Made by a program: the position numbers and the translations under genes. Below are positions 1 through 64,000 of a DNA stretch of 64,000 nt, one piece after another. The stretch lies in NCBI GenBank assembly GCA_003971905.1, contig RSEE01000099.1, forward strand, positions 1 to 64,000. The letters run 5' to 3'. The number at the start of each line of letters is the position of its first letter. The stretch's first letter is position 1. This DNA is from Moniliella sp. 'wahieum'. Its lineage: Eukaryota > Basidiomycota > Moniliellomycetes > Moniliellales > Moniliellaceae. The notes beneath the pieces are model-generated. The model ran no database searches, was not told the origin of the DNA, and saw only the letters and a list, made by a program, of their open reading frames with translations.

Positions 1-576
1 CATGTGCGACGGGCTTCCTCCGCCGCTCCTACTCCATAGGGTGTGGTGGGGGGAGGGCTGGGCCCGCTGCCTGCCCGCCAGTCTTCCCGCTCCCGCCCCT
101 CTTCCGCCCTGTTCCGCCCGCCCGCAGCCTTTGCCTGCGGGGTAAATCACAATCACCCCTCCCGCCTCAGCCGGGCGGCACCCCAACACCACTGCTTCGG
201 GGGCGTACGGCTTGTCGTGGGTCGCTGTCACGCTATGTCTGGTCCTTCGCTTCCCGTGCTGTGAAATGGGCCCATTCCACACCCGCGTGTGGGTTACTTT
301 GCTTGTGTCTCTTCCTACAAGTTGTCCGCAGCTCTCTCGAAGGTACGATGCATCCTCTCGCAAGCCGGGGTCGCCTTTTGGCCATGAGGCGAGGAAGAGA
401 TTGGAGTCTGCGTTGATGCACAGAGGCTCTCCTTAGTGGGTGGTACGCTCTTCCTCTGCTGCGTGCATCTGCTGTAGATACAGACTCCTCGCTGGGGGGG
501 GTTGTTAGACGCCGCGGCGCAAGGTATAAAAATGCATCGCATATGAAAAACCAATTAATATCGGTTGGAGCGCTCA
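1..576. other. left-edge segment, no supported gene
   Basis: I see no conserved protein or RNA here. A minus-strand frame runs on from the NCBP3-like locus to about 233, but its sequence past about 560 does not look coding. A TATA-like tract lies near 525. Confidence 0.4.
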
Positions 577-1999
577 TCAGGTTGTCACTGACCACTGGAC
601 GCCTGGCCGAGTAGACTGGGCCTTGGTCCCATTCGTAGTCATCTTCAACGCCATCGTCGTCCTCGCTGCTCCAGGCAGCAGCCATACGCTTACTACCCCG
701 TCCCTTGAGTCTAGGCTGCTTTGAGCACCGCCCTCTGTGCTCTCCCGAGTGTGCAAGGGAGCCATCGTAGCTCCCCTACCACGAATATGGCTGGGGCGCT
801 CGTATTTCTCCTCTTGCTCACGACCGGGGGAGGCGGACCTGTCCCGTGACGCACGAGGACGGCCACCCATGAGCTCGCGGCCTTTGGAATCTGGCTCTGG
901 CATTTCCGGGGAGGTGGGGAACCCGAATGTTCGCCAATGTCCTTCAATGCCACCACTGTGCGACCTGCATGGTACCCATAGCGGCGATACCACTCACTTT
1001 TCCCACGGGAACGCAGTTGTTTGCGGTCAACTCATCGACAGCGAAACGGGCGTAAAGGGTGGAAGTGAGCTTGAGAAAGTCGTCGTGTTGTTCCCCTGGA
1101 GGGATTCCTTCATCTGCTTCTGCCATGGCCTGGTCGACGTCCCCAGAGGGAGGCGCATCCGCTTTTGCATTAACCAGCCACTGTTCAGCAGCTTTCCGCT
1201 CAGCCGAAGTGTATATCTTGAGGGGAACAGGCCGTAGCTTGCGCGAGGTAAGTAAAGCGAGCCCCAATTGTTGCTCCTCCTCCTCGGTCAGACTTGACTC
1301 ATTATGGTATGTGACCTTACGCATGGCGTCTAAAGTGGGCAAGGGGACAACCGACACCGGCTCGGTAGCAGGGGGAGTGGATGCCTCGCCCAAAACAGCA
1401 TCGGCTTGATCTTGATCCACGCCATCACCCCCCCCACCCACAACAGGATCGGCTTTGTCCTGGTCCATTGGATCAGCCACGGTGGTACCCAACTCAGTCG
1501 GGCGTAACAGTTTCTTGAGTCCCGTTAGGGCAGCTTCTTCGTCATGGAAGATGACGTTGCAGCTAAAGTCATTGACCCACTCCACCGACAAGGGAGATGC
1601 ACCCCAATTCACGAGCCAAGCAAAGACCCGTGAAGTTGAAAGCTGCGTGATGGGAGCCCCAAAGACGTGCAACGCCTTCAGCCGCACGCCGTCGATCCCA
1701 ATTGCAGACACAACCGACAGGTCAGGCTGGTCCGGAACAGGAGTGTCTGGGTCAAAGCACATGGCCAAGTCAGTGGGGGAAGGGCCACATGAAACAAGAG
1801 GGAGGGACGTACCATCTTCGGGATTTTGAGACACAAGTTGGTCTTCGTGAATGAGTTTGGGGGCGGAAGTGGGGGGCGGTGCCGAGTCTGAAGACAACGA
1901 AACAGCAGGCACTTGACCAGCAGGGCCGGCGGTGTCCACCGCCTGGGTGCCGGAGACGGCCAAAGGCTCGGGAGCACCGTAATCGAGCCCGTCAGCCAT
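577..1999 (-). CDS. NCBP3-like nuclear cap-binding subunit
   Basis: This probably encodes the fungal counterpart of NCBP3, an RNA-cap-binding complex subunit that acts in nuclear mRNA processing and export. The start is the Met of MADGLDYG at 1999. About 90 residues in, an RRM-like segment carries the family signature: LKALHVFGAP, then WVNDFSCNVIFHDEEAA, matching the W-x-D-x-x-CNV-x-x-x-DE pattern in which human NCBP3 has WIDD. An acidic linker and an LYARFAV block follow, then an Arg/Ser/Gly-rich tail in another frame (about 577-930), as in the family. An intron with a GTGAGT donor near 1004 would join the two parts. Near 700 the frame appears to shift again into an acidic stretch (SSEDDDGVEDDYEWDQ), so the true C-terminus is uncertain. 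Family assignment is good; exon limits are weak. Confidence 0.68.
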
Positions 2000-2352
2000 G
2001 GAACAGAGGGAGTGGGAAAGGCAGGCAGGCGCGTCTAGGGCGCAGGTGGGCAAGTCGGGGCCAGAACGTTGGGGACGCGGATGGCCGGCGAAGGCGAGGC
2101 GGCGGCGACGCAGCCAGCAGCTGGCAGTGATGGGCGCTTGGCGACCTGGGTTCAACTTGAACGTTCAGTTTCGCCTCCCATGTTCCGTCTAATTAATCGC
2201 TCGGCGGCGCCGCAACCCCGCAGGTGCTTACGTGAGGCGCTGGCGCTGGCGGCTGCGCAAAGCCAATTTGAAATGAGTCGTGCGATTGCCACGCGAGGCA
2301 ATCGGTGGCTTGCGCTGCTCCGCTGTGCCACCACGAGGTCGCTCGACCGCCA

Positions 2353-4321
2353 TGGCGTTTCCCCAGGCCGTCCAGCGTCTTGTGCTGCTTGTCCTTGTGG
2401 GCATCGTGCTGGCGCCCTCGGTTTGGCCCAGTACCTTCACGGCGGCTGGCATCCTGGCCTGCCGTCCAAGCATGACGGCGAACCTGCGGTCGGAAGCAAC
2501 TACCGCCAAGACGCAGGATGGTCTCCGCACGGCATCCACCGCCCTTCGCCCGCCCGCTCTTCTCCCGTCCGTGGCCAGTCCATCCCCGACGTTGCTGCAC
2601 CTAAGCCCCGGGGCCCGCCTCCCCAACCAGACGTTCACCGAGCGCCTGATCCGTGTATGTTCCGTTCCATGATGTATGGGCTCATCTGCTAACCTCGTCC
2701 TTCGCCTCTGCAGTTTGGACTCACCAAGGTACTTCGATGGTCCGATGAGCGGGCGGACGAGACTCAGGACCGGATTCGCGCCAAAAACAACCCCACGTTT
2801 CACCCGAAGGTGGAGATTCTAAGCGGGTCCAATGGCAGCTATTCCCATTTTCTTCAACTCCTGGGCTACTCAGACAGTAGCACTGTAAACCAAGACGCCG
2901 TCCTAACGAGCATGGTCAATTCCGTCGTTCGTTCTCATCCGACTCCAGCTCCGTGGGCTATTCTCTTGTACGTTCAGCCTGTCTTCCGAAGGTGGTGGTA
3001 CTTGATTCTAACGGTTTATCCTTATTTGTAGCTCCGCTTCGGGGGCTGACAAGGAATCTCAAAAGTTCGACCTCATCTTTAACCGCACCATCCACTCGTT
3101 TTGGCCCGATCCCTCCACCGGATTTGCACCCATCATTAAAGGCGCTGAAAATCCCGATTCAGACGCGACTAAGATCGCAGAAGCAGCCAAGGCTAGTGCT
3201 ACAGCATCACCCAGCCTCCCGGATGGATACGAGGTGATCGGCGGCTTCACCGTCCGTGTGGCCGAGCCTACAGGAACACCCGAGATTGGTATGCACAAAC
3301 GCAAAAGCTTCTTTGGAGACTTTCTGCCCAATGTAGGCTCTCTTCTTACCGGCAGCGGGGACGGGACACAGAAACCATCGCAAGAGGACATGGAGGCCGA
3401 CGCTGAGTCAGAACTAACCGACAAGGAGATCTTGAGTCCATCGCAGTGGGGTCGGCGTCAAGCGTTGGTTGAGGCCAACCTGCCAAGCGTGGAGGCTGAG
3501 GGACTTCGATTCGGCTATGTCGATTATGTGCGGCAGCCTGTGGTCGAATGGATGTGGGGAATCTGGAAGGTGCCCTTGATCGTGTTTGTTATGCCTGCGC
3601 CGCTGGGATCGGAACGACCGTTCGAGTTGCGATATTGGAAAGTGTCGCAGCACATGCCCAACGTGAACGAGGTGATTACCTTTTTGGGCTCGGGCTCATG
3701 GAAATCACTGCCTGTGTGGGAGAGCGAATGGGCGCCGGGCGGTGCCAAGTTTGGCAGGATGCGCCACTTGGCTACCTTTTTGGGAAAGTATTATTACCCC
3801 TTCTGGAGATGGTACCCTCATGGGTCCTGATGATTCTTTCGACTGCTGTCGCTTCGTTCCTCCCCCAGTTGATGCACCGAGGTGATGCAAAGAAAATGAA
3901 GGAAGCCACCGAGGCAAAGAAGCGGCGGAAAGCGGTGGAGGAGGCTGTGAAACAATCCATGGCTGCTGAGGCTAAGGAACAAGAAGAACAGCAGGCTGCC
4001 CTTCTTGCAGCTCGAGAAGCGTCGACGTCATCGTTCACCAGCCCATCTCCCACCTTGTCCGCGACTCATAAGCCTCGTGGGCAGGGCCGCAAGGGGCTGC
4101 ACGGCGCTGAATGTAAGAGGCATTGGTGCCTCCATCTCCTACACTTTTTTCTCCCTGTGTACCCATCGCATCCATTTGATTTGTTGGCCGTTGACCAAAT
4201 GGTCCGCCCCCTTGGACTCTTGTTCTGTCCTCTTGCACTCTGTGGCTTTGTTTGGAGCCTGACGAAACGTGTAGTGACTGGATGGTTTGGACATTGTTCC
4301 CCGGGTAGTACTAGGGATTAG
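2353..4321 (+). CDS. unrecognised secretory-pathway membrane protein
   Basis: I do not recognise the family. The start Met (MAFPQAVQ) is followed by a hydrophobic segment of about 20 residues, a likely signal peptide or anchor. Two introns join a long open frame: 2655-2713 (GTATGT...CAG) and 2968-3031 (GTACGT...TAG, with a CTAAC branch-like site). A large soluble domain of about 350 residues follows. Near 3800 the frame shifts into a second hydrophobic helix (WVLMILSTAVASFLPQL), then a basic, Lys/Glu/Ala-rich probable coiled coil (KKMKEATEAKKRRKAVEEA). The topology suggests a lumenal domain, one C-terminal transmembrane helix and a cytosolic charged tail. The reading frame beyond about 4070 is doubtful, so the real stop may be earlier. 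Confidence 0.6.
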
Positions 4322-6055
4322 GTGATATTGAGGTCTAATATAGGGAGGGTGACGAACGGTGCGCTCAACCACGGAGCCGTTCTCGGTGGCCGAACATGGC
4401 GTCTTCTCGCACGTGTATCCGTTGAACTCAAAACAATTGTGGTTCATGCACCATCACCGTGACCTGGCGCGGTCATTGCCGTTATACTTTGAACCACCGG
4501 ATGCTCTTTGAAAACCCGACATGGGGCGTCAGTAACATCATAGTCGAGTATGCAACACACGGCAAGCTGTCCTACTCGGCTTGTATGGACCGTGTTGCAC
4601 GATGACAGAGCAAACCTCGGCGGTTCGGCACTGTTGGACGCCCTTAGGCCGTAATACCTCGGGCCTGCGGCTGAGGCCGTGCCGAGACGCATGAACAACA
4701 CCTTCACGTCCGTTTACTCTCGGTGCTGTAACCATATCGTTGACAGCAGAGCGTAAGGATGGGAAAGAGAAACGCTGCGCCTAGTGTAACCGACCTCATC
4801 CGGGATGTAGGAACAAAAATCGCAGTAGGCGCCGGAGTTGTCAGAAGTCTTTTTGGAATGTCCCTTCTCAGTTACTAAACGAAAGAAGGTGTGACGGGCG
4901 AACGCTGGCTAGCGGGCCAACGGAGCGCGCCGATCCCCTTCTAGTCCACCCCAAGCCCTTGATTCGTGCGAGCGAACGTTGGCAAGCGGGCCAGCGGAGC
5001 TTGTAACCCTCCCCCAAGTCCCAGAAGAGGCGATAATTGGCCGGCGGGCCAGCAGCGTCTCTCTACCCCCCCCGTTTCTTTGGCTCCCAAGATGGCTTTA
5101 TCTCGCACCCCGGCCGAACGAACGAAGGAGGGGCGTGCGATGAGATGAGACTTGGGCGTCTCCCCTCCTCTACTCGCCAATTGATTAATCCAGTACAGGC
5201 AACTGCTCCTCTTTTTAGTTGCTCTTCCAGCCCCCGTCGTCAGATCTCTACAGCCCCAGCCCAAGTCCAGCCCACAGTTCAGCCGCGTGTGATTCTGCCT
5301 ACAGCCCGCCCCCCAGTCTCAGTCCCCAGTCCCAGCCCAGCCTCAGTCGAGCAGCGTAGGTCCTCCGCTGCCTCCTCCCCGTCCCTTAACCCCCAGGCTT
5401 CAGACACGCTACTGCCGCCCAAGCCGGTGCTGCGCAGCCTTGCCACACTTGCAGCAGCCTCTGCTATACGCCGAGAGGCCTCTCCTTGTCCCTAGCTCCG
5501 CTCGGACCCACCAACCAGCCCAAGCGTGTAACTACCATGAGTCGACGTTACAATCTCCAAGGGATTGTACCCCTTAACCCCCCCGGGGCGGGCCCCCTGG
5601 TGGCGCCCGCGCCCATGACAGAAGGGTATCAGGGCGACATGGTGTAGCAATCACGGCCGGGCGATGTTGTTCGAGGATACTATAACGGGTGCCCCGTTGG
5701 AATTAGGGAAAAGGCGGACTGGAATGCTGTAGCATTTCTCCGGTTCCTACCTACTTACTCCTAAGTCACTGTACCAGTGTGGGTTACAATCGAAATCCGT
5801 TACCGCGGTTAGGCCGGTTACCGGTTACCGCTTATAAAAAGCACTAAAAGTGAAAAACTGCGCAAGCTAGGGTGTTGCGAGCGAACGAGGTGAGGTGTGG
5901 CTGAGGCCTGTGATGCATGTGAACGTTGGGAAACGGGCTGAAGTTGAGGCACCGGAAAGGGCGACGGAGAAAAGTTGGAAAAAGAAGTAGAGAGCTTATA
6001 TCGGGGCTTGGGGGCTGGAAAGGGCGTTTGCGTGGGAGGTTGCTTGGACACGGCG
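4322..6055. other. gene-poor spacer with degenerate repeats
   Basis: No conserved gene is visible. The segment holds a diverged copy of a dispersed repeat (4728-4800), imperfect direct copies of a GCGGGCCARCGGAGC-containing unit near 4897 and 4967, a Ser/Pro/Gln-rich open stretch at 5167-5494 that I cannot assign, and a short palindromic-heptad stretch (ACCGGTT) near 5815-5830. Confidence 0.5.
4728..4800 (-). repeat. diverged copy of dispersed repeat (inverted relative to 58.9 kb)
   Basis: The sequence from TAACCATATCGTTGACAG onward aligns, with gaps, to the reverse complement of 58860-58937. Shared blocks include TAACCATATCGTTGACAG, TGGGA-AAGA, GCGCCTA and ACCGACC..TCATCCGG, in the same order. 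The degree of divergence suggests an old repeat. Its class is unknown. Confidence 0.6.
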
Positions 6056-6295
6056 TGTTGGCCTAGGGAGCCGGACGGGCAGAAGGATGAGGAGAAGGTG
6101 ATGGATTGGAGCCAGAGTTGGGTCTGGGTACAGAGGCATCTATATAGGAGGCTGGACTAGGCACAGGGACAGTGAGTCACACAGGAGAGAGTGCAGGGCA
6201 CAGGGACAGTGACACGCAGGGACGTCAGCGTGGAAGCCGATGGAACCGAGGCGAACCTGGTCTACCGACTGGGAGCCAGAGGATCACAGTCAACA
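6056..6295. repeat. left LTR of the miniature element
   Basis: This is the left of two direct terminal repeats, starting TGTTGG and ending TCAACA. It contains a TCTATATAGG promoter-like motif and internal short repeats around CACAGGGACAGTG. Confidence 0.85.
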
Positions 6296-7010
6296 CCCCC
6301 GCTGGCCAGGGAACCCGGAGACATCGGTTGTGGATGAGCTCCTGCCAGTGGATGTAGAGAGGGGAGGACTTGAGTGGCAACCGGGACGAATGGCCTGGAG
6401 TTGTGCATGGCCACACGACTGGCCTACACCCCCGCTGTCCAGGATGACACCTGAACGAGCCGAGCGCTTGTGGTTGGTGTATTGTGCGACCGCCAGATGC
6501 TTGTAGAAGTCTTAGAAGTAAAAAGTAGGGTTGCGCCCGAAGCGATTTGGTGGGCAAAGTAAAAAGCACCAGTTATAGGTGTAGTGAAAGAAAATTGGAA
6601 ACTTGGAGTAATGCGGTCCAAGGTCGTTTGGCATCAAAATTGGATGCGTTTGGTAGTTGTTTGGTTCCGCATGCCTGGTGCCAGTGGGGTCCATTGGGCA
6701 TGGGAAATGAACGGGCGCTATGCGTCAACCGTCTTGATCTGTTTGGGTTCTCTTTGTTGTTGAAAAAGAGGAGTGGAAGAAGTTGGGTGACCACCCCCCC
6801 CCATCCTTTCCCCAGGTGCCCGGATGAATTGGCAATCCGGGGCGTGTAGCCGTGGGTGGGGCACTTGATGAGCAGCCACCCCGCTTTCTGCGATTCGCCT
6901 GCGCCGTTTTGTCGTTGGAGGAATTTCGTCTCGTTGACGATACCCGACACGTTTTGTTCCGTCGTGTGTTGTCCCTAAAAATCATTGCCCCATCTGTGGG
7001 GGACGAGTGT

Positions 7011-7090
7011 GCCGATTGTGGCGGTAGTATGCCGATTGTGGCGGTAGTATGCCGATTGTGGCGGTAAGGTGCCGATTGTGGCGGTGGTGT
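7011..7090. repeat. four 20-bp tandem copies inside the LTR element
   Basis: A 20-bp unit starting GCCGATTGTGGCGGT is present four times head to tail, with only the last bases of each unit varying. It lies in the internal region just upstream of the right LTR. Confidence 0.85.
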
Positions 7091-7207
7091 TGTTGGGCGG
7101 GAGGACGGGTGTGTCTTGTGGGCTTGGCGGCTTAGCTTGGGCTTGTAGGCTTGGGGGTGGGCTTGCTTGAAGAGCGCTCCCCTTCCGGGGGGATCAGATT
7201 GTAGCTC

Positions 7208-7446
7208 TGTTGGCCTAGGGAGCCGGACGGGCAGAAGGATGAGGAGAAGGTGATGGATTGGAGCCAGAGTTGGGTCTGGGTACAGAGGCATCTATATAGG
7301 AGGCTGACTAGGCACAGGGACAGTGAGTCACACAGGAGAGAGTGCAGGGCACAGGGACAGTGACACGCAGGGACGTCAGCGTGGAAGCCGATGGAACCGA
7401 GGCGAACCTGGTCTACCGACTGGGAGCCAGAGGATCACAGTCAACA
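7208..7446. repeat. right LTR of the miniature element
   Basis: This is the near-identical partner of the left LTR. It is followed at 7447-7451 by CGGCG, the target-site duplicate, and then directly by an AACGTTG heptad array. Confidence 0.85.
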
Positions 7447-7457
7447 CGGCGAACGTG

Positions 7458-7471
7458 AACGTTGAACGTTG
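7458..7471. repeat. AACGTTG heptad array
   Basis: There are two exact heptamers, AACGTTG AACGTTG, flanked by degenerate units (AACGTG before, AACATG after). The core AACGTT is a perfect palindrome. Confidence 0.8.
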
Positions 7472-7664
7472 AACATGAATCAACGGTTCAGGGTTCTTCA
7501 GGCATCAGGTGCATCAGGCATCAGGAGCTCGGGCCCTCAGGCCTCAGGCACCTCTGTAAGCACTTTTGAGTCCAGACCAACAGGAAAAGGACGATGGCGC
7601 GATAGCCAGGTCTATCTATCGGTATACGTAGCGTGGGAAGCTACAGGACCTGGCAGGCAAGACC

Positions 7665-7685
7665 ATCGACCATCGATCATCGATC
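7665..7685. repeat. ATCGATC heptad array
   Basis: The array reads ATCGACC ATCGATC ATCGATC in one 7-nt phase. The core ATCGAT is palindromic. Confidence 0.8.
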
Positions 7686-8258
7686 AATTTGCCCGGAGAC
7701 TGCCGCCGAGCGAGAGAATTTTTGTCCGATCCCGCCGTCTGCCCCGCCGTACGGAGCAAACGAAGGGGACGTCTGCCATCGTTCGCAGCTCGACTGTTTC
7801 ATTAATTTCACGCTCTCCGGTGCTCTCCCCTGGCTTCTTCAAACTGCCAAGCAAGCCCTGAACCGGAAAGGTACGGAGGGTAGACTTTTATGCGCTGCCC
7901 GAACTCTGTAAAAGAAGGCACTTATGCAGCACGCCATCCCAGCTCGAGGCGGAATGGCTAATGGCAGGGGGAAGTGTACCCCCCAGCTGCGCCGGAAGCG
8001 AGGCCAGTGGAGAGTGCTGCGTCTGCGGGGGCTGGGAGGCAGGCTGGGTGCGGGACACGGATGGCGCTAGCATTTGCGATTGTTTTTTAGGGGGCATGGT
8101 TGCATGGTTGCGTGGTTGCCGTTTACGCGATCATGCATTGCATCACCGGCGACCAGCCGTCCTTTCCGCAATCAATTTATCAGCCAGCGCCCAGCCCCGG
8201 CACGGTCACCGGTCACCGGCACCTCGTACATACAGGTGTGTGAAGAGGTGACACAGTG

Positions 8259-8279
8259 ACTAGTGACCGGTGACCGGTG
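8259..8279. repeat. mixed ACTAGTG / ACCGGTG heptad array
   Basis: The array reads ACTAGTG ACCGGTG ACCGGTG. Two different palindromic cores follow each other without losing the 7-nt phase. Confidence 0.85.
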
Positions 8280-8344
8280 AGGCAACGCGTGGCGTCTGTC
8301 TATCAAGTCCAAATGCGTGCCCACTAGCCAAGAAGGCACAAGGT

Positions 8345-8375
8345 ACTAGTCACTAGTCACTAGTCACTAGTCACT
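8345..8375. repeat. ACTAGTC heptad array, 4.4 copies
   Basis: There are four exact ACTAGTC units plus a partial one. This is among the longest pure arrays of this repeat class in the window. Confidence 0.9.
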
Positions 8376-9169
8376 GGTTCACTTGATAAACGATATCGCC
8401 GGCCACTGGCGCCTAGCCACAGCACTTCGGGGCAACATCCCGTCTCAATGCATCTCGCCGATGCTCGCTGCAGCACGGCGCCTGTGTTGCGCTAATCTGG
8501 ATGGGCGCGGGGAGCACTAGGCGTGTTTAGGTAGTGAGCGTTTTGGACGGATGCACACCCGGGGCAAACGGACAGTATGCGTCGCCTCTGCATGCTGGGA
8601 CGGGCGTGTGCCTGGCTTTGGGCTTTAGGGCCTTGGGGCTTTTGGACTTTGGGAAGGGCGATTGGCGCTTAGCCTAAGCGCTTAGCGCTTGCAGCTGGGA
8701 TACTGCTGCAGGCTGCCTCCTTGCCGGGACTGGGCAGCCAGGGTGCAGCGGCTGATAATGGGAGGCGCTGGGCCGCTGGGTCTGTGCACATACACGCGGG
8801 CCGCCCGACACGCGTGCCTGCTGCCTGCTGCACTTGGTGCTCGTGCTCGCGCTGCTTGTGCTGCCCCCGTGCGGCGCATGGCGCCACTGGCCACTGGCCC
8901 AGAGCCATCTCCCGCATAGTATTCTCCTGCATGCAGCAGGACCTCCTCGCGGCCGTCGCCAGCAGCAGCCCCGCTCGCATCTGCGTCGCCTCCTCCTGCC
9001 ACCACCACCACCCACCACCCCCCCTGCGCGACGCTTCCTCCGGCCTCCGCTCCCGCAGCACACCCGCCCCACATGCGTCCTGCGTACCCCCCCTGCATGG
9101 TGGCCATCCCGCCTACGCCCCCGTGAATCCGCCATGGCGCCTCCCCCGTTGCCATCGGCTTCTGCCGGC

Positions 9170-10996
9170 ATGCCCAAGCGCCCTTCCGACCACCATCTCT
9201 CGCCCCCCACCCTCCACCCTCCCACCTCCCGCCCTCGCCTTCCCGCGGCTCCTCTCCACCCCAGCATGCGACCAATCGCCCGCGGCTACCGCCCCTGCGT
9301 GGCTTGTTCGATGCACCGTCGCCGTCAGGCTCCAATGGCAACCTCAATCGTACGTTCACTTTCTTTCCCCTCCTTTTTTCCTTCCTCTACAAGCTGGCCA
9401 TGTTGCAGCTTGGGCATTGGACGAGAGAAAACGGCACACTGTGGCTCAGTGGTGGGTCACCTGGGCCCCGTCTTCTCCGTTTCTGGTGTTTTTTTTTTTT
9501 TTTTTGTTTCGGTCCTGGCCTGGCCCAGCGATGAGGCATATCCACCCTCAGAAGTCTTGCTCTCTTTCATGCTGAGCCGTCCTACGTTGCCCACGTGCTC
9601 CGCACTTCCATATGCCCATCCCGGCTTTACTGGCTGCCTGCTCCTTTTACCCTGCTTTCGCTCTCACGCGTTCCCGATGGGATGGTGTGCTGACTGTCTT
9701 GCCCGCTCTTTCCTTTCATTTTTTTTTATCACTGGCACGGCTACCGTTTCGGATTTAAACCGGTTCAGGCTCCTTGTCGATCAGTGCCGGCTCGTACCGT
9801 GAACGTGAACCTACTACCCTCACGCCGTCGAGTTGGGGCCGCAAGTGGCTGCGCCCTAATTGCCCAACGGTCGCATTCGGATGCCAATCCATACTACCCA
9901 TACAACCTTACTGGGCCTGCCTACGGCACGGTGCCACCGTCTGTACAAGCACGCACACGAGGAGGAAGTGCCTCATCTGCGCCCTCGACCTTTGACGTGG
10001 CCCCGGCTTTGCTCCCCACGGCCCCACACCCACCACGTACCGCTGGCAGCAGAGTGGAACGTTCCCCCGCCCCCAGGCACAGGTTATGGCGAGCATGGCC
10101 GTCATCACTCCTTGCCCGGCGCATCGATCCAGGGTGGGAGCACCGCCAGTGGCGCCTGCTCGGGATGGATGAACCGACCCGTGCCGCCTACATTTCCAAT
10201 CTGGTCAATTCGATTGACCTTCAGCGCTCTCTTCGGCCTCGCGTGGGGGCGCGCGAGGGGCAGCCAGCGTGCGACGAGTGTCGCCGACGCAAAGTCAAGT
10301 AAGTGCCTATCCACCCGTTTGTGTATTTCATCCACTTACCCATGTCCAATTTGGCCTGAGCAGGTGCGATCGTAATACACCCTGCCTCCGTTGCGTCGCG
10401 AGCAAACGAACATGCACCACGAACGACATGTTGATGCGCCGCGGCCCGTTAACGCGAGAGCAGCGGGCCGTATTTGCCTTTTCGGGCATCACGTACGAAT
10501 CCCACCGGGAACGGATGAAGAAGCGTCGACTTTTGCACCACGCCCAACACGCCATGTCCCCCGCCTCTGACCACCGCACCTACCTTCCCGCCCCCCCTGG
10601 CGCCGGGCCCACCTACCGTCCTCACCACCACCCACCTCTGCCCCTATGCCCATCCCCCCCACGGGCCCGCCCCTGCCGTCGCCGACGGAGACCTATCCGG
10701 ACTACCCTTATCCTCCGGGCGAACGATACGACGCAAGTATGATGGTTTCTTCCTCTGTGGCGCCGTATGATAGCACGGGTGCGCCTACGCAGCAGGCGGG
10801 TATGCCTCCCTACCCGACCCACGTGATGGGACGTACGGGCTTTAGCTATGCAGACCCGAGTGCACCCGAGCGTGCCCGCGCTTTGCATCCCGTTTCCGTC
10901 GGCCCCACGGCGCCAAAAGGCATGGCTACTACCCGGCGCACAGTTCCGTTCCGTCCTCGTACTAAGATGGCCAGGGTTGCCCCCGACCCTGATTGA
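9170..10996 (+). CDS. Zn(II)2Cys6 fungal transcription factor
   Basis: This encodes a fungal-type zinc-cluster DNA-binding regulator that acts in the nucleus. Two exons joined across an intron at 10299-10363 (GTAAGT...CAG) create the motif ACDECRRRKVK-CDRNTPC-LRC and RTC, the six cysteines of a Zn2Cys6 cluster in their usual spacing. The intron falls exactly within the Lys-Cys junction of the cluster. Upstream residues are Pro/Ser-rich with Asn-Pro-Tyr stretches. Downstream is a basic segment (ERMKKRRLLHH) and a Pro/Tyr-rich tail ending at 10996. A further intron with a GTACGT donor at 9350 and an acceptor near 9784 is likely. No fungal_trans middle-homology region is visible, so the protein is short, or the cluster sits near the end of an unusual regulator. 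The start and the first exon's frame are uncertain. Confidence 0.75.
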
Positions 10997-12267
10997 CATG
11001 GTGGCACCGGACCGTGCTATCTAGCGTCCGCCAGCGCGAGGGCGACCGTCCCGAATTGGAACGAAGATGGTACCCCGTGCCCCCCGTACTGGTGGTTCTA
11101 TCTCTTGTCGTATTTTCTTCGCCGCCTGTGCTGAGCAGGGTGTGGCTCATCCCCCTTGGGGCTCTCTTGCCCCCCCACCCCCCCACCCCCACTTCCCCCC
11201 TTGTTCCGCCTTAGCCACTTCCTGCCCACTGATGTTTGTATTGTTACCGTTGTTGCTGTGGTGGCGCAGAGCGCGTCTGTTTGTTTTGTTCATACCTCCC
11301 TCGTTGCGATGCCTCCTATACATTTCCATTGCACTGGCAAGAAGCACCGGCTCTGGGATAGAGATACGCCGTGTAGGCCGTCCTACATGCTGCAAACGCA
11401 GCTGGGAGGAGTGGCATGCCTCGCCTGTAACTTGGGTTCGTCTGATGACAAGGTGACAGCTGACCGAGCTGCCATTACCGGTTACCGACGAAGCTGGAGG
11501 GACGTGTGCCGGAGGAGGATCTGATGGCGGAGAGGAGGTGTGCTGATATCGTGCCTCGTTACTAGTTACTAGAGTGGAGATCCGCGGTGAGCGCTGTCCA
11601 TGCGGCGGTACCGCGCCCATATAAAGCCAGCAATCAGAGGAGCATCTGACTGGCCGCGAACCATGCTACCGATAAATGGGACCAGAACGGCACCAGAGGC
11701 TAACTGGTACGCGGGGCGGGGCTACCCTTGCTCCCCTCGGTCTTGACCGTGCCCGTTTGAGGCCTCGATCAGATGTGCTTGTTCCAAGGCCGGCAGTCAT
11801 TCAAGTTCACCATGGCCCGGCGAGAGATCCTACGCAGCGATATAGACATGCGGGGGGAATGTTTGTTCCAGCCTGACTTGAGGAAGTCCCCCGCCTGGCG
11901 GATTGGGGCGCGCAGCACCCAAACGCTGGCGGAGTGAACTCTGCGCATCTGTTGCCCCGACGACTACGACAGGACCTCACGCGTACTAGTGCCAAAGAGG
12001 CTGACTAGTATGTCTGGGTCCACTGCACCCCGTACCATCCATCGGGCATAACGCGAATTGGGCGTACACCTCCAGATTGACCCGACTGCTCGCACATGCC
12101 AACCCATTCTGCTAGGCACATAAGCACCATAAGCGGTGCCCGGATTCGCCCAGTTCCTGCAACGACAGCTGGTGCGTGTAGCCCAGATCGAACACCAGAG
12201 GTAGCGGCGAGTGTATCCGCTAGGAGAGCATTGCTCTTGTTCTTTTTGTAATCCTGAGCAGGCATGT
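10997..12267. other. spacer, no supported gene
   Basis: This is the 3' flank of the zinc-cluster gene and the leader of the tRNA. It contains C-rich tracts near 11165-11200 and ACCGGTT-type heptads near 11477. I see no coding sequence. Confidence 0.5.
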
Positions 12268-12364
12268 GTTCTATTAGCTCAGTTGGCTAGAGCGTCCGAC
12301 TGTTAATCAGACGGCCTTTGTCTTTGTGGCATCGGGAGGTCGTTGGTTCGAGCCAACATGGAAC
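12268..12364 (+). tRNA. tRNA-Asn (GTT), intron-containing
   Basis: The acceptor stem pairs GTTCTAT with ATGGAAC, and the D-arm is TAGCTCAGTTGGCTAGAGC. The anticodon stem TCCGA pairs with TCGGG, and the anticodon GTT is at 12302-12304. A 25-nt intron (12306-12330) sits one base 3' of the anticodon, the standard eukaryotic position. A T-run terminator (GTCTTTTT) follows. The T-arm has only six loop bases between GTTGG and CCAAC. One base is probably missing, as in many genes of this window. Confidence 0.88.
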
Positions 12365-12603
12365 GTCTTTTTGCATCATGGCGCAGATGGGGCATTTCAA
12401 CGTGGGATTGAGTGTCCGTTCGCTAAAATGCGTGGGTTCTCGTTCATGGCGCCGGTCAGCACCGTGGCGGCGGAAAACAAATAGGCACGAGGGTCTGAGT
12501 GCTGCTGAGGTCGAGATGTGAGAGTCTGAACGCAGGTGGAACCGATCCCGTGTAGGCACCCACTCGGCTGGGCATGGGTGCCTGAGGCCAGTGCAGGTGG
12601 CAT

Positions 12604-12631
12604 ATGCATGACCGGTGACCGGTGACCGGTG
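12604..12631. repeat. mixed ATGCATG / ACCGGTG heptad array
   Basis: The array reads ATGCATG ACCGGTG ACCGGTG ACCGGTG, four heptamers in one phase with a change of palindromic core after the first. It lies about 130 bp upstream of the NDUFA12 start. Confidence 0.88.
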
Positions 12632-12765
12632 GCAGACGAGCGGAACTGGGGCTGTGGCGCCCGCGCTCGTACGTAATCCGTCCATTACTAATTTCACCCC
12701 CCCCCCCCCGTTGGAGCGCTGCAAGCCAGCTCACGCCGCTGCCCCTCCACCATCCTCCCGCGGCC

Positions 12766-13271
12766 ATGTCCCTCTTCCGTGTCGCGCAGCGTGCGTACAC
12801 CCTTGGGTGGAGGCAGACGCTGCGCGAGCTCGTCTTCCACGACACGATTGCCGTCGGTACGCTGGTAGGAACCGACCGGAACGGCAACCGGTACTTTGAG
12901 AACACCTCCAATGCCGACCACCCGGGCTACCGTGACCGGTGGATCGAGTACTCCCAGGGCTTCACCCGCAACGTCTCTCAGATCGACCCGGACTGGCACC
13001 CTTGGCTGCACCACATCACCCAGCTGCCGCCCACGCAGGATGCGCTGCTTCAGGCCAGCAAGCAACCGTGGCAGCCGGTACGTTTTTATTCTGTTCTTCC
13101 TTTCTTTGTTTTGGTCCTGCTGTTGCGATGTCCACGATGGCTGACTCTCTCTGGCGCTGGTAGACGGACGTGGTGGAGAACCTGACCGGTACGCGTGGCG
13201 CCTACAAGCCCTACCCGACCCAGCGCAAACACATCAACCCGTGGGAGCCCAAGGTGGCCAAGCGGGCTTAA
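12766..13271 (+). CDS. NDUFA12: NADH dehydrogenase subunit NDUFA12 (B17.2)
   Basis: This is an accessory subunit of mitochondrial respiratory complex I. Exon 1 (12766-13077) and exon 2 (13164-13271) are joined across an 86-nt intron (GTACGT...TAG), giving 139 residues, close to the usual size. Family hallmarks are LVGTDRNGNRYFEN, the GYRDRWIEY block, DPDWHPWLHH near the middle, and a C-terminal AYKPYPTQRKHINPWEPK. The start is the Met of MSLFRVAQRAY; no longer in-frame alternative is needed. This is one of the few conserved genes here that reads without a frame break. It stands alone, with tRNA-Asn upstream and the aldehyde dehydrogenase convergent downstream. Confidence 0.95.
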
Positions 13272-13422
13272 CACAGGAGCGGTCGCTGGGCCCATTACGA
13301 TGCCTTGTTGATGCACGCGGCATGGATGCATGACATTGCTAGCCTATTTTCTCTTGGTAACCCAGTCGGGTAGAGGAGGCTACTATGCGCAAGGCAAGGA
13401 TGAGCGCAGCACCTGTACTATC

Positions 13423-15332
13423 TTATAGGTAGGTCGGGTAAAGGCTAGAGACAGAAGAACGTCCATGAAGCAGATAATCCGTTGGTGGTGCCAGGCACAG
13501 ACAATCGCACTGCTTTATGGAGCTCTTGGCCAAACCCAGCAGACCATAAAGTCGCTCCAGACCAGTGCCATAAGCAAGTTGTAGGAGACCCCGAGTAAAG
13601 CCTTCGCTCTTGGCAGGCTTGCTTAGCGGGTAGTCAACCGCGGGGGGGATTTGGGTGCGGATGAGGTGGAAGAAACGGTCATGGGTGATGGCTTTGGGGG
13701 AAGTCAGGCCTTGCAAGCCCTCGATGCCCCCAAAGCGACCGTAGCCTGAAGCTTTGACCCCACCAAAGGGAAGAGCTTGGTTGAGGTACGAGACGCCAAA
13801 GTCATTGATATTGACCATGCCTGAACGCAGCTCACTTGCACCTGCGTAGCTTGAGCCTTGGACGGACCAAAGACGCTGGCTCCCAAGCCATAGCGGGTCC
13901 CGTTGGCGATTTCCACCGCCCGCTCCACCTTGTCGGCCGGATACGCTAGAATGACAAAGACGGGCGCAAACAGTTCTTCTTGAGCAATCTCCATCGCGGG
14001 GGTGACACCGCTGAGGAGCGTCGGCGCAAAGTAATGGCCCAAAGGCCACCGAGGGTGCTTGACACGCTTCCCGCCGGCATGCAACGTAGCCCCCTGGGCG
14101 ACCGCATCGTGCACGAGTTGTTCCAGACGATCAAACCGCGCATCCGTGATCATAGCACCGCAATCGACCGTGTGGGTAGGCGTATCGTCAGTCCAGCTGC
14201 CAGTCTGGAGCTGAAGAATGACTGGCTTGATCCGCTCCACCAATGCGTCCACCTGCGTATCTGCCACAATGAAACGCTCGATCCCAATGCAGTTTTGGCC
14301 CGCGCCTTGGAAGGCAGCACGGAGAAAGATGGGCGACATGGAGAGATCGGTGCCGGGCAAGAGAATGGCCGGGTCCTTGCCACCCAGCTCGAGGGTGGTG
14401 GGAGTCAAGTTATCTGCAGCTGCGGCAGCGACCTTCTTGCCAACCGAGTCGGAACCAATGAACGTAATATGCCACACCGGGGTGGCGTGTGACCGCCTCG
14501 GCATGTTCAGGGAAGCAAGTGACAAGTTGAACCAGGTCCTCGTCGGCGCCTACCGCCGCCAGGCAGGCTCGGATTGCTTGGAGAAAGTACTGAGCCGACC
14601 AGGCGACCTGCTCGGACGGTTTGAGCAGCACAGCGTTCCCAGCAAACAGCCCCGCCAGCGCCGGTCCCAGCACGTTGTGCGCAGGGTAATTCCAACTGAC
14701 CAAAGCCACCACACCGAGCGGTTCGCGACGAACGGTGCAGACCTTGTGGGTCAAAAGAAGGGGGCTTCCCCTCCGTTCGTCGGCCAGAGCGCGACTGGCT
14801 TCGGGCGATGCAAGCCAGGCAGCCTTGGCGGCCGTCGTGAGCAATTCCCCAAACGCAGCATCCACCGCCGTCTTGCCCGTGTCACGCATGGCCACGCGCG
14901 AAATGTCCTCCCCGTTCTGCACAGTCCATTGGGCGAGGGTACGCATCAGCTTGCGTCGCTGGGCAAGCGGCGAGCGCGCCCAGGACTGTTGGGCCGCGCG
15001 GCGCGGCGCACCTTGGCATCAATCGTGGCGGGTGTGTCGGCGGGAACATCGGCGAGATGGAAGCCAGTCGCAGGGTCGTAGCATTGGATCATGTTGGGCT
15101 TGTCAGGCGCAACGCAGTCGGGGCGGATCCAGAAAGGCGCCCTTCCACCCAGGCTGGGCCTGGGCAGGGAGAGGGATCCGGACAGACACCGCGCGCTCGT
15201 ACCGGTGGCTCGCCATGCGCGTCCAGCATAGCCGACGAGAAGTGTGGCCGCAACCACGCCGAGCGCGACGAGGTAGGCACAGGGGATGTCCCACTCTTGC
15301 ATCCCCGTTCGAAGGGGAAGAGAGGGCAGCAT
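13423..15332 (-). CDS. MSC7: MSC7-like membrane aldehyde dehydrogenase
   Basis: This is an NAD(P)-dependent aldehyde dehydrogenase family protein resembling yeast Msc7, a membrane-anchored member whose substrate is not established. The proposed start (MLPSLPLRTG) precedes a transmembrane helix (YLVALGVVAATLLVGYAG). Then come the Msc7-type entry motif IQCYDPATG, the Rossmann segment GVVALVSWNYPAHN and LLKPSEQ, the catalytic Glu in LELGGKDP, the nucleophilic Cys in GAGQNCIG, and the C-terminal FGGVKASGYGRFGG. Total length is about 636 residues, matching the yeast protein. The frame shifts at about 15000, 14490 and 13840, each inside conserved sequence and each curable by one base, so I treat the gene as intact with assembly errors. 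It converges on NDUFA12. Confidence 0.85.
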
Positions 15333-15980
15333 GGGAAGAGCGAGGGCGAGGGCGAGGGAGCCAGGAGCGGATGGAGGTGCCGGTGGGCTGGCTACAGAAG
15401 AAGTATAAAGCGCGCTGGGCCTCCTGGCTGAGGCGCCCCACTCCACTCGAGCTCTAGGCGCGCCACTTGGGACTGGGCCACAGCAGGCCATAGCAGGCCA
15501 TAGCAGCCTCGGTCGGTGCATTGTGCATTCATGCATGCACCCGCGCGCAATTGTTCATTGTTTCATGCTGCCCAGATGGTCTGATTTCATTTCGGGGTGG
15601 AATGCGATCGAATGCGATCGAAGGGATGGAATCGAGGACAAGACTGGCGTCGCGCCCTCGCCTCAACTCCAACCCTATTCCCTTGCTTCACTCGCCTCGT
15701 GCCAACCGGTGGTGGCGACAGCGCCAATGCCCATGTGCCATGCCAGCGCACCAATGGCCTGCGGGCTGACGCTGACACGCTCCCGCCGTTTCCTCTCCTC
15801 GCCTACTTCCTGCGCCAGCAAACAGCCGAGTGGCAACAGCTACAGCAGTACCTACCTACCCCTGGGTCTATCGCCACGGCCACTGCAGTCGAACCGAGTC
15901 ATAGAATCATATCGCTTAGGAGTACAAGGAACAGCAGCCCAAGGCTGCGAGGACGAAATCGAAAAGGGGGGGACAGGGGC
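15333..15980. other. spacer upstream of the aldehyde dehydrogenase
   Basis: No gene is visible. The spacer includes the promoter of the minus-strand MSC7-like gene and the 3' flank of histone H3. Confidence 0.5.
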
Positions 15981-16552
<572 letters not shown>

Positions 16553-16630
16553 TTACTCACGCTACGGATAGGAGAGAGGCAACGGTGGGGAGGGGGAAAA
16601 GGGCGCGATTGGGCGAGCCGGGGACGGGGG

Positions 16631-16638
16631 TATTTATA
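16631..16638 (-). promoter_or_regulatory. TATA box of histone H3
   Basis: On the minus strand this reads TATAAATA, about 240 bp upstream of the H3 start codon, followed by a G-rich leader. The position suits a strong core promoter. Confidence 0.6.
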
Positions 16639-17607
16639 CGCGCGTTTGTTTCGATTGGGCAGCAGGCTGACAGGGCAAAAACGGGGCGCTCGGGGCAGAA
16701 ATGATGCTGATGCGGCTGGGCGCGGAGGGGGAAGACAACGAAGAGGGCACGGGGGCAGTCGCATCGTGGTCTTCCTCATCGGGCTCATCGGAGCTCCTGA
16801 CTAGCCTGACGAGACTGCTTTCCTTCCCGGGCTCGCTGTCGCATTCCGGCATCCAATTATCCAATCCCATCCCATCCCACCTGGCGGCTCTGCACTCTGG
16901 TTTGTTGGCCGACCTGGGGGCCGCCTTCTGACTCGCGCCGTGCCTGCTGCCGCTGCATCTCGTCCCAATGCGGTCGGGGGTTTTCATCCGCCTGCCTCAT
17001 GCGCGCACTGGGATAGATATCGAGACTCGCTCAGGATGTAATGATCGATGATCGCTCGCTCATCGACCCAGTCTCTCAGCCGTCTCAGCACAGTGGTTGC
17101 ATCAACGCGACAGCCCCACCCTAGGAGACCGCGTTGAACGCTTAATGCGTTTAATCAAGCCCGCAGCATGGCCACCGCGCAACGGCCAGTGTTGTGGAAG
17201 ATAGGGGAAGCAGGGATTCGGCCTAGCGAGGCATAGTCGGCCTAGTGCAGCTGTCTGATAGCCACAGTCTGGCCAGATTCATAACAGGCAACACAGCGGC
17301 CATGGAGGAGGGTAAGCCAGAAGGAGGAGGATGCCGATGGGGAAGGGCCCCCCAAATGCAGCGTGGGCAACCCCAAGTGTGCCCAGAGCTCCACCTTGGG
17401 TGCCGGCTAGCGTGGCACAAGTCTTCCCATGATGCAGTGACCTTGGGCGGTCGATGGGATGGCTGGCTGCCAGGCGGCCACGTCGTGAGAAAGAGCTTTT
17501 CGAAGGAAAGCGAGATTGCCTCCAGGAGGATATGCGTTCACACGTTCACACGTTCACATGACACAGCCGACCGCATGTGTCTCAAGCGGTGGGGGTTCGG
17601 CGGACTC

Positions 17608-17648
17608 AGTACTCAGTACTCACAACTCACATGTCACATGTCACATGC
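17608..17648. repeat. mixed AGTACTC / ACATGTC heptad array
   Basis: The array reads AGTACTC AGTACTC ACAACTC ACATGTC ACATGTC ACATGCC: six heptamers in a single phase. The middle unit looks like a transition between the two palindromic cores. Confidence 0.9.
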
Positions 17649-18146
17649 CGCACGTTCAACGTTCACAAGCAGCCATCGGGTTCACAACTTGCCACCTCGG
17701 TGGTGCCGTGGCTACTGAGTCTCAGTTTTGCTGCTGGCCGCACTGAGTCACTAGTCACTGACGGACGGACAGGCAACCCTACCGCACCAGGACCGGCGGA
17801 AGGGTGCAACGCACTGATAAGCGGGTAGGGTTGGGGGCGTGCAAGTGGGACGGGCAGCTTACGTCACGCGTCACGGGGCAGGCGGCAGAAACAGGCCCGA
17901 AGGATGCGCCGACGGCGGGGCGGCGTGCGGCTTATTTGTTTGGAGCCGCCTTGGGGCGCAGGTGGCACCAACGCCAGACGACAATTTAATCGACAGCCAC
18001 AACCCCCGTCAGCAGCTTCAGCCCAGTGCCAGAAAATTTACACACCAACGCCGCCATGTGCAGCCCCGCGCCCGCGGCCAGCGCCAGCGTCAGCCCTGAG
18101 CCACAGCCGCCAGCGCAGCGGTAGGTGTCCGCACCTGCCCCACCCC

Positions 18147-18235
18147 CCACCCCCCACCACCACCACCCCACCACACCACCACCACCACCACCACCACCAC
18201 CACCATCACCGCCACCACCACCGCCATCGCACCAG
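18147..18235. repeat. CAC/CCA microsatellite
   Basis: A stretch of CAC and CCA triplets immediately precedes the start codon of the transporter gene. It translates as poly-His or Pro-rich sequence only if an upstream start is used. Confidence 0.75.
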
Positions 18236-18250
18236 CCCCCACCTCCGTGC

Positions 18251-19818
18251 ATGATGGTCAGTCCGTGGGTGCAGATCGCCTGTGCCACCACCTGGTGCCT
18301 CCTCTCGGCCGGCGTCTGCTTTGGCTTTGCAGCCATCAAACCCGTCTTTGTCGCCGAAGGCGTCTACGGCCACCTGTGCCAGCCTGGCCAGGCTCCCTGT
18401 CAGGCTCAAGACCTCCAGCTCAACTTTATGTGGACCGTTGCCGCCGGCAGCACCAATGCCGTGTCCCTGATCGTGGGGGCCGTGTTGGACCACAAAGGCC
18501 CCCGCCTCTGTGGATTCATTGGGGTTGCCTTCCTGACCGTCGGGGCACTTCTGTTGAGCGAGCAGCCCACGACCAGCTGGTTCGATCCCTTTATGGTTGG
18601 CTACTCTGTGCTTGCCCTGGGGGTCCGTTTGTCTTTATCTCCACGTTCCAACTGGCCAACGCAGTGCCGGATCACTCGGGCAAGGTCCTGGCCGCCATCA
18701 CGGGAGCCTTTGACACTTCGTCCGCCCTCTTTCTTTTTTACCGCTTGGCCTACCAGCACACGGCCAGTGGTATTGCCCTCTCCACTTTTTTCCGCCTTTA
18801 TCTCGTCGTTCCCGTCTTCATTCTGTTCTGCCAGCTCTTCGTTATGCCCCATGAAAGCTACACCGCTGGTGGACTCAAGCCTTTGGACCAGCTCGCTGAA
18901 ACGGTAGACGATGCGACGGAACATGACCACCTGCTGGACCAACACGAGGAGAACCTATCGTCGTTTGGCCGCATTGGTGGCAATCAGGGCGGGGTGGCAG
19001 CAAACGAGCGCGTTCAGCATTGTTAGCAGTGTGCCCGAAGGCGGACGTCTGGCCGCACTCCAGTCTCATCTCAACCATGACTCGTCCTACCTTGCCGACG
19101 TGCACGAGGACGTAACCGACCGTCTGATCCGCAAGACGGGCGGTATCTTTGGCATCCTGGATGGCCGCAGCGCCAGCGAACAGGTCCGTTCTCCTTGGTT
19201 CATGCTCATCCTGATCATGACCTGTCTCTGCATGCTCCGCATCAACTTTTTCATCTCCACCGTCGGCGCGCAGGAGCGGTTCCTTGTTGGGCCTTCTGGA
19301 GCCCGCACGATTGGCGACTTGTTCGATGTGGCTCTGCCGGCGGGAGGTGTGGTGGCGATTCCCTTCATTGGTCTTTTGCTGGATGAGTTGACCACATTCC
19401 AGGTTCTGGAGGTGATGTGCACTGCCAGCGTGCTCACCGGTGTCTTGGGATGCTTCCGCTCCTTTTGGCTCAACATTGTGGGGTGCTGATCATGGTGGTG
19501 TACCGTCCGTTTTACTACTCGGTCACCACCGAGTTGGCTGCCAAGGTGTTTGGACCCATTACGTTTGGTCGTCTGTACGGACTGATCATGACGCTGTCGG
19601 GTGTGTTCAACATGCTCCAAGCCGTGCTCGATCGCTCGCTTCATGGCCCCCTCAATGGAAATCCCATCCCCATCAACATCTTGCTCACGGGCGCGACGGC
19701 CGTGACGGCGCTGTCGTTACTGGGGTACACGAAACACGAGGGCACGCGCAGACTCAAGCAGATCGCGGCCCAAGAAGCGGAGGAGGAAGCTCCCCGTGGG
19801 CCCTATGGTGCAGTGTGA
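18251..19818 (+). CDS. FMP42: FMP42-like major facilitator transporter
   Basis: This is a polytopic major-facilitator protein related to yeast Fmp42 and the SLC43 amino-acid transporter branch; its substrate is not known. The chosen start is MMVSPWVQIA after the CAC microsatellite. Helix 1 contains WCLLSAGVCFGFAAIKPV, followed by GAVLDHKGPR, the loop 2-3 signature of the superfamily, then FISTFQLANAVPDHSG and LTGAFDTSSALFLFYR-like blocks typical of this family. A long hydrophilic central loop precedes the second helical half (FMLILIMTCLCMLRINFF) and an RPFYYSV motif. Length is about 520 residues. The frame shifts at about 18625, 19020 and 19485; at the first and last, a run of four or five Gs would need one more. 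It ends PRGPYGAV. Confidence 0.85.
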
Positions 19819-20545
19819 GGGCTGAGGACCGAAGTGAACGCACATCTCCGCAGGGGGCTCCCGTCTCGCTCGCACCATGGGATTGTCCATCCTATATTAC
19901 CGGTATCGGCTCACGTCTAGATTGCGTCATGTGGGGCTGTGGTAAGGGCTGTATTGGGGGAGGGAACCGTCTCGATGGTGTAGCGCTGCTCTCGCCATGC
20001 CACTTCCAAAAGACTGCCATATCTTCATCGTATCTTGCTTTTCGTTCATCCTATGCACGCTGCTGTTTTCTTCCATGAATCATCATCCAAAGCATTGTCA
20101 ACGCCCTCTGCCAGGCTTGGAAAACTCCATACCCGGCCGCACATATGCGCCACTTGATAGCTTGGATTAGCACAGCTGCTGGTCCAACCCTCCTCTGCTG
20201 TGTGCGTGTTGGCAGGGCCAATGCGGGACGGTGGGCAGCAAGACTGGGATGCGTGCCGAGGAAACGGAGGAATGCGTAATGGACGGACGGTGTTGGAGGC
20301 TGAGGCGCTGGTGCGTGATGCACGCATGTTGGCGAATGCGGGGCCCCTCTGCTTCTGGGTTGGACGTTGGAACTGTGACATGTGGTGTGTGATGTGTGGT
20401 GCCAAGCGGATTCCCATTTGCCTCGGCTGTTCTCCACGCTGCAACGCTCCTGCGCCACGCCCCACTCGCCTGCTGCTCGCACTCCCACCTGCCATCCCCC
20501 CCCTAACCCTCGGCTGCCCCAAGCACACGCGAGTCCACCACCACC
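19819..20545. other. spacer, no supported gene
   Basis: This is the 3' flank of the transporter and the promoter of the TMEM135-like gene. No conserved gene or array is seen. Confidence 0.5.
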
Positions 20546-22755
20546 ATGGCCTCCCGCCCACCTGTGCGTCTGCGGCCCCCCGCCATGGCGCCGCTTGTCC
20601 CTCTCCTCTCGTCCTCCGCCCTTGCCCCCGCCGCCCGCGCCTACCTCATCGGCCTCCTCGCCGACACCCTCCCCGCCATCCTCAAGATCTTCGTCAAGTT
20701 CGCCCGTGCGCATATGCGCCGTGCGGCCCAGATCAATCGCCGCCTGGCGGAAGAGCAGCTGCCTTTGGTGCCACAAGCACACTCCCGCCCAGCGCGCGGC
20801 CGCCAAGGCCCGCACCAGCCACCAGGCCACCCGACAGACCCTGGGCGAAGCCCTGGCTGCCCTGCCCTCGCTTCTTCTCACCATCCTTCGTGCCATCACC
20901 TCGGCTGCACACAATCCTCATGGGTTTGCCTTGTGCGGCGCGTTTACTATACTGCTGTGGCGCATCCTCCAAGGCGCCTTTTTGCAGCTAGCGAGCCGGA
21001 ACCGGCGTGGCATAACCAGCGCAGCCACCATTTATCGTGCGCGGGTAATCGCCTCGTTTGTCTCGGCCACCGCTTCGGCCGTGGTGGCTCTGCATTACCT
21101 TGCCTCCGGTCTCGCTCCAGTCCCCCGCCGCGTCGCCGGGCCTCGGGAAAGGGGCTTGGGGCGATCCCCCAGCAACGCCGTGCTCTTGTTCCGCAAACTC
21201 CAGACCCCTACCCCACTTGCCCCGGGAGGCCACTTTATGTCTCGCCTTACCAACTTGAGTATCCCTGTCTCGCCCAGCGATCCCGGTGCCATCTCTCCCG
21301 TCCGGAAGCGTACATTGTCGGGTACGGGTGCTGGATCACAAGAGTCGCCTTCCTCTCAGGTGGTACCCGAAGATGATAAGCCCGTACCCAGCCCCACGCT
21401 CGAATTTACCCTCTCCCTCCTGGTCCGGGCCATTGATACGGCCACACGCGTTGTGCCAGTCGTCATGGCAAGGTCAGTAGTTGTAGCACAGGGCAAGACA
21501 GCATCGTTGCCATCGGCGGTGCAAAAAAACCCCTCTTCGCCGCGCGCTGGGCGCAGTGGGGCACTGGGCTTCCGATCAACGTGATGGCCTGTTGTTTGTT
21601 GTTTGCTGTGCTGAAATCATGTACTCGTGGTTTTACGAGCCGCAACGCCTGTCGCCCATGTACAACAAATGGTGCGTCCTGCTTTGCTTTGGCGCCTCGG
21701 CCTTTGTTCTTGTTAGGTTCAGGATGGTACTGACCCCGGAACGATGGTAGGATCACCAATCTGGCTTCGATGGACGTGCGATGTCTGCAGGCGCTCCGAT
21801 GCCACCGGACGGGCAAGCCGTATGTTTGGAGGTATGGCCAAAAGGAGGATTTGGAGGTGGGATCGATCGCGCTCATGTCGGGACTGGCCGAGTCGCTTGG
21901 ATATCCATACGAATGGGGCGACCCTACCCGCGTGCCGCAAACCGCGGCGGAAGCCAAACTGCTGCGCGACAGCGCGCGGGCAAAGAACCGTGCGCGATGC
22001 GAAAAGGAGGGGATCGACTTTGATTCTCTCCCGCCAATGGAACAGGACGCGGGCTATGTCCTGGCCGGTGCCGCTGGCCCACGTGGACGAGGCGAGATGG
22101 GTGGCGTGCCATGCGAGGTGGTCCATTGCGGCATCACAGGGTCCAACTGCTATGCCGATGCTGGTCTGCGTTGGCTACGAGGGTTCAAAGCCAGTTTGGC
22201 CATCTACATCCCCGTTCATCTTGCCCCCCGTCTGCTCTTTGCCCCCCGTGCCTTTTCCGGCATCCGTTTGCTGGGCTATGGCGGGCCCTCAAGGGCGCCT
22301 CAAGGAGCAGTGTGTTCCTGGCCACGTTTATTGCCAGCATCTGGTTCTTGGTGTGTATGGTGCGCAGCGAAATTTGTCCTCGGCTTTTCCCCAATGTGTC
22401 CCACAACATCTGGGACCACGGCTACGGCGAGATCCTGGGTTCTTGGGGCTGCGGTTGGTCCGTATTTTTAGAGGAGAAACGCAAACGGGCCGAGATGGCA
22501 CTGTACGTAGCCCCCTGCGCTGTTTGCGCTCATCGAGTCCTTCCGACCGGGTTGGCTCAACGACCGACGTCATCTGTCGGCTCGGATTACCGAACGTACT
22601 CTCTTTGGTCTCTCCACCGGTCTTCTCCTTACCACGGCCCAATTCCGCCCCGACTTGCTGCGCGGATCGCTTCCATTCTTCCCTGGGTGGTGCGCGATCC
22701 ATCCATGCGCAAGGTCCACATCACGGGCGACCGCGCCGTACCGGCCCTGTTGTAA
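20546..22755 (+). CDS. TMEM135-like peroxisomal/mitochondrial membrane protein
   Basis: This resembles fungal members of the TMEM135 N-terminal family, polytopic proteins linked in animals to peroxisomes and mitochondrial dynamics. The start is MASRPPVRLRPPAMAP. Recognisable blocks are GFALCGAFTILLWRIL, an internal Ser/Pro linker, a DGLLFVVCCAEIMYSW helix, then ALRCHRTGKPYVWRYG, VPCEVVHCG..CYAD and YIPVHLAPRLLF. The blocks IWFLVCMVRSEICP and TERTLFGLSTGLLLTTAQ follow. An intron at 21672-21750 (GTGCGT...TAG) joins MYNKW to ITNLASMD. About five one-base frame breaks separate these blocks, yet their order and spacing match the family. It ends at 22755. Confidence 0.78.
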
Positions 22756-23195
22756 TTCTCACCATCCATGTCCTCTGGGCTGCTGTCGCGAGTTTGAGTT
22801 TGTCTCCTTTTCACACGCATATGTCATCTGTACTCGGTCCCCTCTCGGCTCCGTTCGTTGCTCTGCTAGCCTTTTGTCATTTGGACTCTTTGTTTCCTGT
22901 TGCGTGCATGTATCAGTTTTGGTTGACGCGTTGACGGTCCCAGTTGCGTATGGATATACAGGCCGCCCCACTTGGGTAGTGCACATGCACTGCGCTTGGT
23001 TCGTCCATGGAAGTTAATGGTCTGTGTGGATCCTGTCTGGACGTACCATAGTGGATCATGCCACGTCCTACGCCCATATCATTGACAAGCTGCTGGGGGA
23101 GATGGTGAGGTACAGAGAGAGAGAAGGAGTCCGTCGTCGACTTGGAACCATCTGCACCAAGGGGTGTACGTGCCTTTCCCGTGGGTAGACATGGA
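22756..23195. other. spacer between TMEM135-like gene and tRNA-Val
   Basis: The sequence is relatively T-rich, probably 3' untranslated. No gene is seen. Confidence 0.5.
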
Positions 23196-23289
23196 GGCAT
23201 CGTGGTGTAGTTGGTTATCACGTATCCTTAACAGTGGACTAGTGCCTGAGTTAACGGATAAGGTCCTCGGTTCGATCCCGGGCGAAGTC
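23196..23289 (+). tRNA. tRNA-Val (AAC), intron-containing
   Basis: The acceptor stem pairs GGCATCG with CGAAGTC, with one mismatch and one G-U. The D-arm is TGGTGTAGTTGGTTATCAC, typical of fungal tRNA-Val. Anticodon AAC is at 23230-23232, and the anticodon stem TATCC pairs with GGATA. A 21-nt intron (23234-23254) follows base 37. The T-arm CTCGG-TTCGATC-CCGGG is perfect apart from one wobble, and a T6 terminator follows. Confidence 0.9.
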
Positions 23290-24836
23290 ACTCCTTTTTT
23301 GGTACCCGACATCTAATTTTTTGGCACCGTACGCCCCCCGGCAAGTGCAGGCTGATTGGGCCTATGTCTTGGGCAGCAAGGCGCTGTTTGTTACATGGCC
23401 AGAGCGATCCTCTGCCTGGGGCTCGACCGAGTTATTGGGCCAACCCGGTCGGGGCTAGAGACGAGGTGTTGGCACCCACGTTTCCTTGCGCAGCGTCGAC
23501 TCGCATGGTGAGCTTGGTAGATGCGCCGGATCGGGCAAGACGATCAACGTATCTGTAGGCCGGCGGTGGCCCTAATACAAAGGGGGCTGAGCGGTTGGAC
23601 GCTGAATGTTGACAGGAACGGCGAAACAGGAGACGCCAGGCTCAGGACAGTACCGCAGGCAAAAGAGATCAACAAGACAATGAGTACAGTTGAGGCTGGA
23701 AGCTCTCATACATATGTGGAACGCTTGAAGCTACGAGAGGGCCAGAGGTTCAACGGTGTTGCCAGGACGAAAAAACGTTGACAAACTGGCATTGTCAAGA
23801 CTCCACGTCGACTGCATGGGCGAGGGCAAGAACATCAAAGAGGGGACCGGCAGGATCTATAACTCAGACGGCACAAACTGTACCAGGACGATGAGATGGA
23901 AAAGTAGCCATGATTTACACGAACGTACAGGGAGGCATCAGAATTTGGCCATCTCGCCTCCACGCCTCACGACCCCCCGCAGCTCAGACGAGCACGCGGG
24001 TAATGGGACGGGGGTGCCGGTCATCGGAAGGCGACATCGACCCCGAAGGGAAGGGCCTTTGCTCCTCACTGCTTAAGGGCGAGACGTACAAGAACCAAAG
24101 GATTCATCCTCTGCCCTGTAAGTTGTGGCTCAAAAATAGAGCTGGCCAGACTCGGAAGATAACTGTATGCACAGATTCTGCTGAGAATGGTCTTGGTATG
24201 CAGACAGGGAGCCACACACACGCCTTTTAACCCTGCCGGCACTGAAAAAAAAATGCCACGGCCTCCAGTCAAAAAAAAAAATGCGCACTAGGGTTGCGGG
24301 CACGCCTCAGCCTCCACAGTGCCCTCCTGCGGCCTCCACTGTGCCTCCACTGTGCCTGTAGTTCCGCTTGCCAAGGTGTCCAACTTAGATTCCGCCATCT
24401 TGAACATTTTCGAAAGGTCGACAGAACTCTAGTCTGATTCACCTGGCAGCCTCGATATTCAATCGATAGTAGCCTCGAAGGGCAATTTAAGCTTCAAATA
24501 CCTCTGGTAGCCGGTAACCGGTAACCAGTAACAATGCACTCAACTTGTGTTCAACGCTGGCCATGAGCATTGGCCCATCTCTCTCGACAGAACTGTTCGT
24601 CCGATGCTTACAGTGGGCTGTCCTCGTTGGTATTCCAGACCCGGGCATATATGGAGGAGGGGTGGGCCCGCAAGGATCAAACGTCTAGGAACATTGGGGC
24701 GCAGTTTCTAGTTACTAGTTATACGCCTAGTACACTACCACAACTACAAGGGTTCAAGGGGAAAACACAAGTGCAAAGCATGCAAATAGGCATTAGTATG
24801 ACAAAGGCACTGGGTCAGCGCGATCAATGGTGCAGC
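23290..24836. other. 1.5-kb gene-poor spacer
   Basis: This contains A-runs near 24245 and 24275, a short GCCTCCACTGTGCC direct repeat near 24320-24355, ACCGGTA heptads near 24512 and an ACTAGTTA-type stretch near 24715. A 73-87 residue open frame around 23521-23781 has no recognisable family. No conserved gene is seen. Confidence 0.5.
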
Positions 24837-25912
24837 TTAAAGCGCCGTGTTGACCTTGAGCGGCGCCTTCTGCTCGACCGCGGTTCCAAACACATTAATG
24901 GGCCAGGAAGGCGTGTAGGTGAGGGGAATGTTGTGCGGTTCTCCCCATACTCCTTGATCAGATCCGTCACGGCAGCGAACTCCTCGGGAGAGAGGGTGAT
25001 CTGCTCAAAGTTGCTCTGGATGCGCGAAGGCGTGACACTCTTGACCAGCACACTGTATCCGCGCTGAATGCCCCACGCAATGAGGACAGAGGCAGGCGTG
25101 TTTGACGCGCTTGGCAATCGCCTCAATGCCAGCATTTTGCGTGAGCGGGGGCTTGCCAGCAACGTTGTTGCCCAGCGGGCTGTACGCAGTGATGACAATC
25201 TTCTTGGACTTGTGATGGGCCACCAGCTCATTTTGCTGCAGGAGCGGGTGGGCCTCAATCTGGTTCACAGCTGGGCGCTCGCCCGAGGCCTTCTCGACCA
25301 GGTCAACCAGGTCAGTCGTGAAGTTCGACACACCCACCGACTTGGTCTTGCCAGTCTTCTTGAGCGCCACAACGGCCTTCCAGGTGTCCACCAGCTTGAT
25401 CGATTCGTCAATGAGCGCTTCGTCCTTGTTGGAGGGGTTGCGAGGGACAAGTTCCTGGGGGTGGTGTACTTGAACGAAACAGGCCACTGGGAACGCAAAG
25501 CGGGAAATTAGCAAGCATGCCAACAAGGGGAGCCGAGGCAAAAGGACAGCGGGGGCACAAAGGCACAGGACGTACGTGGATCAGGTAAAGGTCGAGGTAG
25601 GTCAAGCCCAGCTCCTTCAGCGTCTCGTCCAGCGCAGGCTCGACCTGCTCCGGGGCATGGCGGTTGTTCCAGAGCTTCGACGTGATGAAGAGGTCCTCAC
25701 GCTTGACGACACCCTCATCGAACAGCTCCTTAAGGGCTGCACCAATCTCCTCCTGGTTCTGGTAAATCTTGGCCAGGTCGAGGTGGCGGTAGCCAGCCTT
25801 GACCGCGAGCTTGATGCCCGCCCACCTGGCCGGGCTGGGCGAGCCAGGTGCCGTAGCCCAAGGCGGGGATGGCGTTGCCATCGTTAAGAGGGATCGACTT
25901 TCCGTACGACAT
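24837..25912 (-). CDS. aldo/keto reductase (GCY1/YPR1 type)
   Basis: This is a cytosolic NADPH-dependent aldo/keto reductase, closest in style to yeast Gcy1/Ypr1 glycerol and aldehyde reductases. The start [21 protein letters not shown] is family-typical. The catalytic tetrad is visible: Asp and Tyr in [13 protein letters not shown], Lys in FITSKLWNN and His in DLYLIH-WPVSF. The last is formed across an 89-nt intron at 25487-25575 (GTACGT...CAG). Substrate and cofactor motifs [21 protein letters not shown] and the phosphate-binding [14 protein letters not shown] follow, and the C-terminus [10 protein letters not shown] ends at 24837. The total is about 328 residues, normal for the family. One-base frame breaks occur near 25835, 25455, 25105 and 24930. 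Confidence 0.88.
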
Positions 25913-26000
25913 GGTGACTGAGGTGGGGCAGGTGCAGCGGCGGAGAACGAGGGGGAGAACGGTTGAGGTGGGCAGCGAAGAACAGGTGAGGGGCGGCGGC

Positions 26001-26006
26001 TTTATA
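26001..26006 (-). promoter_or_regulatory. TATA box of the aldo/keto reductase
   Basis: The minus strand reads TATAAA about 90 bp upstream of the start codon. Confidence 0.5.
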
Positions 26007-26459
26007 GGAAGGTGCGGCGATGACGCGGGGCGCTGGACATGGCCTGTGCGCCCAGGCATCTTCTCAGCACGACCGGCATCGAAGCCAGGCCCCACTGCGC
26101 ACGAGGGCAGTGTGCCTGGGGCGCCCAGGGTGCGGCGATGACGCCGGGCGGCGGCAGGCGGCGGGATTGCACCGGTCAGTGGTCACGCGATCATCGCAGC
26201 AATTTGGACGCTGAGGTGGTGGGTGGTGGGTGATGCATGATGCAGGCGCATTCCATCACGCCATCCTCCCCCCGCCACGCCTGCTGGCCCTGGCCGCCGC
26301 AAGAGGGGCGGAGCGGATTGCGCTGCGTGCCGCCGCCATCGCCGCCGAGCGCCTCGGCCGCACCCCAGCAGATACGCCAGCGCCTCCGGGACAATTCGCC
26401 ACCCGAACAAGCGCCGCACCGTCCGACCGCTTCGGCTTGGCCTGTTCCACTCTGTATTG

Positions 26460-26479
26460 AACGTTGAACGTTGAACGTT
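26460..26479. repeat. AACGTTG heptad array
   Basis: The array reads AACGTTG AACGTTG AACGTT, followed by looser copies to about 26497. Confidence 0.88.
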
Positions 26480-26699
26480 CAGTTGAACGTTTGAACGCAC
26501 TCACTCGAGCATGAAACTGATCGTCAACCTCACTGACCAGCCTGGCCGCCGGCGCCGCCGCTGCCTCCGCCAAGCATCCATATCTAATCTCCTCTCTCCC
26601 TCCAGTCCGGCCCAATCGCCGCCGCTTCGCCTCTGGGGACGGCAACAGGCCAGCATCCACCCCGTATCAACGTTGTTTCCTCCCTGGTCCGCTTGGCCC

Positions 26700-26769
26700 A
26701 TCGCCCATCGCCCATCGCCTATCGCCCATCTCCAGCTTCCAGCCAATCATTAATCAGCGCTCAGCCTGA
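26700..26769. repeat. long in-phase heptad tract (ATCGCCC, ATTAATC, AGCGCTC)
   Basis: Four ATCGCCC-type units (26700-26727) are followed, after exactly three degenerate heptamers, by ATTAATC (26749) and AGCGCTC (26756) in the same phase. The tract suggests a decayed ten-unit array. Confidence 0.65.
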
Positions 26770-26994
26770 GCCGCAATTCTCAGCCAGCTCAGCCACCTCG
26801 TCCGGGCTGTCACACATCCTTGGCCCTCATGTAGCCGCGCTCTCGTCGGCATCAGACTGATGTCCTCATACGTCCAGTACCATGCATCAGCGCTGAGGCT
26901 CAGCCACCATCCATCAGGTCAATGGGTGACGCGTGACGTGTGCATTGCACGTGGCCTGTAGTACTTAGTCACTAGTCAAGAGCTAGTCAAGCTC

Positions 26995-27008
26995 AAGCTT
27001 CAAGCTTC
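26995..27008. repeat. AAGCTTC heptad array
   Basis: The array is AAGCTTC AAGCTTC followed by AAGTCAC. The palindromic core is AAGCTT. Confidence 0.85.
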
Positions 27009-27298
27009 AAGTCACTATAGTCCCTAGAAACCACGAATAGTGATCCAGTGAGCTGGTAAGGGACCGCGGGAAGGATGGCACTCTTCCACACAGCATGCCA
27101 GTCCCCCAGCAAAACGTCGATAAGATCGATGGGCTCACGTCGTCGACGCAGAATGCGCATGACACAATCCATTTCACAAGCGACAAGGGGATTCCAATCG
27201 TGCCAGCATGCGCCTCCGAGGCGCCGTCGCAGGAGTCCGTCCAAGGCCGTTGCTGCCGTCGGTCGGTCTCGATGTTCACCCGTTCTATCCAACCCTTG

Positions 27299-27316
27299 AA
27301 GCTTGAAGCTTGAAGC
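27299..27316. repeat. AAGCTTG heptad array
   Basis: The array is AAGCTTG AAGCTTG AAGC. It lies about 300 bp from the AAGCTTC array. Confidence 0.85.
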
Positions 27317-28169
27317 CTGGTCGACAAACTCAATCAACGCTGCTGAGATGGGTATGCTGATGCAATTCCATGCGCAAAAGCTGACATTATTACCGGTTAC
27401 CGGTTACCAGCCATCCTGTGCTCCCAGGGTCGATCGGATCCGCTTCCTGCCCCAGCCTCTCTTCTCAGCTTTTCCGACAAAAAATCAGGTTCGCGCGGAC
27501 TGAGTACTCAGACTGAGTACTGACGAGATCGCCGATTGTATTGGGCATCAAAGGCTCACAGGCCAATGACTTCATGACTCCCAAAGCTTGAAGATCGACG
27601 AGCATCATCGACATGAATGATCACTAGATCAGTAGCATCACTGCGCCTCAGCGCTTAGGCGGTGCTTTCAGCATGAAACTAGTGCTAGCAGCTGCCCTTC
27701 CCACTATGATATACGCGCCCAGCCATGACCAAGCTAAGCTGGTGCCGAGGAGTACCGAGCCTCTGTGCTCACTACTTGCTGCGCACATGGAGCGCATGCA
27801 GTGCACCGAGCTCCTTGCCCTGCCATTGCGGCAACGATGGCTGCTCTTCAAGCGTGCCATGCTCCGCGTAGCCAACCCAAGAAAGCAAAACGAACGGCAC
27901 ATTTCGGGCTCCCCTGCGCGCGGGGATACATTACAGGTTCCAAATGCACAGTGGCAGCGTTCCAGTCCAAGGCATCCGAGGTGCCAAGGCGCACTGACCA
28001 AATTCGTGGTCCCGTAACAGGCCCCTCTCACGACCAGGTGGAAGGGTAGAATGAAAAGAGCGAGGTGAGGTGAGGTAGGAAAGGAGAGGAGAGGAGAGGA
28101 GGGGGAGGATGATCGATGACAGAGCCCCAGATGGCAGGTGCAGGTCACCAATCTCAAATCTCAATTCGA

Positions 28170-31069
28170 TTAGTGGCTTTGGGCGCGGGTCAACTCCAAC
28201 CCTCCATGCTGGAGTTCCTTGCGGACTTGCTTGGAAGCATTGCGAGCCAGCTTACGCATCTCGGACTCTTTGAGTTTCACAGCTTCGGCCGCGGGGATCA
28301 GGCCGTCGCCTACCAAGCCGACTACGGCGCCGGCCGGGCGGCGGAGCGCGCTCAGAGCCGCCTCGCGACTCTTGAGTGCAGGAGAGAGGGTGCAGGTCAA
28401 TGCCACGCCGACACGGAGGAGCCATTCGGGGCCTAGGACAGATCGAGTTGTATACAAAAAAGGCACATGCCAGAGGAAGAAATAGTCCAGTGCGCGACTC
28501 ACCTTCAAACAAGAATGCGTCCCAAACACGCGCAAGCGTGTTCCAAGGCAGCACGCGTACATACAGCGTCGAGCCAAGCCGGGACAAACAAAAAGGTATC
28601 CAGTCCGAGCGAATTGAGCGTTTGCGCCGTCCCACGGCTCGAGCGAGCCTGGAGCAAGCGCGCAAGACAGCTGCATCCGTGTAGAGTTGCTTGGCCTTGG
28701 TCGGCCCATCGTAGTACCCGGCCAAGGTAGGGTGGCGCAAGAGCGCTGCCAACAGCCAAAACGTATCCTCTGGCGGGATGCGAGCAATCAAGAGCCATCC
28801 GGCCACCAGCCCCAAGCCACGCGAGTAACCAGCAGCAGGGTTGAAGAGCAGGTACGCCTTGACCACCGCTGCCAGGTCCGCTGCGCCGCCCTGGCCGGGA
28901 CCGTTGGAGAAGAGGACATGATCCGCAAATAGGCCGGCTGAATCCTGATCGATCGAGGTCCAGGTGTCGCCCTTTTGCTTGGCCACCTTGTTCGTCGAAG
29001 CTTGGTGGCACAGATGCTCAAACAGGCCCGCCTGCCGACGGAATTGCGCATTGGCCAAAAAGAGCCAGACACGCGGACGCAAACTGGGCGGGATGCCAGC
29101 GCGGCACATATGCTTCACCTTGCGGCTTTTGCGGGCGGAGCTCACATCCATAGTAGACATGACCTGGCGCCACGCTTCCACCACCGATGGGTTCTCTTGG
29201 AACCGGCCCGCACCGGCCGAGCCAGGAGGCAGGAAGAAACCAAACTCGTCCACTGGGCCCATCGATACCGGCGGCGGGGGGCGTGGTTGAGGCGGCGCTG
29301 CTGGCGAAGGGGTGCCAGCACAGGCGCAGGTCCTGCCGAGGCCGCACTGGGCAGACCCGGACTGGGGATGGGCGAAGCGCGCCCCACGGATGGGGGTGCC
29401 GAGTGAGGCGTGACAGGCGAACGAGAAGGCGGCGCCAACCCAAATGGCTGGCTGCCCTGCCCCGTAGGACTCAACAGATGGCCAGGGCCAAATCCGTTGG
29501 GGGAAACACGCTCGGGCATCCGAGCGGCAGAGGACATGGCCGGGGACGTATCGAGCGGGTGGGGTTGGGGCACTCCTGGGCGTGGGCGTGGGCCCATGGG
29601 ACCGACAACACCAGGAGGCGGAGACATTTCGCCCCAGCCCCTTTGCCGCAAGGCCAGGCCGGCCACGGTTGTTTCGGGCAAAGGAGACATCGTCCCATTC
29701 GGCGAGGCAGGGTTCATGGGGGGGGGGCGGTGGCGGAAGTTGTGTGGGAATAAGCTGTCGAAGCATTACGCGAGGTCGAAGGCGAAGTAGCAGAGGAAGA
29801 GAGAGTCGGGTTGGATGCCGACAACCCAAAGGAGACGGTCCTAGTGGTGCCGCCCCGCGCGGGCCGCCAGCAGCCTTTCCCTCATCCATGCGAAGGAATG
29901 CATCTGGCACAGAGGGGGACGAGGGCGGTTCGGCGTTGGGGCCATTCCAAGGAGCCCATGCTGGGAACGCAACCGAGTCGCGGCCATACACATCGTAGAT
30001 GGATGTGTAGTTCGTTTGTTCTTGCCAGAGCGGCCGCCGTGGTGAGACGAGCCCGCAGCATCCCGGCGGGCTGAGCCAGGAGCAGATGGATGTGCCACAT
30101 CAGGCGATGAGGCGGAATAATCTCTTCATCATGAGCGGCCGAAGAGGATAAAGTACCGGTGGTAGCACTCGAAGCATCGGATAGTTGCCGTCCGAGAATG
30201 GCCTGGGGTGTGGTATGCCCAGCATTATTCCGGCGACTCTGTTGATTTGCCTTGAAAGCAGGAAGCTGCTGGTTCCGAGAGGCAGTTGGCTGTGGATAAG
30301 GGTTGGGGAAGTCAGACTCGCCATTCATAAGAGGAGAGGCATGACGTTCGTCGTCAACTTGATCCAAGTAGCGGAACGCAGACTCTCGTGACCCACGGTG
30401 GGAGCGCGAGTAGGCGGACGACTGGCCGGTTGCACCGCTCAAGCCACTCAAGGCACTGGCATGGGCATCCGCACTGCGACGACTGTATGCGCTTGCGCCG
30501 CTGACAGCGCTGGCACGCAGATCCGGTCGCGATGCAGTGGCAAGGTGGAGGGGCGGAGAAGGGCTGCGGGCCCAAGGGAGGGCAGAATCATCCTCCATAG
30601 GGTCGTCGAGCGGGGCGGATACAAGTGGATGCGGAGGGTGAATGCCCCTCGTAGGCGAGGGGGGAAGAATGCGCGCCGAGTGGAGTGCGTCGGGAGGAGG
30701 GGGGAAGAAAAGAAGCCCTGGCCATGGAATTCGTGGGGAGCGCAGCTCGGGGGGGGGCATGGGGCGTGATGGGTTCGGGGTGCGGCTGGACTGTTTGCGG
30801 ACAACGACCGGCTTTTTCAGGCGGCCGTGGAAGCGGACCTGGGACGCATCAAAGTGGCCCACGACGCCCTCACAGAAGCCGAGAAAGGGGCCGGACGGAT
30901 CGCCCTTGGTGACCGCGCCAGGCAGGGGGCGCAGCACAACGATCTCCTCGCCTGCCATGAACATGAGGTCGTCTGCGCCGGCCGCCGGGCAGTCGACGGT
31001 GGCCGTGGCGGAGCCAATGCCGCCCTTGGCCGCGAAGCGCGTCCAGGCGCGCAGCGTTCCAGCGTCCAT
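28170..31069 (-). CDS. SH3 plus TBC-domain protein, catalytic fingers absent
   Basis: This is a putative Rab-GAP-family regulator of membrane traffic with an N-terminal SH3-like domain. Starting at 31069 (MDAGTLRAWTRF), an SH3-like fold is suggested by DDLMFMAGEEIVVLRPL and FCEGVVGHFDASQVRF. About 500 residues of Ser/Pro-rich sequence follow. The TBC domain begins at RKVKHMCRAGIPPSLRPRVW. In place of the catalytic IxxDxxR motif it has IDQDSAG, and in place of YxQG it has GYSRG, so both the arginine and glutamine fingers are missing. The last exon, after a 70-nt intron (28433-28502), ends with a basic KLKESEMRKLARNASKQV segment. Three or so frame breaks occur in the low-complexity middle (about 30010-29700). 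Function as an active GAP is doubtful. Confidence 0.78.
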
Positions 31070-32778
31070 TTGCGCCGGAGGGGGGGCGGGGCGGCGGGGC
31101 GGGGCGAGGGAGGTGGTGGTGGACGGCGGGCGGGAGGGCTCGAGTGGGTGGCGCAGGTCAGCGGTGCCATCACGGTCAGCGACCTGGGCTGGTCGCTGGT
31201 CGGGGGGGCAAGGGTGGTGGGTGAGCGCAGAAGGTTAGTGGGTGATGTCTGGGCGGCATGGCAGCGGGCCGGGCAATCGGCGGCGGACGGGTCAGCGGTC
31301 AGGCGGGCAGCCGGAGGCGTCAGGCAGCGCCTCCTGCATCCCACTCGCTCTGCCCGAGAGCACGCATCATGCATCGCATCAGGCATCCCACCTGAGCCTG
31401 CGGCGCCAGTGATCGTGATCGCAGATCGGCAGCTGCGCACAGCCGGGCGCGGGAGAGCAGTGTGGCGCCACCGCATGCGCAGCCGCCCTGCCCCCCTGCA
31501 GCGCCCATCTCCTGTGGCCAAGCCGCGTCCCGCAGCGCACAGCAGGCACACAATGCAGGCACCGCACTCCCCCCTGCATCGCGTGCATCACACCGTCTGC
31601 TCGGGTGACCGCATGGCGCTAGCCTCCAACTGAGAACGTCCAGCGTCCCACTGGCTTGAAGGCTGATTGCGTGATGCATGATGTGGCGCGTCGCATGCTT
31701 GGCGCAACGCAGACAACGTGGCCAGTGGCGCCATGCGGCGTGGCCTGCCTGCCGAATTCAATCCACCCAGGGTAGTTTGCCAGCTTGGTGCATAGTGCCC
31801 GGAGCCGGGCAGCAGGGAGCGTGCGCGCTAACTACTAACTAGTAACTAGCATTAATCACAGCGCTGACGTGCGAATCAGCCGGGAGGCGCAGAGCCTGGG
31901 AGAGCCTGGGGCATCGAGAACCGGAGAGGCTGCGACAAGACGGTAGATTAGAACAACGTGGAACGTTTCAACGTTGCACGTACGTGGAAAACATTCAGAG
32001 TTCGCCCTTGGTAAAGCCGGTAGCTAGCAAACCCAGCTAGAAGTGGGTTCCCAAGGTTACCCGCCGCCAGGTCACCGGCACCAGCCTTCCAAACCAACTC
32101 CAACGGTGTTGGCACCACCACGCTGTTGATCGACGGCGCTTCTAGCTTTCACAAGCAACAATCGCCAACCTCCCAATCGCTACCCCGTCGTGACTGCCGG
32201 ACCCGTAAACCACACACACGCGTCCAGCACACAGGACAAAAACGATCGGGTGCTGGGCTGCGATATAGTTCGATTTGATCCTCCGAGGAATGATCTCAAT
32301 TATATTGATGTCCACAATGAGCCTCATGGCTCACACGCGTGTCCCTCTATCCCTGCTGCCATCATTTTCGCGGAAGCCAGTACCACATGTTCAATGCCAG
32401 ACTGATATACTGAGAGGCCTGAGATCTGAGAGCTGTTTTTGCATCACGTACTAGTAGCACACGCCATACAGATGGGCGAGCCTGGTCGGGTGCAGCGTTG
32501 ATATGTCCCTGCCGGCGTCTGTATGGGTGAGCTCTGAGTGAGAACACAGTATTGGAGAGAGAGGTATACACAAGGTGATCCGGCATTCTGAGCGAGTTAA
32601 TATGAATGGAGTTTTATCAAGAGTATCTGCCAGAGAGAGAGAGCAGACGGCGAGGCCTGTGATGTCTGAAGAGATGTGAACAGGCCAGCCGCGTGAAAGT
32701 GTGTGGTTGAGGGTATGGGGCACAGGAGAGGGGAGGGGAAGGGGTAAGATAGACTGTAGGAGTCGGTGGTTCTGTGGA
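31070..32778. other. 1.7-kb spacer
   Basis: This is the promoter side of the SH3-TBC gene and the 3' flank of chitin synthase. It includes ATGCATG near 31673, an ACTAGT-rich stretch near 31830-31850 and the mixed array at 32415. No gene is supported. Confidence 0.5.
32415..32435. repeat. mixed AGGCCTG / AGATCTG heptad array
   Basis: The array reads AGGCCTG AGATCTG AGAGCTG: two different perfect palindromic cores and one degenerate core in the same phase. Confidence 0.75.
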
Positions 32779-35652
32779 TCAGGTTTTGCGGAAGGGTTTC
32801 CAGACCAAACGCGTGAACCAAAACACTAGGAATCCGCAAAACTTGAAGAACGACAGACCAAAGGTGGACCAGAGCAGAAACTTGAAGTAGTAGTTGGTGT
32901 TGTCCTTGTCAGATCCTTTGGAGGTACTATCGGCAGAATCGTAGTTGAGACCGTTGATTTTTCGATCGCTACGGTCAGCGCGCCATTGCACAAGATCCAA
33001 GCGGCGACCAAGCGGGTGCGGAAAGTCTTGTTGCTGTCGTCCATGGTGGGCTTCTCCTTCTCCTCCACAATCACGACTGGTGCGACAGCGCGTTGAACTA
33101 CATCGCGGAAGTGGGCATCGACATCTTCCTGTTCTCGTACCGTTTCCTCAATGGAACCGTCCAAATGTGCGCCCCCCTTGGTGTTGACAGACGGCAACAC
33201 ATCCGCCTTGTCCGACCCTTTCGTACCCCAGCTCACGTCATGCAAGTTACAGAAGGCATACACGTTGAGAATGTTGATCAAGCTTGGGGCAACGGCCATG
33301 TACTGAGGGAAGGAGGTGAGCATATGCCACGGGTCCAGGTACATGATGGAGGCAAGGAGGTACACCCCAAAGGTAGCAATTAAGCTAGCGACCAAAACGC
33401 TTGTGGACTGGGCATCCTTAATGAACATTCGCCAAAACGTAATATGGTGCTCATTTGCCTTGTCGTCCTCTCCCAGTAGCATTTTGACTGTAAGCCAAAT
33501 TGAGACGACCAGCAAGTAGAGTCCCATAAAACCAAAGACGATGAAAGATAACACGTACAACCGCTGCTCTGCTTTGGGTCGATTTCCCAAGGCCAAGACA
33601 AACTGTAGCACGAGGAAGAAGACATACGTCCACATGCATGCCTTGTTGACCCAGAGAAACACCTGCATAAGTGTATGAGCCTTGCTGCCGATGATCACAT
33701 CAGGCAAAAATCCAATGATGATAGAAAAAGTGAGCCATTGGTTGGCGAGGGCAAACCAAGTGAAAAAGAGCACCAGAGCATTGTAGAACGCTTGAAGATG
33801 AAGAAAGAACATGCGCAAGATACCATGGCCTGACCGATAGATCTTCCAAAAGTGCACGAGGCCATAAATCGAAGCCGCAAAGGAGCCATTGAGCCAACGC
33901 CGACGCTGGCTGATGAGCTCAGCCGCCTTCTCAGGCACATCCGTCTCACCCTTGGCCTGCTTGACGTACCCCAATACCCAACGATCGTTTGCTTAAACAC
34001 AAGCTCAAAGCACAGGATGCGGTCCTCGGCCAAAAACATATTCTTGGTAAAGATGCCCATTCCTTGGACGCCCTTCTTGCCCAACCGCTCGGCTAGGGTA
34101 TGGTCGCCGTGGAAGTACTGCTGCAAGGGCCGGCCTTGGACCGCCCTGTAGCGGTATGCACTGAACGCACCAGGCAGCACAGAGACATACCCAAACGCAC
34201 TTTCCAGTGGCTTGTCGAGAATGTTGCTCATCTTGTACTCAAAATTTTGGGCGGCAATCAGGGGATTGATCAGCTTGGTACCCCCTTTGATCATCGCATG
34301 AATTTCGCCACAGCACCCGCCCAGGTGACGATTGTTGTACATGGCTTCCCATAGGTAGTATAGACTCTTGGGACTCGGCTTGGTACCCGCGTCAATCAAG
34401 ATGCACACCTCTGGTTGAAGATGGAGACCGAGCGCGTTAAACAGCCAGCGGTGCGAGTTGATCTTTTTGGAATTCTTTTGCTTGAGGCAAAAGATCATTT
34501 GGACAGGCACCATGTTGTTCTTGTCGTCCCCATGCGGCTGAACGAGAGAAGGTTTGGAGTCAACGGAGAGTTGCGTCGTGTACTCAAACAAGTGGGCCAC
34601 CGTCTCCTTTCCATCGACCTTGCGCTTCATTACTCCATCTTGGTACACACCTACCGTTGCCAGCAAGTCGAGCACTTCCTTGTCACACGGATCAATGCCA
34701 TCAAAGATCAGCGCAACAACCACACGTTGCCATCCATGGCGACCGTCCTCGGCAGACCGGCGCCAAAACTTGGATGACTTGGACTTGCAAATGTCGCGAA
34801 TGTTCTCCATCACACCGTGAAGCGTGCGAGCGACCAGAACGCGATCTTCATTGTAGTACGTGATGGCAATCAGGATCTCGGTATCACGGCCATACAGGTC
34901 GGACGCGCGCAACGACCATCCATTCTCACGAGTAAAGTCGTCCGGGTCGCACGTGGCGGCCGTGTAGCGCATGTGGCTAAACTCGGTCGTCGTTACGCCC
35001 TGCACCCACTTGGGTTCAAACGAGTTGAGCACGGCAGTTGGAACACGGTGCTCTACACACCAATGGCCCTTGGTCAGCTTGACCCGCCGCGTCAAACCCC
35101 TGCGCGGCCTGGCTGGCGCTCAACCCAAGCCACTTGCGATTGAACTTGAGAGGCACTGTCATCGGGTCCTACCTCGGACGAAAACGCAGTTCCGGGACGA
35201 GTTATCGAGCCGCCAAAGGGCGTGCTGCCTCGGGCAAGAGGGGTGGGAAATGTGTTAGGATCCGGCAATTGTGTTGGTATGAATCAGTGTCAGCAAGAGG
35301 GCACTCAGAAGTGCCGACAACATAGGTATAGGCCAGTATAGGTGAGCCACATACCCGTACTGGACGTGCCGTGGGGGTGGGTAGCTGACATCCTCCATGT
35401 CGTCATTGAGAGGTCCATCCAGCTTGTCGCTTCCGATCGGAGCCTGCTCCTCGGAGAGGGGGTTTTGGAATCGTCGGCAGGCCCAAAAGAATCCTCGTAG
35501 TAAGGGTACTGGTGGTAACCCGCGGTGAAAGAGGCACTTTCATCATAATAGGGTACACTTGTGTCCTCGCCATGATGTTCGCCCACACGGTGGGCGAGAT
35601 CCCCGTGGGGGTCATTTGGGCCGTGCAGCGGCGTGTATGGCTGGTCGCTCAT
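32779..35652 (-). CDS. chitin synthase, class III type
   Basis: This is a plasma-membrane family-2 glycosyltransferase that polymerises UDP-GlcNAc into chitin for the cell wall. The start is [12 protein letters not shown] at 35652. A 5' exon with a Tyr/Asp-rich leader is followed by a probable 130-nt intron (35225-35354). The catalytic core is complete: [47 protein letters not shown], the EDR of [13 protein letters not shown], and [10 protein letters not shown]. At least six C-terminal membrane helices follow, then [20 protein letters not shown], a wording typical of class III enzymes, and a final [15 protein letters not shown] helix. Length is about 910 residues. One-base frame breaks occur near 35460, 35100, 33985 and 32950; two are at runs of four Gs that should be five. 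Confidence 0.94.
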
Positions 35653-36219
35653 AGACGGGGGGGGGGTTAGGGTGACGATGGTGGAGAAGCGGGCGGAGGG
35701 GGGAGGCAGGTATTCATATAAGACTGAAGCGAGTGAGCGACGAGCGCGAGCGAGTCCTATTAACGCATGCGTGCCGCTTTGCCACGGCGCCAGTGTCAAA
35801 ACCAAGGCAGGCCAGAGACCAGCCGGTTTGCCTGCCACAATCTGGACAGCGGAAACTCCGTCGGCGGGCCCCACCGCAGTACGGTGTCAGTGTCGCCCTC
35901 TTCGGTGGCCTATCTGGGCATGCTGCCTACTCCCGACACGCAATAACTCTGCCAGGCTGCCACTGCGATCGTGCCGGGCCGTGGCTGCTCAGGCTGAGCG
36001 CTGACAGCCAGCGGTGGCTGATGCGCCTGTAGCTGACTGAGCAGATCACACTCCCCTCACTGGCTCACTGCCGATGCCGTACAACCACAACGGATGTACA
36101 TCGTGCAAGCTGCTACTACTAGGCACTTCCCGTTTCCAGTCGGAGCATCTGCATATGAACGTTTGACCAGTGGTCTTCGGCCAAGTGCAAGCAAGGGTGG
36201 GCTATACTTCTATCGGCTC
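35653..36219. other. spacer upstream of chitin synthase
   Basis: This is the chitin synthase promoter region and the 3' flank of the next minus-strand gene. I see no gene. A few AGCGCTG/GCTGAG heptad-like bits occur near 35985-36005. Confidence 0.45.
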
Positions 36220-37501
36220 CTATTCTGCGAGATTGGGAACCACAGTTGCTCTTTGTTTCATTCCCGAGCGGCTGCCAACGAGGAGCTTTGTACCCGCTGA
36301 TACACTCTCCGCAGGTGGTGGGGTATAGACTGTCGATGCAGTGCACGCACGACTTGGGAGATGTAATGGGCTAGAGGGTGCACTAGCCATCTCCAAGACT
36401 TGAGTTGTCTTCCACATCCCCGGATCGTGCCAACCCTGGCCCCAAGTAAATCGTTTTCCCCTCGGTCCGCCTGGGCGGTAGTGGTAGCCATCTCTCCGCA
36501 TCGCCAGCCACGATCGGAGCGTAGTAGACTCATTCCGGTCCATCTCGGACGTAAACAAGTGCGAAAACGCACCACTGAGACCAGTGGGGAACTGGTCCAC
36601 CCCATCGACCCCAAGCGATTCGACAAACGAAGCAAGTTCTTCCGGGATCGTCTCGTCGCCCCGGCCCAAGTTGGGTAGCCCGGCCGGCTCACCAATGCCA
36701 TCCTTGAGTGGGTCGTGTTCCCCTCGTCCATCCGCATCACGATGGGGGTAGATCAAATCCAGGCCCAGATCCGCCCATACATCTTGGTAGGGCGGGGTGG
36801 GGTACTCCATGTCAGCGCGCGCAGTAAGGAAGTGTGGCCTCCTGGCCCGGTCCAAAGCGGATAAAGGGCCAGGTGGGAGCACGCTGAGTGAATTGCGTTT
36901 TGGCCCGCAAAACCAAGTGGGAAGGAATGGTCTCAAGACTGCCGTTGACCATGTCAGGATCGATAGGTGCCTTGGCGGCAGCGGCACCATTGTTGTGAGC
37001 CGCTGGTGTGCCAGCCACAGCCAAGTTCATGTGTACCCGGGGCGAAAGGATGGGCTCGGAAGTGTACGGCGCCGTGGATCGGGCGCGGGCAAAGGGGTCA
37101 CCAAAGGGATAGGCAATGTGCAACTCGTCGGGTAGCTGCTCGCCATCTTCGTCGGTAGTGGAAGGAATTAAATGTTCGGGTGCGTCGATGTCTGACAGAA
37201 GACCAAGTCAGTTGAGCCCTCGACCACAGCGGGGGCTACGCCACCTGCGGGAGTCGGAAAACATACCATCTTGATCCAAATGGGGCAGCCAAAGAGATAG
37301 ATAGGGGTCGTACCCCAACCGTGCTTCTTCTTGGGCGCGTTCAGCCTTTTCCCGGGCCTGGCGGTCTGGGTCGAGGAAGCTGGGCGGGAACACAAAGTCA
37401 TGGGCTTCATCACGGACAGACGCCAGGGCAACCAACGCATCTCCATGTCGGAGACTCCATGGAGGCTGGCGGTGGATTGAGCTCAAGTGGCCGTCAGACA
37501 T
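36220..37501 (-). CDS. unrecognised protein, about 400 residues
   Basis: I do not recognise this protein. The start is MSDGHLSSIHRQPPW at 37501. Exon 1 is joined over a 75-nt intron (37192-37266, GTATGT...CAG) to DIDAPEHLIPSTTDEDGE. Coding potential then continues through TWPFIRFGPGQEATLPY into MEYPTPPYQDVWADLGLDL, where a GC dinucleotide run breaks the frame near 36815. The C-terminal half is acidic and then aromatic (YHYRPGGPRGKRFTWGQGW). No signal peptide, membrane helix or known motif is visible, so it is probably soluble. The typical intron signals and coherent composition make it a real gene. Its end at 36220 is uncertain. Confidence 0.6.
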
Positions 37502-37804
37502 GGGGCCAGTGGTCGTTAGGGAGGGCGGGTGAGGGTGATGGAAGCGAGCGGGTAGGCCGGGTAGGCGCAGACTTGGCGCAACTGGTTGGTTGCTTGCGAG
37601 ATGGCCGCGTGAGCATCACGTGTCGATGATAGATGGGTGGGTCGAATTGGCAGCATCGCGGGATTACGTACGGCTGCTGTCTCATCGGGGGTTGAAATTT
37701 GAAAGGTTCGTGTTTAACGTTTTACGTTCGACGTGTGATCTTTTGAACGTCGTAGCTCGTAACGGTAACCGCGTAACCGGTAACCTGTCGCAACGCGTAG
37801 CTTG

Positions 37805-37825
37805 AAGCTTGAAGCTTGACGCACC
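37805..37825. repeat. AAGCTTG heptad array
   Basis: The array reads AAGCTTG AAGCTTG ACGCACC in phase. The core then appears to drift towards ACGCGT/AGCGCT. Confidence 0.8.
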
Positions 37826-37927
37826 AGCGCGTCAGCGCTGCAAACGAAATAAGCAAGACCGGACCTTCGATCATCGATATCACGACCACTAGTCAGTCTA
37901 GCCAGTATCAGTAGTCAGTAGCTAGTC

Positions 37928-37941
37928 AGTACTCAGTACAC
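37928..37941. repeat. AGTACTC heptad pair
   Basis: The pair is AGTACTC AGTACAC, inside a longer stretch rich in CTAGTC. Confidence 0.7.
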
Positions 37942-38087
37942 TGAGTAGTCCTCCAGTTACTAGTCGCTAGTCACTACCCCACTGTCCACTTGGAGCTTGA
38001 AGCTCCCGATGAACTGACCAGTGTTCGATCAAGATGATCTGCAATCCAGCTAATTCAGGTTGGTTGAACGTTTGCGTTTGAACGGAA

Positions 38088-38114
38088 AACGTTGAACGTT
38101 GCATGTCACATGTC
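38088..38114. repeat. mixed AACGTTG / ACATGTC heptad array
   Basis: The array reads AACGTTG AACGTTG, then CATGTC (one base short), then ACATGTC. It is a mixed array with one missing base. Confidence 0.75.
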
Positions 38115-38199
38115 AGCCCCAGATCACCGGTCAGTGACACGATCAGCGTTCCCTTAATCACCGAAGCTCCGCGAGAGGCATTTGACCCGTTGGAGCTTG

Positions 38200-38246
38200 A
38201 AGCTTGAAGCTTGACGTTTGGCTGTTTGACGCGTGACGCGTGACGC
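38200..38246. repeat. AAGCTTG and ACGCGTG heptad arrays
   Basis: The array AAGCTTG AAGCTTG ACGTTTG is followed, eight bases later, by ACGCGTG ACGCGTG ACGC. It sits about 230 bp upstream of the ARF6 start codon. Confidence 0.88.
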
Positions 38247-38480
38247 TTGAAGAGCGGGTGAGATCAGGCCGCCCTGGTCTCACTCTGCTGCTCGTCTCAT
38301 CTCCACCTCCATCTAACCTCGTCTCCAGCACTCGCCGCTCGACGTTGGACGCCCGTCGTGGGGCTCTTGCGTGTTGTCTACTGCTACCAGCTGCCGCCTC
38401 CGCCATCGCCTTCGAGCCTCCTCCTTGGCCACTCTCACGCTCTCTCTCTGCCCCCTGTGCTCCTCCGCGTCTGAAGCACC

Positions 38481-39032
38481 ATGGGCCAATCACTCAGCAA
38501 AGCGTTGGGCAAGCTCTTTGGCAACAAAGAAATGCGAATTCTCATGCTCGGACTAGATGCAGCCGGCAAGACGACCATCCTGTACAAGCTCAAGCTCAAC
38601 AAGTCTGTCACCACCATCCCCACAGTCGGTTTCAACGTTGAGACGGTCACATATCGCAACGTCAAGTTCAACGTCTGGGATGTCGGCGGCCAGGACAAGA
38701 TTCGCCCCCTGTGGCGCCACTACTACACTGGCACCCAGGGTCTTGTCTTTGTCGTTGACTCTTCTGACACAGCTCGTATCGAGGAGGCGCGGACTGCTTT
38801 GCATCGCATTCTCTCCGACAGGGAGATGCGCGACTGTCTTCTCCTTGTCTTTGCGAACAAGCAGGACGTCAAAGGTGCCCTGACTCCCGCTCAGGTTACC
38901 GAAAGACTGGGGCTTAACAAGTTGACCAACCGCTCTTGGTTCGTCCACCCATCATGTGCTACAACGGGTGAAGGGCTCTTTGAAGGTCTCGCTTGGCTCT
39001 CCGCCAACGTCAAGAGCGTATCCAAGCCCTGA
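38481..39032 (+). CDS. ARF6: small GTPase ARF6 (ArfB)
   Basis: This is an ADP-ribosylation-factor GTPase of the Arf6 class, which works at the plasma membrane in endocytosis, actin control and polarity. The 183-residue ORF is uninterrupted. N-terminal [20 protein letters not shown] includes the myristoylation Gly2 and the Arf6-type [19 protein letters not shown]-loop. Switch motifs [14 protein letters not shown] and [17 protein letters not shown] are exact, NKQD and SCATTGEG provide guanine recognition, and REMRDCLLL is Arf6-like rather than Arf1-like. No introns or frame breaks are present, which makes it a useful internal standard. Confidence 0.96.
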
Positions 39033-40078
39033 AATGCTCCGACCACATTTATTTCGTTACACCAAACTTCTCACCACTTTTTTTTCTTCTTGTGTGCGAC
39101 GCAGTAGCCTTGGGTTGCGTCTTGAGCCTTCCACCATCATCAATTAGCTCCCTTTCACTTTCTTCTGGATGTACCAGCTCCCTGGTGCAATCCCGTATGC
39201 AGTCCTGCCTACTCCACCCCCTGGATCTCGCGCTTTGTATTCCACCGTGAGCTTTCTTCCAGATCAGGCCCTGTCATGGACTGCTGTCTGCTATGCCTCC
39301 CCCCCAGGCCCTGTTTCTACCCTCGCAAACAATGTTGTGAGTGGGTACCCTACATTTCCCTTCCTTGCCCCACCATGCTTTGCTTTACAGCGAGGAGCGT
39401 TACCTGCGACTGAGCCTCCCTCTAGTGCGCCGACAGTTCTCATTTTCGAGCTGGCGGGGGTTGATGCATGATGGATAAGCGGACCAGCTCGCTGTACTTG
39501 CCGTGCATCATGTTATACCTGCAATGCTTGTCATGTTCCCGGGCCTGGCTTTTGAACCATCGAGCGCTCAGGCTGAGCGCTGAGCCTCAGCACCTTGTCG
39601 GGAGGATCCCATGTCGGCGATATAGGGGAGAGAATACTGACAGTAGCCTTTCGGGCATTTCGTATCAATTCTTTGAGCAGGGGGGGTAGAAAGTGTACAT
39701 CCCCAACTACATTACAGCACCTTGCATTTGTTCCCCAGCGACCGGATAACCGCCCATATGCGATGCACAACTAATACAATGCGGGGAATAGAACTTTGGG
39801 AAGTAGTCAAGCTCTTGGCGCCTCTTCCATCTTCCCAAGCAGCATTGTACGGGGCCACCTAACAAAAAAGACCACATGTCGGGAGATGATCCACCCTACA
39901 GATCTTCCGAGCTCATGCACCCAGTGGTCATCATAGAACGGAATGAGCGTGGCGTAAGAATAAAAGCTTCGACGAAAAGTCGTTTTGGTTGGGTCGTATG
40001 CGTCAAGAGGGCCACCTCAAATGGACGGGCAAAGTACTAAGGTAAGCGAGGTACAATTCCCATTGTGGGGAAAATGTG
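39033..40078. other. spacer between ARF6 and PEX11
   Basis: These are convergent 3' flanks. The spacer contains ATGCATG near 39465 and an AGCGCTC...AGCGCTG stretch at 39563-39582. No gene is supported. Confidence 0.5.
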
Positions 40079-40949
40079 CTAAGCAGTTGCAGCCCAGCCG
40101 CGCCGGATTCCAGCTGCACATGCGATGGTGCCAAAGATCCCGACAGCAAAGTCAGGCAAGAAGCCCTTTTCGGTAGACCAGTGGAGCGTAAGGGGCAAGT
40201 AGCCCAGGTTGATGACCAAGTCGGTGAGAAGGGAGCTTTGCGAAGGGCCAGCATGGCGTGCGCTTGCTCAGTTCGGCGATTTTTTCAGAGGTGCACTTCT
40301 TCTTTTCAGTCAGGGCCTTGGAATCGGCGCGGTAGATACGAGTCTCTTCGGCCACACGCAAGAGCTGGAGGATCACATAGCGGCCCATAGCCGGAGGAGT
40401 GGACCCAGCACTTGGTCTGGACGCTAGGCGAGAGGGGTAGGATGCCATGCCCGGCAAGGTAGCAGCTGCTTCAACCGGCCCATACACAAGCATAATCCAC
40501 CCTTGCAAGCGCTCCATGTGGAGAAGAAGCTTGCTGCGCCGGGGTGTGCGCTCCATGGTGATCATGGACTGCACAATGCTCAATGTGGTCCAAATGCGGT
40601 TGAGTGTGCGTGCGTTGGAGCACAGGGCGCTGAGTTTGGTGAGCGGAACGACCATCGCGACAGCGGGAGAGTCGGGGGAGACGGGCTTGGATGCGACACG
40701 CAGGCGCGCCAAGACGGCGAGGCGCAGAAGGCCAACGACGACCTTGAGGCCATACTGGGTCAGCATCAAGGCCTTGTCGGTGCCGGACCAAGTGGCGAGG
40801 TAGCGCAGCAAATGCTCAAAGGCGGGGTGGGGCGGCACATGGCGAAAGCAGCCCAGCACAGCGTCCGCCGCGGTGGGTGCCGAGGCAGAGTAGGCGACGA
40901 CGGGCGGGTCGGGCACGTCGGGCACGTCGCGTACGGGGGCCATAGCCAT
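40079..40949 (-). CDS. PEX11: peroxin PEX11 family protein
   Basis: This is a peroxisomal membrane-elongation protein that drives peroxisome proliferation. The start is the first Met of MAMAPVRDVPDVP at 40949. The family pattern is clear: HLLRYLATWSGTDKALMLTQYGLK near the N-terminus, repeated Arg/Leu-rich amphipathic helices, SMITMERTPRRSK, and LQGWIMLVYGPVE. The C-terminal membrane motif DLVINLGYLPLTLHWSTEKG..PDFAVGIFGTIA is also present. The last segment is in another frame, reached by one break near 40275. Length is about 290 residues, somewhat longer than yeast Pex11 and compatible with Pex11C-type proteins. Confidence 0.88.
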
Positions 40950-41393
40950 CAGTCGCTCGACAACGAGGAGCAGGACGGAGAGGGACACGGGGCACACATG
41001 CTTATAGCCGCCTTGGGCGGCCAGTGGGGCACTTGCGACGGACAAAATGGCGCAACGTTGGGGTTTGGGGCGTTCCCAGTGCCGAGCGCTGAGTCTCGCA
41101 CTGCCGACCGAGTCACAGCGTGTCCGTGTCACTAGTCCCTGCCTTGTACACGCACAGGGGCCCAAAAAAATTAAAGTAGAGCCGAGCAGACGACGGAAAC
41201 ATCCGCCGCCATGACTGAACGTTCAAAGTTCAAACTGCGCTGTCGTGGCCACGACCGCCTGGAGAAGCAACGTAGGCTGCCAACGCGCTGGCGGCGCCCA
41301 AGGGCGGAAGCTTGAGGTGAGTGTTGCGTCGCCGCAACATCCACCGCCGCCCATCTTCAGCCGCCCGTCCCCGCGCTCCCTCCCCTCCCCAAC
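40950..41393. other. divergent promoter of PEX11 and the LRR gene
   Basis: About 440 bp separate the two start codons. An AACGTT-like TGAACGTTCAAAGTTC stretch lies near 41217. No gene is seen. Confidence 0.5.
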
Positions 41394-43145
41394 ATGTCCG
41401 AGGCGGTGCGTGCTGCGGTTGCCGCCCGCAGAGCGGCGGCTGCGCGCCATCGCAACGAAGCACAGTCAGCTTCAGCATCCCCGGCCGCGGTCGCCCCGCC
41501 TTCGGCACGTCCGACTCGGTCGTCACGATAGCGCAGGCACCGCTCACGCGCGCGCTCCTCGCCAGCTGCTCCTCGGGGCGTCTCTCCCTCGCGGCCCGCG
41601 TCCCACGCTCACCAGTCTCCCCCCAGATGTCTGGGCTCTCGTCGACGGCCCCGAACCGGTCTGGCACGTCGGTGCCCCCGAGCCCTGGTATGCTCGCGTC
41701 GACCTGGCCAGCCTCAACGCCTCATCCAACGAGCTGGCTGAGCTCGATGACCACATTGGCCTCTGCCGCGCGCTTGAGCGTCTCGAGCTGCACAACAACC
41801 TGCTCTCCTCCATCCCTCTCTCTGTCCTTGCTCTCGAGCACTTGACCATCGTCAACCTTGCCAATAACCACCTCACTGCCTTCCCCACCGCCCTCCTGGC
41901 CCTTGACCACCTGCACACCCTCGATCTGTCGGGGAACCAGCTCACCACCCTCTGGTCTGCATCGGACGTACTGGCGTCCCGCTCGGAGCAGAAACGCATC
42001 AGCAAGCCTGGACTGACGAGCACGGCCCTGTTGATGAGGACGGCATGTGGACTGCCTTCCTCTCCGCTCCGAATAGCCCCGTCAAACGCAGCCAGTCCTC
42101 CCGTCCCTGAGGCACCCTACCCCCTCTGTCGTTATGCACAAGCTCGTGTGCTCAAGCTCGCTCGCAATCGCCTTACCAACCGATCCTTGGGACTAGGCGG
42201 CACTGACTCGGAGGGGGAGGAGGATACGGGCTTTGCGTTCCCACCTCGTCTCCGCCTGCTGACTTGGGCACGAATAATCTACGTGCCCCACTTTCGGTGA
42301 AGGCGTTTGCGGGACTGAACCAGTTGCAGGAACTGCGTTTGGATCACACGGGCATGTGGGACCAAGTTTTTGCGCCTTCCCCCGTGGAAGGTGAGGCGTC
42401 GGAGGCGGTGCTCCGGCGTTAGCCGTCCTATCGCTTGATGCTACTGATATGAACAATCTCTTACCGATCGACGAGCAGCAATTTAGCTCTGGCCCCTCGC
42501 TCTCCTCACGCCTTCTTCTCCTCCTACCCTGGAACAAGTGACGCCCTGGCTCACCCCCAAGCAAATTGTCCGCATTCGCGGGAGCGAGAAGCCCCCCCTC
42601 AATGCGCCCGAGGGGTTGGTCTACATCACCCTCGATGGCTGCCCCCTCGTGGAGGAGAAAATGAGACAGCGTCGCGCAGCGGGTACGCGTACCACGTCCG
42701 TTCCCATAGCCAGCCCCATGGCCGCTGGTGCGGGTCGGATCCACCACTCCCCTACGCGCCGGCCGGCGGCCGCGGCAGTGGCCCCACAGGATGAGTTTGG
42801 ACCGCTGGGCGGTACCGCACAAGAGCCAAGAGGCTTCCTCCCACCGCTTCTCCCATGGGCCTCCTTTTCGCGCGGACTGGCCACGACGAGTTTGAACCGC
42901 TGGGCACTCCTTCCCGTTCTACCCGCAGGGGCAGGGGACAGCTAATGTCCCCTCCTACGGCCGAGTGGGAGCCTCTTGGCTCCCCCTCCGTCTCTCCCTC
43001 GCCTTCCAAGCCACGTTCTCGTCCTACAGCAGCAGCTCTTGACGAGTTTGGTCCTCTGGGAGGCCGGCCGTCGCCGAGCCCTGGGCCGCGGTACCAGCTC
43101 CCATCCTCCTCAGCCCGTGCCGTCGTCACCAAGCAAGAGTGCTAG
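41394..43145 (+). CDS. leucine-rich-repeat protein with repeated EFxPLG motif
   Basis: This is a probable scaffold protein, with no enzyme motif. The start is MSEAVRAAVAARRAAAARHR, an Ala/Arg-rich helix. At least four plain LRRs follow (for example LERLELHNNLLSSIPLS, TIVNLANNHLTAFPTAL and HTLDLSGNQLTTL), then a Ser/Pro linker and further LRR-like units (VLKLARNRLT, LDLGTNNLRAPLS, LQELRLDHTGM). The C-terminal third has WLTPKQIVRIRG, then four copies of a short acidic-aromatic motif: DEFGPLG (42790), DEFEPLG (42885), EWEPLG (42963) and DEFGPLG (43041). Several one-base frame breaks interrupt the chain. The protein may extend to about 43420 through REAWETLAEQAPLTAGQRR. Confidence 0.75.
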
Positions 43146-43957
43146 CACATCTCTTTCGCCTTCCCCGGCTCACTGGAGCCTACCAAGCCCGTGCGCACAC
43201 CTGTCCACGCGGATGCCCCCGCCCGGGAGGCCTGGGAAACGTTGGCGGAACAGGCACCCTTGACCGCAGGTCAGAGACGCATGATGCGGGCAAGCGGCTC
43301 GTCGAGAGCGGGAGCGCTTGGCACAGCAGAATTAACTTGGCAAGTTGGGTGGGTGGGAGAGGGGGGCACTACCCCTGTTCCACCCAGGCTGGCCCCTTTC
43401 CCCTTTACAAAACCATGTGAACCCACTCACGGGGATTTCACAAGCAGGATCTTCCCTCCCCGCCCCTGCCCCCGGCCACCCCCCCCCAAAAAAAATTGGG
43501 ACGAAAGCAATGCTTGCCCGACGAGTGGGTTACGTCTTGGCTTTGCCCTGCTTATCCACTGTGCTCCATCCTTTGCGCCTGTTTGTGTTTCAGTTTGCCC
43601 CTCATTTCTCTGCCCGTTGACACGTTCAACGCGCGCTCTCTTCATCACCTGGATCCCCCCAGGCCTTTGCCTCACGGCCAGGATGCGTACTAGGTGTCGC
43701 AATCCATTCTGTTTGGAGATACCATTATGAGGCTAGTATGGGGGAATACGAAAATAGATGCGATTCTGAACGAGGGTCCATTTGGGTAAGGATCGTTGTG
43801 CCCCATTGGTCTGCAAAATGGAACGGTCGACACAAAACGTAACGTGGGGTAGGGGGGGGGGAACAAGAACCGTCACTTGTTGCTTTCAAATGCCAAAGAA
43901 GCAGAAAAGAAAAGAATCTGTAGAGCGAAGCGCACACGGTCTTGGAAGCTTGAAGCG
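43146..43957. other. 3' region of the LRR gene and spacer
   Basis: The first 270 bp may still be LRR-gene coding sequence. The rest holds no supported gene. Confidence 0.45.
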
Positions 43958-46234
43958 TTAGTTGTGACTGGTGAGCGACCAGTCATCCAGTGCCACGCTC
44001 TTGGGCACCACCGAATCACTGGAACCCAGGTCGTCCCACTGCGGTTGCCACCAAGTAGTGACGGTTTGGTCCTGGCCCGGGGTAAGGGTAACGGTGATGG
44101 TTGTGACACCCTGGTTGGACGGGTTGTTAAACGTGTTGCTGTACGCCGCGCCTTGGCCAGCGGGTGTGTGGGTGCGGAACTTGACGCTAGCGTCAGAGGG
44201 AGACAAGAGCGAAAGTTTGAGCGTCTTTTTGGGCACCGAGATGGACAGGTCCGTGGCAGCATTGGGGTCATTGATCGTGTCAATGGTCAACGTGGCCGTC
44301 TTGCCATCCGACGACAGGTCCACCGTCGCGTTCGTTTGCACCCGCCATTGCACCCGGCTTGAGCCCACTGAACCGGCAATCTCGTTGCTGCAGCACTTGG
44401 CGACGCGCATTGAGAGGACGGATACCACGCTTGACAGAGCCCTCGGTTGCGTTGTAGAGTGTGCTGAGATCCGTCACAAAGAACGCCGCGTCGTTAGTGG
44501 TGGGTTTGTAGTTCGTATCGGCCGATTGCTTGGCTGAGCTGGCCGAATCAAAGTGAGAGGTAGGAGCGGCATCCACGTTTTGGTCCTTGCCGTCGACCAA
44601 AAGAGTGTTTTGGCCGGCGGTGCGCTTGCGGAAGTAGGTCCAGCGTTGACTTTTTTGCACTTCGGTGCTAAAGTAGCCAGGCGACAGGTACTGCGCTGAG
44701 CCAAACTCTCCGGCCCACCGGGTGCCGAGGGCGTCAATGACAAAGTCACCACCGTCGAGGTCACCGTGCGTCTGGTGGCCTGTCAAGTTGGAGGCCTTCA
44801 TTCCAATAAAGAGCCCGTTAAAGTCGGTCCAGGAGGAACGCATGCTCATCCAGTTCCCTGCACCATTCGACTTGGAAAAGTAGTGGTCCAGGTTCTTGCC
44901 GTTCCAGAACGCACCTTTGGCAGTTTCATCGTACCAAAACAGAGCAAGCGGGTCACCCAGTGCATCGGCCCGGTCACGCTGGTAGAGGGTGAAGACGGGG
45001 GGCCGTACTGCTTGCCCCACCAGAGCATGCCGTTGGCGTTGGTCGAGTACTTGTTGGGGCCGTGGTCACCGTAGGCAAAGAGACCAGCATTGCCACCGAC
45101 ATACATGTGGAAGTTGCCCGTGCGCCAAAAGTCAGTGCTCGAACCCTGGTTCGATCCGGTAGCAGAGATGAGTGCCGACTCAGCGCGAGCCGCAGCGTTG
45201 GTGCCAAAGTACCAATAGTTGGGCGTCTCGGTCCAAGTCCCATCGGCATAGGGACCTTGGAAGCAGTTGTCCCTAATGTTGCCCAGCGCCGAGTTGTACA
45301 CACTCGAAGCGGTTTGACTGGGGTCGTCACCGTCATCGCCCTGGATGGCCAACGCACCGATCAGCATACCGGCATTGGACACACAGTTCCAGTTGCCAGA
45401 GCCGTTGGCGTCGGTGGTCCACCATCCAGTAGCCATGTCGCCATCGTAGGCACTCTTACCGGGCTTGAGGCCGAGGGAAATGATGCCAGCGGATGGCCTT
45501 GCGCTGGTTCGGCGTCCACACATCGTACAGCCAGTCGTACCCAATCGCAAACGCGGTTGTCATCTCCCCCGTGTCAAGGAAGTGGGAAGGATTCCAGTGT
45601 TGGTCCGGCTGGGGTGCTGGGCCTTGGCCAAAGGGTTGAGAGGTGTTGCCAGCGGCAACGTGAAGTTCACGCCAAACACGCTTGCTCCACTTGGTGTCCT
45701 TAGTCAGGCGGTAGACATAGGACCAGGCACGCACCCGCTGCTGCACCTGCCGCGCCACATCCAGAATACCCGAGCCAGTGTAGCCGCCATCGATGGAATA
45801 ATTGGTTGGGGGCAGCGAGTACCACGCCGTGGCGTTGGCAAATACCGAGGCATTCATGGCTTGGAGGTAGGGGTCGGAGGCAATGCGGTCCGGAAGGCAG
45901 TCCCACATGTAGCCGGGGGCGATGATGCGTGGATGGGACCGGAGGTTGTCGGAGGACAAGCCAGAGGAGGGGTCAGTGCACTGGACGGAGGGGTTTCCGT
46001 TGCCTGAGGGTGCCGAGGTGTCGATTCCGTCCTTGAAGAGCGGGTTGCCATAAGGGTCAGTGCCGTCATAATTGAGGCCAGTGGCATCAGCAGCAGCGTG
46101 GGGCGCGCGGGCGTGGTTGGAGGCGAAGAGGCTGTCGAGGCCGTCATGGCCGCGGGGACGCGGACCATGCTGGCGGTGGCCTGGGCAGCAAGGGCGGCAG
46201 CCGCCAGCGCGGTGGCCAGGGTCGAACTGCGCAT
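43958..46234 (-). CDS. secreted heparinase II/III-like protein
   Basis: This resembles polysaccharide lyases and hydrolases of the heparinase II/III superfamily, which cleave uronic-acid polymers; its substrate here is unknown. An N-terminal signal peptide (MRSSTLATALAAAALAAQAT) implies secretion. The alpha-helical N-domain includes YMWDCLPDRI, ARQVQQRVRAWSYVYRL and FAIGYDWLYDVWT, then GNWNCVSNAGMLIGALAI and ETPNYWYFGT. The beta-sandwich part has GNWMSMRSSWTDFNGLFIG, the conserved GHQTHGDLDGGDFVIDALG with its metal or substrate histidines, and GTRWAGEFG. Frame breaks lie near 46130, 45480, 44990 and 44410. Length is about 755 residues. No carbohydrate gene cluster surrounds it. Confidence 0.82.
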
Positions 46235-47378
46235 GCTCGGCAGAAAGAGCGGAAGGGTGGGGGGAAGGAGAGAAAGCGGGAGGGGAAGACAGCGGCCGAG
46301 GACGCAGACGGGCAGCTTTTGTACCAGCCGAGCGCAGGGCAGGGGAGGGCAGGTAGCATCCCTGCAGGGGGGGCGGCGAAGCCAAGCGTGACGCGTGATG
46401 CGAGCCGCGGCGGGGCAGTGGTGGCGCTTGGCCAGGGTTCGGTGTCTCACTGACGCAGCCCTCCGTCGAGAATCGGAGATCGGAGTACTGGGACTGCGTC
46501 GCAGGTCTGAGCAGCACACAGGCCAAGTGGCTCAGGGTGCCGAGCATGTTCGGTCTGGGCAACTGGCAACCCTGAGGCAACCCAGACACCCCCGCAGCCC
46601 CCCGGCCCCAGTGGGCTGAAGCGCTGAAGGATGATCGATGATCGATGAGCGTGTGACCGATGGATGTGACAGTGCCGAGGCGCCGGCGCTGCGCCAGGCT
46701 GCGCCACCCCGCGCCGCACACGGCAAGGGGCACACCACACCACACCACTGGCGGGTCGGAGAGCATCCACTCGGCCTCAGCGCATCAGCACATCAGCTGA
46801 GGGCTCGGCTGAGCTGAGCGTGTTGGGGACGTTGAGGCTCAGCGCCTCAGCGCGGTGCAAGACCAACAGAACACAGACCGGTCCTCTTGGCGCTGCGGCG
46901 CTGATGTGCTGATGTGCTGATGCATGATGCACGCACGATGCACGGAGGCTGCACTGATGCACTGGCGCCAATGATCGACGCTATCATCGATCATCGATCA
47001 ATATTCAATGCTGGAGCGACGACGATCGAAAGCAGGGGCGGGGGAACGTGGATATTGGATGGAAGTGGAGTGCGCTGAATATTGGATGGGCCGCCTGCTG
47101 CCGCTCGGCTGAGTGAATTTCGACGAGGGCATGCCGAGGCAGAGTCCACCCAACTGGGTCCGAGCCCCTGCGCCGTCTCCTCCATCCATCTGCACCGTGC
47201 GGGCTGGCTACATGCGGCTACAGAGCCCAGTGGCCGAGCAGCCTGCGCCCGTCTGTGTGAATACAAATGCATCTCACATCCCCCGCGTCCATCCCATGTC
47301 CAACACTATGCTCTCTGCTCCCTTCTCCCACAAGTCTCCCGTAAGCGCCGTAAGCACCAAGCATAAGCACATCACATG
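46235..47378. other. spacer with mixed heptad arrays
   Basis: No gene is supported. The spacer includes ATCGATG-type repeats near 46630, AGCGCCTC/AGCTGAG-like material near 46780-46860, TGATGTGC octamers near 46905 and the mixed ATCGATC/AATATTC array. Confidence 0.5.
46986..47006. repeat. mixed ATCGATC / AATATTC heptad array
   Basis: The array reads ATCGATC ATCGATC AATATTC in one phase, then AATG. The change from a GC-containing to an all-AT palindromic core keeps both period and symmetry. Confidence 0.88.
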
Positions 47379-48962
47379 TTACACCACCACCTGCATCCAC
47401 TCTCCCGAACGCACTTCTTCCTCCAGCCGCGCCCGCAGGCTCTCCGTCAGCTGCTCCTCATCGGCCCTGCATCGCGAGCAGGAGCAAGGGCCGAATGCAT
47501 AGTCCTGCCACAGACGCGCTCGCCGCACACGCAGCAGGGCCATCCGCTCCGTTGGCCCCGCATCCGGCGTGGCAAGCAAGTTGGGAGGCAGATAGGACGC
47601 CACCAGTTCCTCTCCTGCCTTGATGGGCCGCAGAGCAAGCACTGTGACCCTTGTTGCAGGCCGCACCGAAGACGTTCCCTGGGGCAAATGCCGCACCGCC
47701 ACATTTGGCTCACACGAGTGGTTCAGTTGGCTGTGCACCAGATCTGTACAACCCCACACAGCAAAAGGTTAGGATCTACCCTGCCAACGTTTCGGACAGC
47801 AGGCCGCAGCAGGAGGAACAGTGTACTCACACAAGCTTCCGTGGTTCTCCATGTTCACATTCGCCCTCCCCACCAATTTATCAAACGAGGTAAAGTTGAG
47901 CAAATCCTCCCCAAATCCAGGCGAAAGCGGCTGCAGCGGCCACCATGATGGATTGGGGGCCGACTTTTTCCGCAGAGGTGTCGGGGTCGAGACGGCGATG
48001 GAGCTAGACTCCTTCAAGGCAAGCAACTCGGTTGCCTGGGCCGATGCAGAGGCGCGTGCGTCCGGGTCGGGGTGCAGGGCAGCCCGAGTCAAGACCATGG
48101 CCGTTTCCAACAAGGTCCGCCAGGTTTCCACCGACGAATTTTGGACAACAAACGTACTCGCAAGGGAATCGTCGTTGGGCTTGTGAGACCGACGACCCAG
48201 CTCGGACAGGGTAGCCAACGAAGAAAGATGCATACGAACCTCGTCGGTCGAAGCAAGAGGAACGCTGTCTGCTGGCCCAGCCACAAGGGCGGATTGGGGG
48301 CGAGCCGTGTAGGCCTCCGTCGACCGGTCTGCGGAAGAGGGAAGGTGAAGCGAGAGGGGACGGTGGCCATCGTCCTTCGCATATGTTTGAAGAATGCGGG
48401 CCAAACTGCGAATCGAAGCAAAACCCGCCCCCCAAGTGTGCTGAGCACACAGGTCCAAGAGCCTTCCTGCCTCCGGGTTCACCCCGGCACACAGCAAGGC
48501 ATGGTGACTTCGCATACCCCACTCTTGACACGCCGAGCTGCACCAACGGAACGACAGGCAGTGCCGCGCGAAGTGCATCCACGGGCGGCCCGCACGGACG
48601 ACAAGGTGTAAAGCAGGCATCGCACAGCTCGCCTTTCACCACATGCCTACATATTCACCTGGGGGGTTGGGCACGTAGGCATCTTCACAGAAGACAATAC
48701 TGCCCTCTGGAATATCCACAGCGGCGGTCAAGCATTTCCCCCGATTCCCGTTGGCTTTTCCAGCATCCTGGGTCTGCACGTTGGTTGGTAACGCAAGGTG
48801 GGTGTCAACCTTGGATGTGGGGATATCCGAACGGGCTTTGGATTTCTTCTTGTTGCTCTCTTGGGCTTGGGAGCAGGGACCGCTGCGGGCTCCGAAGTGG
48901 GGCCGGCGGACGGACCAACTGCTGGGGGGGTGTGATGCGTCCGAGGTAGGGCCGGGGGGCAT
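47379..48962 (-). CDS. SET5: SET5/SMYD-type SET-MYND lysine methyltransferase
   Basis: This is a protein lysine methyltransferase of the SMYD/Set5 group; yeast Set5 modifies histone H4. The start is MPPGPTSDASHPPSSW at 48962. A split SET domain begins with GKCLTAAVDIPEGSIVF. A MYND zinc finger follows (CDACFTP..., WCSSACQEWGMRSHHALLC). The core SET motif LYLVHSQLNHSCEPNVAV is formed across an 87-nt intron (47744-47830, GTGAGT...CAG). IKAGEELVASY and a post-SET FGPCSCSRC cysteine cluster complete the domain. Length is about 500 residues, as in yeast. Two or three frame breaks lie near 48640 and in the MYND part. It shares a 278-bp divergent promoter with MSH2. Confidence 0.86.
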
Positions 48963-49240
48963 AGTGGACAGAGGTATGGAGGGGGTAGTGGGCCTTCACC
49001 GCCTCGGTCTGGAGGGAAGGGAGCGAGGGAGCGGAAAAAAAAAAGCGGGCAGGCAAGCGGCGCCCACAGCACCAATGTTTCAACATCATCTGACGTAAGG
49101 ATCCGGCGCAGGGGGCGTGGCGACGCGAACGCGACGGGTGCGGGGTGGCCACGCGTCGCGCCGCGAGAGGGAAAGGCGCGGAGCGCCGCCGCTTGGCCCA
49201 CAGCCGCTTTCGTCCCACCATTCATCTCTTCTGGCGCGCC
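48963..49240. promoter_or_regulatory. divergent promoter SET5 / MSH2
   Basis: Only 278 bp separate the two opposite start codons, so both genes must share this control region. It is GC-rich, with an A10-type run near 49036 and an ACGCGTCGCG stretch near 49152 that recalls MluI-box (ACGCGT) cell-cycle elements. The regulatory reading is inference. Confidence 0.5.
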
Positions 49241-52200
49241 ATGTCGGGTCTCATGTACGCCTCCTCTTCCAACGCGGGTGCCGGCCCCGGTGCGCAGTAC
49301 GAGTACGACGCAGCCGCCGAGCGCAGCTTTGTTGCCTTCTTCAACTCCCTTCCTTCCTCCGACGCGGGCCTCGTGCGTCTCTTTGACCGCGGCACGTTCT
49401 ACTCGGCCCATGGTGACGATGCAGCGCGTCCCGACAGCGTGTACCGCACCCGCAGTGTTATCAAGCAGCTCACCGGCGCCAACAGTGCCCTGCTCCCTAG
49501 CGTCACTCTCAACGCCGCTGCAGCCAAGAGTTTCCTACGCGACGCGCTCAGTGCCAAGCAAATGCGCGTCGAAATCTACTCCAACGGCGGAGGCGGAAAG
49601 CGCACTGCGAGTTGGTCTATTACCAAACAAGTATGTGCTGCCTTTTTTCTTGTTGTATCTGCCCCACTCACACTTCATTGGTTCAAAGGCGTCTCCAGGG
49701 AACTTGCAAGAGGTCGAGGACCTGCTCTTGCCAACAGCGACATGCTCGTCTCTCCCCTCGTTGTCGCATTCAAGATCAAGACGATCAAGGGTTCCATCCA
49801 TGTCGGTGCCGCATTTGCTGACGCGACCAATCGCCAGCTGGGTGTGGCCGAGTACGTTGACAATGAGCTGTTCAGTAACACGAGGTGCGTCCCCGTCTCG
49901 CGCATGACCTGATCCCTCCCCCTTGCTGACCCCTGCGCCCCTCGCCGCAGTCTCTGCTAATCCAAGTCGGGGCCAAAGAATGCATCTTGCCAGAGGACAA
50001 GAAGGACAGTGATGCTGAACTCCAGAAGCTGCGAGCCGTCGTGGAACGCTCCGACTTGGTCGTCACCCCAGTGAAACGGGGAAGCTTTGACGACAAGGAA
50101 ATCGATCTGGATCTTGGTCGCCTGCTCCGCGCCTCGGGATCGAACAGCGGGGACGTCAGTATGGCCGATGCCGCCGAGACTGGAACTGGGACAGCGTATC
50201 TGCGCTTCCCGAGAGTGAACTCCGTCTGGCTATGGGCTCTCGCAGCTCTCATCTCTTACCTGCACCTTACCGGTGACGATGCCAATTTTGGCGCATTTAC
50301 GCTGGCCACGCACGACCTGGGCCAGTACCTGCGCTTGGATGCATCTGCCATTCGCGCGTTGGGTCTGTTCCCTGATCCCTCCGGGGTGGTGGATCCAACC
50401 GCAATGCCAGTCTCTTTGGATTGCTCAACAAGTGCCGGACGGCCCAAGGAACGCGTCTGCTGGCCCAGTGGATCAAACAGCCACTGCGCAACCTCCACGC
50501 CATTAAAGAGCGCCAAGATCTTGTTGAGCTGTTTCTGGACGATGTCAGTCTGCGTTCTTCGCTGCAAGACGAGTTTCTCAAGGTCATGCCGGATCTTCAG
50601 CGCCTGAGCAAACGTCTCCAGCGCGGCGTGGCCAGCCTGGAGGACGTAGTTCGGATCTACCAAGCTGCCCTTCGCCTTCCTGGTATGATTGAGAAGCTGG
50701 CCGATGCTCGTGCCACCTCCACGTTTGACCTCCCTGCGGGAGAGACGAGCGCGGTGGCCTCTACGTTGGACCGTCTGCTCCTCACGGGGCTCGAACAGGG
50801 ATCGAAAGCGTTGGAGAATTTGGTCGCGATGGTGGAGGAGGTACTGGACTTGGATGAGTTGGCCAACCATTCTTTCGTCATCAAGCCAGCCTTCGATGCG
50901 ACCCTGACGGAGATCCGCCAGCAACTGGATCAAGTGCGAGATGGGCTTGAGGCAGAACACAAAGCTGCTGCGCGGGAGTTGGGACTGGAGATGGGCAAGA
51001 AGCTGCACTTGGAGCTTCACTCGACCTATGGGCATGTATTCCGTGTTACGCGAACTGAGGCCAAGGCGTTGCGCACTGCAACCAAGAACAAGTACCACGA
51101 AGTATCCACCCAGAAGAACGGCCCTCTTCCGTACCTCGTCGTTGAAGGAGCTCAGTGACGACTTTGCCGAGCAGACGGCCGCCTACGAACAGCACAAGCA
51201 GGGGAGTAGTCACCGAGATTATTGCGACGGCGGCGACGTATGCGCTACGCTGGAGCAATCAACGTAGTGATCGCAACCCTCGACGTGCTGTTGGCCTTTG
51301 CATATGTGTCAGGCTCAGCACCCGATCCGTATGTCAAGCCCCAGCTCCTGGTCGACGAGGACGTGCCCATGGACGAGACGCATGAAGGCGAAGGTGCCCC
51401 GCCGCCAAAATCCACCGCGCCTCTACGCTTGACCAAGGCTCGGCATGCATGCGTGGAAGCTTCGGATGACATTACTTATCGCCAATGACGTGGACTTGGT
51501 CCAGGGAGAGTGAATTTGCCATCATTACGGGTCCCAACATGGGTGGCAAGAGTACCTTTATCCGTATGGTGGGTGTCATTGCCGTTTTGGCCCAGATTGG
51601 CTGCTTTGTCCCAGCGTCGGCATCGGAAGATGGACGTGCGCCGCAGGTGCCAGTGTTCGATGCAGTCCTATGTCGTGTGGGGGCGGGCGATAACCAGACG
51701 AAGGGTGTGTCAACCTTTATGGCGGAAATGCTTGAAACGGCCACCATTCTCCGCACCGCCACGCGCGATAGCCTGATCATCATTGACGAGCTTGGCCGAG
51801 GAACGTCGACGTACGATGGATTCGGTTTGGCCTGGGCCATCAGTCACCACATTGCCACCAACATTCGGGCAAAGTGTCTGTTTGCGACCCACTTCCATGA
51901 GCTCACCACATTAGCCAACCAACTTCCTTATGTGCGCAACTTGCATGTTGTCGCGCACGTGGAAGGGGGTCGGACCCAGGATGGAAAGCCTCTGACGAGA
52001 GACTCGATCACTTTGCTGTACCAAGTCGCTCCAGGCGTAGGCGATCAGAGCTTTGGTATTCATGTTGCCGAATTGGCCCATTTCCCCCGTCCATCATCCG
52101 CCTGGCCAAGCGCAAGGTGGAGGAACTCGAAGGTCCTGAGGGGCAAGGGGATGGAGTGCCCGCGCCGGTGGCCCAAGATGAAGAGGCTGGTGCTGGGATC

Positions 52201-52389
52201 GTGGAAGAGTTTATGGCGGAGTGGGCGCGTCGGTCAGCAAGTGTCAAACGGCTCCGCCTGGAACAAGGAACGGAGGAGGATAAGGCAGAAGCGACCAAGC
52301 AAAAACAGCTGTTGCAACAAATGGTTGAGGAGTGGAAGGACAAGTTTGAGGGAAATGCTTGGGTCCGCAATGTCTTGGCGTCGTTTTGA
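49241..52389 (+). CDS. MSH2: DNA mismatch repair protein MSH2
   Basis: MSH2 is the common subunit of MutS-alpha and MutS-beta, recognising mismatches in the nucleus. The start [13 protein letters not shown] leads into the mismatch-binding domain with [17 protein letters not shown]. Introns lie at 49631-49688 (GTATGT...AAG) and 49885-49950 (GTGCGT...CAG). Core and clamp segments ([28 protein letters not shown]) precede the ATPase: Walker [40 protein letters not shown], Walker [18 protein letters not shown] and the His switch [10 protein letters not shown]. About six one-base frame breaks occur, including a GAG codon apparently reduced to AG at the second splice junction. A charged coiled C-terminus ends WVRNVLASF. 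Length is about 1000 residues. Confidence 0.95.
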
Positions 52390-52766
52390 TTGCGATCCCA
52401 TTCGTCAATCAAGCTCAAATCGTCTCTCCTCTCCTCTCCCCTCTCACTGACTTGTTCTGTCGCGCCCATGTGTTCGAATGCCCACAAGCCAACCCACTCT
52501 AAACCCTTGGCCAGCATGACACGCATGCCAACGCGTTTTCGCAGCTTTTCTGTTGAATACATTTGCCAGTTTTGGTTTTGTCAAAGAGCTTCACCTGCAA
52601 AAAGTTCTCTCGCTGCATACTAGCTGTGAGGCTCTGAAGCCAGTGGATATATGCCTGCTCCTTCGGCCTTCGTCAACTGCTAGACTTGCGTCGAAAACAG
52701 TGGTAACTGCCAATACGATCGTGCAACAGGAGGTAACAAAAGCGACAAAATAATCACTAAAAAAGT
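52390..52766. other. spacer between MSH2 and tRNA-Ile
   Basis: This is a T-rich 3' flank. No gene is seen. Confidence 0.5.
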
Positions 52767-52861
52767 GGTCAATATGAGGCTTGAACTCATGACCTTGGCA
52801 TCACCAACACTCCCTTGAGGATGTATTAGTACCACGCTCTGACCAACTGAGCTAATCGACC
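52767..52861 (-). tRNA. tRNA-Ile (AAT), intron-containing
   Basis: On the minus strand the acceptor stem GGTCGAT pairs with ATTGACC, and the D-arm is TAGCTCAGTTGGTCAGAGC. Anticodon AAT is at 52825-52827, and the anticodon stem TGGTA pairs with TGCCA. A 22-nt intron (52802-52823) follows base 37. The T-arm ATGAG-TTCAAGC-CTCAT is perfect, and a T6 terminator lies just downstream on the minus strand. Confidence 0.93.
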
Positions 52862-53680
52862 AATGCGTCCTTTAAACCCGCGGAGACAAATCTTGCAGCC
52901 CCAGTAGCCCGCTCTAGTCTTCCACACAAGAATCTCATGCGATACTTTATAGATGTCTTCGCTTCATTGCCCACTTTGGGTACTGCACCATGAACCTTTG
53001 GAGGAGGTAAGGACGAATGCGTTTGCCTAGTTGTTTTACCCTACTATACAGAGAGTGGGCGCGGTGCGGTGTTGTGGTGAAAACGATGGGATCTGGGGCG
53101 AGAGGACGAAACGCACGCTAAACAATGGGCGCAGTTGCGGACGTACTAGTGTGTAGTCAATCACCGACGCGAGGGAAAGACAGATGCCATGGAGGGCGTG
53201 CAACAAGGCGACTAGCCACTGAACTGACTCTGGCTGGTCGAAGGACACATCCAATCAGACGCCTACAGTAACTGAATGTAGATAGCTTGGAATCGATAAC
53301 GCCCACACTTTGCTTCACAAACCGTCCCAGGGTTCCACGAGTGCTAACAACGGAACAGGCTCCAAGCAATGCAATGCCAAGTATCGTACAATGGCTCTAT
53401 GCGCGACAGACAAGATCACAGCAAACGCGTGTAGTGATCCGCGGGGAAATCAAATTCGAGTGCTGCGTCAAAAGCAGCTGGAGTTCTGGTAGTCGTTCAG
53501 TCGGAGCAAAGAGAGGGATGGCAGGAAGAATTGTGGCTCGAGGAAGGCGTGCAAGAATGAGGACAGAAGAGTGATCTGTGATAAAATGATTTAGAGAGGC
53601 ACACCTGCCTGTCCGGGTCAGACCCAACATGTATGCACCACATGGCCGGGGATGATCGATGACCTCTAACATTTCCGACT
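52862..53680. other. spacer, no supported gene
   Basis: This is the upstream flank of the tRNA and the 3' flank of the PDX1-like gene. Composition is less GC-rich than its surroundings. No conserved gene or repeat is recognised. Confidence 0.5.
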
Positions 53681-54640
53681 TTACAGACCGTAGCCAGCAA
53701 TGACATCCTCGAATGTGGGCTTCAAAGAGTCCCGCGTCGGAGCTGGAGTGGCGTCGGAGGCCGGAAGAGCAGATGCTGCCGCTTTCTTGTGCCCTACTTC
53801 GACCAAGCCGCCAATGATGAGGGTGCGGAGGGCGTCCCCAGTTAGCTGGAAAAGGATAAGGAACATGGTAAGCCCTTCTGCACAACATGAATAGGGAAAG
53901 AAATGCAAGAACATACCCCTTGAGGTGCAGTTGGCGCGTCCGCCTTGGCGGCTGCAGGTGCGGCGGGCACGTTCGGTGTAGCAGGGCTGGCCCCACCACC
54001 ATACAGGGTAGCCACACCGCGTGGGGAGGGGTATACGTGCCCGTGGGTGACGAGGCTTCTCCAACGTACGCAAGTACATCTCCCTTTGTCAAATGGCCAT
54101 GAATCCCGTCCCCTTGATCTTGGTTGGGTCGTCAATATGCTTTTCGATGAGAAGACGAGCGACCGATGGCATATACGGCCCACCAACTGGCGAGCTCCTC
54201 CGTCTCCTTAGCAGCAGGTGGCGCTGGGGAGGGAGGAGGAGCGGGGGTTTCAGCAGAAGGGGGCGCGGCGGGTGTGGCATCTTCATCCTTTGGAATCTCA
54301 ATGTTGGACAGGTCGTCCCTCTTCGGCAAGGAGAGCAATGGTTTGTCCGACCGGCACATCCTTGCTCCCGTTGGGAACAAGAATCTTGGCCAGAACACCA
54401 TCCTCGGGCGCCTCAACGTCCATGGTGGCTTTGTCAGTCTCAATATCAAGCAGGACGTCGCCCTGGGAGTAAGACTGGCCCTCCTTGACCTTCCACTCTG
54501 CCAGACCGCCCTCGGTCATGGTCGGGCTCATGGCCGGCATAGCCATCTTGGTAATGGCTGCGCGCCGCGGCTGCGTGGAATGCACGGGTGGCGAAGCGTG
54601 GGGCCAAAGAGAGGCTGATGGCAGTGCGGGCAGCCAGCAT
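53681..54640 (-). CDS. PDX1: pyruvate dehydrogenase E3-binding protein (PDX1/PDHX-like)
   Basis: This mitochondrial matrix component of the pyruvate dehydrogenase complex anchors dihydrolipoamide dehydrogenase (E3). The start MLAARTAISLSLAPRF with RAFHAAAAR is a good mitochondrial presequence. A lipoyl domain follows: MAMPAMSPTMTEGGLAEWKV and the lipoyl-lysine motif DIETDKATMDVEAPEDGVL. After an Ala/Pro linker comes the E3-binding domain (MPSVARLLIEKHIDDPTKIKG, HLTKGDVLAYVG). A 71-nt intron (53846-53916, GTATGT...CAG) leads to LTGDALRTLIIGGLVEVG and the terminal TFEDVIAGYGL. The catalytic acetyltransferase domain of E2 is absent, which separates PDX1 from E2. Length is about 296 residues. Three one-base breaks lie near 54560, 54320 and 54105. 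Confidence 0.88.
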
Positions 54641-55334
54641 TGGGTCGATGGAAAGGGGACGCGCGGCAAGAAGGGTGGTGGTGGTAATGGGGAGGATGGG
54701 GCGAGTTGTGCGCACGGATCACCCACTGCCCCCGCCCCCACCCTCTCGGCGTCGACTGCGACCAGCCACAGCCTGCCACAGCACTGGCGAGCCGTTGCGC
54801 CCAGCGAGCGCCCTGCGCCTCAGCTTTCCGCCCCGTGCGGTTACTAATTAAATACAGCCGGCGGAAGTTACATAACCCAGCGTCACAGTAGTCCAGTGCC
54901 TGGGGGCGCTAGGGCGCTGTGACAGGGTGGAGTTGATTTCCGTGCCAAGTTGTCCGGCTGGATAGACGGATTTCCTCCCCGCGTCTTATCCATCTTGTCG
55001 ACCTTGAATCGTTGGCTCCTTTGGGCTTCCTTCGTCCTCTCGCCAGCTGCTAACGTTTGTGGCTTCGCTCAGATGATGGCACTTTCCGTGTCGCTCGTGT
55101 CCCGCCTAGCTGCCTCTTCGGGCTTGAATATGCACCGCTAATACACAAGCTAACGAGATGCCGTTACGAGGTGGTTCGGCATTCAGAGTGAGTGAAATGT
55201 CATTTTCGGTGAATCCGAAGCGATATTTCTGAACACGGACTTTTTTTCGTGTCCCGCTCATATAAAACTCGTTTGCGACGACTGGCGTGCTGGTCGTCGC
55301 CACCATCTCCACCACCCTGTCCGGTTCCCCAGCC
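54641..55334. other. divergent spacer PDX1 / HIS3
   Basis: About 690 bp hold the promoters of both genes. An AT-rich TTACTAATTAAATAC stretch lies near 54841 and TATAAAAC near 55262, about 70 bp before the HIS3 start. No gene is seen. Confidence 0.5.
55262..55268 (+). promoter_or_regulatory. TATA box of HIS3
   Basis: A TATAAAA sequence lies about 70 bp upstream of the HIS3 start codon, a typical spacing. Confidence 0.5.
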
Positions 55335-56003
55335 ATGTGTGCACCCGACGCGCAAATTCGCCAGGCCACCATCAGCGTGTGACGGGGGAGACCAGCATTG
55401 ATCTCACCCTCGCTCTCGACACATCCCCTGCTGCGCCCCAGACCATCTCTATTGCCACCGGGATCGGGTTTTGGACCACATGCTCACTGCGCTCGCCAAC
55501 ATGGTGGCATGTCCCTGACGCTGAAATGCAAGGGAGACCTGGGTTGACGACCACACCTGCGGAGGACTGTGCAATTGCGCTGGGCGAGGCGTTCAAACAG
55601 GCTCTCGGACCTGTGCGCGGCATTGCTCGCTACGGCACGGCTTTGCCCCGCTTGACGAGGCGCTTTCCAGGGCGGTGCTGGACATTTCCGGGCGCGGGTA
55701 CTGTTTACGGACCTGCACCTTCAGCGGGAAAAGATTGGTGATCTGTCGACTGAGATGATCCCGCACGGTTCCAACTCATTTGCAACAGCAGCACATGTGA
55801 CTCTTCATGTGGATGTGTTGCGCGGGGAGAATGATCACCACCGTGCCGAATCGGCCTTCAAGGCACTTGCGCTGGCCATTAAGCAGGCCACCGCTCGCAC
55901 TGGATCGACTGATGTTCCCAGCACTAAGGGTATGTATGCGCGCTTCGAGTTTCTTCATTCCCTCGAGCCGATGCTGACACGTGTTGCTGTAGGTGTGCTA
56001 TGA
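55335..56003 (+). CDS. HIS3: imidazoleglycerol-phosphate dehydratase
   Basis: This is the manganese-dependent enzyme of histidine biosynthesis that converts imidazoleglycerol phosphate to imidazoleacetol phosphate. The start is [14 protein letters not shown]. The family blocks are present in order: [32 protein letters not shown], the [16 protein letters not shown] segment, [17 protein letters not shown], and the second metal motif [21 protein letters not shown]. The last exon completes PSTKGVL after a 63-nt intron (55930-55992, GTATGT...TAG). Length is about 200 residues, as usual. Several one-base breaks cluster between 55378 and 55690, including within the first His-His-x-x-Glu metal motif, so that motif cannot be read directly. 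Confidence 0.93.
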
Positions 56004-56320
56004 GCCTGGCAAGTGAATGGTTGTTGTTGGGGGGAGGGGGAAGCACTGACGTGGGGGCGTTATTTACGTCGATCTGCTTCTGCTTTACGCCAAAATATGA
56101 GCCCCATAAGTCAAGGATACTCATTCCATCTGTTCTTTTGGCAGTTCGTGTTGTTATCATGCAAGACGAGATGCTTCGCCGCCATTCATTGCGCCTGGTA
56201 TAAATGACGAGGGAAGCAGTGGCTCAACAAGTGTAGCCAATGACAGCAATTTACACGGGGCTCATAAAGAGAATGCTTCAAAGGAGGAAACGATGAAGGT
56301 GGGAGGGCAGGGTATGGTGT

Positions 56321-57102
56321 TCATGCACTTATGGGGTCAAAGGGCGAAGGCAGCCCCACATAGGTACTCATCGTACCCGCTGGTACCAACCAGGAGCCAA
56401 GTGCCGTAACGGTTACTATTGCGAATAGCTCATGTGCATCAACATCCGTTTCTGAACGACAGAGCCAAGACAACGTCAGTACCTGGGCCAGAGCAAAACA
56501 GAGGACAAGAATACTGGGGTCCGATAGATGAGTGCTGGCGGCAAAGCCGATGGAGGGCTTGGACTTGTTCGTCTGGCTGTAGGTCTTATGGGAAGCATGT
56601 AGAAGCAAAAGGCAGGGACGAAGAGGAATTAGACGTTGGTGAGGGGCCAGTGAGGAGGGGGAATCAAGTCTTGGCTTAGTGGTTGTTGTGGGTGGGTCAT
56701 GTCAATTGAAGAAGAGGTTCCGGGGGAAGACAGATGACAGGGCGTAACTCGCCAAAACTTATCGGTGGTGGTTGGGACCAGGGATGAAGGTGATGTCCTC
56801 GCCCGTCCTGGGGAGAGCCGGATTGTAGGGAGAAGGAGTGGCGGAGCTGGCGGCGCAGCCGAAGCGGCAGGTCTGGAGAGGGTGGGCCTGGAAGCTCGGG
56901 TTGGGCCCCCACTGTGGGCTGCAGGGCTAGAATATGCATCTTCTTCGTGCAGGCATGCAAGAGGTATAAACATTCGCAAACGCGCCAAGGACCAGGGCGT
57001 AACGCCATCGGTTGGGTCCATTGGGTGGAGAAAAGGTGAATGGAGAGGGGGGGGCACACTGCGCGCCGCGATGCAAACGCTTGCCAAGCGGGAGAGAAGC
57101 AA
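56321..57102 (-). CDS. hypothetical protein with C-terminal membrane segments
   Basis: Support is weak. A frame from about 56320 to 56608 reads as a hydrophobic C-terminus with two likely helices (ILVLCFALAQVLTLSWLC and FAIVTVTALGSWLVPAG). Immediately upstream, Ser/Pro-rich frames extend to the Met of MLLSRLASVC near 57102 or MDPTDGVTPW near 57021. Joining them needs a frame shift or a short intron near 56630. I recognise no family. The segment might be only the last exon of a small membrane protein. Confidence 0.35.
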
Positions 57103-58394
57103 TCGAGTCGAGGGATAGGCCCGTGGAAGTGGCGCAAATCCCGTGTCGACCTCGCCGAAGCCCCGCTTGCGTGCAGGAACGGGGCGGGGTGGGAGGTACC
57201 GGTGCGGGATTCATTGGTACCCTGGGGGGGAGAGGAGAGTGGGAGGGAGTGGGAGTGGGGCGGAGAGGGTGCAGGAGAGCAGGAGGAGCAAACGCTGCGG
57301 CTGAGAGACGATGGCACGTGCAGACAAAAAAAGAGGGATGGCAGTGTGCAAGCAGTGGGGTTGGGCCGGGCGGGGTGGCCTGGTGGCTCGTGTTGGGGAG
57401 GGGGCAGGAAGATGGAGGGGTGGTGGGGGAGCCGAGGGGTCAGTCCGCCTGCTGCTGCCTTGCATCATGGTACTGCTGGTACCCCCGCGCTAGTGGCATG
57501 CCACCCACCATGAGTTCATGCCGTTCAACATTCATGGCTGCGTATCGGACTAGGACTCACTAGTCATAGTCACTGCGCTGACGCTCACAGACAGAGTCAC
57601 TGCTGGTACTCACTAGTCAGATGGCCAGCACTCTCTCGTCGCTCCGTCTCATTGATACGGTCCACGCTGGGGCGAATGAGTCGATGATTTGGATGCTCAA
57701 TCAGTAATCAGCGACATTGGCAGACCTGGTGGGGATGGTCGATGGGCTGGATGGGCAGGATGGCCTGGGAGGGCTTGGGAGTGAAGGATCGATGATTGAG
57801 CGCTGACGTTTCAAACCCGACAGGTGTACTGGCCTAGTGCGCCTGAACAGAGGCACGGAGAGTTTGTATTTCATTTGTGCGTGCGCTGGGAGCGCTGAGC
57901 GCGCTGAGCCTCCGCGCTGAGAGGCGCCCAACGCCACGTGCAGGTGACCTTGAGACACCAGGTGTGACACGTGACTGTCACGGGACCCCATGCTGGCGCT
58001 GCTTGCGCTTGCGCGTGGATGCCGTGCGCCAGGCCGCGTCGTTGACATGTGGGCGCTGCTTCGTTTGAAATTGGATGGCGGTTTGCCGTCTGGAAATTTG
58101 ATACCGGGTAGTACGGCAGGGGCGGCATGCATGCTCTGCACCATGTACCGGCCGCCTGGACTCGCTACCCAGCCAGTCTCTCTGCCCTCGTTCTCGCGTC
58201 ATCGATCATCGATCATCGATCATCTCCGACGCGCAGAAACCCAACACACTATCCACCGCTCCACAGACACGGAACGCTGCAATGCAGCGTTGCATGGGGG
58301 CACAGCCTAGTAGCCGGTTTGAAGCAACGCTCGGTCCATACATGCCATCCATACACAGACCCCACCTCAATCGTTTCGCCCCGTCGCGCATAGT
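57103..58394. other. spacer with heptad arrays
   Basis: G-rich and purine-rich stretches (57225-57420) are followed by CACTAGTC-type repeats near 57555-57620, AGCGCTG repeats near 57888-57920 and the ATCGATC array at 58201. No gene is supported. Confidence 0.5.
58201..58224. repeat. ATCGATC heptad array, 3.4 copies
   Basis: The array is ATCGATC ATCGATC ATCGATC ATC, exact throughout. Confidence 0.9.
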
Positions 58395-58595
58395 TTGGCC
58401 AAAAATCACCGGGCCTACCGCCGGGTCTGGCGGGGTCTGGCTACGTACGGCCGGAGGGTGGTACATGAGAGCACTGCGACGCCTTTGCAACGCCGGGAGA
58501 AGCGGCTGCGTCGGCTGCTGGAACAAGCAGAACGCGACAACAACGCCAAGTGCCACAGGGACGCACCCAAGCGCCATTTCCCCCTTGGGTTTTAA
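58395..58595 (+). CDS. small basic ORF, possible exon
   Basis: This is an open frame with protein-like composition: HRAYRRVWRGLATYGRRVV followed by a charged, probably helical TPLQRREKRLRRLLEQAERD. It has no ATG in the open stretch and stops at 58595, though a one-base change of frame would let it run on to about 58674. It could be an exon of a small Arg-rich helical protein. I do not recognise a family. Confidence 0.3.
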   Translation: MAKNHRAYRRVWRGLATYGRRVVHESTATPLQRREKRLRRLLEQAERDNNAKCHRDAPKRHFPLGF

Positions 58596-58873
58596 CGGCG
58601 CGAGGAAACTACGCCACCAAGACGGCGGGCAAGATGCTTGGAAGAGCTGCAAGGAAACAACGTTTAACTACTGAGTCTCAGATCTCAATGGAGATGGTTC
58701 ACCGGGTTCACCGCTCGGATGTCTACCACGTTCATCCGTATCCACAAGCGCTACCTCGGGTATTATGGGGACGGATGGTGGGCACCAGAGGGTCCGGATC
58801 TCTTGACAATTCCCTGGTTCCTTAAACGGGGTTTTGGCGCTAACAAGCAACACACGCCGGATGAACGGGTCGG

Positions 58874-59005
58874 TTTAGGCGCACAGGGCTTCTTTGTCCC
58901 AGCCTCAATTAAGCTCTGTCAACGATATGGTTACGGTATATAGTTTAGGCGCAGCTTTCCTTGTCCCAGCCTTAAGCTCGGTCAATGATATGGTGACAGT
59001 ATAGA
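58874..59005 (+). repeat. tandem pair of a 62-70 bp dispersed repeat
   Basis: Two head-to-tail copies each begin GTTTAGGCGCA and contain TTGTCCCAGCCT and TCAA(C/T)GATATGGT. The copies are about 80 percent alike by eye. A third, more distant copy lies inverted at 4728-4800. Confidence 0.75.
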
Positions 59006-59711
59006 GATACCCCCGCTTTTCATTATGTGAATCATTCCACCGTGCGCGATGCTACTGGAGGAGACAGAGGATCGTGCAGTTAGCCCTGGTTGTCATGGAG
59101 TGAGTCCCGAGGTAGACCCATCTCATGCATCACCCCTGTTGGTGACGGGTACAAACCCTCGGGCGGCCAATCGGCGCCACGTACTACCGAATGTCCGGCC
59201 CGCAGATCCTGGTTGAACGGTGAACCGAGCGGGTGTAGAGGCGAGGGAGAGACCCTCTAGTTTTTAGGTGGCTGCCTGGGTGCCAAGGCCGCAGCTCAGT
59301 CCCTCCGAGGTGGGAGCAGCGTACGCATACGTCTTCAGACTAGTTGAAGGGGTCCAGGAACTCCGGGATAACGTGGGTTAGCTGGGGTGTTACCACACTC
59401 GACGCGCTGTACTAATATAGACAGAATCAGACGGAGTCCTAACGATGAAGAGCAAGCGCTAAGTACTGAGAGTAACCGCGCGGCTTGCAGTGTAACCGAC
59501 GCGAGTCGTAAATTGGTAAGGGTGGAAGAAGATGGAAGGGCGAAAGAGAAATGGAAAGGTTAGAACGGGGACAGGTGTATCAGGGTGAACAGGTGAGCAT
59601 TGCATGTGTAACACGATGGTCGATAAGGACCCATAGGCAACATCAAGCCTTGATGCCTCTGCCTAGTTTCGGACTTCCTGAGGTCACTACGTTTTTGGAA
59701 GACGTGTTCCC

Positions 59712-60340
59712 ATGCCTAACCCCCATTGGAGCCACCAAGTCTACTTTTTCTCCAAAAGCACCGCCATATGCACAGGGGAATTACGAGTATTTATCTCGTA
59801 TACTCTCAACATGGTCATCGGCGTTGCCGCGTCGCTTGCTGTCGTTGTCTGGCGCTATACCTTGACGAATCACTGGCAGGATCCCTGTTGGAATCCATTT
59901 GATCCAAGGTGTCGCTTACGGTATGCTCTGGGACTGGGACTTAGTGCGCACCCTTTCCATCACGGGCGGCCTGCTCATGTCCCTCTCCGACTCGCTTGCT
60001 GTGCAAAAGAAAAAAGGCCAACGGCTATTCGCTGGCCTGCCTTACTCGCTCAAAGTCAGTGAAAGTGACAAAAATCACTACCTTTTTGACCTCTTCGCTG
60101 GCAGTGTACTGCTTGTCTTCCTCTCTTCATTGGGTTCGCCTTTCCTGGCGAGTGGGGCTTCGTGCGTGCCATCACACCATCGTGTTCCGTCGGGGTGCTT
60201 GCGCCATGGTTGCCATCGGCTTCAAGACGCGCTGGTCAACCTCTCTTTTCTCGTCTTGCTTCACTCTCCCTTTTCAATCTGAGGCAGTCGACAGCTTTTG
60301 GTCAGTCAACAGTTACGACTTTTGCGTTATAACTGTTTCC
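59712..60340 (+). other. possible multi-helix membrane protein fragment
   Basis: Two overlapping frames contain consecutive hydrophobic stretches and an NHWQDPCWNPFDPRC segment that looks coding. An AAG-GTGTCG junction near 59910 could be an intron border. No family was recognised and the ends are undefined. Confidence 0.3.
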
Positions 60341-61436
60341 TAACTCTTCTATTCATTGAAGGTGGCCTCCTGCTATTGGCCGCATCATGGTTTCTCGTCC
60401 ATATACTCGATTGACGAGAGAAAAAGGCAGCTTAAGAATAAGACGCTCGCCTCGGATAATGGACCTGGGGTTTTTGTTCCCCTTCATCGTTGTCGATTAT
60501 CACCGCGTAGCATGATGGTTACCCCTCCTGTCTTGCCCTTTTGGCCGTTACCCAAGGGGTCCAACCGTTGGGAGGTTTGAAGCATCGAGCTGCTCACAGC
60601 TAGCGGACCGAAACTTGAGTTATGCGTTGTGGCGGTGCCCTCGAGGCTAGTATAACCCTCCTTTCTTCCTCCGTTGTCTGCTTTCCAAAGCGATTGCTTC
60701 CTAGACTGTATGGATCATTTTTGGCCAATGTTTGACTGAAGAACACATTGATGTTATGTTTCTCCGATGCAATCGTAGATGGGGTGGCGCGCATACAGCT
60801 CATGGCTTGCGGCTTGGGGATACAGGCACATTTCTGCAATTTCTTTTACTGCACATGGCAAGGTACATATACAGGAAAGAAGTCGACATATCTGACCAAG
60901 ATGGAGGTGTATACCTATGCGAAAATGAGTTTTGTGAAAAGACGCTTCAGTTCCCTTGTCCGTGCTGTCCAATGTTTCCAGGCGGTAGACCGACATGAAT
61001 ATCCCTTTAACGCAGTATGGACAGGCTCAAAATATGACCTCCAGACTTCTTTCAACCCAAGACCTGAGGCTTCGGTATTTCCCCCTCCCCTACAGGCCAT
61101 ATATCTGGGCGCCGGCACACCCCCTATATAGTGGCTCTCCCACGTTGAACGGGGTCATGAGCAGACACAAGCCGGACAGATCGATCGTCAACAAGTCCAA
61201 TCGAGATGGCCGTGTTGACCGTTGCACGTCCGACGTTGACGTGATGCTGAAAGAGGTTGCTGAGAGCGTGATGGTTCTGCGATGCCAACCATGTGACCTA
61301 TAAAACCTCTTTGGCAAATATACGCTACTTCATTGTGGTCTTGTCAGCACTGCCCATTCAACACTTGATCATTGGACAAACAAGCATAAAAGTTTGAGAT
61401 AATTCGCTGGGTTTGCGGCCTTGACCAACGATGAAC

Positions 61437-62434
61437 TTATGTCGTCATCTCAACATAGACGTTCACAGTGTAGATGAAGCAAATGAAAAACGTAAAGCCC
61501 ACACCACGGTAGAGCGAAGCAGTTCCTTCCTCAGCCACCATCGTGCGGAGACAATCGACCAAGCCTGAATACATGGCACGCTGCGAATGCTGCCCAGCCG
61601 TGGTGGGCAGAACCAGGACCGAGCGCGGGGTGACGATGGTCTCGCCATTGCTCACGGTTTCCTCGGGCTCCGACCCAGTTTCGAGCCCTTGCACCGCGAG
61701 GCGGACAAGTGCCACCTCGAGGGGAGTAGCAAGTGCCATAAAGATAGCGAAGAGCGCAACAAAGCGTACTACCCCCAAGCGGTGACCCGGTAGCTTGGGC
61801 CGAAACCTAAGAAGACAACTGCACGCGGTCCGAGCGCAAGCAGAACCATATACAGCCAGTAGGCCGCCCAAAAGCCCGGTAGGGCATAGATGCGATAAAA
61901 CTTGGATGCACCCGGCAGCAGATCCGCCCACGTCGTACGCGGAGCCTTGCGATGGACAATCGCGCGCGCCCCTAGCACACGAAAGCCACGTCCCCGAGGA
62001 CAACCAAAACAAGGAAAACAACGAGGAAGAGGCAAGCAAAGATCAAATGTAGGGGGAGGTGAGCGAAACCAACTCAAGCACCCCCATTGCGACAAAGTAG
62101 TATGCGAATGCACCGGCAAAAGTGATCCATCCCCCGGCATAGAGTGCCCGCCACCCAGCGAGACGCTTGGCACGGCGTAGCATGCCCCATATCGTGGGTT
62201 GGCTTGTATAAGTAGGAGTGGGGTGTCCTCAGCGGGCAGGGCAACGCTCTGGGGCGCGTAGCTGGCGCGCGCACGGACCACGGAGCTGATCCACGGCTGG
62301 ACCAATCCCACGCCCAACCCCGTCGAAAGTGAAGCGGCCACCAGAACGGCAAGAATGTCACTGATAGTGCTACTATCGCCGTCGGCCGTGAAAGTCGTCG
62401 TCCCCAGAAGGGAGGGGAAGTTGATGAGGTCCAT
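61437..62434 (-). CDS. mitochondrial carrier-like protein
   Basis: This is probably a divergent member of the mitochondrial carrier family in the inner membrane. The start MDLINFPSLLG at 62434 precedes a helix with SLSTGLGVGLVQPWISSVVRA, whose LVQPW stands where carriers have the PxD/E motif. Typical matrix-loop words follow: LAGWRALYAGG, and near the end LVDCLRTMVAEEGTASLYRGVG, with an odd-helix ATPLEVALVRLAVQGLE whose PLEVALVRL resembles the carrier signature. About four one-base frame breaks separate these blocks (near 62205, 62055, 61975 and 61800). Length is about 330 residues. The missing or altered signature residues make the transport activity and substrate unknown. Confidence 0.7.
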
Positions 62435-63340
62435 CCTCCAGGTGGTGGTAGGTGGCGAACAGGCCTCAGGCCGTCTCCTGCCCCCTCTCAGATCTGGGTC
62501 TCAGGGGGCATGACATGTGACATGTGACAGCATGGTTACGCTGCGCTGTTGCGCGTTACACGCGTGACGTCATTCCATCCAATCATGCCCAACGCTACAC
62601 ATCGGTGATTAGTGCCTAGTTGCTAGTCGTGGGTCGTTGCCTGTGTTGCCGGGTGGAGGCTGGACGTCGGTGGACCGAAATCTGGCCTGCTTCCTGTGAC
62701 ATGTGACAGCGGCCGGTGCCAGTTGCGCTGGTAGGTGGGAATAACAACACAAACAAGCAGAATTGGTACACAATGTCGTCGGAGAGACGGGCGCGATGTC
62801 CGAGTTGGGCGCGGTTCCCTCCTCATCGATCATCCCCAAATCGTCGGCACTGCAGTCGCCCGTGCCACCTCATCCCTGTCAGACTCACGCCGTGCTAGGG
62901 GCCCCTTGGCCACTAGACCCGTATGGGCACTATGGCGTGATTCTTATCAGTTGGGAGATCCTGTGTCCACCTCTCGACTGTGCCCCCTTCCTGAGGAGGT
63001 CATATACCTCCTCTGCGTCCATATATGTATGCAATCCATCTGCGCCCTTTCCCCCATCTCCGTATCCTGACAGGTTATGAGCCCACTCAGCGCTTCCAGG
63101 CTCGCGAGCCCCCGGCGGACATCTCTCCTCGGCCTCGCCGCCCTCCTCCCCCCGCCCCCGATGTCCGCCCGTCCGCACGGCACACTGCCGCTGTGCGCTG
63201 ACTTCTACCAGGACGCCTTGCAGGTCGGCGTCAGGCCCCTCACCCCCCCCCCGTGGCCGCTGTCCCCCCACGCGGACCCCTCCCGCCACGGCGCGTGAGC
63301 CGCCCCTTCCGTTCCGGAATCCCCTACCCCTGGCCTGGCC
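62435..63340. other. spacer and possible 5' part of the right-edge gene
   Basis: ACATGTG and AGGCCTC heptads lie near 62461-62526. From about 62800 the plus strand could hold a 5' exon (MSELGAVPSSSIIP at 62796) of the right-edge gene, but this is unproven. Confidence 0.4.
62513..62526. repeat. ACATGTG heptad array
   Basis: The array is ACATGTG ACATGTG followed by ACAG. AGGCCTC AGGCC lies 45 bp upstream at 62461. Confidence 0.8.
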
Positions 63341-64000
63341 GTGACCGACGCTCGCGCCCTCGTCACCGCCACTATTCAGGCCCTCCTCCCCTACCTCAAC
63401 TTCCCCGCCACCCCACCCCTGCTGCCCGCCGCTCCGCCACTCCCCCCTGCCACCACCACGGAGGCAACCCCGCGACGCCGCCTTCTCCGGCAGCAGTACT
63501 ACCCCATTCCTCCCGGACGTCATTGCCCCCAACACTGCCGCCATGCTGTTCCCTCTCCCGGTCCAAGCACGCCGCCGCTGTTGGCCTCGCCTCACGTCCT
63601 CCCTCCTTACGGTCCGCCCCTTACTGCCCCCTCATAGGGCAGTCCCGCGGACGCTGCCAGCTCCGGCAGCCCCTCTTCCCCCATTTTCCCCCAAATCGCG
63701 CCTCGGGATCTCGTTTCCCCTGCCGCTCATCTCGGCCACCTCGCGCGTTCCCCAAGTAAGCCACTGACGCCTTCGGTAGGCACCTCGGTGCCACTTCTCC
63801 CCCCATTACCAAGGCGCAAAATTGCTTCGCCCCTTTGCCCCGCAAGCCCTGACCCGCTCGGTCGCTGCCCTGCTGTTCGGGATGCCATTGTTGCACGCGT
63901 CCAGTTATGGCATGAACGTGCCATGCATCTTCCCGTTCACAAGCTTCCGGGGCTCACCGCGGCCCTCTCACCCGCTGAGCGAGTTACGCACGATGACGTG
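63341..64000 (+). CDS. partial S/P-rich protein running off the right edge
   Basis: From about 63640 to the window end one frame stays open and looks coding: a Ser/Pro-rich part, then PDPLGRCPAVRDAIVARVQL and LPVHKLPGLTAALSPAERV. Upstream, in the same frame but past a stop near 63638, VTDARALVTATIQALLPYLN also looks coding, so an intron or a base error probably lies between. The protein is incomplete at its C-terminus and I do not recognise it. Confidence 0.45.

Follow-up and report, generated by a model that had tools for sequence, protein, structure and literature searches.

The genome of the fungus Moniliella sp. 'wahieum' contains many thousands of tiny tandem repeats that obey one strict copying rule: XYTNA becomes XYTNA-Y'X'-XYTNA, where X, Y and N are any base, and the 7-bp insert accordingly consists of the reverse complement of XY (Y'X') and a second direct copy of XYTNA. 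As far as sequence can establish it, this rule is well shown, and the arrays apparently are the scars of a frequent and very regular 7-base DNA-copying accident. We found no description of the XYTNA insertion rule in searches of the open-licence literature of PubMed Central, outside of which most subscription journals lie. The rule reduces an odd repeat family to one exact mutation equation, by means of which each birth of a tandem repeat can be tested as a separate event; the arrays would record fold-back DNA synthesis cleanly in vivo and would be a source of frameshifts and palindromes on the scale of the genome.

Palindromic arrays of period 7

The window (the whole stretch of 64,000 nucleotides analyzed here) contains 57 runs with an exact period of 7 and a length of 14 bp or more, of which 38 are palindromic, 37 of them with an A....T core, compared with 0 to 6 such runs, 0 to 1 of them palindromic, in each of five dinucleotide-matched simulations. 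All 13 positions at which the original prediction had placed such arrays coincide with period-7 runs whose palindromic core is A....T, and its count of 15 out of the 16 possible cores is reproduced among the 61 palindromic A....T runs of 12 bp or longer in the window, the missing core being A-TATA-T. The loci discussed here are as follows.

7456..7474, + strand: AACGTTG array, TGA ACGT TGA ACGT TGA AC
7671..7686, + strand: ATCGATC array
8255..8280, + strand: mixed array with a common TGA, TGA CTAG TGA CCGG TGA CCGG TGA
8345..8375, + strand: ACTAGTC array, at 31 bp the longest in the window
12609..12631, + strand: ACCGGTG array
17604..17665, + strand: cluster of TCA arrays in which the tetramer changes (GTAC, GTAC, CAAC, CATG three times, then ACGT)
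24708..24721, + strand: ACTAGTT array, 7 bp shorter on the other haplotype
26457..26479, + strand: AACGTTG array; the other haplotype differs
26745..26756, + strand: single event AATCA-TT-AATCA; between the same flanks, AATCA stands alone on the other haplotype
27295..27316, + strand: AAGCTTG array with two inserted units, compared with one on the other haplotype
27638..27642, + strand: empty site TCACT, filled on the other haplotype (TCACT-AG-TCACT)
37799..37819, + strand: AAGCTTG array; the other haplotype lacks the array (12-bp gap)
38088..38115, + strand: adjoining AACGTTG and ACATGTC arrays; the other haplotype has one more ACATGTC unit
38194..38214, + strand: AAGCTTG array
38227..38246, + strand: ACGCGTG array
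58199..58224, + strand: ATCGATC array of 26 bp (5 + 3 x 7)
58676..58687, + strand: single event TCTCA-GA-TCTCA within one copy of a dispersed repeat, missing from two sister copies
62511..62529, + strand: ACATGTG array

The statistics rest on a 264-kb sample of the 69.5-Mb genome, which comprises the window and twenty 10-kb pieces from hand-picked, and hence non-random, places. In this sample, 174 exact period-7 runs with a length of 14 bp or more were detected, 93 of which have a palindromic core, 87 of these being A....T. A single trinucleotide-matched simulation yielded 19 period-7 runs, one of them palindromic, so the expectation that palindromic cores would exceed those of composition-matched DNA is amply borne out. 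No palindromic-unit excess comparable to that of period 7 was found in this sample for periods 4 to 6 and 8 to 19. The A....T arrays occur at 3 to 26 per 1000 noncoding half-sites across 15 of the 16 tetramers, and the other period-7 repeats display a weak TNA enrichment (28 of 70, with 21.3 expected).

The avoidance of coding exons that had also been anticipated is seen as well: among the palindromic A....T runs, only 3 of the 199 with a length of 12 bp or more, and none of the 87 with 14 bp or more, lie within predicted coding DNA, which makes up 24.5% of the sample according to a rough, self-trained codon model (a dicodon version was overfitted). The respective numbers are 7 of 87 for the other period-7 runs and 65 of 254 for period-6 repeats, with the caveat that TNA-rich arrays tend to interrupt reading frames.

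The insertion rule and differences between haplotypes

The original prediction held that in these repeats symmetry is conserved while sequence is not. This is correct for the tetramer, which is free, and incorrect for the rest of the unit, given that T-N-A is strictly kept every 7 bases with a palindromic tetramer in between. The T.A class accounts for 144 left-type and 164 right-type matches, whereas none of the remaining classes exceeds 18; genome-wide, there are 11,845 matches with T-N-A, as opposed to 351 with G-N-C and 180 with A-N-T. The central N is copied directly, being the same in 308 cases, complementary in 8, a transition in 12 and otherwise changed in 3, and direct copying is also seen in 89 of 100 genome-wide places among the matches listed.

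Repeated events at the same TNA and on the same side produce identical units, with an array length tending to 5 + 7n and a tetramer Y'X'XY that is a perfect palindrome, and events on the other strand use the two bases across the TNA and place a different tetramer beside it. The run lengths peak at 12 bp (66 runs) and 19 bp (16 runs), and the commonest end-phases among the 47 runs of at least 17 bp are XY-TNA...TNA (9) and TNA...TNA-ZW (7). In arrays where both sides of the TNA have been used, the core switches and the TNA is kept. A TNA located between two different palindromic tetramers was found 93 times, compared with 28 to 39 in three simulations; the corresponding number for the A-N-T control is 27, with 31 to 38 simulated.

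The assembly holds both haplotypes, which differ by events of this type. In four aligned haplotype pairs, indels of 1, 2 and 3 bp number 151, 51 and 24, and indels of 6, 7 and 8 bp number 7, 18 and 4, so that the 7-bp differences approach the 3-bp indels in number (18 versus 24). In 12 of the 18 seven-base indels, a 12-mer that follows the rule spans the gap in the longer allele; the other 6 fail the strict rule. Among the single-event differences, 13 have a gap of exactly 7, and 8 of these 13 were judged clean (one of the 8 with an adjoining extra one-base indel): the short allele contains one XYTNA within matching flanks and the filler dinucleotide is missing. Because the filler is missing from the short allele, plain tandem duplication cannot yield these 8 cases.

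Judging from the four copies of one dispersed repeat family, two of which carry 7 extra rule-type bases and two of which carry none, the direction of the events appears to be insertion rather than deletion; alternatively, an older common insertion may have later diverged in that family. A 1.4-kb LTR-like element adjoining the array at 7456 (boundaries TGTTGG...CAACA, with a CGGCG duplication in the window copy) was considered as a source and looks unrelated, and no 7-bp insertion was found among six aligned copies of this element. Arrays of AAGCTTN are present elsewhere, at no fewer than 120 bacterial loci and at 20 viral loci; in those sequences, the rule is absent once the AAGCTTN core is removed (10 loci versus 9 simulated, in 1.08 Mb).

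Proposed fold-back copying and its alternatives

A two-base stem with a three-base loop starting with TNA is found at 219 loci, with none in simulated DNA. The respective numbers are 15 versus 5 simulated for one-base stems, 4 versus 0 for three-base stems, and 22 and 13, each versus 0, for loops of 4 and 5 bases with TNA first. Loops of three that lack TNA likewise exceed the chance level (122 versus 38), which misread phases explain only in part, and about half of the loops of 4 and 5 lack TNA. In these longer loops the TNA is not fixed beside the stem, with offsets 0 and 1 seen 8 and 6 times in loops of 4, and offsets 0, 1 and 2 seen 7, 2 and 5 times in loops of 5. Per site, stems made of two A/T bases occur 3.8 times less often than those containing a single G/C, and two-G/C stems are also less used than one-G/C stems. 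Hairpin stability as the sole cause was rejected given the lower use of two-G/C stems and given that the stronger-pairing inner pairs are not favored (3 loci for G-N-C and 7 for C-N-G, compared with 158 for T-N-A). Ordinary polymerases prime poorly from a stem of only two bases, which weighs against fold-back copying. The copied length of near-exactly two bases, together with the need for T-N-A, points to an enzyme, which could be a polymerase or else a nickase with its cut close to TNA, rather than to hairpin stability.

We consider it probable that the arrays are scars of site-specific, length-locked insertion by fold-back copying. The 3' end ...XYTNA of a growing strand would detach during DNA synthesis or gap filling and fold back, with TNA as a three-base loop; the folded end would copy XY, adding Y'X', and a small hairpin would remain extruded while synthesis resumes on the normal template at X. 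Arrays already present would later change length too. In four-point notation, this would be an intra-strand template switch with only two bases from point 2 to point 3 and with point 4 before point 1. Because the insert includes the two immediately upstream bases in reverse-complement form, a fold-back template is called for, in agreement with one of the two options originally offered, hairpin-templated slippage or synthesis. It is possible, if doubtful, that a dedicated or captured enzyme (a T-N-A specific nickase, a transposase relic or a polymerase) writes 7-base self-templated hairpin insertions throughout the nuclear genome, frequently enough to bring the 7-bp haplotype differences close to the 3-bp indels in number, as a new, semi-programmed class of mutation. 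If an enzyme indeed underlies the T-N-A rule, it would represent a new kind of DNA-writing activity, and the mutation class would be one that builds its own repeats out of local sequence. A family search with DNA_pol_A for a candidate enzyme produced no match and also missed the mitochondrial polymerase of this family that is expected in this fungus.

Instead of a replication error, the starting point might be a nick or break made specifically at TNA, with snap-back fill-in afterwards; this version overlaps with fold-back copying and does not exclude it. Such a nick would account for the T-N-A, and for G-N-C and A-N-T not being used, without invoking base pairing, but a fixed nick site predicts a fixed TNA position, which is not what the longer loops display, and we regard this version as rather unlikely. 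Transposon excision, in which both copies of a 5-bp target duplication remain together with two P nucleotides from an opened hairpin, would give a product of the same shape, namely target copy, 2-base reverse complement and target copy, and scars with P nucleotides are known for Ac/Ds, fungi included (PMC5873905, in its accessible part). The available text of that study describes, among 128 Candida clones, 28 kinds of Ac/Ds footprints, in which either side may have a short deletion or P nucleotides, centered on the complement of a border base (PMC5873905). The fungal arrays resemble these hAT footprints, so far as described there, in the small palindromic additions adjoining a short duplication, and differ from them in that one outcome dominates instead of heterogeneous joints with deletions and the central base is copied rather than complemented (308 to 8). 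Furthermore, XYTNA is asymmetric about its own center, unlike what would be expected of a transposase target, the arrays reach 6 added units, which would require repeated hits, and the alignment of six dispersed repeat families revealed no clear XYTNA duplication at their ends. Family searches with PF13359 (DDE_Tnp_4) and PF05699 (Dimer_Tnp_hAT) detected no match, a result that carries no weight, the latter being silent in control genomes too. An origin of the arrays by excision is unlikely.

Ordinary microsatellite slippage, in which random 7-bp duplications arise and the palindromic ones expand faster through hairpin loops that escape mismatch repair, is compatible with the difference in unit number between haplotypes (two versus one, in 2 cases), with the existence of 87 other period-7 runs and with 5 plain duplications of 5 to 10 bp among the haplotype indels. 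A single event, however, already creates the palindrome, and the inserted heptamer, unlike in a slippage microsatellite, is not already present in the short allele of the 8 clean cases. Slippage explains neither the T-N-A, nor the two different palindromic tetramers on one TNA, nor why periods 5, 9 and 11 have no comparable excess of palindromes. We consider slippage quite improbable as the origin; as the sole cause it is contradicted, and as a secondary growth step it is possible, so that growth in unit number may in part be ordinary slippage. The other option of the original prediction, a landing series for a dyad-binding protein, here taken as selected site arrays for a putative dimeric protein, could appeal to the palindromic cores and to their near-absence from predicted coding DNA, but the latter is expected of any 7-bp frameshift. 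With 15 of the 16 tetramers in use, no conserved specific site is encountered, and many arrays are missing or shorter on one haplotype, which makes this option highly improbable.

Relation to template switching and tandem repeats

Short-range template switching, described by the four-point model in great apes (PMC7954356) and for inverted repeats in yeast (PMC8604942), involves, according to the available portions of these accounts, the copying of very near sequence as its reverse complement, after which synthesis goes back to the original template; it allows intra-strand fold-back and includes events with point 4 before point 1. The fungal events are similar, as far as these portions go, in that the insert is the reverse complement of nearby sequence, in the 219 TNA loci as well as in the 8 clean allele pairs. 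The XYTNA rule would fit a single four-point event, with switch points after A and then at Y, X and X, provided that the direction suggested by the one repeat family is correct. Against the same partial accounts, the fungal events differ in that almost every copied stretch is two bases long, most loops are of three bases, T-N-A is required and the event recurs at one site, building arrays. That template switching has variable length and position and no motif is our reading of these portions rather than a stated definition, and it contrasts with the dominance of two-base stems in the fungus (219 versus 15 and 4). No motif- or length-locked class is described in the portions of these accounts that were available (PMC7954356, PMC8604942).

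The arrays share with period-7 microsatellites and minisatellites short tandem units of variable number, but their unit is set by a relation between filler and flank rather than by a single conserved sequence. DNA polymerases elongate palindromic tandem repeats in vitro via hairpins, with longer units and no known T-N-A rule, and the self-templated growth of palindromic repeats is common to that reaction and to the fungal arrays.

Palindromic arrays and their T-N-A unit

The original prediction described, across the window, period-7 repeats with a palindromic hexamer core that begins with A and ends with T (hereinafter A....T runs), and all 13 of the places that it named indeed contain such runs. 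The window contains 61 A....T runs that are 12 bp or longer, and between them these show 15 of the 16 cores that are possible, in line with the original count. Palindromy is also extremely enriched relative to simulated controls: 57 period-7 runs in the window reach 14 bp or more, and 38 of them are palindromic, compared with 0-1 palindromic among 0-6 runs in five simulations. In a 264-kb sample (the window and twenty hand-picked 10-kb pieces of the same genome), we detected 174 period-7 runs of that minimum length, 93 of them palindromic (19 and 1, respectively, in one simulation), and no comparable excess of palindromic units at the other periods from 4 to 19. Five of the 20 pieces (L008, L012, L016, L017 and L024) contain no palindromic run at 14 bp; the genome-wide extrapolation to ~52,000 runs, from 199 A....T runs (at least 12 bp) in 264 kb, comes from a non-random sample with uneven density. 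Of these 199 runs, 3 lie in predicted coding DNA, where about a quarter would be expected, in agreement with the predicted avoidance of coding exons. Given that a 7-bp insertion causes a frameshift, purifying selection is enough to account for this scarcity; the presence of arrays in both haplotypes, together with their absence from genes, argues against a sequencing or assembly artefact. Locus L023 (5257-5357) carries a perfect array of 14 GACACAG copies, which has period 7 and is non-palindromic.

Read in phase, the arrays alternate TNA with a tetramer, such that TNA is constant along the array and the tetramer is palindromic. Some arrays switch the tetramer with TNA still in step:

Near L015:1459 (a locus outside the window): GATC TGA GATC TGA CCGG TGA CCGG TGA
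Window 8255-8280: CTAG TGA CCGG TGA CCGG TGA

TNA separates two different palindromic tetramers in 93 cases (28-39 in three simulations), whereas the control, A-N-T, does so in 27 (31-38 simulated).

The arrays follow the rule XYTNA -> XYTNA-Y'X'-XYTNA, where X, Y and N are any base, the prime denotes the complement, XY is the stem, TNA the loop and Y'X' the filler. Run lengths peak at 12 and 19 bp (5+7n), and both end-phases that the rule predicts outnumber all others among the 47 runs of at least 17 bp (9 and 7). The numbers of runs with one to six units are 159, 32, 6, 0, 1 and 1, compared with 14 runs, every one with a single unit, in three pooled simulations. Three-base loops starting T-N-A with a two-base stem occur at 219 loci with both strands counted, or 158 in 264 kb when each place is counted once (none simulated in either case); stems of one and three bases yield 15 (5 simulated) and 4 (0 simulated). 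TNA-first loops of four and five bases number 22 and 13 (0 simulated), with no fixed place for TNA in loops of these lengths. Loops that do not start with TNA (two-base stems, 264-kb sample) are also in excess, with 122 vs 38 simulated for three bases, 35 vs 12 for four and 34 vs 3 for five; misread phases of TNA arrays account for part of the three-base excess, and the remainder suggests a background of fold-back events that would be both weaker and more general. When the two N of a unit pair are compared, 308 cases have an identical base, 8 a complementary one, 12 a transition and 3 another difference; they are also identical in 89 of 100 among the matches listed in a genome-wide pattern search. 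Every stem dinucleotide is used except TA; per 1000 noncoding half-sites, A/T-only stems are the rarest (4.9), compared with 18.4 for one G/C and 10.1 for two.

Genome-wide, where a single array may yield several matches, CTTNAAGCTTNA gives 5,861 + 5,984 matches, and the same pattern read backwards gives 11 + 7. The G-N-C version gives 176 + 175 (backwards, 118 + 98), the A-N-T version 88 + 92, and TNATCGATNATC, one instance of the rule, 3,868 + 3,782.

Seven-base differences between haplotypes

The window covers the initial 64 kb of contig C99 (229 kb) in an assembly of 69.5 Mb and 223 contigs, which contains both haplotypes (identity 95.6-98.8% over aligned columns), so that alleles can be compared inside a single genome. 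Four aligned pairs were used, from C99 against contig C37 and from contig C1 against C25; the fourth (C25/C1) is a paralogue of one portion of the window and is probably itself a haplotype pair. The features compared include:

Window 24300-27700 and C37:391471-394828, haplotype pair
Window 37600-39700 and C37:404671-406819, haplotype pair
Window 26745-26756, single rule insertion: AATCA-TT-AATCA in the window, AATCA only in C37, same flanks

In these alignments, the building step is a 7-bp insertion that follows the rule. Indels of 1 to 8 bp number 151, 51, 24, 9, 8, 7, 18 and 4; with 18 indels, 7 bp stands out from the neighbouring lengths (7 at 6 bp, 4 at 8 bp). A rule 12-mer spans the gap in the longer allele in 12 of the 18, although a few of these 12 could equally be produced by plain unit duplication. 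By inspection, we judged 8 of the 13 single-event differences with a 7-bp gap to be clean: in the short allele, the flanks match around a single XYTNA, and the two bases that follow it are not those of the filler (an extra one-base indel adjoins one of the 8). The other five comprise diverged sites (2), one fragment of a longer event, one untidy alignment and one case in which plain duplication is sufficient. When the arrays of each allele were taken in turn, so that those common to both were counted twice, 94 comparisons were made: 35 arrays were identical, 21 differed by substitutions but not in length, and the longer version was that of the array-carrying allele in 31 and that of the other allele in 7. 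From the identities of the aligned pairs, we estimate one rule-type 7-bp difference per ~50 substitutions. A larger difference, at window 26966-26993 relative to L038, has the form CTAGTCAAG-AG-CTAGTCAAG and resembles a product of this fold-back rule in which nine bases were copied. At window 39433, the other haplotype has a plain duplication of 10 bp with TCA at its boundaries.

One family of dispersed repeats, of which four copies were aligned, suggests the direction of change. The window copy has TCTCA-GA-TCTCA (58676-58687), the L014 copy has ACTGA-GT-ACTGA at the corresponding place, and the other two are seven bases shorter there. This reads as two separate insertions, although the two copies may instead descend from one common insertion that diverged later. 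Beyond this family, the same polarity would be presumed.

Fold-back copying as a possible origin

The two bases preceding TNA act as template for the filler, and the duplication begins at the base where filler copying stops. The simplest account of both is fold-back copying by the growing strand: a strand ending in XYTNA would fold back on itself and copy XY, and the resulting hairpin XY-TNA-Y'X' would be extruded and left, with synthesis restarting at X. In its mode of action, this process belongs with template switching, but the two-base lock and the T-N-A lock go beyond template switching as described in the available text of PMC7954356 and PMC8604942. Because G-N-C is unused, base pairing does not explain T-N-A; therefore, an enzyme is likely to be involved, one that either recognises TNA or stalls at it, through a polymerase property or a nick. 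The sequences themselves establish the rule, its motif and its polymorphism between haplotypes; the intermediates and the enzyme are inferred. Footprints of hairpin-type transposons, as outlined in the accessible part of PMC5873905, were also compared with the arrays and do not fit.

Other genomes and neighbouring features

Outside this genome, 1.08 Mb of prokaryotic and viral loci do not show the TNA rule when the AAGCTT core is excluded (10 vs 9 simulated). A search for the AAGCTTN core, which returned at least 120 loci, revealed AAGCTTN period-7 arrays in Pseudomonas and some other bacteria, often adjoining related heptamers (bacterial loci L042-L161).

The gene content is fungal, including chitin synthase, for which the top matches are metagenome proteins, an MSH2-like gene and others. 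Among named matches, the nearest come from mushroom-type fungi (Agaricomycetes), Clathrus and Leucocoprinus among them. Window 51485-52450 covers part of the MSH2-like mismatch-repair gene, and the tRNA with a four-base anticodon called by ARAGORN at window 23196-23291 may be either spurious or a gene that contains an intron. A 1.4-kb element resembling an LTR retrotransposon (window 6056-7447) has terminal repeats of ~240 bp (TGTTGG...CAACA) and a CGGCG duplication at its flanks. Among the matches listed, with 40 of 496 candidates scored, ~50 further long matches have 94-99% identity, and several copies of the element are arranged in tandem with a common terminal repeat.
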